Below are positions 1 to 64,000 of a DNA stretch of 64,000 nt, piece after piece. Source of the stretch: Imbricaverruca yamaguchii (taxonomy: Eukaryota > Arthropoda > Thecostraca > Neoverrucidae); the NCBI GenBank assembly GCA_034440575.1, contig JAOTOL010001475.1, positions 1,087,001 through 1,151,000 of the forward strand, written 5' to 3'. The translations under genes were made by a program, and so were the position numbers. The notes beneath the pieces were generated by a model, which saw only the letters and a program-made list of their open reading frames with translations, searched no databases and was not told where the DNA came from. The first letter of the stretch is position 1; each line of letters opens with the position of its first letter.

Positions 1-938
1 AGGCTAACTGGTTATGAACGATTCCTAGAAGACTGCATGAGCTGAACGCAAGACGCGGGTTCTTTACGACGCATTCACTTGCCAAAGGTAATTAAGCGTC
101 CAGAATCCATCACGCCGAATGGCTGCATGAGTGGGATCCAGTGTCTATTGGAACCTAGAGCTGTTGGAGTCCCATGTCGAGATACACATCGCCACGGTCC
201 TGTCGACGAACGTTATCTTGTCATCACGTGACTAGGACATGGATCGAACAGCGATCCACCAGCGGTGAGACGAATACCACACACAGTGGGGATGGCATAC
301 GGGTGTGCACTTTATGCGACATATTGGTGTTTAGCTGTGCCCAAACAGCTTCGTTCACAATGCACCACCGAAATATGTGGCGCCGGGTAATGTGTGTCAG
401 ATGTGTCAGATGTCGCCGACTGCGTTACGTTTGGCGCGCGGTGGTTCCTGAGCATAGCCATGAGCAAATCATACTGCTACGCAGGGGAAGAGGTCAATAC
501 ATACTGAGATTTATCGCCCAAGAAAAATCAGGGGGCAAACCTGTCGCATAAACTACCTAGTGTTCGAATGAGCTAAACGTGGCACCCTGTTAAGCGGGAA
601 CTGGCCGCATTTCAGAAATATCATAGAACCATAAAAGTCTACCCAAGAACGTCTCATCCCGACCCCAAATCCTAGGCTTCGTTTCGCCATCGGGTATCAC
701 AATTATAATTCCTTGAGAAAACTGTGGTTGCCACCTGAGTGACAGCAAATTGTCGCCAACGCCAGCTACAACGCTACCAAGCATATCAGAACGTGTACAA
801 GAGCCACGGGCTGGCTGTCGAGTCCGCCGCGGTGGAGCTCGTCTTGCCTCGTCACGGGGCCGACGCACACCTGACCTCGGCCCACGGCGCTGACCTTGCC
901 AGTCGGTGTCGTGCTGCGCGGCCTCCCTGTGCGCGCGC
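1..938. other. Unassigned sequence, no gene seen
   Basis: This stretch has an open frame at 174-551 (+) of 125 codons with Arg/Cys-rich content and no recognisable family, probably chance. No array, RNA gene or exon of the GALNT gene was recognised. Confidence 0.5.
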
Positions 939-1632
939 CGGCGCAGGCGGTGGTGACCGTGTGCCAGCGGAAGCGGTGTTGACCGTTTGTCGGTGGAGGC
1001 GGTGTTGACCGTTTGCCAGCGCAGGCGGTGTTGACCGTTGGTCGGTGGAGGCGGTGTTGACCGTTTGTCGGCGGAGGCGGTGTTGACCGTTTGGTGGCGG
1101 AGACGGTGTTGACGTTTGGTGGCGAGGCGGTGTTACTTTGAGGGGTGTTGACCGTTTGTCGGTGGAGGCGGTGCTGACCGTTTGTCGGCGGAGGCGGTGT
1201 TGACCGTTTGTCGGCGGAGGCGGTGTTGACCGTTTGTCGGCGGAGGCGGTGTTGACCGTTTGTTGGTGGAGGCGGTGTTGACCGTTTGTCGGCGGAGGCG
1301 GTGTTGACCGTTTGTCGGCGGAGGCGGTGTTGACCGTTTGGTGGTGCAGGCGGTGTTGACCGTTGGTCGGTGGAGGCGGTGCTGACCGTTTGTCGGCGGA
1401 GGCGGTGTTGATCGTTTGTCGGCGCAGGCGGTGTTGACCGTTTGTCGGTGCAGGCGGTGTTGACCGTTTGCCGGCGGAGGCGGTGTTGACCGTTTGTCGG
1501 CGGAGGTGGTGTTGACCGTTGGTCGGTGGAGGCGGTGCTGACCGTTTGTCGGCGGAGGCGGTGTTGACCGTTTGGTGGCGGAGGCGGTGTTGACCGTTTG
1601 GTGGCGGAGGCGGTGTTGACCGTTTGCCGACG
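939..1632. repeat. 26-bp minisatellite
   Basis: About 25 units share the core GGCGGTGTTGACCGTTTGTC, with variants such as TTGGTGG and TTGGTCGG. Because 26 is not a multiple of three, the array stays open in several frames and gives false Gln/His/Arg/Pro-rich proteins on the - strand. Confidence 0.95.
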
Positions 1633-3042
1633 CGGCCACTGCCCCAGACGTCGGCGCATGACAGCCTTCTGGAGATGTACCGTCATTGCGTGAGAAGAAA
1701 TGTACGACCTTCAATATACCAGGAGGTGCCGAGTTTACACCAACCGTTGAGTTGATGTAACATGTCTAAAACCCAGCAGCACCTAAGAGCCATTCTTCGT
1801 TGTATTAGAGAGATGTACCGTCGTCACGCTAGGCGGCCGCTGCCACACGTAGTCGCGCCGGCCGACCTTGTGCGCCGGCCACGTCGCCGGCCGTCGGCGT
1901 GGGCAGCTGGTGGCGAACTGCGCGCGTGTCGCCCGGCCGCCATCGGATGTTCGTTGTAGCTCCACAGCCGACAGCTGCTCTTCTGGTATGCTCATCTGCA
2001 GTGTGCATCGCGTCCGCTGCCAGCTGGATGAATTGTTAAGACGGCTTCCGTCGACACGAGTGGCACCGTGGCCAGTCGCGACCCTCAATTCTACTCCTTT
2101 TCTCCGAAGGTGAATGCGATTTGACGCTTCTGGTGGGTCCCCATCGGTGGCTCGAGCCTCCAAATCATCTAAGGCTGGGCCTATGACCTCGTGGTCACCT
2201 TCCTCCGTCTCACTGGTGGATCTGGCCTCACGGTTTGTGGTCTGGGGAGGGGCAGCTTTCGGCGCCGGCCCACACTCCCAAGACGAAAAGTCGTCAAAAC
2301 TAGAAGTTGAAAATCGGCCACTTGATGTTATCATCCTGTAATATGTAAAGATTAAAATAACACAATTGTGCAAGTTTTTCCACCATTGCCTCTCACCCGT
2401 ATAGTGACAAATTATTCGTGAAATAGAGTGGAATTTACCACTTTCTGAACAAGGAATCAGCATTTCTACTACCGAAGTATCGACATCGTACTTCGCGATT
2501 AGTCTTCATGTCTAATTTCAAACAGCATCTTGTTCATATGTATTTTTCGTTTACTCACCATTGTGGATCGTGATACACAAACATCTCTGCACAATTCTAG
2601 GTAAGGGGTCATGATCCATGATTCAAATTATCCATGATGTCATGCAATCAGTTGATAAGGATGAATATTTTGCATTGCTATCTCTAAAATAGCCATCCAT
2701 AAATTAAGTATCTCAAAACAAAGGGAAAAGATGCACATATGGGTAGGCTGCTCAATTAAAATTGTGCATGAATAACTTTTTATACTAAGAGAGGTAGTCC
2801 CCATGACAAATTTAAACATCCTACTTTACTCGTTTCGACATCTTACACGTAACGAAAATTATTATTTTCCTTACTTTAAAATCATTATTTTAACACTGCA
2901 CCTCTGCCTTCTCTAAAAGGTAATACTCACATTTTGCCAAATTGCGCACAGGCTCCAGAAAGTATTTTTACAACAGGTGGTTGTAGCCACTTGGGACACA
3001 GTGGGAGCAACAGTAGGAGTGCACATTGCTGTTCGGTTGTTG
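1633..3042. other. Unassigned sequence, no gene seen
   Basis: The first half is GC-rich with open frames on both strands (for example 1783-2463 on -) that resemble no family I know. From about 2340 the sequence is AT-rich and unremarkable. No exon of the GALNT gene was recognised. Confidence 0.5.
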
Positions 3043-3230
3043 GGTTCCGGGGCAGGGACGAGTAGTCTAGGGGTAAGTTGCTCGTCTCACAATCGAAAGG
3101 TTGTGGGTTCGAGTCCCACCTGTCGCTACTCTTCGCCCGCGACCAATCGGCGTGAGAGATTGGCGACGCTACATGGCTCAAAGGTTGATGTGTCGTAAAA
3201 CCAATAACAAACAAACAAGGTTCCGGGGCA
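3043..3230 (+). mobile_element. tRNA-Val-like SINE with 12-bp target-site duplications
   Basis: Identical 12-bp flanks GGTTCCGGGGCA at 3043-3054 and 3219-3230 bound a 164-bp insert. Its head resembles tRNA-Val: A box TAGTCTAGGGGT at 3063-3074, anticodon-position CAC at 3088-3090, and B box GGTTCGAGTCC at 3106-3116 in a GTGGG/CCCAC T stem. A tRNA-unrelated body of about 80 bp follows, ending in an AACAAACAAACAA-type tail. A second copy lies at 20351-20539. The acceptor stem pairs poorly, so this is a retroposon and not a working tRNA gene. It would depend on a LINE supplied in trans. Confidence 0.9.
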
Positions 3231-6200
3231 CCTCTGATTGGAATCATGAGCCAGAACTCGAGCCTTCCATCTTCTAGGATTTTTAACGTGTGACCCTATG
3301 AATAGACTCAATCGGATTTATGAAGATCACTGAACCTTCAGTGTTTCTCCAACCCTTTCCACCCATGGAGATAACAAATAATTATCATATTTACTCCGAA
3401 CGAGTTATCTATAGAATACATGGGCAGGTTCAGGAGTTGCCATGGAGCGGTGCACAATTTCTCAGAGGGTCGCCTGAGGAGAAAAGTCTCGGTGGATGCA
3501 CTCGAGCGTTCCCTCCGGCCTTCCCCGGCCCGAGAGGCGCCATCTTCCCATAGGAGAAGGGGGCACATGTCCCAGCGCCCCCTGTGATGATCGCTCTTGA
3601 TAGAGCAAGTTACGTGAGCCTCAAAGGTTTGACTATGGTCAAAACCTCTATGGCGAAGTCATTTCTCAGAAAAACAAATCAGAATGCAGCCTGTACCAGC
3701 AAAGAAGTGAAATTCTTGTGGAATATCATCAAACGGAGATATGGCAAGTCTATACTAATCAGTTCATACCTTAAAATGCGTATCATATTTGGATTGCATT
3801 CATCGATGGGATTCCATTGGCATGTATTCCGTCTATGCTCACCAGCCATCACGTTAAATACTACACCCTAGGCCGATCTACGTACCAGAATGCTGCGAGT
3901 GATAAGTTATGCGCTTCCCACCCCCACCCCAGCGCGGTATCTGCCGGCATCTTTTTACTGGCGGCGCCCGCCATACCGCACGCGCAGGTCACTTGCGGCT
4001 TCCTCGGCACCTTAGAATGGTTCGTGACCCGACAGGGCGAGATGAGGGGTCGTGTGGCTGCATGTTCCGAGACCGATTGCTTGACTGTCAATTGAGTCTT
4101 GACATTTTAGTTAGTAATTTCTTGATTGTGGTGTTTTCTCATTGTCCGACACTAAAATGTCACCAGAAGCATCTGCACTGTGACGAGTGACACACCATAT
4201 GCACACTCATTGTGCAGAAAAACGTCTCCTACTGTTGAGCGGCCCGTTGCGACCTGTCCAGCCCCGACCATAACATTCAGGAGGCGGCGATTAGCATTGT
4301 CTCTTCTCAAACACATCTACACTAATTTCACGAACGCCTCTGATGTTACGTCGAACTTATATAGTAGGGGCGGGACAAAGGGTTGGGATTGGCTGAGTGT
4401 TCTGAATATATGCACCTAGTTTATATATAGCTAGGAAATCGCCACATGTTCACATGGGCGTCGCCATGGTGAGTGGGATGGAGGTGGAAGTGGGGTGGGG
4501 CTGGGGGTGGGGTGTGTGTTTGGGATGGATTCCGCCCCTAGATCCCCCTGTGCTTGATCACCCTACGGCGACAAAGGCTGCTGTTTTATTGAAGCCACCG
4601 GAGCCGGAAGCATGTTGACACGTTGCCGTGGGGTTCTGGCTGGTTGGTTCGTAACGACCACTGCCGGCGAAACTATGCCACTGCAGGCATTGATCCGCCA
4701 AGTTTTCCGCCGTGGTTCCGCACTGTTCTGCCCATGCTGCAACCGAATTCTTTGGCAATCGCCTTTCGTTCCGGAAATGATGCCAGTATGCTTCAGCTGA
4801 CAAGACGCAATGCAACTAATAAAAAACAGCTGACCTCCGTGCGTTTGTAGTTATTTTATGTGGCATCAACACCTGCCCAAGAACAAAGTTGTATCCATTG
4901 CTCCGATTTGTTTCATTTGTATTAATATTTCGTTACATGCGGTTCACATGGGACTAGTGTTGAAGCTCATCGAAATAATTGCGGAGCTGCCCCTCGGCTC
5001 TCCACTATTGTTTTGCCTCTGTCATTCGCTTCCTTTTAATATAACCATTGATTATGTAACAGGCAGTCGAGACGAGTCCTGAGTATCTTATTCATACGAG
5101 CAAGTGGTAGTTTCAGGCTGAAACTCGGGGTCAGGCACTCCAGTGGATTACGTCTGCTCGACATGCGGCTTGACTTGACTGCCGTGTGGAATAAGTGATT
5201 CGTATTCCATGGACGATGTTTAAACTATCACTTCCTATGAGTGTCATGCGTGGTGGCATCCTCAACTCTAAATCTACACATATCATGCACCGGCATAGCG
5301 GCATGACATATGATTTGAACGGTGCCATTGCTTTCTTCTGAACATTATAATGTCTCCATTGCAAGGGAAATTCACTCTTTTGGTGTCGATGAAGTGGTTA
5401 GATCGGGCACAGCATGCCAACAGCTAAGAAATGACCGGGAGAATACCCGGCAGCATGCCTGAGGTTATTTTTCAACACCTCTCAGGCTTATACCATGGAA
5501 TACGGTTTCGGGTTCAGAGTAATGAAGATACCTACGAACATCACCGTATCCTAAAATGGCAGTGGGACGACTTTTGAAGCTGATTTGCCTGCCTATTCAA
5601 GTTCTAGGGGCAACGGGCTCGCCACTTGAGTGTGTCGTGATGCCCTGACAACAGACGGAAACACTGGTGACGACGGCACAGTTCGGCGCGTCGATTGTTG
5701 CATATAGTAGTGTAAGCCCACGCATCGGTCAGGTCAGGTCAGATGATCGACACGGTAGGCAGGCAGCCTTTGTGCACTGAAAAAGCTGTTCATGAACATG
5801 CTGACATGGTGAGAACATGTTGGTAAGGTTGATCGTGAAAGGACAGTTACAAGCCCCAAGGTGTTAAATGAGACCAGTTTTTAGGCAGTTAGAATAAATA
5901 TATTGGTGAATTTATGTCATGGATAATTGTACACCGAATACAGGTCGCAACATTTAGGTAGTTTTATTAATACACTTAGTGGCTCTGGACACTCCTTTTT
6001 CGGTGGATATTAATACTCCAAATGAACGATACAGCTGCTGTTCTCGCTTTACTCTTAGTACATTTTGCATTAAATCTGCATAATTCCGCTATGTATAATT
6101 GCCCGTGGTTTGGAATTGCGACAGGAGCGGGAAGAGTTCGGTGAAGGCAATGGCCCGTAGCAAGATGCCCATGGCTGGTCTGAGCATCAACAATAAATGG

Positions 6201-6937
6201 TGCTTCCTCCAATGACATAATGGCTATCAAGCAAGAAATATTGCCGGTCGTATGGTAAAGTTATGGAAAAGCAGCTGCAGCTTTGTTTCTGCCTGTAACA
6301 CGATGTCCATCCGGACATAAAAGTTGAGGGAGGATAATTTTGTCATGAATGACGAACCAAGGGGGATGCTGGACTCGAACTGGGCTGGACTCCACTACCC
6401 AGTAACTTCCATTAAAGTCAGCCATGAATCACATGACGTTCACTGAAAATTAAAATGTGTGCATTGAATCCGATGTTATGTGCGTTTGATTTCCGTTCAG
6501 AACTTGTGCACTGCGGGAGAGGCCGGTGGGCCCAGAGACAAGGCGGATGTAGCCAGCCAGGTTTGGCAGGAGGATAAAAACTAACGTAAATTTCCAATAC
6601 CTGAACAGATTCGGACAGGAATTGAACTGAGACTGAGCACGATGCGCACAATGTTCCTAGTCTTTCTGGCTAATAGAGATAAGCTTGGGAAGGCGTGGGG
6701 GAGAGCAGGCGGGCAGCCACGTGTCCCCTGGATCCGGTACTGTCTGTGAGCATCATTCCCCCTAGTGCGGGAAGGGGGAATATATTATTATCGACTACAG
6801 GAAAAAAAGACACATAGAAGGAGGTTTCATGGATCTCCAGGTTCATGAGACCAAAATGAACTAAACTTATCAGGGGCTTAGTAACCGTGATGGACTAACG
6901 TTGACAAAGGTGTATTTAACTGGGTTAGCTTTGTATT
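3231..6937. other. Unassigned sequence, no gene seen
   Basis: Mostly single-copy-looking DNA of mixed composition. It includes a short G-rich tract at about 4465-4525 and otherwise no repeats, exons or RNA genes that I could support. Open frames here are short and show no family signature. Confidence 0.5.
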
Positions 6938-7310
6938 GCACTAGGCTAGCTGAATGCTGTCAGTGGAAGTTCGTTGTATGACATAATGTTAGTTGGATAT
7001 TGCCAGTGGGTGTTCGTTGAATGGCACTAGGTTAGATGAATACTGTCGGTGGATGTTCGTTGTATGGTACTATGTTAGCTGAATACTGTCGGTGGAGGTT
7101 CGTTCTATGGTACTATGTTAGCTGATTACTGTCGGTGGATGTTCGTTCTAAGGTACTATGTTAGCTGAATACTGTCGGTGGATGTTCATTCTAGGGTACT
7201 ATGTTAGCTGAATACTGTCGGTGGATGTTCATTCTAGGGTATTATGTCAGCTGAATACTGTCGGTGGATGTTCGTTCTAGGGTACTATGTTAGCTGAATA
7301 CCGTCAGTTC
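6938..7310. repeat. 43-bp minisatellite
   Basis: About eight units at 43-bp spacing share TTAGCTGAATACTGTCGGTG. Units at the left end are more diverged, with the central ones nearly identical. Confidence 0.93.
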
Positions 7311-7439
7311 AGGTCGGTTAATTGAAGTCCAGCGTTTAGCGAGGCACCATGGTCCTCAGTTCTAATCTTATTCACCTCATCTCATGGGACAGGGAGTGGG
7401 CCCGGGTAGTAACCTTGCATATCTCCTGTGCATACTGAG

Positions 7440-8056
7440 TGTCCGCATGACCACAGCCGAGACAATGCCACAAACTACAGATACAGTCGCGTCGAGTTGG
7501 TCGAGCCGCCGACGTGACCGCCGCCGCTGTCGACGGCTAATTTCCAGTCCAGAGGAGAGGGTGGTGACGGGCGGCCAAAGCCGGCGGTCCATCCAGCTGT
7601 GGGGCTGGACAGCTGGCGACCCCACGTCCACGTCCACGTCCACGTCCACGTCCACGTCCACGTCCACACCACTCCGCACGGCGACATACCAGAGCAGAGG
7701 GTGGCCGGAAACAGGAGGGAAGACCAGCCCGGCTGGCTCCGGCTAGTGACAACCATTTCAGAGGGTTGACACCTGCATATGAACACCGTAAACGAAAGCC
7801 TGCTTGGCGTGAACCAAGAGCGAGATGATCAGCGGAGGAAGAGCAAAGTTCAGGCTGGTAGAAACGTGTGACCACGTTTCGGTGTTCTTATCGGATTAAG
7901 CAGAACATTGTCACTGGAACATTGACTGGTCGGACTGCAATTTCGACCTGGTATACTATTCGTGCATATTTCACAAATAGTCGAAACGTTTTTAGGTCAC
8001 TGTAAGCTGGAGTGGTCTATGCAGTTGTTTTCAAACACACAATGATGTTTGATTGC
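7440..8056 (+). repeat. Interspersed repeat, copy 1 of an inverted pair
   Basis: This copy matches 10110-10727 in reverse complement across nearly its whole length. Shared blocks include GACCACAGCCGA near the left end, the CAGCTGTGGGGCTGGACAGC block, an internal CCACGT hexamer array (7620-7669), and TAAGCTGGAGTGGTCT near the right end. No coding capacity or terminal inverted repeat was recognised, so the class of element is unknown. A fragment of the same family lies at 8993-9056. Confidence 0.85.
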
Positions 8057-8196
8057 ATGCATGTCCTAAGCGCCTTAGCGCCCGTGCAGGTTGATCCCTT
8101 AACATCCCATATAAGTAGCGACTGCAATGTTTCGGGCATCGATGTGGCCCAGTTTGGCAAGATTTCTCACCTAGAACCGCGATCAGAACGTTAGTT

Positions 8197-8735
8197 CACA
8201 CTGCTGCCATCAGCAGACCAGGCCGACTGTCAGTCCCGCTGAGCGACAGCGTGTGTCCCTGGGATGTGTCCACACTGCTGCCATCAGCAGACCAGGCCGA
8301 CTGTCAGTCCCGCTGAGCGACAGCGTGTGTCCCTGGGATGTGTCCACACTGCTGCCATCAGCAGACCAGGCCGACTGTCAGTCCCGCTGAGTGACAGCGT
8401 GTGTCCCTGGGATGTGTCCACACTGCTGCCATCAGCAGACCAGGCCGACTGTCAGTCCCGCTGAGTGACAGCGTGTGTCCCTGGGATGTGTCCACACCGC
8501 TGCCATCAGCAGACCAGGCCGACTGTCAGTCCCTGGTCCCGCTGGGATGTGACACCGCTGCCATCAGCAGACCAGGCGTGTGTCCCTGGGATGTGTCCAC
8601 ACTGCTGCCATCAGCAGACCAGGCCGACTGTCAGCCACGCTGAGCGACGGCGTGTGTCCCTGGGATGTGTCCACACCGCTGCCATCAGCAAACCAGGCCG
8701 ACTGTCAGTCCCGCTGAGCGACAGCGTGTGGGATG
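8197..8735. repeat. 74-bp minisatellite
   Basis: Seven or so units carry GCTGCCATCAGCAGACCAGG; the first three are exactly 74 bp apart (starts 8197, 8271, 8345). A central unit is shortened by internal deletion. Each unit contains the small palindrome CTGCCATCAGCAG. Confidence 0.95.
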
Positions 8736-9529
8736 CGCACGTGTCCACAGTGGCTCTCGTCGCCACCCGCGACGCTGATGGTTCCAACTGAAGCTCACGC
8801 ACGGCTGTCCTGCTCCGCGTCTGGCCGTCGTGGCCTTTCACCGGCCACCGCACACCCGCTCCTAACCCTGCATCGGCATCGGCTATCTTGGGTCCAGCTG
8901 ATTTTCGTGTGCGACTTAGACAAGCTCTTCTTTAGCACATTTCCTTCTGGAGGGCGCAATAATTTCAAGACAAATACAGATCAGGCCGAAAAAACCAACT
9001 GGCATGTGCACTTGTTATAAAATGGAAGTAGTCAAACATTGGCCGCTTGAACACAGCACATGTGGCACTCTGACAAAGTCACACTGCCACGGTAAAGAAA
9101 TATCCCATGCTGTTCACCGAAGCAAAGGAAAATGATTGCGTCATTAACCGTTGCGTTCAATTTTTAAGTGCTAAAAACCCTAGGAACGCATTCGGTTTCC
9201 CGTGCTCTTTGGAACAGCCCTTTGATTACCCACCCGAGGGAACACGCTCGTCCATTGCATCCATTGGCTTACGGCGCACACCACCAATCCAGTAGCAGTG
9301 CCCGATTTGACGCATTGATCTGGTACGGTTAAGTGTATGTTCTCGTTGATTGGTCAGACATTACTGCGGTCGGCACCCCGTTGGGCTTTCACTGGCCCCT
9401 GGCGCGGCTGGTATGGTAGCAACAAGGGCCTGTACGTAGTCGTACATGGGATCGCCATGTCTGGGATATAAAGGCCAACATAACTATGGCCACCGAAGCT
9501 ATTATCGAGCACTTGAGAGCATCTTAGGA
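8736..9529. other. Unassigned sequence with a repeat fragment
   Basis: Nothing gene-like was recognised. Positions 8993-9056 match 10093-10157 in the same orientation (AACCAACTGGCATGTGCAC, then CAAACAT and CCGCTTGAACACA), marking a third, truncated copy of the 7.4/10.1 kb repeat family. Confidence 0.6.
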
Positions 9530-9718
9530 GACCCTACGAACGTTTTCGGACCCTTCCGAACAACTGCGGATCCCTATGAAGTCTACGGGCCCTTGCGGGC
9601 GTGTACAGACCCCTATGAACGTCTACAGATCGCTTGGAATGTCTGCGGTCGCTACGAACGTTCACGGGCCTTTGAGAACGTTTACAGGTCCCTACGAACG
9701 TCTGCCGGCCGCTATTAC
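9530..9718. repeat. Degenerate ~20-bp minisatellite
   Basis: Units of about 20 bp with the core TACGAACGTCTACAG and variants repeat eight or nine times. Divergence is high, so this is an old array. Confidence 0.75.
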
Positions 9719-10109
9719 TGATTGTGCAATCTTAATTGTTGGCAATGCTTCCTATGCAAACATACGATGTGACCCCAGGGCCTAGAAAGGCGTGTTTCTT
9801 GTGTCACCCATAATTAATTCGAGATAAGAAATGTCGCCCAACTAAGTCACATCGATGCCCAAGATATTGTAGTTAACATACTCTCGCTTTCGCGGCGGCG
9901 ACACCTCCGTGAGATATTTTGCTTTTAATGAAAACATTCCGGGGCAGGGAAATGTATCAACGTTACGTTACAATTGGCACAGGGGCCGAATCATTAGACC
10001 GATTCATATGAAACCAACATCAAATGTTTCGCTTAACGCAGCGGGACAAGTGCCGAGGGCGCTTATACCACCTACTTGTGTGGGATGATAAAGAACCAAC
10101 TGGCATGTG
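9719..10109. other. Unassigned sequence, no gene seen
   Basis: No exon, RNA gene or array was seen. The final bases join the repeat copy that starts at about 10093. Confidence 0.5.
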
Positions 10110-10727
10110 CACCTGTTGTAAAATGTAAATAGTCAAACATCGTCCGCTTGAACACAACATAGATTGCATCAAGACCACTCCAGCTTACATTGACCCTAAA
10201 ACGTTTCGACTATTTGTGAAATATGCACGAATAGCACACCAAGGCGGAAGTGCAGCCCGCCCAGTTAATGTTCCCGTGACCATGCTCTGCTTAATCCGAC
10301 AAGAACAACGAAATGTGAACACATGTTTCTACCAACCGGAATTTTTATTTTCTTCCGCTGATCATAACACTCTTGGTTCACGCCAAGCAGGCTTTCATTT
10401 ACGGTGTTCAAATGCAAGCGTCAATCCGCTGAAATGGTTGGCACAGGCCGGAGCTGGCCGGACTGGTCTTCCCTCCTGTTTCCGGCCACCCTCTGCTCTG
10501 GTATGTTGCCGTGCGGAGTGGTGTGGATGTGGACGTGGACGTGGACGTGGACGTGGACGTGGGGTCGCCAGCTGTCCAGCCCCACAGCTGGATGGACCGC
10601 CAGCTTTGGTCGCCCGTCACCACCATCTCCTCTGGTCTAGACGTTAGCCGTCTACAGCGGTGGCATTTGCGGTGGCGGCGATTATATCTGCAGCTGATGG
10701 AAACGTTTCGGCTGTGGTCAAACGGAT
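10110..10727 (-). repeat. Interspersed repeat, copy 2 of an inverted pair
   Basis: This is the reverse-complement partner of 7440-8056. It keeps the same order of blocks, including a GTGGAC hexamer array at about 10524-10560 equivalent to the CCACGT array of copy 1. The two copies point away from a spacer of about 2 kb, so the DNA or its transcript could form a stem of about 0.6 kb with mismatches. Confidence 0.85.
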
Positions 10728-11857
10728 AATCTGGATGACTAGGTATCAGTGAATCCTAATTGCCTATCCATATATATCAACCGGTGCGTGTTACATAAGC
10801 ACACATGGCACAATGAGAGACGCAACTGCTCAGTGTCCGTGCTTGGTCATGGATGAAATATACTTTTTGTGGTAGGATAGAGACCCTTTCAAGGCTGAAC
10901 TGCGTTAGTGGAAAGATATTGTCAATTCCATAATTAATTTAGTATACATTCAAATGCGTTTGCATCCAGGGCGATGAAGGGCGCGTAAACTGGTAAGGCA
11001 GCCTAAAATGAGCTAATTGTCTCTTCAAAACATGCCTTTTTGGTATATCCGAAGGCATTGCGATGGCAAAAATATCTGTTGAGCATGACATTGCTATCAC
11101 GCATGTATTAACACTGTTATTTTACACGCTTGATAGTCGTCACAGTCAGTAACTCTTGGTTCAGAGCGCACCACACCTCTGCGGAGTGTCGCGAGAAGCT
11201 GGCACCAGTTAAGCAGTGTTAGGAATGCAACACTGTTAGGAATGCCTAGTACTGCAATGTATGATCGAGGCAGCCGTTATCATTGAACTTCACTTAATCC
11301 AATGAAAGGGAAGGTGGAAACTCCTTTCACGTCAGAAGTACGATGATGACACAGTTTCGGAGAACAATTTTTTTCGACGGTTGTCGCGGCTTTTGAACCT
11401 TTTTTATTGTCCACCTCGCAGTATTTCTTGACACCAACTCTTACAACATTCGGACACTTTCCTCACATGATCGTGGATGTTGGCAGGTGCGACATAGCGG
11501 CGTTTTCTTAATAGACCACTTATTCAACAAGTATTGTATTACTGGGCTGCATCTTGTCAGTTGTAGAATATGCAGATCCATTTGTCCAACAATTAACATA
11601 CTTAATCCGCATTCCACATTCACGCCCAATAGCACTGCTTTCCAGGGTCTGGTGTGCTTAATCTTGTCAGCTTCACGGACGGACAACGAAAAATGAATAC
11701 AAAATTAATCGCAACACTACTATGCCACTCGATGGAACTTGATTCTTTCGGCATTATGGCGCCGCCCTACTGTGATCATATATGCTGTGGCGCGTTATGT
11801 ATGCAATGTGGCATGTCGCGGAATGATATGCGAGTACATGTGATGGGATATATTATA

Positions 11858-11863
<6 letters not shown>
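10728..11863. other. Unassigned sequence, no gene seen
   Basis: AT-leaning DNA with short open frames on both strands. Nothing recognisable was found. Confidence 0.5.

Positions 11864-11913
<50 letters not shown>
11864..11913. repeat. (TA)n microsatellite
   Basis: About 24 uninterrupted TA dinucleotides. Confidence 0.98.
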
Positions 11914-11916
<3 letters not shown>

Positions 11917-12429
11917 GTCAAAAGATTACAGGACGAAAAGTGTTCACAAAGCATAACCTGACCTGGCCGCTGTGTGGTACAGCTGTCAGTTTGGCATGGT
12001 TGCGTCACCGGAAAATTGATAATTATTAACCTGACAGAATCTAACCTTGTTACTGAATGGACAGGTAGCAGAACTCTTGACCGATTTTTGCGGAGTTGTC
12101 TTCTGCGCTGCTTTGGGCCGCACAATTCCCGTGACTGCCGTGCAAAAATGCTTCGATTTCAGCTTTCAGCGGGTTTCATTGCGCATGACACAATGTGAAG
12201 CGAACTGAAAATGGCATTCGATGTGATGTGAACTGATGATGTTGACTCCCAGTAAACTTCCGAAATGTCAGGCTTCACTACTGACTATAAAAAGCGAAAA
12301 CAAATATTTAAAAACCAAGAAATATGTCGCGAGTTTGAAATATCGGGACCTTTGACATTGCTAACTTGTCATCAGGTGATGGTCCGTCCAATGCTACCCT
12401 CAGCTCCGTGTGGAAAAAAACGGGGCTAA
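11914..12429. other. Unassigned sequence, no gene seen
   Basis: No gene, RNA or repeat was supported here. Confidence 0.5.
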
Positions 12430-12865
12430 CATCAGCTTGATGTGCTGGCTCGTCCTGCGTCTAATGCTGTTACCTTCCTCATCTCTGTGGAGTGTCCTGA
12501 TGCGCTCGCTCGTCTAGCGTCCAATGCTGTCACCCTCAGCTCTGTGGGATGTACCTGGTGTGTTCGCTTGTCCAACGTCCAATGCTGTCACCCTCAGCTC
12601 TGTGGGATGTGCCTGGTGTGTTCGCTTGTCCAGCGTCCAATGCTGTCACCCTCAGCTCTGTGGGATGTGCCTGGTGTGCTCGCTTGTCCAACGTCCAATG
12701 CTGTCACCCTCAGATATGCGGAGGGTTCTGTTGTGCTCGCTCGTCCAGCGTCCAATGCCGTTACACTCCTCAGCTCTTGAGGGTGTCCTGGTGTGCTCAC
12801 TCGTCCAACGTCCAATGCTGTCACCCTCCTATATGCGGAGTGTCCTGGTGTGCTCGCTCGTTAAG
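12430..12865. repeat. 57-60-bp minisatellite
   Basis: About seven units carry CGTCCAATGCTGTCACCCTC followed by CTCTGTGGGATG or TATGCGGAG variants. The outer units are more diverged than the central three. Confidence 0.92.
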
Positions 12866-13009
12866 AATGACGCCTTATGAGTGGTGTTATACACACCATG
12901 CGGTATAGCTGTGCCACACAGCCGTCAGCTGACAGTGCAGCTGTGATGCAGTGATACGTGACACCACACATGACACCAGCAGTACGACGCAGCACGCGAC
13001 ACGTGATGC

Positions 13010-13370
13010 ACGGTGTGACACGGGGCCGAGCTGTACGTCTGTGACCCGGTGTGACACGGGCCGTGCTGCACGTCTGTGACACGGGTGCCGTGCTGCACGT
13101 CTGTGACGCGGGACCGTGTGACGTTCGGTGTGACACGGGGCCGTGCTGCACGTCTGTGACGCGGTGTGACACGGGGCCGTGCTGCACGTCTGTGACCGCG
13201 TGACGCGGTGTGACACGGGGCCGTGCTGCACGTCTGTGACCCGGTGTGACACGGGGCCGTGCTGCACGTCTGTGACTCGGTGACTACGTCTGTGACGCGG
13301 TGTGACGCGGGGCCGTGCTGCACGTCTGTGACCCGGTGTGACGCGGGACCGTGCTGCACGCGCGTGACGC
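13010..13370. repeat. GC-rich minisatellite abutting the first exon
   Basis: Units of about 34-40 bp contain GGGGCCGTGCTGCACGTCTG and GTGTGACACG. The array ends about ten bases before the acceptor of the first visible GALNT exon, whose pyrimidine tract it has effectively replaced. I see no exon bases inside the unit. Confidence 0.9.
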
Positions 13371-13379
13371 TACCGCCAG

Positions 13380-13546
13380 GTGCCGGGAGCGGCGCGAGTG
13401 GGGTCGGCTGCCCGACACGTCCGTCATCGTGTGCTTCCACAACGAGGCGTGGTCGGCGCTGATCCGGACCGTGCACTCGATCCTGGACAGGTCGCCCGAA
13501 CACCTGCTCAAGGAGGTCATCCTGGTGGACGACTTCTCCGACATGG
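13380..13546 (+). CDS. GALNT: GALNT exon: start of catalytic domain
   Basis: This exon encodes the N-terminal edge of the glycosyltransferase A-type fold. It reads CRERREW, then [20 protein letters not shown], then a helix and the strand ending VDDFSDM. The Cys followed by about nine residues and Leu-Pro is typical of GALNT proteins, and the LPDTSVIV and VDDFSD strands form part of the UDP-binding core. I place the acceptor at AG 13378-13379, so the exon begins with the last base of a split codon. The donor GTCAGT begins at 13547, leaving phase 1. That phase fits the next exon at 48153 exactly. The acceptor has almost no pyrimidine tract, because a GC-rich tandem array ends about ten bases before it; the exact start is therefore less certain than the rest. 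The preceding exon, which should encode the stem, was not found. Confidence 0.93.
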
Positions 13547-16012
13547 GTCAGTGCCGGCGCGGCGGGCCACTGTCGGGTCGTGTTCGGGGGTCGGGGTCGG
13601 GGTCGGGATTGCCGAGTTTGGCCGTTCATGGGTGCGAGGGTGGGGTGAACAGGTACGCATCTTCATGTTTGGAACACAACGTGTACCATATATCTAGTGT
13701 ATGCCGTATGCGTAATGTATATTAGCTTCGGGAAGTATGAGTCTGTGGACCTCAACCTCCGACATCTCGCCTATGGTGGGGTGGTTTCGGCTATTTGTCT
13801 CCTCTCGGAGGATCGTCTGTATCTGCCTCTAGCGGACAACAGTCACATTAACTTAACCTCAGCACAAACTTGGTGACATGACCAGATATCACCGTGTTCT
13901 GAAAACTTGAGTGGGTGCATGCTCACCCTCTCCCTAAGGTTTCCCACAAGCTATGGTAAGGTGGCTCAAATTGTTCTCATCCTTGGTTCAACAGGTTCGA
14001 GAAGAATGGCGGCTATTATGCGCAGCAGGAACCGAATGGCTATTTTCCTCCGCCCTATACGTGTGATTGAGGTAAAACAACTTTGGATTTTGAGAGCCAA
14101 CAACTATGGTACTATGGTGAGAGCTGTGATGCTATTTCAAGAGATGAAAAGGAACTTCGTTCAGAACTAAATTCCATCCAAAACGTATCCTTTTTGGATA
14201 ATGGTCAGAAGCCGTGACTCGTACTTTTCGTGAGATTGAGGTTTGGCGACGACTTCTAGGCCACTTTTAGTGACTGTCGGCAGAGGAAGAAGACAAGTCT
14301 CCTGGACGGCCAGTTCCCCGCGCCTAAATGCCGAAACAAAATTCATTCACGAAAGCACAACTGGGGAACGGTAAAATTCACTTATAAAAGTGTATAACGT
14401 TTATTCATAAAAGAAGTAGCAATCGACCAAGCACGTAACAACTCAAAACTACATAGTTAGTTCCACTCAGCTTAAGCTTCTTCGCAATGTTTATTTGTCA
14501 AGCCTTGCGAAATGCATTCATATCTACAAACAGCGAAAGTCCTGTTTTGTCCTCGGGGTAAGATAAGCTTCAGGTAGTTTTGCTATCCCTGCCTTTGTCC
14601 GTGTGTGGGTGTCACATTCGACGTGCGCCAGAGGTGTTGCCGCGTGTTTGCGCTGTCACCAGCTGGACGGCAGGGGCGACCAGCTTCGGGTATGTATCGT
14701 CTCGTACTGAGACTGGGCGAGGTGGTGTCGTGATTCAGTTTCGGGTATGTATCGTCTTGTACTGGGATTGGGTGTGTGTGTGTTGTGTGTGTGTGGGGGG
14801 GGGGGGGGGGGTGCGAGGACCATTGCCGAGCGGCGGTGCCGTGATTCATTCAGTAGTGGCTGGCGAAGACGTCGGAAGAAAGTGCGGTTATCCGCCTCCA
14901 ATTGGATCTGCAGTGAACCCGACCTGGAAGGTGTAGAAGGGACCCAAAACGAAGAAAATATCCAGGCCGGGGTGGTGTATTGCGGGCACTTCAGCACATG
15001 CCGAAGGTGGAGACCGTCGAAGCAACTGCCACCTATAGTTTGGGAGATACGAGCACAGCTGATTCAAGCCATTCGAAATCTTGATAGTCGTGACCCTGGG
15101 TATGGGACAACATTCGTCTTCAAAATTTGTACCGAGGTCAGAAGGTCAAGAACGTTATTATTTTGGTGGAAGTATTTGGATTTAGATATTAAAGAAAATT
15201 ATGTCCGATAGAAATGTCCCTGCTTTTCCCCCTTTAAGTTCAGAAATGATAATCTGGCCCGATGAACCGTTCTGGTGCACGGTTAATGATGTCTCAAACC
15301 AATCTCAAACCATGGCTGGTTATATTTCTGTGTTGGCACGGTAACTTACATACGACTGAATATGCAGGCTGTTACTTGTATGCAACTGAAGTTTCTTTTG
15401 AAAATGATCAGCGGTGCAACCATGGCGTAGCCACAAATTTTTGGATGCGAGAGAGGACACGGGAGTGGTTTTAAATTGATTCTTTTTGATGCTATGATAT
15501 CATATTAATGCTAAATTTCATGAAGTTAGTTGTTCACATCACCCAAGTGTCGCTCGTCAGTTCTATGCAACGATACAATTAGTTGAAGTTGAAGTCGGGC
15601 ATACAAATGAAGTTAGAAAATATTGTGGACATTTTGATAGCTGTTTTTATGCAATGAATTTTAAGTTTTCGGTGCATTTTATTGCTTTGTACCACGCCCT
15701 ATAGCTCGGTACAAAATGTGCAAACAAATCGTCCCCTTCTGAGATATAGGGTTTTCGATCTTTTGACTAACTTGAAGGAGCCGTTACCATATTTTGTTTC
15801 CTGAAAGACCACATCGAAATGGCCTAGACAGTCACCACGTTTTTGAACAGGACAACTCTACCTAATATCTCCATAGCCTTGGCCCATGCCGCTGGAACAC
15901 ATTTTTTTCATTGGTGCTACCCGTTTGGCTGGCAAACGTGTTCCACCTCTGGATGCATAATTCTCTAATAGGATCAGTGGCCGACCATCCGGCGTTGCTC
16001 ACCTCAGCAACA
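13547..16012 (+). other. Intron 1, proximal part
   Basis: The intron opens with GTCAGT and a short GGGTCG triplication. A two-unit duplication of about 55 bp lies at 14687-14770 (TCGGGTATGTATCGTCT), followed by GT repeats and a run of 17 G at 14795-14811. The rest looks single-copy, with no gene seen. Confidence 0.6.
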
Positions 16013-16168
16013 GGTGGGTAGGAATGCCGACTCTGCGTGGGCCGGCGCCCCCGTGCTGGGAAAGCCCGCCCCCGCTGGCTGCAGGAGCAGCTGGGTAGGA
16101 ATGCCGACTCTGCGTGGGCCGGCGCCCCCGTGCTGGGAAAGCCCGCCCCCGCTGTCTGCATGCAGACA
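16013..16168. repeat. 77-bp tandem duplication
   Basis: Two nearly identical units share GGGTAGGAATGCCGACTCTG and GGCGCCCCCGTGCTGGGAAA, 77 bp apart. Confidence 0.92.
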
Positions 16169-18884
16169 CGGCTGGACAGCCTGATCCCTGCCGCCGCAGT
16201 GGTGCGGTAATTGAATAAATCAGCGCTGCTTTGCGATTCATTTGAAATGCTCTAGCCAATTTTGATATTCTTCGGAAGTTTGTGTTTGCATTTGGGTGGC
16301 TATTCGTGATATCTTGTAGGGTTTAATTTGAAGAAGAAGAAAAATATTTAGAGGATGTGGTCGAACGATCTGGTTAGCGTTGTTTTTCTCGTCTTTGTGC
16401 CACTGTGATGTTTTAAGAAAAATATGTTTGCATATTTAATCATCACTTGTGTGATGAAGATACCATAAAGTCTTTCCACTGACTAATACCATTGTTGTCA
16501 CATCTCAGTCTGCTGAGCTATTTGGGGATATCGTCCGATGCATTGCTTACATCTCGTGACTGGCGCTTTAATGCAGCATATCTTATCACCAGCGTAGCAA
16601 AGTTGTAACAACTTAGCGCATTTCTTGAAGGAGTGAGGAGTCAGATAGTATAATTAATTACACGCGACACTGAAGACACCCACCAGCGCACCTGGTGCGA
16701 CGCCGGCTCTATTACATCCACTACAGCGCACCATAAGCTGCCTTTCCAGCAGAATGTGCACAACTTCCCGAGCATGTGGATTATTTCCCTGAGGCCGTTT
16801 CCGGGCGACGGCAGCTCAGTGTGCCGCGCTGTTTGGCGATGACGACATCATGTTCGAGCGTCTGACGCCGTCCACCAGTCTGCTAACAGCCGCCACCGCC
16901 ATCTCCGACGGCACCGAACACCTGCCACCGCTAGCGCCGCACATGTCACAGGGCGGCCGGCGGTCGCCACACAAATGCCCGCTGAATATTCGCCGACAAA
17001 TTGGCGGCCGGGTCGGAGGCCGCCGGAAGTGTCGACAGGTGGCGCTCGGGCGGTCGCGGTCCGAGCCGGTCGGCCGAGTTCAGAGTCCGAAATGTGGCTC
17101 GAAATCGCGTCGAATTTGATGTGGAAGTGCCATTCCAAAGGAAGAAAGCACAAAAAGCATGTTGGTGCAGCCTACTCAAGATGCTGGCCAATCTCGCATC
17201 GTGCATGCGCATCTATGTCGTGGGTGGGCAATGTGTACTCCCATTATCGGCCAGGTTGACGCCCATTACTTCGAAACATTATCGAACGGCCGCATCTTTC
17301 CATGCCGACTATTCAGAGACGGAACCGAATGAGCGTGCTTAAATAACTCTTTCACCCAGAGACATGGAATGTCGATGCGTAAATTTGAACGTTGCTGTGG
17401 CTCGTGAAAACATACATGCCTTTGGCTGCTTGTATGAGTACCAGACAAATATGATGTGGTCAATTGCATGTTTTCCCGAGTCTTCACCTACCCGCTACAT
17501 CAGGGAAGTGTCGTTCGTGGTATGAAGCGTGCAATTTGTATGCACGAAATTGGTCGAGGCTGGCGTGCTGCGCATTCGATATTTATATCCTCGCAGTACC
17601 GTCTGGTAGAGGTTGTCGGACAGCAAAAGTCAGTGAGGCGCGTGCATGAACTATTCGGTTACCAATGCTAGATATTCAATGTTTATATGTCCGCAGTACT
17701 GCCTGGTTGAGGCTATAGGCTAGTAAAACAAGTGAAGCGCTTGCACGAGCTGTCCGGTTATCTATGTTAGGCAGCCATGTCGGTAGGCGGCTGTCTCTTG
17801 CCGTACACACGCGGTGGCGGAACCATTCATAACGTACACTGGGTAAGGTTGGATGCCGCCCGATAAAATTATGGGAATTGAGGGCGACTGCTGCATTACC
17901 TCCTCAGAGTAGGTGGAGAGTTCGAGGCTATATCAATGTTGGGTCGACAAGGTCTTGGGTCACGAACCTCCCAGACCATTGCCAATTCCCATGACAATTA
18001 CCGTGCTGTAGATGACATTTACATGGATGATTTTGTGGAACCTTGACCTGGTTCGACCTAGCTTGACTGGGAGTTATTTGAACTAGGTCGTGACATTCCT
18101 GGCATCACGAAGGTCATTATGTGTGTATTTGTTGTCGGATATTACTGGAAATGCGGCAACAGCAACAGCATAACCATATTCATGTTCATCATTCATGAGC
18201 TTTTAGTCTGAAGGCTGATATTTCGAAAATTCACCGACCAATCTTAAGCATTCTCGCGCCAAATTAGCACCATTCAGTTTGGCCTGAGAAAGCGAAACTA
18301 GGGATGGAGTACTAAATACTGCGCCTACTCCTCGATGCAGATAGGTATTCGGTGACGGTGGCGTCAGGGTGCGCCCTACCTACGGCAGCCGCTGAAGTCT
18401 GCTCACTTTCCCCAGCATCTGGGGTTGGCGAAGCTCGATCTCACTCTTTGTTGTTCGGCGACACATTCCCACCACGTCGGATCGGTTAGGTGTAATCCCG
18501 TTATGAAATAGCCGGTACAATCTTGCAACAGTGCAATCTTGATTGCGTCAGTATGATCTTGCTCGGTATTTCTTGGTGAGGTTTCAGGTGGCTTGGTCGG
18601 CAAAGCACAATCGTGCGGTGTTGCTCACGCAGCTGACTCGTGGACTCCGGAGAACCTGTCCTACAATGGTACGCTCCGAGTAGTTTGGTCGGTGTGCGGA
18701 ATGTGGTCGGTTTCCTCATATCGTGCTTGCCATGGACACAGCAGTGCCATTGGAAGAAAACTATGTGTGTGCGTTGACACACCGCGGAGTGCGTCGTCGT
18801 TCACAAACCCAGATGACCGGATGGCGTCACACTCGCCACAACTTCGGAGTAATTTGTCGAAACACGCACTCGTGGCGCTCGGAG
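16169..18884. other. Intron 1, unassigned
   Basis: A GC-rich island at about 16690-17120 has open frames on both strands, with no family resemblance. A diverged duplication pairs 17575-17670 with 17675-17765 (CGCAGTACCGTCTGGTAGAGG-like). Nothing else was recognised. Confidence 0.45.
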
Positions 18885-19345
18885 CGCAAACAGTTCCACT
18901 GGTGGATCAGGCCAGCACGCCACTGGACAGGGCACGAAGCGCAAACAGTTCCACTGGTACCAGGCGCCAGGACGGCCACTGACCAGCCAGGACAAGAGCA
19001 CTGAAGGGCTGCAGGCACACACACAGTTCCAGGCCAGACGGCACACTGACAGGCCAGGCCAGGACACTGAAGGGTTGAACAGCCACACAGGCACAGTTCC
19101 ACTGGTATCAGGCGCCAGGACGGCCACTGACCAGCCAGGACAAGAGCACTGAAGGGCTGCAGGCACACACAGTTCCACTGTAGGGAGGAGAAAGGAAAGA
19201 TGAAGGGTGAGGAAATGTAGTCAGGCGCCAGTACGGCCGCTGACGAGCCAGGACCACAAGAGCACTGAAGGGCTGCAGGCACACGATCGGGGGCCAGTAC
19301 GGCCGCTGACGAGTCAGAGCAAGATGACTGAAGGGCTGCAGGCAC
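18885..19345. repeat. Complex minisatellite
   Basis: Higher-order units of about 60-110 bp share AGCACTGAAGGGCTGCAGGC, CAGTTCCACTGGTA and GGACGGCCACTGACCAGCC. An unrelated insert at about 19185-19220 interrupts it. Confidence 0.88.
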
Positions 19346-20350
19346 ACGATCGGGCATTATGAGGCCTGGCTGGCTCGACACACCCGTGCTGGCTGGGCAA
19401 CGCGTCAAGACATAACCTGGTGTCTAAGTTCGGTGGAATTGTACGAATTTCAGAAACCGGTCTGGCTAGTTCGTCACAACTTATTGGAATTTGAGAGCCG
19501 TGCACCATACTCGACAGAGGAGCCCGATTCCGTGCATGGTGTAAGCTACTTCGGCAAAGCAGAATTGAAAACGAGTCCCCTTCAGCCGCGATTCGATGCA
19601 CTCCTGCCCAAATTGGGCAGTCCGCCGAGTATTGTGCATGCGTCTCACACTTGATGCAACATGATGAATCGTCGAAATAGCATATGGAATAGCTGTATGC
19701 GACGGTTGTTCACGTCTCACAGCCTCCCTGCTCAGTTTATGCCACACGCACCCGCTCATCGCGGCATTTTCGCGTCGCCATGGAGACGAATGAGCGCCCA
19801 GTCTCGGGGACGTAGGTCTGGTGGTCTGACTTCACCGCGTGACTGAAGGAAAATGGCAGGTTCTGGCCCGACGGGCGTCGTTTCTCGTTGAAACTCTTCT
19901 TTGAACAAACAATGTGAATAATTAGAAGGAAACATTGTGATAAAAGCTGCTAGAAGTTGATGGTAAAAAGTGACTTCAATTAGCAGTGAACAAATATAGC
20001 CTTGAGGCGCTGTAGCAAAATATAAAACTTACTAAGGTCGGAAAAGCGCGCCTCGTCGTCGTGTTATCGGCCGACCGGTGAGGTTAGGCCCGGTCGGATG
20101 TTAACTGCGCTCCTGACACTTTCGCTCGTCAGGCGCTCCTACAGATAGCATATGCGACGTATCAGATGTGATGTATCGGATGTGACATCAGATGTGTCGT
20201 ATCGGGCGTGGCGTGTCGGATGTGGTGCATCGGATTTGGCGTATCAGTACGACGTCCCAGGCATCAGACAAACGATGGTGCAATTTCCCCACGTGTTGCA
20301 CCTCTCCATCACGGGGTCTATCATACGCCAAGTTGGCGATCAGTAGCCAA
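19346..20350. other. Intron 1, unassigned
   Basis: Single-copy-looking DNA. A short run at 20150-20250 repeats variants of CGGATGTG and TATCGG every 10-15 bases. No gene was seen. Confidence 0.5.
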
Positions 20351-20539
20351 CAACCACGAACGTGGTGGTGGTGGCTATTGGTTTTACGACACGTCGACGA
20401 GAGTCATGTAGCGTCGCCAATCTCTCACGCCGATTGGTCGCGGGCGAAGAGTAGCGACAGGTGAGACTCGAACCCACAATCTTTATATTGTGAGATGGAC
20501 AACTTACCCAAAGACTACTCGTCCCCAACCACGAACGTG
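20351..20539 (-). mobile_element. tRNA-Val-like SINE, second copy
   Basis: This is a reverse-strand copy of the SINE at 3043-3230. The 14-bp flanks CAACCACGAACGTG at 20351-20364 and 20526-20539 are target-site duplications around a 161-bp body. The B box reads GGTTCGAGTCTC on the - strand, and the body shares CGACCAATCGGCGTGAGAGA. The tail is CCACCAC-like where the first copy has AACAAACAA. Different flanks show two independent insertions. Confidence 0.9.
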
Positions 20540-20574
20540 TACGGAGGTGAGAACAAAGTGTGGCAACACTCCGG

Positions 20575-20960
20575 AGTAATGCGGTTGCGGTGCGACGAGT
20601 CCCCAGAGCAGTCAGACTCCAGGGCTGTGATACCCTGGGTGGAGGTACTCCGGAACGGCGAGGTCCCGGCGCTGTGACGTTCCTGAGAGACGGCGTTCCC
20701 CGAGCAGTCAGACTCCAGGGCTTGATGCCCTGGGTGGAGGTACTCCGGAACGGTGAGGTCCCGGCGCTGTGACATTCCTGAGAGACAGCGTTCCCTGAGC
20801 AGTCAGACTCCAGGGCTTGATACCCTGGGTGGAGGTACTCCGGAACGGCGAGGTCCCGGCGCTGTGACGTTCCTGAGAGACGGCGTTCCCCGAGCAGTCG
20901 GACTCCAGGGCCGTGATACCCCGGGCGAAGGTACCCCGGAACGGTGAGGAGCCGGCCCTG
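20575..20960. repeat. 95-bp minisatellite
   Basis: Four units at 95-96-bp spacing (GCAGTCAG at 20608, 20704, 20799 and 20894) share GCAGTCAGACTCCAGGGC, GGTGGAGGTACTCCGGAACG and GACGTTCCTGAGAGA. Confidence 0.95.
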
Positions 20961-21161
20961 TAACACTCAGTCGATGCGCCCTAAAGCCCTAATAACTAAC
21001 TAACTGTGGCACTCCGAAGCGACGGCGTCTCCTGAGCAGTGAGACTGGTGAGAGGCGCCGCTCCGGGGTGAAGGTCCGGCTGCGGTGATCCCCTGGGCGG
21101 CTGCCGTGTCGGCGTCGGCGTCCACAGCTGAGTGGGAACTCGGCCGACGGATGCTGTTCCC

Positions 21162-21330
21162 GTGACCGTGACTGTGACCGTGACCGTGACCGTGACCGTG
21201 ACCGTGACCGTGACCGTGACCGTGACCGTGACCGTGACCGTGACCGTGACCGTGACCGTGACCGTGACCGTGACCGTGACCGTGACCGTGACCGTGACCG
21301 TGACCATGACCGTGACCGTGACCGTGACCG
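21162..21330. repeat. (GTGACC)n hexamer array
   Basis: About 28 near-perfect hexamers, with single changes at 21172 and 21305. It reads Val-Thr on + and - alike, giving false proteins. Confidence 0.98.
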
Positions 21331-22232
21331 AGGTCGTGGTCGTGGCCGTAGCCGTGGCCGAGGCGGCCAAGTTCCGGCCGCTGGCAGCTCCGTTGTCAGG
21401 CCGTGATGGTTCTGCCTGTCTGTCGCACATGAAGCGGACTCTCACTGGCGGAGGTGCGGAGGCCAGGCTGGCCAGCTTGTCGCTGGTGTGGATCACCGTT
21501 CACAGCTCCGCATTTTCTGTAGTCATGAACGCGTTGCTACTGTAGACAGGAGCCAACTATACGCGCGGTGGTCCGTTTGCTTGACCTTGGTGTGGGTAGT
21601 CGTGTTCTGTTTAATATCACTGACGATTCGCCATCCTCAAGCTGACTAGATGGCGACGTCTTTTTGTTGTTCAGCACGACCTGTCTAATTTTGAGGCCCC
21701 TAATTATAGTGCTCGTGGTAGCTGTTTCGAGGTGGTTTGATATGTGGTCAGGGAACCGCATATACTACTTTGTGAGGAGTAGAAATGGCATGATTCCCGA
21801 CAGCCTGCCAAGTCATGGATTATCATTAGGCCCGATGTTTGATATGTCTAAAAATATGCTAATAGAACGGGACGAAGCTTATGTTGTCCTTCTGTTGATA
21901 TATCTAGATATAATGTAAATGTTCTGGTATTGTCGGGCTCTTCTGCTGTTAGTTTGTGTTTAAATGAAGTAAACGTTATTTTTTAATGCAATTTTTGCAT
22001 GCATTAGGATCGAATTTAACCGAGCGTGAATGTGTGCCAACTGCTACCAGCCCCCGCCCTTTGTAACACGAGCAATGCGCAGCTGTTACATTTGCTTCAA
22101 TTCACCATTCAATATCCATAGCGAACTGATGTTGCCATGGTTTCCTCCAACGCCGGAGGTGCCAGTGTAGCTAACAAATAATTACCTGGTACGTTAGGAA
22201 ACGAAATTGTCCTGTAATATGGCACGTTACTA
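21331..22232. other. Intron 1, unassigned
   Basis: A short CGTGGTCGTGGCCGTAGCCG tail of the hexamer array is followed by single-copy-looking DNA. No gene was seen. Confidence 0.5.
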
Positions 22233-22752
22233 CATGAGTACTCGACGTGGGACCAGTACCAGGACCACGATCAGGAGCACAACCACATCCGGGACCACGA
22301 CCAGGACCACAATCAGGACCATGACCAGGACCAGGACCAAAACCACGACCAGGACCACAATCGGGACTACGAACAGGACCACAATCAGGACAGCGACCAG
22401 GATCACGACCATGATCAGGACCACGACCAGGACCACGACCAGGACCATACCCAGGACCATGACCAGGACCGCAACCAGGACCACAACCAGGACCAGGACC
22501 AGGACCAGGACCACAACCAGAAACATGACCAGAACCACAACCAGGACCACGACCAGGACCAGGACTACGATCAGGACCACGATCAGGACCACGCCCAGGA
22601 CCGCGACCAGGACCACGAGCAGGACCAGAACCACGACCAGGACCGCGATCAGGACCACGATCAGGACCACGACCACGATCAGGATCAGGACCACGACCAA
22701 GACCACGACCAGGGCCACGATCAGGACCACGACCACGACCACGATCAGGACC
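22233..22752. repeat. Degenerate hexamer array (AGGACC/ACGACC)
   Basis: About 85 hexamers alternate AGGACC, ACGACC, ACAATC and ACGATC types. The + strand is nearly free of T and the array is strongly strand-asymmetric. It produces a false Thr/Arg-rich frame on + and a Val/Leu-rich one on -. Confidence 0.95.
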
Positions 22753-23714
22753 AGTGCACGTGGTCTTTCCCTGTTTGTTCCTTTCATGTCACGTGGTATA
22801 GGAAACATGCTAAGTTAGTGTAATTATAGAGGACTGAGAGCTACTTATCTTCAATCAAAGGACGATTCATGTTCCATTTTCCTTCATGTATTAATGATCA
22901 AAATGGTTCGTGTGCCTGCTTTGTCACCCACAACTATGGTGTTGGGAACTGAGTTATGTGGGTATTTCCAGCATTTGTATAGCAAATTAGCACTGTTTCA
23001 AGAAAAGTTTGCATGGCGTGATTGAAGCTTGTTTTGGGGTGCATTCATCAAGAAAAAAATCGTGATCAGCAACTAGGAACATAGGAGTGTTGTTTTTTTC
23101 AACACGCATTATATTTGTCTCCCTTTTATATTTCTGGCAATATTTTCATCTAAGTTGATGTATTTTGTCAGAAAGTACGTACACGCATTGAGCAACTTAA
23201 GTTGTCGGCGACATGTACCAGAACTTTGCGCGGCGAATCTTTTGAAATACAACAGGACCTGAAGGCGCCCACGCCAAATTGCGTCACGTTTCACAACTCC
23301 TCACCTCCCTCACCGGAGGGCGGGGACGGGGATTCTGTCACCAGCTGAGAGCTAAATCCTCCGCGACAGCATCCAGCTTGTCATCGCAAGCCACACCTGT
23401 GGCGGGTGGGCCGCACGAGCGGGTATGTCGCGTCACGCAACGCGCAGCTCAGCCGCACCTGAGACGGTGACGTCAGCATCGCACGCCGCACACCGCACAC
23501 CGCACGCCACCCCACCAGCGGCAGCGGCAGCGGCGTCCCAAGGTTAGCTCCGCACCTACCTGTCGCCTCCCCCTATCGCATCAGCGGCCGAGCGTGCCGG
23601 CAGCTCCGCCGGAGAGCAGCCGGCAGCCGGTCATCACGACATGGCACGCGCTCTCCGCCGCCGCCGTCCGGCCGCCGCTGATGCCAGGTGGGCGGCGACC
23701 TGATGTTGGTTGGG
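22753..23714. other. Intron 1, unassigned
   Basis: The AT-rich first half becomes GC-rich from about 23280. A short CGCACACCGCACACC run lies near 23480. No gene was recognised. Confidence 0.5.
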
Positions 23715-24155
23715 CGGCAGCCTGATCCCGGGCGAGCGGCGGCCTGATGCGGCCTATCGGCGGCCTGATGCTGGTCGGTCGGCGGTCTGATGACGGGCGA
23801 GCGGCGGTCTGGTCCCGGCGGCCTGATCCCGGGCGGGCGGCGGCCTGATCCCGGGCGAGCGGCGGTCTGATGCCGGGCGGGCGGCGGCTTGATGCCGGGT
23901 GGGCGGCGGCCTGATCCCGGGCGGGCGGCGGTCTGATCCCGGGCGAGCGGCGGTCTGATGCCGGGCGGGCGGCGGCCTGATGCCGGCCGGTCGGCGGTCT
24001 GATGCCGGCCGGGCGGCGGCCTGATCCCGGGCGGGCGGCGGCCTGATGCCGGCCGGGCGGCGGCCTGATGCCGGCCGGGCGGCGGCCTGATGCCGGCCGG
24101 GCGGCGGCCTGATCCCGGCCGGGCGGCGGCCTGATGCCGGCCGGGCGGCGGCCGT
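23715..24155. repeat. 22-bp GC-rich minisatellite
   Basis: About 20 units of GGCGGCCTGATGCCGGCCGG type, with a TCCCGGGC variant in many. CpG-rich and close to palindromic at CCGGCCGG. Confidence 0.95.
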
Positions 24156-25435
24156 CAGCAGCGTGCCACCCGGATCAAGTCGCTGCGTCACGTAATGAGG
24201 GCCTTGCGGCCGCCCCCGCCGCCGCCGAGCCCGCGGACGACACCGTGGGGAAGACGGCGAACGGTGTGGTGGCCACGGCCGCACCTCCCACGAGTCGCGT
24301 CTCCGGCCGGGCGGTCAGCTGTGAGCCGTCGACGTCTGGAGGCTGCCGCTGAGTGTGCAGCCGGGCGAGAGGGCGGTCGACTCCGACGACTCGATGCTGG
24401 AGCCGAGGTGCTGTCGACAGTGCAGACCACCGTGAATGAGTGAGCGGCTTTACGGCCGTGACAGACAGTGGTTGCCAGCAGCTTGCGAAGGCTTACTGTG
24501 TGGGAAGCATCAGCAGTCCAGTCGGGCCTGGGGCTGCTACCATCCGAGCAAAGCCCCGGGGGGGGGGGGGGATATGGTTGGCCGACCTTGGCGGCTTTTT
24601 CTTTTGGCTCACGCTGGCTATTTCGGTAGGGATCCCGTCGCCGGTCCAAATATCGGAACGGCCAAGACAATTGCCAACTTTATGGCCCATCCTCCGGGTC
24701 CGCCGATGCTCTATGGTAACTTCGCGACTATCACGTGACTGGTTTAGACTAAGCCCTACAGTATGCGGAGATTACCACGAGGCTTATCTCCAACCATACC
24801 AGGGTGAGGTCTTCATCGCTTCAATCGCGAGTACGCTCGACAGATCCCGTACGGTGTCAGCGACACCGCATCACGAGCTTCACGCTGCACAACCCAGCTG
24901 ATGGCCCCTAGACCAAAACAACAAGTGACATGTACAGCACATTGAACGGGAGAGTCCTACAGGCGGTCTGGCCAGAACCTGCCGTCATGGCGTACCACCG
25001 CGAGACGGTGCCGTATGCAATCTGAGTGTGCCGGAAATATCAATGTCACATCATTGTGCACGCAATCTTAGTACAGCTAATATCTGTGGTACTCACAGCA
25101 TTGCATTTCCAGTATGTAACGAAGTGAGTCGCATCGGGTACGATGTAATACGGTTTCATCTTGCATTCGGCGTAATATCTTTGTGCTATGTTTATGATCG
25201 ATCGACCGATCAGGCTCTTGGAACGGGTCGAAAGTCCGATTGAAGATACCGAGCTTAAGTTGCTCAAGCGATTACAATCGGTTGTCAAACGGCGGCCTGC
25301 GAGCTTCAGATCTGATTGCCGTTTGGAAGTTTCGCCACCGGTGACTGGAAGACCGGGCAGACTGCTGGCTGTGTATCACTGGCTGCTGGCGCGAGTCGTG
25401 AACAGACGTGCACCCAAGCGACCCGGCACTGACCT
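24156..25435. other. Intron 1, unassigned
   Basis: GC-rich to about 24450, then mixed. A G run of 13 or so lies at about 24559-24571. No gene was recognised. Confidence 0.5.
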
Positions 25436-25685
25436 AAGCTAGTGGTGTCCAGCCACCGTGCGGGGTCCAGAGCCGGCACTGGTCGGAGCTGGTGGTGTCC
25501 GGTCACCGTGCAGGGTCCAGACCCGGCACTGGTCGGAGCTGGTGGTGTCCGGTCACCGTGCAGGGTCCAGACCCGGCACTGGTCGGAACTGGTGGTGTCC
25601 AGCCACCGTGCAGGGTTCAGAGCCGGCACTGGTCCGAGCTGGTGGTGTCCGGTCACCGTACGGGGTCCAGACCCGGAACTGGTCG
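25436..25685. repeat. 50-bp minisatellite
   Basis: Five units share CCGGCACTGGTCGGAGCTGG and GTGTCCGGTCACCGTGCAGG. Confidence 0.95.
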
Positions 25686-25834
25686 CCAGAGTCTTGAATG
25701 CGGCAGCGACATGGAAACTGCGAGACCACATGACCATAGCTGTTGGCTCCCAGCCTGCGCTAGCGGTGTCAGCATCTGGGTCCCCTTCTGTTGCGGCCAC
25801 CTGTGGTTCGTGATTTTCCGGCTGTTTTTTTTGC

Positions 25835-26205
25835 CGACTGAATCCTACCGACTGAATCCTACCGACTGAATCCCACCGACTGAATCCTACCGACTGAATC
25901 CTACCGACTGAATCCTACCGACTGAATCCTACCGACTGAATCCCACCGACTGAATCCCACCGACTGAATCCCACCTACTGAATCCTACCGACTGAACCCT
26001 ACCGACAACCCTACCGACTGAACCCTACCGACAACCCTACCGACTGAACCATACCGACAACCCTACCGACTGAATTCCACCGACTGAATTCCACCGACTC
26101 AATTTACCGACTCAATTTACCGACTCAATTTACCGACTCAATTTACCGACTCAATTTACCGACTCAATTTACCGACTGACGTATGTCGGCTGAGTTTGCC
26201 GACTG
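25835..26205. repeat. 14-bp and 13-bp nested minisatellites
   Basis: An array of CGACTGAATCCTAC (14 bp) passes through shortened ACCGACAACCCT variants. It then becomes a 13-bp array, ACTCAATTTACCG, and ends with two ACTGACGTATGTCGGCTGA units. All share the ACCGACT core, so this looks like successive waves of amplification from one seed. Confidence 0.93.
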
Positions 26206-26236
26206 ACGTATGTCGGCTGTGTTTGCTGAATTCACG

Positions 26237-26816
26237 GACTGGACTGGACAGGTGTTAACTGGACAGGTGTTCACTGGGTGTTGTCAGTGGGGTGTGCTTC
26301 TCCTGAGCCAGACACTAACTGGACAGGTGTTCACTGGGTGTGGTCAGTGGGGTGTGCTTCTCCTGAGCCAGACACTAACTGGACAGGTGTTCACTGGGTG
26401 TGGTCAGTGGGGTGTGCTTCTCCTGAGCCAGACACTAACTGGACAGGTGTTCACTGGGTGTGGTCAGTGGGGTGTGCTTCTCCTGAGCCAGACACTAACT
26501 GGACAGGTGTTCACTGGGTGTTGTCAGTGGGGTGTGCTTCTCCTGAGCCAGACACTAACTGGACAGGTGTTCACTGGGTGTTGTCAGTGGGGTGTGCTTC
26601 TCCTGAGCCAGACACTAACTGGACAGGTGTTCACTGGGTGTGGTCAGTGGGGTGTGCTTCTCCTGAGCCAGACACTAACTGGACAGGTGTTCACTGGGTG
26701 TTGTCAGTGAGGTGTGCTTCTCCTGAGCCAGACACTAACTGGACAGGTGTTCACTGGGTGTTGGTCAGTGGGGTGTGCTTCTCCTGAGCCAGACACTAAC
26801 TGGACAGGTGTTCACT
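26237..26816. repeat. 60-bp near-identical minisatellite
   Basis: Nine or ten units of 60 bp share TCACTGGGTGTTGTCAGTGG and GAGCCAGACACTAACTGGAC. Units differ at one main site (TTGTCAG or TGGTCAG), so the array is young or recently homogenised. A shorter half-unit (CTGGACAGGTGTTAACTGG) starts it. Confidence 0.97.
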
Positions 26817-27443
26817 GTCGGCCCGGCGTCGAACGTTTCCTGAGAACTTCGTGAACGCCTGCCAGCCACATGCTGGAGGAAATGACCCCCATCCCCTCGG
26901 TCCAACTAGCTGGCACGCAAGCATGAAGGCCGTCTTTGTGTGTTGCTTTGAGCACGTGCGTGATGCCGTGGATGAAAAGAGAGGCTTACGCCCCCCCCCG
27001 GTGATGACCGATGATGTCTTTGTAGTGTGTTTTGTAGTACTTTTCCTGGTTGGCGTTATGGGATCAGGCTCTGACTGATCATGTACGCTGTGATCTGCGC
27101 GTGTTCTCATTATGTGTGGAAAATTCAGTGAGCTTAGCTTGCTGACCCCAGTCGAGTCGCCATATTTGAGATCGACGGCAAGTTGAATGAGCTGCGCCCG
27201 AAAGCCCAAATAACCAACTAACGAATGCTAGCTAGATGCGTGTCTCCAGTGCACCACAGGATTAAGGTGACCGCCACTGACCATTTGCTTGTTCGCTGTC
27301 GATTAGGAAAAATGCGCCGCCCGTCTTGGGACTCGAACCAACCACATCAAGCTTGCCGCCAGCATCACATTGCCATCCACTCTGAATGACACGTCATCTG
27401 CCGCCGCTGCAATTCGCCGCCAGCCGGCTGTAGTGCCTGTGGC
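26817..27443. other. Intron 1, unassigned, with a retroposon-like trace
   Basis: Positions 27185-27222 (GCGCCCGAAAGCCC, then AATAACCAACTAAC) resemble 20968-21003 (GCGCCCTAAAGCCC, then AATAACTAACTAAC). On the - strand, 27325-27345 reads GGTTGGTTCGAGTCCC, a B-box-like match. This may be an old SINE, but no borders were found. Confidence 0.45.
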
Positions 27444-27660
27444 CAGTCTACAACAGTGAAGTAGTGCCTCCATGGCGAGTCTACAGCAGTGAAGTAGTGC
27501 CTCCATCGCGAGTCTACAGCAGTGAAGTAGTGCCTCCATGGCGAGACTACAACAGTGAAGCACTGCCTCCGTGGCGAGTCTGTAGCAGGAAGTAGTGCCT
27601 CCGTGGCGAGTCTACAGCAGTAAAGTAGTGCCTCCGTGGCGAGTCTGTAACAGTGAAGCG
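27444..27660. repeat. 33-bp minisatellite
   Basis: Six or seven units share CAGTGAAGTAGTGCCTCC and GGCGAGTCTACAG, 33 bp apart (for example 27454 and 27487). Confidence 0.94.
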
Positions 27661-27751
27661 GTGACCTTTCGGCTGCGACTGCACTGTGGTGTAGCTGAGC
27701 ATCCAGCCGGCTGTGGCGCCTCCGTGGCTCGTCACAGAAAGGGTGCCGCAT

Positions 27752-28410
27752 ACCGGCCGGGTCTGGCGGGCCGGCACACCATCGCTCTCCACCACCGGAC
27801 ACACTCACGACAGACCGGCCGGGTCTGGCGGGCCGGCACACCATCGCTCTCCACCACCGGACACACTCACGACAGACCGGCCGGGTCTGGCGGCCCGGCA
27901 CACCATCGCTCTCCACCACCGGACACACTCACGACAGACCGGCCGGGTCTGGCGGGCCGGCACACCATCGCTCTCCACCACCGGACACACTCACGTCAGA
28001 CCGGCCGGGTCTGGCGGGCCGGCACACCATCGCTCTCCACCACCGGACACACTCACGTCAGACCGGCCGGGTCTGGCGGGCCGGCACACCATCGCTCTCC
28101 ACCACCGGACACACTCACGTCAGACCACAGACCGGCTGGGTCTGGCGGGTCGGCACACCATCGCTCTCCACCACCGGACACGCGCTCATCATGTCAGACC
28201 ACAGACCGGCCGGGTCTGACGGCCCGGCACACCATCGCTCTCCACCACCGGACACACTTCAGACCGGCCGGGCCTGGCGGGCCGGCACACCATCGCTCTC
28301 CACCACCGGACACACACACGTCAGACCGGCCGGGTCTGGCGGGCCGGCACACCATCGCTCTCCACCACCGGACACGCGCTCAGCAGGTCAGACCGCAGAC
28401 CGGCCGGGTC
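27752..28410. repeat. 62-bp minisatellite
   Basis: Ten or eleven units share ACCGGCCGGGTCTGGCGGGC and CACACCATCGCTCTCCACCA. The first units are exactly 62 bp apart (27752, 27814, 27876). Later units gain CAGACCA insertions and GCGCTCATCATGT changes. Confidence 0.96.
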
Positions 28411-28751
28411 ACCCATCGGGTATGCATTAACGTGTCGAGAGCAATCCACGGCGGCAGCCGTCTGAATGCCCTGGACGGCCAGTCGTTAATTTGGCTGCGT
28501 TGCATCGACGCCGAGAATCGTGCAGTATTCAGAGCTAATCTGCACCGGCCTCCCAGATCTCCGATGGGGCGAGCTCAGAGCACGAACAGGCCGACCAAGC
28601 TCTCTGGCAATGGCGCCGCGTCAGGCGGCCAGCGGACGGTGACAAATCCACACGCCGAATATAGCCAACAAGATGCTATTTCTGTAGTTATTTGTGTATT
28701 CATTGCACCCGACCAGGCCGCTCCACACAGTGAGGGTTATTCTCCGACCAT
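28411..28751. other. Intron 1, unassigned
   Basis: Single-copy-looking sequence between two arrays. The long open frame running through it from 27595 is caused by the upstream array and has no family resemblance in this unique part. Confidence 0.5.
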
Positions 28752-29283
28752 TGTCATAAGACGACCATCGCCGTTATAGACAACCATCGCCATTGGACGA
28801 CCATCGCCATTGCAAACGACCATCGCAATTAAAATCATCATCGTTATAATAGACAACCATCGTCATTAAACGACCATCGCCGTTATAGACAACCATCGCC
28901 ATTGGACGCCATCGCCATTGCAAACGACCATCGCCATTATAGGCGATCATCATCATTATAATAGACAACCATCGTCATTAGGCGACCATCGCCATTATAG
29001 ACGATCATCGCCATTATAGACGACCATCGTCATTATAGACGACCATCGTCATTATAGACGACCATCGCCATTATAGACGACCATCGTCATTATAGACGAC
29101 CATCGTCATTATAGACGACCATCGCCATTATAGACGATCATCGCCATTATAGACGACCATCACCATTACAGACGACCATCGCCATTGCAGACGACCATCG
29201 CCATTATAGACGACCATCGCCATTATAGACGACCATCGCCATTACAGACGACCATCGCCATTATAGACGACCATCGCCATTAC
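28752..29283. repeat. 19-bp minisatellite
   Basis: About 27 units of GACCATCGCCATTATAGAC type. The right half is regular; the left half is degenerate. Confidence 0.95.
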
Positions 29284-29349
29284 GGTGTGCATGTCAAAGC
29301 ATGCACAGCACGCGCACCTGTGCTCTTATTGACACAGCCACCGACAAGC

Positions 29350-29362
29350 ACACGCGCACACA

Positions 29363-29459
<97 letters not shown>

Positions 29460-29480
29460 ACACACACACCATACATACAT
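29350..29480. repeat. (CA)n microsatellite
   Basis: About 50 CA dinucleotides, with small interruptions at both ends. Confidence 0.98.
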
Positions 29481-29794
29481 ACGTAAATACACGGCACGCA
29501 TGGCTCCGCTGGACTGCGGTGCGGCCCGTGAGTATCGTCACCCTGCGCCACACGTCATCAGCGGTGACACCGCCAGGCCGACCCGTCCACAGATCCTTCT
29601 AATGCACGACGAGCGTGACTGGCTCGGCCCGTAGCGCGTCCGCGAATCACCGTGTGACCGATCACACCTGCCTGGTTACAGCCGCTCGGCTCGTGGCTGT
29701 CGGCTTAGAAGCCGGGCTTGCCGATGCAAACCACAATTAGCTGGGTCACGCCAATTCGCGCTGCTGGAGCTGTTTCCCTTGGAGCGCTTGACTG

Positions 29795-30560
29795 CACCAC
29801 CCCACGATGCACGGCTACACCACCCCAAGGTGTGCCGGCCACACCACCTCAGGCCGTACGGTCCCACCACCTCAGGCCGTACGGTCCCACCACCTCAGGC
29901 CGTACGGCCCACCACCTCAGGCCCGGGCTCACACCACCTCAGGCTGTGCCGGCCACACCACCTCAGGCTGTCCCGGCCACACCACCTCAGCCTCAGGCGG
30001 CACAGCCTCACCACCTCAGGCTGTCGGCCACACCACATCTTCCGGCCACACCACCTCAGGCTGTCCCGGCCACACCACCTCAGGCTGTGCCGGCCACACC
30101 ACCTCAGGCTGTCCCGGCCACACCACCTCAGGCTGTCCCGGCCACACCACCTCAGGCTATGCTGGCCACACCACCTCAGGCTACCTTAGCCTGCCAGCCA
30201 CACCACCTCAGGCTCAGGCTCACGGCCACACCACCTCAGGCTGTGCCGGCCACACCACCTCAGGCTGTCCCGGCCACACCACCTCAGGCTGTCCCGGCCA
30301 CACCACCTCAGGCTATGCTGGCCACACCACCTCAGGCTGTCCCGGCCACACCACCTCAGGCTATGCCGGCCACACCACCTCAGGCTGTCCCGGCCACACC
30401 ACCTCAGCCTGCACAGCCACACCACCTCAGGCTACACAGCCACACCTCAGGCTGTGCCGGCCACACCACCTCAGGCTATGCCGGCCATACCACCTCAGGC
30501 TGTCCCGACCACACCACCTTAGTCTGTGCCGGCCACACCATCCCACGCTGCACAGCCACA
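29795..30560. repeat. 24-bp minisatellite
   Basis: About 30 units of CCGGCCACACCACCTCAGGC plus TGTC/TGTG/TATG. The 24-bp period keeps a Pro/Thr/Gln-rich frame open across the array. I see no start context, splice logic or family that would make it a real gene. Confidence 0.96.
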
Positions 30561-30689
30561 CATGCATCACCTGCCACAGCGCCGACGTTATGGGCAGCTG
30601 CTGGCGATGCATCCGGCCAGGTAAGGTCGTGATGGGAGCCGTGGCAGCTTTGGTCCGCGACCCGGAGCCGCAATACTACTGGGTCACGA

Positions 30690-31088
30690 GCTGGCCGTGA
30701 CGGCGTGCTGTCATGCCACTGGGTGACGGTCTGACCGTGACAGCGTGTGACCGTGACGGCGTGTGGCGTGATGGTGGCGTGTGGCGTGATGGTGGTGTGT
30801 GCCGTGACGGCGTGCTGTCATGCCACTGGGTGATGGTCTGACCGTGACGGCGTGTGGCGTGACGGCGTGAGGCGTGACGGCGTGCTGTCATGCCATTTGG
30901 TGACGGTCTGACCGTGACGGCGTGTGTTGACGGCGTATGGTTGTGACGGCGTGTGGCGTGACGGCGTGCTGTCATGCCACTGGGTGACGGTCTGACCGTG
31001 ACGGCGTGTGGCCGTGACGGCGTGCTGTCATGCCATTGGGTGACGGTCTGGCCGTGACGGCGTGTGGCGTGACGGTGTGTGGTCGTGA
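30690..31088. repeat. Complex GTGACGGCGTG array
   Basis: Higher-order units combine GTGACGGCGTGTGGC with CTGTCATGCCACTGGGTGAC and GGTCTGACC. About six long units with internal length changes. Confidence 0.92.
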
Positions 31089-31320
31089 CGTCGCTGGCTG
31101 GATGCTGGACGTTGCGAGTGTCTCCGGAGAACTTTCATTCACCAGTCCTGTGGGCAGTTCGTTGATTTAGTGCTCCGTCATCACCAGAAGCTGAACGAAG
31201 CTAGGATTGCTATGAGCGAGTGTGAGGGAGGGGCTCTCGACTGGAGGGGCCACATTTGCTCGGAGAGACGTCACGGAACCCCACAAGACCCTGGATGGGT
31301 GCAGACAAATACTCGCTTAG

Positions 31321-32647
31321 CACGCGCCCTGGAGGGGGGCGAAATCCGCCCACCCCTCCGGTTTTTCGTAGATAACTCCAGATTTTACCGGAAGATATAC
31401 GCAATTGTTTATGTACCTGCTAATAAATGACCGGCGTTGTTTAAAGTAAGAAAAATGAAAATCGACCGAAAATTTTTCGAGTTAGGGATCGTTAGGTAAA
31501 GTAAAAAAAAATTATCAGCGTCAGACCACAAATATCGGCGCTGATGCGCCTCCCGTATATTAGCAAAAAGGAAGTGTTCTTGGCAAAACTAGCGACTTGT
31601 TTGATGTTCATTGTCATGCTACATTGTTTCAAAGTCATGTTAAGTCACCGAGGTCAAGTCAGGTCAAGTTCACGACAGGTTAACAAACGCCCTGGAGGGG
31701 GCATGGCGAAATCCGTCAACCCCTCCGATTTTTTGTACATAACTCCATATTGTACCGGCCGATATATGCCACATATTTTGCGTACCTGCTTAAAAATGGC
31801 CGGCGCATTGTTTAAAGTAAGAAACAATTAAAATCGGTCGAAAAGTTTTCAAGTTAGGGGCCGTCAAAGTAAAAACAATTCGCAGCGCCACACCACAAAA
31901 ATCGGCGCTGATGCGCTTCCCGTATATTGGCAAAAGGGAAGTGTTCTTGACAACACTAGCGACTTGTTTGATGCATATTGTTATGCTATATAGTTTAAAA
32001 GTAATGTTAGGTCGCCGAGGTCAAGTCAGGTCAAGTTCATGACAGGCTAATGGAACCAAACTTGGTCAACTGGAATGTGTCATAAATGCAAATGACTGTC
32101 ATGCGATTGATGTCACTCTACATGTTACTCCCTATACATCCCGAAATCTACTGTTTATAATTATGTGCCTAAGCATTTCCATACTTTATTCATGTATCTC
32201 ACTCCTTTCTTTGCGGAACCGATTGTGCCAAGCCACCCAACGGAGCAGTCGGGTTGGGAGCCCGGTTCCGGTAACTGGAGCAGGTAATGACCTAATAAAG
32301 TGCCCCTATATAGGTGGCCTGAGGTCAAATGGTGGATCTGACATCTGTATTGCATCATTAGTAATGTCCGAAACATCATTAATGCTAATTTTGGAGCATT
32401 TAACCACAATCACAGCGATCCATAACAATTACAAGCCACGCAAAACCGGAAAATTGTGTTATTTTGACCTCATTTGACCTTGATGATATTGATCTAAGGT
32501 CATGAACTTTGCACACAATGGAGTTCACTATCGTGCCCATCCACCCTGCAATTTCGTTGCTCTAGCCTTCATAGGAGCTGAGATCTTAGGGGGCGGAATC
32601 TGCCCCCCTCCAGTGTGCGTTGTTTCTAGAGGCCCTCCAGGGCGCGT
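31321..32647. mobile_element. Candidate non-autonomous DNA transposon with 16-bp TIRs
   Basis: CACGCGCCCTGGAGGG at 31321-31336 is perfectly repeated in inverse at 32632-32647. Both ends are flanked by TTAG (31317-31320 and 32648-32651), a likely 4-bp target-site duplication. The left part holds a tandem duplication of about 363 bp (31325-31687 and 31688 to about 32050) that begins with the inner part of the terminal repeat. A further inverted near copy lies inside the right end at about 32591-32620. No transposase is present. The superfamily is unknown. Confidence 0.72.
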
Positions 32648-33019
32648 GTTAGCGTGTGGATGGAGGATTCACTGAAGTGCACTGCATGGGTACCTTTTCG
32701 TATTAATAGGTCTCCTTTTCCTCTCAGGTGACACATTTTCCTACGAGAGGGGCACATTGGGCTGAGGAATCCTGCGAGTTCACGAGGGATGGGGTGGCAT
32801 TACTTTTCTAGACGGGTACCTTTTCCCAGTCAGAGGGTTGCCACCTTCCCATCGGGGACGAGGAGGCACGCATACCCCAGGGCCATCCCCTGTGTATCCG
32901 CCCCTGGTGTTTGTGCCGGCTGCTGTAAGACGTTTTCTTACGGCTGAACTCATTGCGTCTCTGTAAGCTCGGGCTGTCTGCGAAGTTCTTGTTTTACAAT
33001 GGGCTGCTGTCGCGGGGTC
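32648..33019. other. Intron 1, unassigned
   Basis: Mixed sequence with a short diverged duplication around 32690-32830 (GGTACCTTTTC twice). No gene was seen. Confidence 0.5.
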
Positions 33020-33415
33020 CGCTGCCGGTATTGACAGTGGAAGATCCGCTGCCGGTATTGACAGTGGAAGACCCGCTGCCGGTATTGACAGTGGAAGATC
33101 CACTGCCGGTATTGACAGTGGAAGATCCGCTGCCGGTATTGACAGTGGAAGACCCACTGCCGGTATTGACAGTGGAAGATCCACTACCGGTATTGACAGT
33201 GGAAGATCCGCTGCCGGTATTGACAGTGGAAGATCCGCTGCCGATATTGACAGTGGAAGATCCGCTGCCGGTATTGACAGTGGAAGATCCGCTGCCGGTA
33301 TTGACAGTGGAAGATCCGCTGCCGATGTCGGCAGTGGAAGATCCGCTGCCGATTTCTGCAGTGAAAGATCCGCTGACGGTATTGAGAGTGGAAGATCCAA
33401 TGCCGATATTGGCAG
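33020..33415. repeat. 27-bp minisatellite
   Basis: About 14 units of GCTGCCGGTATTGACAGTGG plus AAGATCC. The period is a multiple of three, so a nine-residue LPVLTVEDP repeat stays open on + and an SGSSTVNTG repeat on -. Neither looks like a known protein. Confidence 0.96.
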
Positions 33416-35506
33416 TAGAAGTTGGCGTAGAAGTCTGCCCATCATTGGATTGCACCACGTCAGAAGTCCCGCCCCACAACCCGTTTTGTTATTGCCCCCA
33501 CACTCCGTGTTTTTTTTCTATGCAGTTACTTCACCGCGATGAATAAATATTTCAAGTGTGTTGCTGAGTCCTTGTGGGTTGGTCGTGTCATATATGCATC
33601 TCCGATTCAATTGATTTGTGGCCGTGTTTATGTTGGCTTAAGAAAATAGTGCTAGGTGAATGCCGGAGAACGCTGCTACAAAGCAGGAAATTATTAAACT
33701 TGCAATCAGTTGGCTATAAAGCTGTTAGAATTTTCGAGCATAAAAGCGTAATTGACTTGCTTGACAAGCAGTTCGAACTCAAAGTAGTGGTGAACATAGA
33801 GTAGGCACTTGTGCACTTGGGCTACGCTTACTGATTTTTGGCGGGTTTGAACGTACGGAAAATGTAAAGCGAAATTCGCCTGCATTCCCTTCTCACTGTT
33901 TGAATCATGTCTGTCGCCGAATGAATCTGAAGCTCTAGTTTTTAGCAAATTCCTTCCAGCCGCTGATGTATTGAACCTGCCATGGAAGCCAATATATGGA
34001 AAATTTGGACATGAATTACGAGCTGCTTGTCTGTGATATTCCTCTGCTCCGAGAACCTCGATCTATTTTGCTCACGTCAATATGACTGATGGGCATGGTG
34101 GCATTCCCAGTTGATGGACACAGTTGTAAGTTGTCGGTGGGCAATCTCCCAATGTTTTCCAACTTTCTTGATCACTTTAATGGAAGGTGTGTGATCAAGA
34201 TCAAGAACCGTTATGCCAGCATAAAGGTCGTTGAGTTTTAATGGCTCCCATGGCAACGCTTCTTGTTTAATGTGAGTCAGCGGCCGTTAAGCTATGCACG
34301 CTGGAAACTGCTCGACATATGTGATGTGGACGGTTCGTAGACCTGCATCAGATAGTCATGGAGATAACCAATCCTTCTACTTTGTCATTCGTTCTCCTTA
34401 TTGGTGTTGTCATCCGCTGCCAAACGTCACGGCCGCGTTCGTGAAACGTGCAACGTGCAAAGTTCGTGAAAACAATCATCGAAGCTGATTGTGCTCCTGA
34501 CAGTACTGCATGCTATCTCCTCGTGCAAAATATAGTTAAAAAACAGTAATACAAAATACGGTTTTCTCGATCAATTTGTGGGTGTCGTTTTGAAGAAGTG
34601 TTGCTAAGCGACGCTTCTGTGATATGCGTTTTCATCGGACACCATGCATTCCCCAAGAAGAACACTGAGCCAAAAAGTCCTGAAAGAACAGACATACCAT
34701 ATAACTGTGTTTGTCGTTCAGGAGAACGTAGTGTGCTTTGTTGTATCACACCACTGTAACAGACAAGTTTTTATGAGAGTACTGATATGTCGCGGTAAAA
34801 ATAGGCTCAGTAATATAAATCAGATGTGTAAGACAATTTTTCCACAAGCGACCACAAGTGTAATGATAAACCTGAAGCGCATTCAGCATCTATCCGGGCA
34901 GCATCCCGTTCTGTTAGTGTTGTCCATGAACATAGTAATTTAATGGGCCTAATGAAATCGTAAGACGTATTTTTGCTGTCGTCTGCAGGTTGTGGATATG
35001 ACGTCATGTAATGTTGGCTAATATGAGTAATTTGATGCTAGTCTTCAGGCTCGTTCCTTTTCCAAAGGAACGTAACAGCTAAAGGCATCGATCCAGTCGA
35101 GATAGTTTCTCGGAAATAAACTAATCTTGAGGTGTACTCCAGCAGTTCCGAAATTGTAATGCTTGTGTTGTTATCGTCGGAAGTAAATATCAAATTACAA
35201 CACGATAGTTTAGCCCTTCAGTACTTTGCGACTACTAACATAGCTTTATTGACGTCAATGGGCGTGGCTATGTTAGCGCCTCTTGACGTCAGCACGGCAC
35301 ACAATTAATGTACCGCTTCGGATAGCAATTATTCGGAGTGCGTGCTACCCTTAAGTTTGCGTGCACAAAATGAACAGCTTGTATTCAGTAATAATTGCAG
35401 CGGTTCCCTTTTAATATGGCGCGATGCACGATGCCGCGCATGCATGCGCGATGCTGGCACCCATGCGTCACTTTAACCCGCGCCGTCTTTCCGGTCAAAT
35501 CCTCAC
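33416..35506. other. Intron 1, unassigned
   Basis: Single-copy-looking, AT-leaning DNA. A CRE-like TTGACGTCA occurs at about 35249 and 35282. No gene was recognised. Confidence 0.5.
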
Positions 35507-36320
35507 ACCCCGTCTCGGGGGGGGGGGGCGGTTGAAGACCCCATCTAAAATCCAAACTAAGCATCACACGAAAACGAAAGAGGTGTCATCGGAAAGCGCT
35601 CGACGAGTAGGGTCTGGGTCCACCCCCACGAAAAATTGTCCCCAAAAGTGACGTTACCAGGGGGCTAGATTATCACGACTATTCACGGCTTACATTATGT
35701 TTTTTACTTTGGGGAGTTAATTTTGGGGATATATTTAAACAAAAATTATTTGGAATGAGAAAAGAACAGCGAAATCGACCGGATTTATAATTTTTGTTGG
35801 CCCCCAAAAGTGAAAATTTCACTTTTTTGAAAGTTCAAAATTTTAGTTTTCAAGTTTTCTTTAATTTTCCTTTTCCAATGGGTAGAGTAGACCGAGAAAC
35901 GTTGTTGGAAGTCGACTTGCCCTAATAAAAAATGCTTACTTTAGCCAGAATCCTGTAATGGAACTGCAATTTGGCAAATACGCAAAATTTATATGTAGTC
36001 AAAAACGAAAGAAAATGAAAAATTTCACTCGTACGTTTTGTTGCATCCGTATAGATAACAAACGCTGAAAGTTTCATTAAAATATCTGTATCCGTTAAAG
36101 CGTGACGACTGGTTGAACTTTTTTGGAGGTGACCTCACTTGACCTTGACTAACTCGTTGACCCTAGATGACCTGACCTAAAAATGTTTAATCAGCATGTC
36201 AAATTGATGTGGGAAAAGGTATGCCAAATTTTGGCGCGTTGCCGCGAGCCGTTCGTCCGCTGTCCGCGAAAAAATCTGAGGGGGGCGGTTGAAGACCCCC
36301 CCACCCCGAGACGGGACGGG
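35507..36320. mobile_element. Possible non-autonomous DNA element with inverted G-rich ends
   Basis: CCCCGTCTCGGGG followed by a G run and CGGTTGAAGACCCC begins near 35507. At 36278-36318 the sequence GGGCGGTTGAAGACCCCCCC leads to ACCCCGAGACGGG. The outer GTCTCGGGG is inverted relative to CCCCGAGAC, while GCGGTTGAAGACCCC is in direct orientation. The interior is AT-rich without coding capacity. No target-site duplication was identified, so this is tentative. Confidence 0.4.
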
Positions 36321-37961
36321 TTCATGAAGTACCAGCTGGCACTGACAGATCTAAGATTAACCATAACCATGTACTGTGCGCCACGAAATAGTGGGCACTA
36401 GCTATCCTTGCTGAAATTTACCATGCACGCAGGCCAGGTATGGTTTCACAGCCAGCTCGATGACGTGGATGGATGTGTAGGTTCTGAATTTCGTATGTAG
36501 GTGGCGCTTAATTTGCATCACTGGGATTCTTCGCTCCATAACATGTCTTTTTGAAGGAAATGCACCTAATTCGCCTCTTGATCTTTGAAGAATGTTTCAG
36601 TCCCCGAACAAAATACAGCACAAGAAAAATGGCAATACAACAATACAGTATGCTAATTGTCGCTTTGGAAGTATGTTTCACCAGCGTTTCCCCATTCCAG
36701 TTAGACCATAGTTGACCTGTACCGTCTCGAGGGGTGGGCTGCGCTCCATAATATTTTCCCGCCATTTAAATCTTTGTATACGTTTACTTTTATGATTTTG
36801 CGTCCAACGTGAAAATTGTAACATGAGGTCTTGCAAGGTCAATGACCTAACTCAGATCAAAGAGGACCACTTTCAAAAATATCTGAGGACTCATAGCTCA
36901 CACACATGAAGAGATATTGATGCCACGTGAGTGCAATTAGGCACTGCCTCCAAAACGCATACCTGGAATTTTGTTTCAGCTCAGGTCAGTGACCTGAGGC
37001 TAAGCCATGTGTGGCCAATTTTGTGCCAACTTCCTATTTTTGTAAGACGCATTTACTTCCAACATAATTTTACCTTGGTATTCACACAGAAGCATCAGAA
37101 GATCCCTGCCAAGTTTACTTGACCTCAGATAAGTGGCCTTGCGTGAAGTTCCGATAAAGTACTCAGTATGAGCCAAGCCTACTTAGGTACTGCTTGCTGG
37201 CTTTATGTTTTTTTTTGTGTTTTCATGGCCTAAATAGTGAGAAAGTTGCAATGCAAGACTCAAACTACCCTAATGTGAAGATATAAAATGTTTTGTTTCA
37301 CGAATTTGTCTTTTTCTTTAAAAAAAATTAAATTCGTTCAGAACTGAGTGTGAAAATCTTACCTGGAAGACAAAGAGCATCGGGGCTTCGGTTACGATAA
37401 AGCCTCGTGACAAACAAAAACACAGACGCTCATCTTCCGTTCAGTGAGAAGAGACAAGTTCATATGGTACTCAACTGTTTTGCCTTGGGTGAACCCGCGA
37501 CTCTCCAGGGCAGGCCAAAGGTGAAAATCTCCAGTTGAATTGAATAAGACTTCAAAGACGCTGTGCACGAACATGTTTGATAAAAGCCTCTAATTTGGCA
37601 CCAGAATGTAGCTGCGGCTGGCACTGCCAAGATATGCCGGGTGCTGCTCAGATCTGTGTTGTCAATGCAGTTACCCAGATGCTGTCCAACATTGGAATGT
37701 CATGATGCTGTCTTGAATTAGCTCAAGCTGACCTGCAAAGCGTGGCATACTAAATGTGATCCCATAACAGCTTTCTGAAAACGTCTAATATTTCATTCAA
37801 CCACCTAGTTTCCGCTTTGATTCCATACCGTTAGTTAATGCGTCACCAAGCCAGGAAACCAGGAAGGCTGTTCCATATTGTACTATATATGATGACCTTG
37901 AATATCGAATTATAGGGTAGCCATTGATGGGCATGGTATACGGTCCCATGTCGTGGTATAT
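36321..37961. other. Intron 1, unassigned, with AGGTCA hexamers
   Basis: AT-leaning DNA with repeated TGACCT/AGGTCA half-sites (about 36830-36860, 36980-37000 and 37115-37125). No gene was recognised. Confidence 0.5.
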
Positions 37962-38330
37962 GGCTGGGGTTTATCGGCTGGCGGTGTGCTACAGTGACAT
38001 GCTACATGCCTGGGATTTATCGGAAGGCGGTGTGGTGCAGTGACATGGTGCATGGCTGTGGTTTATCGGCTGGCGGTGTGGTGCAGTTGGTGCATGGCTG
38101 GGTTTATGGTTGGCGGTGTGGTGCAGTGACATGGTACATGGCTGGGGTTTATCGGCTGGCGGTTGTTGGTGCAGTGACATGGTTGCATGGCTGGGGTTTA
38201 TCGGCTGGTGGTGTGGTGCAGTGACATGGTACATGGCTGGGGTTTATCGGGTGGCGATGTGGTGCAGTGACATGGTACGTGGCTGGGGTTTATCAGCTGG
38301 CGGTGTGGTACAGTACTGCACAGCTGCTGG
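37962..38330. repeat. ~46-bp minisatellite
   Basis: Eight or so units share CTGGGGTTTATCGGCTGGCG and GTGCAGTGACATGGTACATG, with length variation of a few bases. Confidence 0.94.
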
Positions 38331-38389
38331 TCTGACACACACTGCAATACAGCTGTAGTCCGGGCAGTGCAGTGCCATTCGGTCTGGCC

Positions 38390-38665
38390 GTGTCGAGACC
38401 GCCGCTGAGCGGCCTCTGTCGAACCGCTGCTGAGCGGCCAGTGTCGGACCGCTGCTGAGCGGCCAGTGTCGGACCGCCGCTGGCGGCCAGTGTCGGACCG
38501 CTGAGCGGCCAGTGTCGAACCGCTGCTGAGCGGCCAGTGTCGAACCGCTACTGAGCGGCCAGTGTCGGACCGCCGCTGGCGGCCAGTGTCGGACCGCTGC
38601 TGAGCGGCCTCTGTCGGACCGCCGCTGCCGGCCAGTGTCGGACCGCTGCTGAGCAGCCAGTGTTG
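38390..38665. repeat. ~25-bp minisatellite
   Basis: About ten units of GCGGCCAGTGTCGGACCGCTG type, with some shortened units. Confidence 0.93.
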
Positions 38666-38695
38666 GACAGTCGCTGGGCCGTCTCCGGCCAGTTC

Positions 38696-40573
38696 CACAC
38701 AGCCAGCCACCACAGCCAGCCACCACAGCCAGCCACCACAGCCAGCCACCACAGCCAGCCACCACAGCCAGCCACCACAGCCAGCCACCACAGCCAGCCC
38801 ACCCACAGCCAGCCAGCCACCACAGCCAGCCACCACAGCCAGCCACCACAGCCAGCCACCACAGCCAGCCACCACAGCCACAGCCAGCCACCACAGCCAG
38901 CCACCACAGCACAGCCACCACAGCCAGCCACCACAGCCAGCCACCCACAGCCAGCCCCAGCCAGCCAGCCAGCCACCACAGCCACAGCCAGCCACCACAG
39001 CCAGCCACCACAGCCAGCCACCACAGCCAGCCACCACAGCCAGCCACCACAGCCAGCCACCACAGCCAGCCACCACAGCCAGCCACCACAGCCAGCCACC
39101 ACAGCCAGCCACCCACAGCCAGCCACCACAGCCAGCCACCAACAGCCACCACAGCCAGCCACCACAGCCAGCCACCACAGCCAGCCACCACAGCCAGCCA
39201 CCAGCCAGCCACCACAGCCAGCCACCACAGCCAGCCACCACAGCCAGCCACCACAGCCAGCCACCACAGCCAGCCACCACAGCCAGCCACCACAGCCAGC
39301 CACCACAGCCAGCCCAGCCAGCCACCACAGCCAGCCACCACAGACCAGCCAGCCACAGCCAGCCACCACAGCCAGCCACCACAGCCAGCCACCCACAGCC
39401 AGCCACCACAGCCAGCCACCACAGCCAGCCACCACAGCCAGCCACCACAGCCAGCCACCACAGCCAGCCACCACAGCCAGCCACCACAGCCAGCCACCAC
39501 AGCCAGCCACCACAGCCAGCCACCACAGCCAGCCCCCACAGCCAGCCACCACAGCCACCACAGCCAGCCACCACAGCCAGCCACCACAGCCAGCCACCAC
39601 AGCCAGCCACCACAGCCAGCCCCCACAGCCAGCCACCACAGCCAGCCACCACAGCCAGCCACCACAGCCAGCCACCACAGCCAGCCACCACAGCCAGCCA
39701 CCACAGCCAGCCACCACAGCCAGCCACCACAGCCAGCCACCACAGCCAGCCACCACAGCCAGCCACCACAGCCAGCCACCACAGCCAGCCACCACAGCCA
39801 GCCACCACAGCCAGCCACCACAGCCAGCCACCACAGCCAGCCACCACAGCCAGCCACCACAGCCAGCCACCACAGCCAGCCACCACAGCCAGCCACCACA
39901 GCCAGCCACCACAGCCAGCCACACAGCCAGCCACCACAGCCAGCCACCACAGCCAGCCACCACAGCCAGCCACCACAGCCAGCCACCACAGCCAGCCACC
40001 ACAGCCAGCCACCACAGCCAGCCAGCCAGCCACCACAGCCAGCCACCACAGCCAGCCACCACAGCCAGCCACCACAGCCAGCCCACCCACCACCACAGCC
40101 AGCCACCACAGCCAGCCACCACAGCCAGCCACCACAGCCAGCCACCACAGCCAGCCACACCAGCCACCACAGCCAGCCACCACAGCCAGCCATCACAGCC
40201 AGCCATCACAGCCAGCCACCACAGCCAGCCAACACAGCCACCACAGCCAGCCACCACAGCCAGCCACCACAGCCAGCCACCACAGCCAGCCACCACAGCC
40301 AGCCACCACAGCCAGCCACCACAGCCAGCCAGCCAACAGCCAGCCACCACAGCCAGCCACCACAGCCAGCCAGCCACCACAGCCAGCCAGCCACCACAGC
40401 CAGCCACCACATCCAGCCACCACAGCCAGCCACCACAGCCAGCCACCACAGCCAGCCACCACAGCCAGCCACCACAGCCAGCCACCACAGCCAGCCACCA
40501 CAGCCAGCCACCACAGCCAGCCACCACAGCCAGCCACCACAGCCAGCCACCACAGCCAGCCACCACAGCCAGC
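38696..40573. repeat. 13-bp array of 1.9 kb
   Basis: About 140 units of CAGCCAGCCACCA, with occasional deletions and single changes. There is almost no T on the + strand. The 13-bp period cycles through all frames, so both strands show false open frames of more than 600 codons. This is the longest array in the window. Confidence 0.99.
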
Positions 40574-43179
40574 TCGTGGCGACGCGCCGCACAGCCGCGG
40601 CCAATCACAATACCGGCCGCTCAGTGGGACGCGGACGGACGTCGCGATGTGGTGTAGCCACGGCTGGATGTCTATTGTCAGGTCCTGGACGTGCAGAGGA
40701 GAAACTTCGGGGCGTCCAATTTGGAGGGATACCTTTATTTCGCTTCATAAGGTTAGCAATTCCATTTTGTACTTCCTGGTGAGTTTTGACATTTCATCAA
40801 CATGTGGTGGCTTTACAGTCATTGTTCAACAGCACCATTCAGCCTTCTAGCAAGAAAAGGTAGTGGATGATTTTCTTGAGTGAATAATGCTCTGGGTGAC
40901 GAAATCCCTGCAACTGCATTTTTTCAAACCTGGGCGTGGCTGACCTGACGCTGGTGACCCAGGCCAGTGGTTTACACCAGCGGTTCGAGTTCTGAACTGA
41001 CAAATGGCTGACCTGACGCTGGTGACCCAGGCCAGTGGTTTACACCGGCGGGGCGCGTTCTGAACTGGCAGCTCGCTGATATGGTTGGCATGGCATACAA
41101 ACACCTTTCTTCAGATTCTACGCGCATTTCCGCGCATGGGCAGATTAGCATGCACCTCGCGCCATAGCCGGCAATTTCTATCCGTTCTGCGTGGTGGCGA
41201 GGCAGGGCACTTGGTCTGTGTTCCGTGGCCCAGGAGGGATGCCGATTTTTATTTCTGCCTGTAGTAATGCATTTTGGCGAATGTATCGCATTCGAAATCA
41301 CTGTAGCTCTACACACATGCTTGAAAGCGCATGGCTGTATGAACACACTGACATCAGGACTTATATCAGGAACGGGTACAAGAGTGGATACAGTGGCAGA
41401 CACAAGAGAGCGGATCCGGGAGCGGATGGAGGGAGCGAATACAGAGCAGCAGATACAGGGGAGCGAATACAGGAGGACTGGAAACAGGTGCCCCCATGGG
41501 AATTGGCGTCCGTCCGACAAGGCTCAGATGCACTCGAATATTTCATCCAGAGCTGCCCCTCCGAGAGAATATGACGCCCTTTCAGTAGTGTGCTCGAGTT
41601 CACTGCCTCCTAACTTTTCAGCCGGAGGTGCAGCTTGCCAGAAAAAAAGGCTTCAGTGTGTTTGAGTGGAAACCCGTATATTTTTTTCCATTAGAGGTGC
41701 TCCTCAGATCCCGACTGATTTACTCGAATATTCGTTTGTATTGTGCTTGTGTCACTTGCCCTCGCTTGCTTAGTGTACCTATATGGGCCTTATATTCGCT
41801 TTCATCTGCATACTTCACAAAGGCGCGTTGCCACGGATTGTGTTCATAGTAGCATAGCACACATATCCATTTGCAAACATCCAGCATACACAGCATACCA
41901 CATATCCATATGTGTTACAGTGTATAACTAAGAACATGTTCACGTCGGGTGGGGTTTCCGCTTTTTATCGATGAAGTCAGCGACGAATTCGGCAATGAAT
42001 TCGGCGATGATTTATACTGCACACCTCCTTATGACGTTACCGACGCGAAAGTGTGATGGAAGGCGGAATTTGAGGCATTATGGATATTGTGTCAGCGATT
42101 ATGCGGAAGCCGTTGGCCGGAAGTTGGATTATTTCCAACATCTCGGAAGCGGAACAGGCGAATGAGCTATCTGCAGAAGTGAGTTTATTTGTCAGGAACT
42201 ACCGTCATTTGTATGTTTGCTCGATTTAAGTTTCACTAATATGTTCATAAAGCTCTTATGTTTAGATTGTTCGGTAAGATGAGGACAGCAGATTATTTCA
42301 CGATGAGTATTTTAGGGAGGCTGTTTTGCTGGATGGTATATGCTATGGATATATATCCACATGTCCATCCATCGTCTTGCTGTAGCCTGTGTACAGTACA
42401 CAACCCAACCGGTGGTAGGTAGGTTGGAGTAACATAAGTAACGTTGTTGTTCTTTCAGATTGTGACGTAATTACTCGTAATAAAAATCACGAGATTGTGG
42501 AACTCGGTCACCAGTTGGCGCTGGATGAGTACAGGTCGCACCCAAATTCTGCTGGCGACCTCTCGCCCCTCCCGTTGTCTTCTCACCAGCACTAGAAGGC
42601 GGGCACGACTGACAAGATACCTATCATCCAGTGCTGACCAATGAATCAGCGAACGCTGTGCCTGTTTGTCGCAATATTGTCAAAGCAATCAACCGGCCAA
42701 TGGGCGAACGCAATGTGTTGGACCAAATCAAACCAAATCAGCTGATGTGCTAACAAAATCATCTGACGTAACAAATCTGACACGGGTCAGTCGCCGACCG
42801 CCGAGTCAACTTCGGCTGAAGCATGACGACCCCATGCTATGCTATGACGTTGGTCGGCATCGAGCAGCCGAGTTCACCGATGAAGAGCGGACATTCGGCC
42901 GTGTGTAAACAGGCCTTGACACCGTACGCGCTCCGGCGCCCCGGAAGGTGGCCCGGCCGAGGCTGGGCGCCGGGCGATTTGCGTCCGGCAAACAGCGCAC
43001 GGGAGCGTGCCGGGCCGACGACCCAGTTCACACGCCGCCGGAGCCGTCGGCGCCGATCGGGACGAAAGAGAAGGCAGAGAAGCCAGCCCGTCCCAATGGG
43101 CCATTGTTTTCCGTTGAGACACTCGGCGCGGCCGGGGTGGGCGATTGTTGCCACGCGAGCGGGCCCGGCCACTGTTGCG
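40574..43179. other. Intron 1, unassigned, with small duplications
   Basis: A 68-bp duplication lies at 40938-41065 (GGCTGACCTGACGCTGGTGA). A degenerate GCGGATACAG-type array lies at about 41385-41475. From 42900 the DNA is GC-rich. No gene was recognised. Confidence 0.5.
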
Positions 43180-43965
43180 TCGACCCTCCCCGTGACTGGC
43201 GGGGTATTGTTGCCACGCGCGGGCAGTCGGTGCCATTACGTCGACCCTCCCCGTGGCTGGCGGGGTATTGTTGCCACGCGCGGGCAGTCGGTGCCATTAC
43301 GTCGACCCTCCCCGTGGCTGACGGGGTATTGTTGCCACGCGCGGGCAGTCGGTGCCATTACGTCGACCCTCCCCGTGGCTGGCGGGGTATTGTTGCCACG
43401 CGCGGGCAGTCGGTGCCATTACGGCCCGCCACTTTCGTCGACCCTCCCCGTGGCTGGCGGGGTATTGTTGCCACGCGGCAGTCGGTGCCATTACGTCGAC
43501 CCTCCCCGTGGCTGGCGGGGTATTGTTGCCACGCGCGGGCAGTCGGTGCCATTACGTCGACCCTCCCCGTGGCTGACGGGGTATTGTTGCCACGCGCGGG
43601 CAGTCGGTGCCATTACGTCGACCCTCCCCGTGGCTGGCGGGGTATTGTTGCCACGCGCGGGCAGTCGGTGCCATTACGTCGACCCTCCCCGTGGCTGGCG
43701 GGGTATTGTTGCCACGCGCGGGCAGTCGGTGCCATTACGTCAACCCTCCCCGTGGCTGACGGGGTGTTGTTGCCACGCGCGGGCAGTCGGTGCCATTACG
43801 TCGACCCTCCCCGTGGCTGGCGGGGGTATTGTTGCCACGCGCGGGCAGTCGGTGCCATTACGTCGACCCTCCCCGTGACTGGCGGGGTATTGTTGCCACG
43901 CGCGGGCAGTCGGTGCCATTACGTCGACCCTCCCTGTGGCTGGGGAGGTATTGTTGCCACGTGCG
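43180..43965. repeat. 61-bp minisatellite
   Basis: About 13 units share CGACCCTCCCCGTGGCTGGC, GGGGTATTGTTGCCACGCGC and AGTCGGTGCCATTACGT. One unit has a 14-bp insert near 43425 and another has a deletion near 43475. Confidence 0.97.
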
Positions 43966-44139
43966 CCGACAGGCTGCGTGGCGACCAGCTGGTGACGACC
44001 CGCGGACGTGACTTGGGTGGCGTCTCGTGACGCGTGGTGAAGGGAGGCGTGGGAGGAGTGGGCGGTGCGAAGAAGACTCGCAGTCGGCGGATTCATTAGT
44101 GAACGAAGTCCATGTTGGTCCGCGTTGCGCGGGGGCTGG

Positions 44140-44856
44140 CGGGGGAGCTGACGCGGGAGCTGACGCGGGAGCTGACGCGGGAGCTGACGCCGGTGCTGAT
44201 ACGGGAGCTGACGCCGGCGCTGGTGCTGGCGCGGGAGCTGGTGCCAGTACTGGCGCGGGAGCTGACGCTGGTACTGGCGCTGGTACTGGCGCTGGTACTG
44301 GCGCTGGTACTGGCGCTGGCACTGGCGCTGGTACTGGCGCTGGTACTGGCGCTGGTACTGGCGCTGGTACTGGCGGTGGTACTGGCGCTGGTACTGGCGC
44401 TGGTACCTGGCGCTGGTACTGGCGCTGGTACTGGCGCTGGTACTGGCGTGGCGCTGGTACTGGCTGGCGCTGGTACTGGCGCTGGTATACTGGCGCTGGT
44501 GCTGGTACTGGTGGTACTGGTACTGGCGCTGGTACTGGCGCTGGTGCTGGTACTGGCGCTGGTACTGGCGCTGGCTGGTACTGGCGCTGGTACTGGCGCT
44601 GGTACTGGCGCTGGAACTGGCGGTGGTACTGGCGCTGGTACTGGCGGTGGTACTGGCGCTGGTACTGGCGCTGGCGCTGGCACTGGCGCTGGTACTGGCG
44701 CTGGTACTGGCGCTGGTACTGGTACTGGCGCTGGTACTGGCGCTGGTACTGGCGCTGGTACTGGCGCTGGTACTGGCGCTGGTACTGGTACTGGTACTGG
44801 CGCTGGTACTGGCGCTGGTACTGGTACTGGCGCTGGTACTGGCGCTGGTACTGGCA
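44140..44856. repeat. 12-bp (GGTACTGGCGCT)n array
   Basis: About 58 units. The left end is a related AGCTGACGCGGG array that grades into GGTACTGGCGCT. GTAC occurs regularly, and the array is open in several frames, giving false Gly/Ala/Thr, Arg/Tyr/Trp and Val/Pro/Ala proteins. Confidence 0.97.
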
Positions 44857-46069
44857 CGTTCTCCGCCGGCTGCTGCCCTGGACGATGAGCTCAGACCACA
44901 CCGTAGTTTAAAATATCACACTTCGGCTTCTTGGTTCACGCTTGTTTCAACTGAGTTTTCAAGAAGTCTACATTTCTCAACAAATATCCCCCGGCATAAT
45001 ATAGAACCGTGTTTTCGAGTGGAACATTTCATCTAATTACCAGCGCTCGCTTGACTAGTGCCGCTTAGCTTCATCCGCATGTATCTCGTACCACCATGTG
45101 TAATTTTGCGCGTGTAATTATGTGTTTTGGTTCGTTTTCTGTTCCCGGATGATTTTATTGCACCTGCAAATACACGAGGGTTTGAGTGTTCCTGGGTACC
45201 TGGTACGAGGGAGCACAGGGGTTTTGGGTGTTATTGTGTACCTGGTGCGAGGGATCACGAGGGTTTTGAGTGTTCCTGGGTACTGGATGTCTCGCTCACA
45301 CTCGAACTCAACTGGAATCGAACGGTGATATTTTGTTGTGTTTAATTCTGTCCAGACCAGAGATCTAATAGACATTTTGACATCCACCGGTGTCAAATTT
45401 GCTACGATTTCTTGTTTCGTAACACATCATACTTTGTTTATAGTGCGTGCACATTGTGTAATTTACTGTTGATTATAATGAATTGGCTATCAAGGGCTCA
45501 GCCCTGACTGCACCGCCTCTACCCTTCCTGGACCATGGACCCCACCTGCCGTCGCAAATTGATTACTTTTTGCTCGTAATATTATAATGTATGGACAATA
45601 ACTAATTAGGTTGAGCATATAATGCTTAATTTACACAGTAGGTAGAGTAATACCGGCTTACATCAGCAAGCGGAGTCATTTTCTTTAAAGATTCGGAAAA
45701 TAATTCCTCCTGGAGGATTGAACGCAGTCAATTCGGGAGAAGATAGTTTGCCAGAAGTTGATCACACCAGCATACAGGGCTCCGGAATGCTGCCGGTGCT
45801 GATGTTTGGCGAAATCCGACCATTATGCGTACGCAAAAGTAAGCAATTGACCAGCGGGGTGTGAAGCTGGGAGTAGATCGGAAAGCAATCTTGGAAGCCT
45901 AGAAGTTGGATTTGGTCGTGCGACAGGAAGTCGTGCATCACCATTGGGTTATAATGGCGCAAAATAAGGCGTCAGAAGATATATATCAATGGTCGACGAA
46001 CTTGCCGGCTGGTGAAAATGCAACATGGCTGGGCTAGGACGAAAACCCAGTTAATAATTTGCAAAATCA
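44857..46069. other. Intron 1, unassigned
   Basis: Single-copy-looking, with a two-unit duplication of about 55 bp at 45185-45290 (GTTCCTGGGTAC). No gene was seen. Confidence 0.5.
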
Positions 46070-46560
46070 GAACTAAGAGGATTAGGAGGTTGAGGATGTA
46101 GATGATCAGGCTGAGGATGAGGAGGAGGCCGAGGATGAGTATGAGGATGATGAGGATGATGATGATCAGGCTGGTAATTAGGATGAGGATGATGAGGAGG
46201 AGGCCGATGATGAAAATGAGGGAGGGGATGAGGATGGTATGAGGTGAATGAGGAGGATGCGATCCCAGATCAGGCTGGATAGGATGAGGAGGCTGAGGAT
46301 GATGAGGATGATGATGAGGCTGATGATGATGAGGCTGGTAATTAGGATGAGGATGATGATGAGGAGGCTGATGATGAAAATGAGGGGCTGATGGTGCGGA
46401 TGAGGAGGCTGATGAGGAGGATGCAGATGCCACAGATAGGGATGAGGATGAGGATGAGATTGAGGATGGTGAGGAAGATGATGATGAAGATGAGGATGAG
46501 GTTGAGGATGACGATGATCATAATCACGATCACGAGCACGATGGGGATGAGACTGAGACT
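46070..46560. repeat. Degenerate (GATGAG)n array
   Basis: A purine-rich run of GATGAG, GATGAT and GAGGCT triplets gives false Met/Arg-rich and His/Pro-rich frames. The strand asymmetry is strong. Confidence 0.95.
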
Positions 46561-47511
46561 GAGACTGGGACTGAGCGTGTGTAATCCCATGTAGCTTGCT
46601 GTCGCTGAACGGATAGCTTTGAATTAATATTTTCATATCTGTAGGTTCATTTCAGCTTCTCAATATGCACATGCGTTTACTCGTCCGTTTGGTTTCTTGC
46701 TGAATGAATGGATGCTCACACGAGTGGGTAGATGAATGGATAATGTGATGAACGTGTGACTAACAAACATCGGCTCAGGAATCCGATTACAGACCTTACA
46801 GGATTTGCCGGGTATCACAAGCTCGGCTGCTGCTCTGGCGGTGCACGGGATCTTACTGAGCGCCTCCAGCCGTATATGGAAGACAACCCTCTCCACATGT
46901 CTGCACAATCTCCGGGCCACTGATGCCTGCTGCACGACACTCGCGCTGGCTTGGTTCATGCCCTGCTAGCCGCTCGGCGTGCTGAAATTGATTTTTTTGG
47001 GGTGGAAGGGAAAAGGAGGGTGATGTCAAAAATGGCAACCGATGTAAAGCAATGTGGAAATGTAATACCGATTTTGAGTGAATGCTCTTGTGACGTTTTT
47101 CGATTGCATGATGATGGTGCTGGTGTCAGTGTGTCCGCTGCCTTTGTCAATCAGGGAAGTGCCACCCCAAATAATACGTGCTTTTTATCACTGAAATATC
47201 AGCCATAACGCTGAATAAAAATCAAGCGTAACTCGGTGATGTCAAAAAGCTATGTGAATGTGATCGGCATTAAGTGTGGTAGTCCACACAAATTTTACAA
47301 ATTCAGTACAATGCAGCCGCCCTCACCATTTCTACCCCTCGTTCTAACCGTGGATGATAATCCATCGTTGATAACCGTGCACGCCGTTTGTGCCGGATCT
47401 CATCCTGAGTCGTGCCGATGACCTGGCCACCTTACCACTGCTCGAACGGCAGCTGGTGTCTGGCCGGGTTTTCTCACGCACCTGCCTGCACCAGTTTGCC
47501 GTGCGCGTGTC
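46561..47511. other. Intron 1, unassigned
   Basis: No gene was seen. A diverged duplication occurs at about 47020-47060 and 47230-47270 (GATGTCAAAAA, then ATGTGAATGTGAT-like). Confidence 0.5.
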
Positions 47512-48118
47512 TGGCCGTTTCCTGACCACCTCCGTGGTGTGTCTGGCCGTTTCCTGACCACCTCCGTGGTGTGTCTGTGGCCGTTTCCTGACCACCTCCG
47601 TGGTGTGTGTTTTTGTGTTCTGGCCGTTTCCTGACCACCTCCGTGGTGTGTCTGGCCGTTTCCTGACCACCTCCGTGGTGTGTCTGGCCGTTTCCTGACC
47701 ACCTCCGTGGTGTGTCTGTGGCCGTTTCCTGACCACCTCCGTGGTGTGTCTGGCCGTTTCCTGACCACCTCCGTGGTGTGTCTGTGGCCGTTTCCTGACC
47801 ACCTCCGTGTTTCCTGACCACCTCCGTGGTGTGTCTGGCCGTTTCCTGACCACCTCCGTGGTGTGTCTGGCCGTTTCCTGACCACCTCCGTGGTCTAGCC
47901 GTTTCCTGACCACCTCCGTGGTCTGGCCGTTTCCTGACCACCTCCGTGGTGTGTCTGGCCGTTTCCTGACCACCCGTGGTGTGTCTAGCCGTTTCCTGAC
48001 CACCTCCGGTTGCGTGTGTCTAGCCGTTTCCTGACCACCTCCGTGGTGTGTCTGGCCGTTTCCTGACCATTTCCATGGTGTGTTTTGCCGTTTCCTGACC
48101 ACCTCCGTTGTGTCTGTG
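47512..48118. repeat. 32-bp minisatellite just before exon 2
   Basis: About 18 units share GGCCGTTTCCTGACCACCTC and CGTGGTGTGTCT. The array ends about 35 bp before the exon at 48153. The unit is rich in pyrimidine runs and contains CTGAC, which resembles a branch-site core, but it does not copy the exon. Confidence 0.96.
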
Positions 48119-48152
48119 ACCGTGTTTGACGCCGCGTCTGGACCGGTTTCAG

Positions 48153-48317
48153 CGCACGTGGGCGCCCAGCTGGACCAGTACATGGCCCAGTACCCTCGTG
48201 TCAAGATCGTGCGCACCTCCAAGAGGGAGGGTCTGATCCGAGCTCGCCTGGTGGGCGCCCGCCACGCGACGGGCGCCGTGATCACATACCTGGACAGCCA
48301 CTGCGAGTGTACCGACG
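48153..48317 (+). CDS. GALNT: GALNT exon: DSH metal-binding motif
   Basis: The exon completes the split codon from the previous exon and reads [14 protein letters not shown], then [20 protein letters not shown], then [25 protein letters not shown] and the DxH motif are hallmarks of the family. Asp and His of DSH (48293-48301) coordinate the Mn2+ that holds the UDP-GalNAc phosphates, by analogy with solved family members. The acceptor AG is 48151-48152 after a short TTTC tract. The donor GTCAGT begins at 48318 and leaves phase 1. The donor is the first unit of a 25-bp tandem array whose later units carry the better consensus GTGAGT, so donor choice here is unusual. Upstream, a 32-bp array ends about 35 bp before the exon. 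Confidence 0.97.
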
Positions 48318-48605
48318 GTCAGTTGTGGCGACTGTACGGATGGTGAGTTGTGGAGACTGTACGAATGGTGAGTTGTGGAGACGGTACGAATGGTGAGTTG
48401 TGGAGTCTGCACGGACGGTGAGTTGTGGAGACTATGGATGGTAATATGTGGAGACTGTACGGATGGTGAGTTGTGGAGACTGTACGAATGGTGAGTTGTG
48501 GAGACTGTACGAATGGTGAGTTGTGGAGACTGCGCGGACGGTGAGTTGTGGAGACTGTATGGATGGTAATATGTGGAGACTGTACAGATGGTGAGTTGGA
48601 GCAAC
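48318..48605 (+). repeat. 25-bp array of 5' splice sites
   Basis: The exon 2 donor GTCAGTTGTGG is the first unit of a 25-bp array. Later units begin GTGAGTTGTGGAGACTGTAC at 48343, 48368, 48393 and 48418 and onward, about 11 units in all, with two GTAATATGTGG variants. The unit at 48418 is preceded by ACGGACG, one base from the real exon end ACCGACG. Every regular decoy donor matches the U1 consensus better than the real one. Confidence 0.95.
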
Positions 48606-49220
<615 letters not shown>

Positions 49221-49534
49221 CATGTATATGCAAATGTGTACATATACTTATAAATGTATATGTGTGTGTGTATATATGTATATAGATATACAGTGATATA
49301 GTGACGGATTTTTGCCCCTTGGAAGCATAAAGTTGTCCACATAGCCGTTGTCGCCAACTGAATAATGTGCGTGGTGCACTTCAAACCGATCTGGAGAACA
49401 CATCGTTCATCTCATTTCATTAACTTGACAGAAAACATTCAGCCCCTGGAGGGGTGGGCCTACGGAACAAAAACTACCTGCATATCAGGTGACATCGTAC
49501 AACATTTTAAGGAACCATACGACTTACTCACGGA

Positions 49535-49945
49535 CGGACGGACGGATGGACTTATATGATGTCCGTATGTACGTCCGTATGTTCGTATCTGCGTCTGTCC
49601 ATCTGCCCGTATGTCCGCCTGTCCGCCTGTCCCCCTGTCCGCCTGTCCGTCTGTTCGTATGTCCCCCTGTCTGTCTGTCGGTCTGTCCGCATGTCCGTAT
49701 GTCTGCCTGCCGCCTGTCCCCTTGTCTGTCCGTCTGCCCGTCTGTCCATCTGCCCGTATGTCCGCCTCTCCGCCTGTCCCCCTGTCTGTCTGTCCGCCTG
49801 TCCGCATGTCCGTATGTCCTGTCCGTCTGTCCGTCTGTCCGTATGTCCGTATGTCGGCCTGTCCGTCTGTCCGTATGTCCGTATGTGTCCGTCTGTCCGT
49901 CTGTCCGCCTGTCCGTCCGTCCGTCCGTCCGTCCGTCCGTACGCA
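49535..49945. repeat. (GTCCGTCT)n-type array
   Basis: Tetramer and octamer units GTCC, GTCT, GCCT and GTAT alternate for 400 bp, ending in pure CGTC repeats. False Cys/Pro/Val/Ser-rich (+) and Thr/Asp/Gly/Arg-rich (-) frames result. Confidence 0.96.
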
Positions 49946-52634
<2,689 letters not shown>

Positions 52635-52894
52635 GACCGGCGGAGCATCCGCCGGCAGCTCTGTACCGACCGCCCTGAACTGACAAGCACGGGACGCACA
52701 CCGGCAACACTGCCGGCGAGCGGCGGCCGGCGCCGCAGGTGTGGCTGAGGCGCGCCCATCTCGACTGCGTGACGTCACACCGACTGGTCGGCTGGCCGGC
52801 GAGCTGATCATTGTGTCGTCGGGGCCAGCTGGCCGGGCCGTCAGTGGAGCGGCGGCGCCCAACGCTCCACTGACCGCCCAGCTGCGCCACCAGC

Positions 52895-53128
52895 CACTCA
52901 CCGCCCGGCTCGGCTACCTTGTGGACTCGTGTCAGTCGTACCGCCCGGCTCGGCTACCTTGTGGACCGTGTCAGTCGTACCGCCCGGCTCGGCTACCTTG
53001 TGGACGCGTGTCAGTCGCACCGCCCGGCTTGGCTACCTTGTGGAGTCGTGTCAGTCGCACCGCCCGGCTCGGCTACCTTGTGGACTCGTGTCAGTCGCAC
53101 CGCCCGGCTCGGCTACCTTGTGGTGGAC
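52895..53128. repeat. ~40-bp minisatellite
   Basis: Six units share CCGCCCGGCTCGGCTACCTT, GTGGACTCG and TGTCAGTCG, spaced 39-41 bp. Confidence 0.95.
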
Positions 53129-53594
53129 TGGCGTCAGTCGAAACACCTCGTGCTTGGCGGTGACCACTATCCGACCCTCGCTGCCAGCCTGTGGTATATG
53201 GTCTGCACTCGATAACGTGTTTGGTGGAACATCAAAATGGACGACAAAACGATCAAGACCCGACAACACTACACATTAAACGGCAAGATATTGATTTCAA
53301 ACCAGAATCCGGAGCGTGTACTGGCGTACACAAAACAAGTCACTGATGTCCACGTTTTCCCCCTGCTCGCTTCTGTTCGTGTGTGTTATCCTAGAATCCT
53401 ATACATTCTAGAAATGACACTAAACGGGAGACGTGGTGTAAAATACATCATCTTGGGGACACTCGTGTGCGATCATCCTCTGTTTGCTCTGTTTCAACTG
53501 GGCATATTTTATGCTCAGTTGAATGAGTTAAGATTATGCATGGCCACACGCGGCCTGATACACTAAGTAGTTGGCGATAAACTTAGCAAAGCCG
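53129..53594. other. Intron 2, unassigned
   Basis: A 109-codon open frame (53237-53566, +) begins MDDKTIKTRQHY. I recognise no family, and it has no supporting splice or repeat context. Probably chance. Confidence 0.4.
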
Positions 53595-53595
53595 A

Positions 53596-54090
53596 CTGGA
53601 GTCGCTCCAGAGCCATTCATGTGGCTGATGACCATGTGGCTGATGACCATGTGGCTGATGACCATGTGGCTGATGACCATGTGGCTGATGACCATGTGGC
53701 TGATGACCATGTGGCTGATGACCATGTGGCTGATGACCATGTGGCTGATGACCATGTCGCTGTTGACCATGTGACTGATGACCATGTGGCTGTTGACCAT
53801 GTGGCTGTTGACCATGTGGCTGATGACCAGGTAGCTGATGACGTCACACCTGGCGCGGCAGGCTGGCTGCAGCCGCTCCAGAGACGTCCATGTGGATGAT
53901 GGCCATGTGGCTGATGACGTCACACCTGGCCCCGCAGGCTGGCTGGAGCCGCTGCTGGACAGGACCTCTCCGGTGACGTCCATGTGGCTGATGACGTGAC
54001 GCCGGGCTCCGTAGGCTGGCTGGAGCCGCTCCGGAGACGTCTCTGTGGCTGATGGCCATGTCCCTGATGACGTACCACCTGGCCCGGCAG
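53596..54090 (+). repeat. Exon 3 acceptor array with nested 15-bp array
   Basis: The region ends with four copies, including the real one, of an acceptor AG followed by GGCTGGCTGGAGCC. Exon-like starts are 53862, 53938, 54015 and 54091 (real), 76-77 bp apart. A fifth, worn copy starts at about 53596 (GACTGGAGTCGCTCCAGAG). Between it and 53862 a 15-bp subunit, CATGTGGCTGATGAC, taken from inside the larger unit, has amplified to about 15 copies (53620-53830). Confidence 0.94.
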
Positions 54091-54239
54091 GCTGGCTGGA
54101 GCCACTGCTGGACAGGATCGCGCTGAACCGGACGACGGTCGTGTGTCCTGTGATCGACGTGATCGACGACAACACGCTCGAGCTGCACTTCCAGAAGGCC
54201 AGCGGCACCAGCGTCGGCGGCTTCGACTGGAACCTGCAG
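54091..54239 (+). CDS. GALNT: GALNT exon: GWLEPLL to GGFDWNLQ
   Basis: With the carried-in base the exon reads [20 protein letters not shown], then [14 protein letters not shown], then a short variable stretch and [16 protein letters not shown] directly follows the DSHCEC block in family members, and the GGFDW strand lines the catalytic cleft. The acceptor AG is 54089-54090, and the donor is GT at 54240 after CAG; the exon ends in phase 0. Three upstream copies of the acceptor plus the first exon bases lie at 76-77 bp intervals (exon-like starts 53862, 53938 and 54015), and three donor-like copies follow at 28-bp intervals. I chose 54091 because only this copy continues into the conserved reading frame. 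Both edges of this exon are therefore embedded in tandem repeats made from its own junctions. Confidence 0.97.
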
Positions 54240-54336
54240 GTAGCCACCTCGCCTGGCGGTAAACCGGGTGGCAACCTCACCTGACCGTACACCAGGTGGC
54301 CACCTCACCTGACCGTACACCAGGTGGCCACCACGG
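54240..54336 (+). repeat. 28-bp array of exon 3 donor copies
   Basis: The donor GTAGCCACCTC at 54240 is followed by GTGGCAACCTCACCTGACCG at 54268, another at 54296 and a last one at 54324. The last two follow CAG, giving complete CAG|GTGG donors. The spacing is exactly 28 bp. Confidence 0.92.
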
Positions 54337-54369
54337 CACACGCTGTCCACGGAGCGACACCACACGCGT

Positions 54370-54560
54370 GCATCAGGCATAGATAGAAGGTAGTGGTGCA
54401 TCAAGCGTAGATAGAAGGTAGCGGTGCATCAAGCGTAGTTATAAGGTAGCGGTGCATCAAGCGTAGATAGAAGGTAGCGTTGCATCAGGCGTAGATAGAA
54501 GGTAGCGGTGCATCAAGCGTAGAAAGAAGGTAATGGCACATCAAGCGTAGTTAGACGGTA
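54370..54560. repeat. 28-bp minisatellite
   Basis: Seven units share GCGTAGATAGAAGGTAGCGG plus TGCATCA. Confidence 0.94.
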
Positions 54561-55204
54561 ACGATGAAAGCTGACCATGCAGAGCGACTAACATGACGTT
54601 ACAAGGTATCGGTGTTAAAAAGGACTTCTTCAAGAGGTTGGCGTGGCTTTCGGCACACTTTCCCAACACATCCTCTCTCCACCCATGAATAATTGGAGCA
54701 GGAATATCGGCTTACAATTTCAAACAGTTTTGTCCTTTAGTCCTAATTTGCCAACAGTTCTGGCAACTTTGTTCCGTAAGGAAGACACTTCTAACGTCCA
54801 TTCCTGAATGGAAATCAACTAAGCTCAATATCGCCGATTGTCCAATACGGCTTGGGTTAGCTAACTTCAGATGCCGAATTGGTGTAATGCAGCAAATGCA
54901 GGCACTTGTCTAAGGATGATGTAAGCTCCCTTAAAGTCGTGCGATGTGCGTCTCTTGAAATGTTGCTGAGATTGCGGGGCATATTCGATATCTGGACGTG
55001 CGTCATCGGCACTATTGGACGGCAATGCACTGTTGCGAGCTGACTATTATTTCTTATGGGGACGGTGACGTGTACCATACACGCCAGGTCAATCCACGGT
55101 AGGTGTTTGAACTCATGGTATGCTTCGCCGGCGCACATATGCCAGTTGCAGAGCACACAACGAATCGATTCCGACAGTTCTTCGACGACCACTTACAGCG
55201 CGCC
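54561..55204. other. Intron 3, unassigned
   Basis: Single-copy-looking DNA with no gene or repeat that I could support. Confidence 0.5.
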
Positions 55205-55797
55205 GCCAGTGTCACGCCAGTGCCACGCCAATACCACGGTAGTGCCACGGTAGTGTCACGTCAGTGTCACGCCAGTGCCACGCCAATACCACGGTAGTGC
55301 CACGCCAATATCACGCCAGTGTCACGCCAGTGCCACGCCAATACCACGGTAGTGCCATGCCAATATCACGCCAGTGCCACGGTAGTGTCTCGGCAGTGCC
55401 ACGCCAGTGCCACGCCAATACCACGCCAGTGTCACGCCAGTGCCACGCCAATACCACGCCAGTGCCACGCCAATACCACGCCAGTGGCCACGCAGTGCCA
55501 CGCAGTGCCACGCCAGTGCCACGCCAATACCACGGTAGTGCCACGGCAGTGCCACGGCAGTGCCACGCCAGTGCCACGCCAGTGCCACGCCAGTGCCACG
55601 CCAGTGCCACGCCAGTGCCACGCCAGTGCCACGCCAGTGCCACGCCAGTGCCACGCCAGTGCCACGCCAGTGCCACGCCAGTGCCACGCCAGTGCCACGC
55701 CAGTGCCACGCCAGTGCCACGCCAGTGCCACGCCAGTGCCACGCCAGTGCCACGCCAGTGCCACGCCAGTGCCACGCCAGTGACAGTCAGTGACAGT
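55205..55797. repeat. 11-bp (CCACGCCAGTG)n array
   Basis: The right half is a near-perfect 11-bp repeat; the left half mixes in CCACGGTAGTG and CCACGCCAATA variants. The 33-bp cycle gives false HASATPVPRQC repeats in several frames. Confidence 0.97.
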
Positions 55798-56589
55798 CAG
55801 TGCCATGATCACGGTGAAGTCAGTGTGACGTTCGCCACGGTTCGGGGACTGATACAGGGAAGGAGGGCGGTGGAGAAGATGCCCTCATTGAAGAGTGGCA
55901 CCCTTCTGGCCTGGAAATGCGCTCTTTCTGTAAGTCTGGAGTGCAACCCTCCCACTTAACAGGTTTTTTTCCAGCCCAAAGCACGCCTCTGCCTTAGTTG
56001 TTTGTGTTTTCATACGATTCTTTCCATATGCATGCTGCAATATGCATACTTTTCATATCCATGCTTCGATATTCATACTTCCATTTGCACACTTCTGTGT
56101 GAATGCTTCCACATGAATACTCCACATGCATACTTTCATATGCATATTGAGATTGTTAATGAAAAAATCACATGCCGTCATCTGACATGACTTTATAAAA
56201 CTGTTGACACCACCTGACCATTGCCTCCGTGTTTTTGATTGTCATCACTATCAAGCGTCAGTGATATCTTGGCTGCCACCTCCGTGTTTCAGATCGCTAT
56301 ATCTATCCGGCATCGGTGATATTTTGATGATATGGGCGGGCAATTCCACCATGTTGCAACAAGAAACTGAGCATATACACCAGCACCCGGGACGGTTGGA
56401 TACAACCAAGCTTGTCTTCCAGATTACCGTTCAGGCGGTCTACCTAACACTCAATAGTTGATTTTCTTTGGATTAATCTGCAGTTTTCAGCTTTGGCAGT
56501 TCAGGAACAAACCACAACTACTAATGTCACTTGGCAAATCGCCAGTTCTACATTTGGCATGAAGGATGTGCCATGGCATGACTACATAT
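55798..56589. other. Intron 3, unassigned
   Basis: A loose run of CATATGCATACTT-like repeats lies at 56025-56150. No gene was recognised. Confidence 0.5.
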
Positions 56590-56995
56590 CCATGAGGGAG
56601 ACTTCGTGGGGTTAAGGGAGACTTCGTGGACGGCGGGGTTAAGGGAGACCCCAAGGGGTTAAGGAAGACTCCGTGGGGTTGAGGTAGATGTTATGGGCTT
56701 GCAGGAGACTCCGTTGGGTGTAGCAAGGCTCCATGGGCTTGAGGGAGACTGCGCGGGATTGAGGGATAATCCATGGGTCGAGGAAGACACTGTGGGGTTG
56801 AAGAGACTCCATATGGTTGGTTAAGGGAGATTGCGTGTTCTTGGGTGAGACTCAGTGTGGTTGAATACAACTCCGTGGGATTGGGGAAGATTTCATGGGG
56901 TTGAGGGAGACTCCGTAGGATTGATGGAGACTCTGTTGGGTTGGGGAAGGCCCCGTGGGCTTTGGGGAGACTGCGCGGGACTGAGGGAGACAATT
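56590..56995. repeat. Degenerate ~20-27-bp minisatellite
   Basis: About 17 units share GGGTTGAGGGAGACTCCGTG with many changes. Older than most arrays here. Confidence 0.88.
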
Positions 56996-58878
<1,883 letters not shown>

Positions 58879-59284
58879 TGTAATATCATATCAACGCAGG
58901 GTCATTTTGAGACCATACCGGGCGCTTCTGGATGCGACTGCGATGAGCATATGCTCATATATCACTTTCCCATACCCGGCCACCGTTGTCTTTGACGTAC
59001 AATAACCAACACGCAGCCAGATAAGTACCAGATAAGTACTCGTATCTCTCACACTAACCGGGCTGCTGCAAACCTGAGGCTGCTAACGTGTTTATGGTTA
59101 CACAAAAAAAAACGATTTACTCCTCCACCATTTAGCTGATGGCGCATGCTTGTACTTCCTCTATTTGGAAAGCACACCACACATCTCTCGATGTAGCTTT
59201 GCAGTCAGCTTCTGGCTGTGCGTGTCTTCCCGTTTGAGAGCCGATGTTTCCCCAGAGGAATTCCCACTGGGTGTGACTAATCTT

Positions 59285-59617
59285 TCAGCCGCCCGACCAC
59301 GTCGTCTGTCCCTCCCAGCCCCCGACCACGCCGTCTGTCGTGTTGCCGCAGTTCAGCTGGCCGACCACATCGTCTGTCGTGTTGCCGCAGTTCAGCTGGC
59401 CGACCACGTCGTCTGTCGTGTTGCCGCAGTTCAGCTGGCCGACCACGTCGCTCAGCCGACCACGTGTCTGTCGTGTGGCAGTTAGCTGGCCGACCCGTGT
59501 GTGCCGTTCAGCTGGCCGACCCGCCGTCTGTCGTGTTGCCGCAGTTGCTGGAGAGGGGACCACGCCGTCTGTGTGTTGCGAGTTGCTGGCCGACCCGTGT
59601 CTGTCGTGTTGCCGCAG
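59285..59617 (+). repeat. Exon 4 acceptor array
   Basis: Units of 39 bp contain GTTGCCGCAG followed by TTCAGCTGGC, the real acceptor and exon start. Intact copies have exon-like starts at 59352, 59391 and 59430. Degenerate units continue to the real junction at 59617/59618. Each full unit also has CCGACCACGTCGTCTGTCGT. Confidence 0.95.
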
Positions 59618-59800
59618 TTCAGCTGGCATCCCATCCCGGAGCGGGAGAAGCGGCTACACTCGCACTCATCTGAGCCGCTGGCGTCGCCCACCATGGCCGG
59701 CGGCCTGTTCGCCATCGACCGCGGCTGGTTCGAGGACCTCGGCACCTACGACCAGGGCTTCGACATCTGGGGCGGCGAGAACCTGGAGATCAGCTTCAAG
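59618..59800 (+). CDS. GALNT: GALNT exon: [10 protein letters not shown] and WGGENLE catalytic segment
   Basis: This 61-codon exon starts and ends in phase 0. It reads [13 protein letters not shown], then [20 protein letters not shown], then [20 protein letters not shown] and a final Lys. [12 protein letters not shown] and the D..WGGENLE block (the Gal/GalNAc-transferase motif, Trp-Gly-Gly-Glu-Asn at 59768-59782) are diagnostic. They form the acceptor-side wall and part of the catalytic loop region in family structures. The acceptor AG is 59616-59617 and the donor GTGACC starts at 59801. The last 300 bp of the upstream intron is a 39-bp array whose unit includes GTTGCCGCAG and the first 11 exon bases, so three close decoy acceptors lie 188-266 bp upstream. 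Confidence 0.98.
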
Positions 59801-60530
59801 GTGACCGTTTCGTGCTGGCTGGCCGCCGGCCGGATGCCGCAGGCGATGTTGGTGACGGTTTGGCTCTGGCAGTGTGACGAGAACAAATGTCTGATAGGGC
59901 TGCCCTCGTGTGGGAATTAATCGAATGTGCTGCGTATAAATTGTGATTACTAAATGTCTCATATTGGGTTGATTCAAAGGCAAGTGTTCGCATGTCTTTC
60001 GGATATGCACGTTTGCTTGTGTTGGCGAATCCTAGCTCCATTAATTATGTTGTTTGGGACCTCGCCATGTGGAGGATGGATGTTTATTATTGAACCAAAT
60101 TTGGTCTTCCGTCCATGAGAAGCGAGACAAACATGCGTATGAGGAGGCCAGACGTATGCCTTGTGATTAGCCTCTCTGTCCATCGTTAGGAAGTTACAAC
60201 TCGCGTTTCTTCAGATATATGAAATGCAAACAAGGCATGACATGTATGACATTGAATAAATGTATTCTGCATGCGTTTATGTGATATATCCCCGTAGTTA
60301 TGGTCGTTAACAGTATTTTGACGGCTTTTAAATGCACAATGATGGATGTTTCATTGGTATCAAACCGTAGATAACCAACTGTATGTGCCTTCACAGTTAC
60401 ATTTTTCCCATCTTTCTTCACATCCTTGACTACCTGACAAGTGTTCCGATCTGCACTTGCCACGTTTGGCAACACGTTTGGCGGTCGGCTGTCAGAGCCC
60501 GGCGACCTGCCGGGCTACTGTGACTCCTCC
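59801..60530 (+). other. Intron 4, proximal part
   Basis: The donor GTGACCGTTTCGTGCTGGC has one near copy 51 bp downstream (GTGACGGTTTGGCTCTGGC at 59852), a possible incipient donor repeat. The rest is AT-leaning single-copy-looking DNA without a gene. Confidence 0.6.
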
Positions 60531-61562
60531 ATGCTGCAGACCTGTGTGTGGCCCGTCAGCCCTGGTGACCTCTCTGGCTCCTGTGACTCCTCCACGCTGC
60601 AGACCTGTGTGTGGCCCGTCAGCCCTGGTGACCTCTCTGGCTCCTGTGACTCCAGACCTGGATGTGTGGTCCGTCAGCCCTGGTGACCTCTCCGGCTCCT
60701 GTGACTCCTCCACGCTGCAGACCTGGATGTGTGGTCCGTCAGACCTGGTGACCTCTCCGGCTCCTGTGACTCCAGACCTGGATGTGTGGCCCGTCAGCCC
60801 TGGTGACCTCTCCGGCTCCTGTGACTCCAGACCTGTGTGTGGTCCGTCAGCCCTGGTGACCTCTCCGGCTCCTGTGACTCCTCCACGCTGCAGACCTGGA
60901 TGTGTGGTCCGTCAGCCCTGGTGACCTCTCTGGCTCCTGTGACTCCTCCACGCTGCAGACCTGTGTGTGGCCCGTCAGCCCTGGTGACCTCTCCGGCTCC
61001 TGTGACTCCAGACCTGGATGTGTGGTCCGTCAGCCCTGGTGACCTCTCCGGCTCCTGTGACTCCTCCATGTGTGGCCCGTCAGCCCTGGTGACCTCTCCG
61101 GCTCCTGTGACTCCAGACCTGGATGTGTGGTCCGTCAGCCCTGGTGACCTCTCCGGCTCCTGTGACTCCTCCATGCTGCAGACCTGTGTGTGGTCCGTCA
61201 GCCCTGGTGACCTCTCTGGCTCCTGTGACTCCAGACCTGGATGTGTGGTCCGTCAGCCCTGGTGACCTCTCCGGCTCCTGTGACTCCTCCATGGACCTGG
61301 ATGTGTGGTCCGTCAGCCCTGGTGACCTCTCTGGCTCCTGTGACTCTGGATTGTGGCCCGTCAGCCCTGGTGACCTCTCTGGCTCCTGTGACTCCAGACC
61401 TGGATGTGTGGTCCGTCAGACCTGGTGACCTCTCTGGCTCCTGTGACTCCAGACCTGGATGTGTGGTCCGTCAGCCCTGGTGACCTCTCTGGCTCCTGTG
61501 ACTCCAGACCTGGATGTGTGGCCCGTCAGCCCTGGTGACCTCTCCGGCTCCTGTGACTCCAG
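60531..61562 (+). repeat. Exon 5 acceptor array, about 18 units
   Basis: Units of about 55 bp read GACCTCTCCGGCTCCTGTGA, then CTCCAG or CTCCTCCATGCTGCAG, then ACCTGGATGTGTGG and CCGTCAGCCCTGGT. The part after the CAG matches the first 14 bases of exon 5 with one difference (TGT for TGC). The last unit supplies the real acceptor at 61561-61562. Each unit has its own short pyrimidine tract and AG. Confidence 0.96.
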
Positions 61563-61748
61563 ACCTGGATGTGCGGCGGCCGGCTGGAGATCGTGCCGTG
61601 CAGCCACGTGGGACACATCTTCCGGAAGCGGTCGCCCTACACGTGGCGCTCGGGCGTCAACGTGCTGCGCCGCAACAGCGTCCGCCTCGCCGAGGTCTGG
61701 ATGGACGACTACAAAAAGTACTTCTACCAGCGGATCAATCACGACCTG
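61563..61748 (+). CDS. GALNT: GALNT exon: [10 protein letters not shown] segment, end of catalytic domain
   Basis: This 62-codon exon starts and ends in phase 0. It reads [20 protein letters not shown], then [20 protein letters not shown], then [18 protein letters not shown] and HDL. The TWMCGG and [10 protein letters not shown] blocks are near-invariant in GALNT proteins, and the His-rich part supplies a further metal ligand. AEVWMDDY closes the catalytic domain before the linker to the lectin domain. The acceptor AG is 61561-61562 and the donor GTGCGT begins at 61749. The next exon, expected to begin the linker, was not found before the window ends. The preceding intron is almost wholly an 18-unit array whose unit carries CTCCAG or CTGCAG followed by a near copy of the first 14 exon bases. 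Confidence 0.97.
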
Positions 61749-62269
61749 GTGCGTGTTTCCCGGTGGGTGTGGGAGTTGGGTTTGGCCGGTCCCCTCCCCC
61801 TTGGGAATGGCTGCGCCACTAACTACGAGACCTTTTTCTGAATTCAAATGGTTTATAGGCACCTGCTAACTGCGAACTTCACTGAGTGAAGCCTAGACAT
61901 ATTTGCGTCTAAGCTTTGGCCGCTACAGGTTAAGTCGTTTTGCTACGTAGGAATGTAATGTATTGCGCGTGCTACAAAATCCTTTGCTATTGCAGGCAAT
62001 CCATATTCAGTAACTGGCTCTGCACCTTGGCACCTGTGGTTCGTAAGATTACCAACACACACAAGGACAGAATGCCACTCCGTTTGAACCAGTCATGCAA
62101 GTTGTTCCACAGCAGGCTTGGCCATCGGTATAACTATTGGACGATTCCACACGGATTTAATAGCATGACCTCAGCACGTAAATACGCTAGTCGCATGGTT
62201 GACCCACTACTTGCTCGGTGGGGGTTCGGACTCCCGCCGGGAGCTCATGGATATGGGTGTGAAGCCTCT
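61749..62269 (+). other. Start of next intron, unassigned
   Basis: The donor is GTGCGTGTTTCC. No exon or repeat was recognised before the 51-bp array. Confidence 0.55.
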
Positions 62270-63615
62270 GGTGGTCAGAGGTGCGGAGCGTCTGGTGACC
62301 GTCACCGGACCGTCACCTCTGGTGGGCAGAGGTGCGGAGCGTCTGGTGACCGTCACCGGACCGTCACCTCTGGTGGGCAGAGGTGTGGAGCGTCTGGTGA
62401 CCGTCACCGGACCGTCACCTCTGGTGGGCAGAGGTGTAGAGCGGCTGGTGACCGTCACCGGACCGTCACCTCTGGTGGGCAGAGGTGCGGAGCGTCTGGT
62501 GACCGTCACCGGACCGTCACCTCTGGTGGGTAGAGGTGTGGAGCGTCTGGTGACCGTCACCGGACCGTCACCTCTGGTGGGCAGAGGTGTAGAGCGGCTG
62601 GTGACCGTCACCGGACCGTCACCTCTGGTGGGCAGAGGTGTAGAGCGGCTGGTGACCGTCACCGGACCGTCACCTCTGGTGGGTAGAGGTGCGGAGCGTC
62701 TGGTGACCGTCACCGGACCGTCACCTCTGGTGGGCAGAGGTGTAGAGCGGCTGGTGACCGTCACCGGACCGTCACCTCTGGTGGGCAGAGGTGTAGAGCG
62801 GCTGGTGACCGTCACCGGACCGTCACCTCTGGTGGGCAGAGGTGTGGAGCGTCTGGTGACCGTCACCGGACCGTCACCTCTGGTGGGCAGAGGTGTGGAG
62901 CGTCTGGTGACCGTCACCGGACCGTCACCTCTGGTGGGCAGAGGTGCGGAGCGTCTGGTGACCGTCACCGGACCGAAGCCTCTGGTGGGCAGAGGTGTGG
63001 AGCGGCTGGTGACCGTCACCGGACCGTCACCTCTGGTGGGCAGAGGTGCGGAGCGTCTGGTGACCGTCACCGGACCGTCACCTCTGGTGGTCAGAGGTGT
63101 GGAGCGTCTGGTGGCCGTCACCGGATCGAAGCCTCTGGTGGGCAGAGGGGGTGACCGTCACCGGACCGAAGCCTCTGGTGGGCAGAGGTGTGGAGCGTCT
63201 GGTGGCCGTACCCAGGACCGTCACCTCTGGTGGGCAGAGGTGTAGAGCGTCTGGTGACCGTGCCGGACCGTACCTCTGGTGGGCAGAGGTGCTGAGCGCT
63301 GGTGACCGTCACCGGACCGCAACCTCTGGTGGGCAGAGGTGCGGAGCGTCTGGTGACCGTCACCGGACCGTCACCTCTGGTGGGCAGAGGTGCGGAGCGG
63401 CTGGTGACCGTCACCGGACCGTCACCTCTGGTGGGCAGAGGTGCGGAGCGTCTGGTGACCGTCACCGGACCGTCACCTCTGGTGGGCAGAGGTGTGGAGC
63501 GGCTGGTGACCGTCACCGGACCGTCACCTCTGGTGGGCAGAGGTGTAGAGCGGCTGGTGACCCGGACTGAAGTCTCTGGTGGGCAGAGGTGTGAAACGGC
63601 TGGTGACCGTCACCG
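62270..63615. repeat. 51-bp minisatellite, about 26 units
   Basis: Units share CGTCTGGTGACCGTCACCGG, ACCGTCACCTCTGGTGGGC and AGAGGTGCGGAG. The 51-bp period is a multiple of three, so a 17-residue GRGAERLVTVTGPSPLV repeat stays open for 348 codons on +, and a similar frame on -. Each unit contains the palindrome GGTGACCGTCACC (imperfect centre). No family or gene context supports translation. Confidence 0.97.
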
Positions 63616-64000
63616 GAACGGCCGCTGATGCACATCGCTGATGCGATGTGTGAGTGTGTGTCAAGGTCGATGGGCAGAGCCTCTTGGGATTGTACGTGCG
63701 CAGGGTAGACGTCATCTGACTGCCTGTCCCATAACGACACTCCCACGTGCCATTTGTCGCCTTGCTCCCAGCTCTCCGCATGTGCCCAGCCTTGATGATA
63801 GTGGGCTTTTTTCCGTCGAACCGTGAACGAAAGAATTTGTCTCAAGTCGAGGAATGTCGAAGCGGCGTTCTGGATCGCTTCTGGCCTGATTCTTGCTTCA
63901 TGTCTAAATTCGCCCGCGTTTATAATTGAAAATGAGAAGAAATGTTTGTAGGGCATGGCTGTCTCCAACCGTTCTTTGAAAACTTAGAGCGAAACATTGA
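63616..64000. other. Unassigned window end
   Basis: No exon of the lectin domain or other feature was recognised. Confidence 0.5.

Follow-up and report, generated by a model that had tools for sequence, protein, structure and literature searches.

The closest described counterparts of the arrays analysed here are the "mirages" of amphioxus, whose founding paper is reportedly that of Canestro et al. (2002). In the available text of two papers (PMC3087553, PMC3902484), mirages are described as tandem repeats that span exon-intron boundaries, at Adh3, troponin C, the globins BflGb6 and BflGb9, and PGBD5. They occur at both 5' and 3' boundaries, and many carry copied AG/GT signals, the authentic copy being the one at the exon edge (PMC3087553, PMC3902484). 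According to the same text, their units measure 10-72 bp in Adh3 and 150-160 bp in the globins, where the edge copies escape homogenisation (PMC3087553). In human segmental-duplication genes, internal tandem repeats were found at exon-intron boundaries, the average unit of the gene-modifying repeats being 30 bp (PMC2812944, available text). In the arthropod literature, the Daphnia tandem-repeat study (PMC3152781) yielded nothing on splice sites or exon-intron borders; the accessible parts of two barnacle papers describe a high repeat content and hold nothing on junction arrays, and those of a study of prawn lectins with coding tandem repeats (PMC7536079) refer to exon-intron boundaries only in connection with GT-AG and alternative splicing.

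We analysed a 64-kb stretch of DNA (the window) with five exons of a PGANT9/GALNT-type (sugar-transferase) gene and found that segments straddling its splice junctions were multiplied into the adjoining introns. As in amphioxus mirages, the unit spans the boundary and holds both exon and intron sequence at four junctions (the exon 3 donor, with 3 exon nucleotides, is marginal), donor and acceptor boundaries are both duplicated, and the edge copy of exon 2 seems to have been spared homogenisation. Unlike amphioxus mirages, these arrays, examined in a single sequence, have a probable arthropod host and affect four or five of the ten junctions of one gene stretch, each with its own unit. The human boundary repeats, as far as the available text of PMC2812944 goes, are likewise minisatellites located at exon-intron boundaries; they vary among paralogs and can form novel introns, whereas the reading frame of the PGANT9/GALNT-type gene needs the exon-proximal site among those tested. 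The Drosophila cases (PMC2891723, available text) share the copying of an AG/GT-containing sequence by tandem duplication, but there a single exonic duplication creates a new intron, while here existing junctions were multiplied into the intron. The original prediction knew of no described class of such repeats. As amphioxus mirages had already been published (PMC3087553, PMC3902484, available text), that claim fails, and the arrays are, as judged by their sequence, a striking new example of mirages and not a new class. They indicate that, besides the published amphioxus and human cases that we found, a probable arthropod has junction-spanning minisatellites too, and has them repeatedly in a single gene.

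The gene and its exons

The five exons, numbered 1-5 as in the original prediction, all lie on the forward strand and were placed by the splicing frame and tblastn, exon 1 also by a PDB alignment. With a slash marking the junction, they are exon 1 (13380-13546, acceptor CCAG/G, donor G/GTCAGT), exon 2 (48153-48317, acceptor TTTCAG/CGCAC, donor GACG/GTCAGT), exon 3 (54091-54239, acceptor CGGCAG/GCTGG, donor CTGCAG/GTAGCC), exon 4 (59618-59800, donor TTCAAG/GTGACC) and exon 5 (61563-61748, donor CTG/GTGCGT). Their splicing gave 283 residues in frame, of which residues 3-282 aligned without gaps to fly PGANT9 in the PDB (6e4r, E 6.1e-150). The spliced product also contains a Glycos_transf_2 domain (PF00535, E 2.2e-36), and the domain and the gap-free alignment together place the gene among the PGANT9/GALNT genes. 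The best named protein matches, in the best 120 of 2630, were arthropod; among the matches listed, Amphibalanus reached 79.9% on a 159-residue block and the next 76.4%. The host is probably an arthropod.

When the window was searched by tblastn with 120 homologs (E cutoff 1e-3), no further exons of this gene came to light. As a source of control genes we took the 57 ORFs in the window with at least 100 codons and less than 25% array, of which 19 were scanned, with 0 Pfam matches at E up to 0.01.

Tandem arrays at the splice junctions

Four of the ten junctions lie within a tandem array whose unit holds 9-28 exon bases, namely the exon 2 donor (25-bp unit) and the acceptors of exons 3 (76-77 bp), 4 (39 bp) and 5 (55 bp). 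At a fifth, the exon 3 donor, the 28-bp unit holds only 3 exon bases. The original prediction spoke of four junctions yet listed five; its list stands in full for the former four, and for the exon 3 donor in a weaker form. Both boundary types are therefore duplicated, the donor of exon 2 (weakly also that of exon 3) and the acceptors of exons 3, 4 and 5. As had also been predicted, no two junctions share a unit, and the different sequences of the units and lengths (25, 76-77, 28, 39 and 55 bp) rule out one spreading satellite.

The exon 2 donor array (48308-48644, forward strand; TRF, in-register copies and aligned columns) consists of a 25-bp unit, TGTACGGATG/GTGAGTTGTGGAGAC, with 10 exon and 15 intron nucleotides, and the real junction is its first unit. 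It is followed by 17 further in-register copies at an edit distance of 4-9, the last of which (48841-48861) is weak; farther into the intron, a diverged distal block belonging to this 25-bp family was delimited by the same means at 48697-48830 (forward strand). In this array TRF also picked up a higher-order period, which measures 123 bp.

On the other side of the intron, the exon 3 acceptor array (53812-54117, forward strand; TRF, copies and decoy test) has a 76-77-bp unit of which the real junction is the last, preceded by three upstream copies of AG/GCTGGCTG followed by G or C and AGCC. These copies match 17, 26 and 19 of the first 28 exon nucleotides. A nested 15-bp array of CATGTGGCTGATGAC (53618-53842, forward strand; TRF) matches the intronic half of this unit by alignment. 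The weak case at the exon 3 donor (54237-54332, forward strand; TRF and in-register copies), with the 28-bp unit CAG/GTGGCCACCTCACCTGACCGTACAC, begins 3 nucleotides inside the exon, so that it includes the donor and hardly any exon.

The exon 4 acceptor array (59320-59626, forward strand) has a 39-bp unit ending in TTGCCGCAG/TTCAGCTGG; the real junction is the terminal unit, with 9 exon nucleotides, and pattern search found six acceptor-like copies upstream. TRF reported 59322-59450 and 59472-59523, and further units were recognised by edit distance, those closest to the exon being diverged. These diverged last units were missed by TRF, which by itself places four of the ten junctions in arrays (the exon 2 donor, both junctions of exon 3 and the exon 5 acceptor); the exon 4 junction was added by hand from the edit-distance copies. 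The exon 5 acceptor array (60513-61573, forward strand; TRF, in-register copies and pattern search) has a unit of about 55 bp containing GACTCCAG/ACCTGGATGTG, and the real junction is again the terminal unit, with 11 exon nucleotides. Upstream of it lie 17 sites of the pattern AG/ACCTG followed by G or T, 15 of which continue in an exon-like manner.

Two more arrays had been predicted near the acceptors of exons 1 and 2, and they are indeed there: a complex array (13003-13368, TRF) that stops 11 bp short of the acceptor of exon 1, and a 32-bp array (47499-48113, TRF loci 47499-47608 and 47614-48113) that stops 39 bp short of that of exon 2. We rejected the claim that either demonstrably includes its junction, since neither junction aligned to its array better than 500 random window segments each (fraction scoring as well: 0.35 for exon 1 and 0.25 for exon 2; 0.12 and 0.77, respectively, in an exon-only version), and they thus show no significant junction similarity. 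Exons 1, 4 and 5 had no significant junction copies at their donors in the alignment test against window segments.

With both strands of the window searched, four exact junction seeds of 13-15 nucleotides turned up only in their own arrays, the exon 2 seed among them only at the junction itself. The exonic parts of the units encode mostly conserved residues. In GWLEPLL, the number of homologs that keep a given residue ranges from 105 to 119, out of 118-119; in TWMC, W and C are kept in 116/117, M in 99/117 and T in 69/117; in FSW, F in 115/120, W in 120/120 and S in 6/120; and in CTD, C in 108/118, T in 74/118 and D in 6/118. Within the window, the seeds and these residues trace the units to the boundary and not to a dispersed repeat. 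Because their exonic parts are largely conserved in this way, copying ran from exon to intron, and each junction array expanded from its own exon edge.

No decoy site tested gave an in-frame, stop-free reading, be it among the 16 donors after exon 2 or among the 3, 6 and 17 acceptors before exons 3, 4 and 5, respectively. Since every tested decoy leads to a frameshift or a stop, the exon-proximal copy must be the one used by the spliceosome; among the sites tested, only the authentic ones are predicted to yield an intact protein. In each junction array the exon-side edge coincides with a working junction, which fits the suggestion of the original prediction that selection holds the terminal unit. 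Such loci test how the spliceosome settles on the exon-proximal site when a dozen other copies look stronger. Within the exon 2 array, the mean difference between the functional unit and the 14 aligned copies is 5.6 of 25 nucleotides, compared with a mean internal difference of 3.6 of 25 in the proximal block (10 copies), copies with indels being left out of these figures. The edge copy thus seems to escape homogenisation, although the effect is not clean, as internal divergence in the distal block (4 copies), at 6.5, exceeds that between the functional copy and the rest.

Probable duplication across splice sites, and its rivals

We think it quite likely that the arrays are minisatellites of the mirage type, in a gene that probably comes from an arthropod, and that they were formed by ordinary duplication across splice sites and tolerated as long as the exon-side copy works. 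In a genome with a high rate of short tandem duplication, by slippage or unequal exchange, some duplications would straddle a splice junction. The exon-side copy would remain the working junction, held by selection on the protein, and the spliceosome would use it and ignore the decoys. The other copies would end up in the intron as neutral arrays and expand, homogenise and decay like any minisatellite. Junction arrays of this kind provide material from which introns can be gained, and they probably give rise to errors in gene models.

The number of junctions affected might reflect nothing more than the density of arrays: where arrays make up a third of the DNA, several of them would touch exons in some genes, and a scan picks the most striking gene. 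By TRF, 59 array loci cover 33.6% of the window, and the majority lie away from the exons. A coverage null gave P = 0.22 for at least five of ten junctions and 0.45 for at least four, and circular shifts placed a mean of 3.3 of ten junctions in arrays (P 0.27 for five, counting the hand-added exon 4 junction, and 0.47 for the four of TRF). In ungapped comparisons, a nearby copy with at least 80% identity was found for centred 20-mers at 4/10 junctions, against 31% of all window positions, and for centred 24-mers at 3/10, against 28.5%. However, the coverage null treats each junction like a base picked at random from today's sequence; if the arrays postdate the junctions, array length should not count, and the numbers become unusual. 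Moreover, the copied exon sequence in the units still requires duplication across the junction. We consider coincidence of this kind possible, though hardly probable.

Alternatively, short direct repeats in splice-site motifs (CAG/G, GT), co-transcriptional R-loops or exon-end chromatin might turn exon edges into preferred start points of tandem duplication, or arrays might persist there because their terminal unit cannot be lost. Random-seed nulls point this way (P from 3.4e-5 to 5.2e-4 for at least five of ten, and from 6.2e-4 to 5.3e-3 for at least four), as does a constrained seeding simulation, in which a mean of 0.29 junctions was hit, at least four in 1 and at least five in 0 of 20000 runs. 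Array edges lie within 15 bp of 5/10 junctions, the exon 4 edge being hand-corrected, against a mean of 0.56 in 3765 shifts (P 0.00027, which is about the observed arrangement alone), and with TRF edges only at 4/10 (P 0.0011). Within 500 bp of exons, arrays reach a density of 0.56, compared with 0.34 (P 0.044; with TRF only 0.54, P 0.062). The same structure is described at several amphioxus genes (PMC3087553, PMC3902484, available text). Against this, all chance tests rest on one gene, picked after the fact for looking odd; at half of its ten junctions no junction copies were found; array edges fall at exon borders partly by necessity, as an array can scarcely spread into an exon; the hand correction, made at one array only, favours this very reading; and the coverage null is unremarkable (P 0.22-0.47). 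We also rejected hairpin-forming units as a general explanation: five constructs, each comprising one or two units, were folded, and only that of the exon 3 donor did better than its shuffles (z -3.05). Targeting of junctions is, in our view, unlikely. We are equally doubtful that junctions are preferred sites of birth or survival of minisatellites genome-wide in this lineage, independently of amphioxus. If they were, a unit pinned by selection on the exon would keep re-seeding arrays, also nested ones like the 15-bp array beside exon 3, and intron length and splice-site competition would evolve mainly from exon edges.

The verdict on chance depends on the null: four or five of ten junctions are ordinary by coverage and unusual by random seeding. 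Uniform duplication accounts for the kind of structure, though the number of junctions does not easily arise from random seeding. As random seeding under-predicts the junctions hit, a purely uniform process may be incomplete, and the repeated onset of amplification at exon edges that the original prediction suggested may contribute.

It is very improbable that the extra splice sites, such as the 13 GTGAGT donors after exon 2, are functional decoys, with the arrays retained because such sites recruit U1 or play a regulatory part in splicing or intronic polyadenylation. By a weight matrix, 13 of the 16 other GT sites above 4 bits after exon 2 outscore the real donor, and GTGAGT is well kept in the 14 aligned copies (donor T in 14/14, each other position in 13/14). 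However, several positions next to this motif in the unit are no less conserved, at 13 or 14 of 14, and acceptors hold three of the five arrays. An assembly or sequencing artefact is scarcely credible: long tandem arrays are error-prone in assemblies, and one amphioxus mirage was aberrantly assembled in the genome draft (PMC3087553, available text), but here the copies carry scattered substitutions, the exon 2 array has its 123-bp period, the units bear no relation to one another between junctions, and all coding exons are intact.

Junction-spanning arrays of the PGANT9/GALNT-type gene

The five exons of this one gene in the window lie on the forward strand at 13380-13546 (exon 1), 48153-48317 (exon 2), 54091-54239 (exon 3), 59618-59800 (exon 4) and 61563-61748 (exon 5), and all of them have an AG acceptor and a GT donor, which in exon 2 reads GTCAGT. 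Their splicing yields a stop-free sequence of 283 residues, which matches Glycos_transf_2 and aligns without gaps, over residues 3-282, to PDB 6e4r (E 6.1e-150), presumably fly PGANT9. A search with 120 homologs did not reveal a sixth exon of the gene in the window. The best named relatives among the best 120 of 2630 matches are arthropod proteins; among the matches listed, that of the barnacle Amphibalanus comes first, at 79.9% over a common 159-residue block, and the next reaches 76.4%. These matches suggest that the gene comes from an arthropod, perhaps from a barnacle.

The merging of 131 TRF rows gave 59 tandem-array loci, which make up 33.6% of the window, and in-register copies of the junctions were sought by edit distance. 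The first unit of the 25-bp array at the exon 2 donor is the real junction, TGTACCGACG/GTCAGTTGTGGCGAC (the slash marks the splice site), and 17 further copies at edit distances of 4-9, most of them with G/GTGAGT, reach to about 48861. Three copies, spaced by 76-77 bp, lie upstream of the exon 3 acceptor and share 17, 26 and 19 bases with the first 28 of the exon. The acceptor of exon 4 is associated with 39-bp units, ...TTGCCGCAG/TTCAGCTGG, whose regularity falls towards the exon, and that of exon 5 with units of about 55 bp, ...GACTCCAG/ACCTGGATGTG, which occur in two forms and span 1 kb. The donor of exon 3 is a weak case, as its 28-bp array starts with the final three exon bases, CAG/GT. 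The junction-copy similarity test detected no significant copies at the donors of exons 1, 4 and 5.

Arrays with the splice site inside their unit, as originally noticed, are present with exon sequence at four junctions, and the exon 3 donor, with three exon bases, is marginal. The arrays that precede exons 1 and 2 indeed end close to the acceptors (11 and 39 bp short, respectively), but resemble those junctions no more than random segments do. The set of junction-spanning minisatellites is real and well formed.

Direction of copying and decoy splice sites

Most residues encoded by the exonic parts of the units are conserved. Of 117 homologs, 116 share the W and 116 the C of TWMC, and the individual residues of GWLEPLL are found in 105 to 119 of 118-119; some positions vary, namely T of TWMC (69/117), D of CTD (6/118) and S of FSW (6/120). 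This conservation indicates that the coding exon came first and that the intronic copies are derived from it. Four exact junction seeds were confined to their own arrays when both strands of the window were searched. The sequence of a 15-bp array (53618-53842), which adjoins the exon 3 array, matches the intronic half of that acceptor unit, suggesting a second start of amplification at this place with a different unit length.

After exon 2, most of the intronic donor copies (decoys) look stronger than the real site. By a donor weight matrix, 16 other GT sites downstream of this exon score above 4 bits, and 13 of them, GTGAGT decoys at 48318-48805, outscore the real donor. None of the 16 decoy donors gave an in-frame, stop-free reading, and neither did the acceptor copies before exons 3, 4 and 5 (0/3, 0/6 and 0/17, in a search restricted to named motifs). 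Of the 17 before exon 5, 15 have an exon-like continuation. Judging from these reading frames, the exon-proximal site must therefore serve, if the protein is made.

In the annotated Amphibalanus amphitrite homolog P0061, TWMCGGRLE is missing, which corresponds exactly to the first nine residues of exon 5 (61563-61589); no other of the 120 homologs was flagged for such a gap. It may reflect a faulty gene model where a repeat-ridden acceptor is hard to annotate.

Chance, preference and the proposed mechanism

Whether the junctions are hit more often than expected depends on the null. If junctions are regarded as bases drawn at random from the present sequence, about a third fall in arrays anyway, and the probability is 0.22 for at least five of ten junctions and 0.45 for at least four. 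Circular shifts gave 0.27 for five junctions, the fifth being exon 4, whose last units were added by hand with no other array so extended, and 0.47 for the four of TRF itself. A nearby copy of at least 80% was found for centred 20-mers at 4/10 junctions versus 31% of all positions, and for centred 24-mers at 3/10 versus 28.5%. In contrast, when arrays are seeded randomly and then grown, so that unit length alone matters, the probability is 3.4e-5 to 5.2e-4 for at least five junctions and 6.2e-4 to 5.3e-3 for at least four, depending on the unit chosen; the count of five includes the weak exon 3 donor, and the strict count with exon sequence is four. In a simulation in which seeds could neither include more than 30 exon bases nor lie entirely within an exon, a mean of 0.29 junctions were hit, and at least four in 1 of 20000 runs. 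We think that the seed null is better suited, because the arrays presumably arose after the junctions. However, the gene was picked for its odd look, array extension into exons is hardly possible in any case, and arrays are generally denser around these exons (within 500 bp, 0.56 versus 0.34, P 0.044; with TRF only, 0.54, P 0.062). One gene cannot decide between chance and preference.

The most likely mechanism, as judged from the sequence, is one of tolerated duplications. Short tandem duplications would be frequent in the source genome, and those spanning a junction would be tolerated, with one copy staying beside the exon, kept by selection, and the remaining copies, being intronic, turning over via slippage and unequal exchange. 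The exon 2 array has a higher-order period of 123 bp, and the copies of its proximal block differ by a mean of 3.6 among themselves versus 5.6 from the functional copy, indel-bearing copies being excluded. Both features fit intronic turnover, despite the divergence of the distal block (6.5). A junction-directed process, of the kind proposed originally as amplification starting at exon edges, is possible.

Relation to mirages and other repeats

The arrays had been thought to represent an undescribed class of repeats, which is not supported, as the excerpts of PMC3087553 and PMC3902484 already describe tandem repeats across exon-intron boundaries, the amphioxus mirages. According to the former, they are present in two globin genes, with repeats of 150-160 bp, versus 10-72 bp in Adh3; Adh3 data and RT-PCR of the globins point to regular splicing, and homogenisation does not reach the edge copies. 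The latter excerpt reports a PGBD5 mirage, whose copies are imperfect, and refers to Adh and troponin C. An excerpt of PMC2812944 describes minisatellites that lie at exon-intron boundaries in human segmental duplications. No further cases outside amphioxus and human were recognised among the titles and abstracts listed from the open-licence literature, which is not proof of absence. Four junctions here have the sequence features of mirages, and a fifth has them marginally. This is a known kind of repeat, in an animal group that is probably new for mirages.

The window also carries a 13-bp array of about 147 copies (38698-40573), a 51-bp array of about 27 copies (62265-63617), and a 367-bp unit in about 1.9 tandem copies (31338-32050), which differs from the short minisatellites elsewhere in the window.
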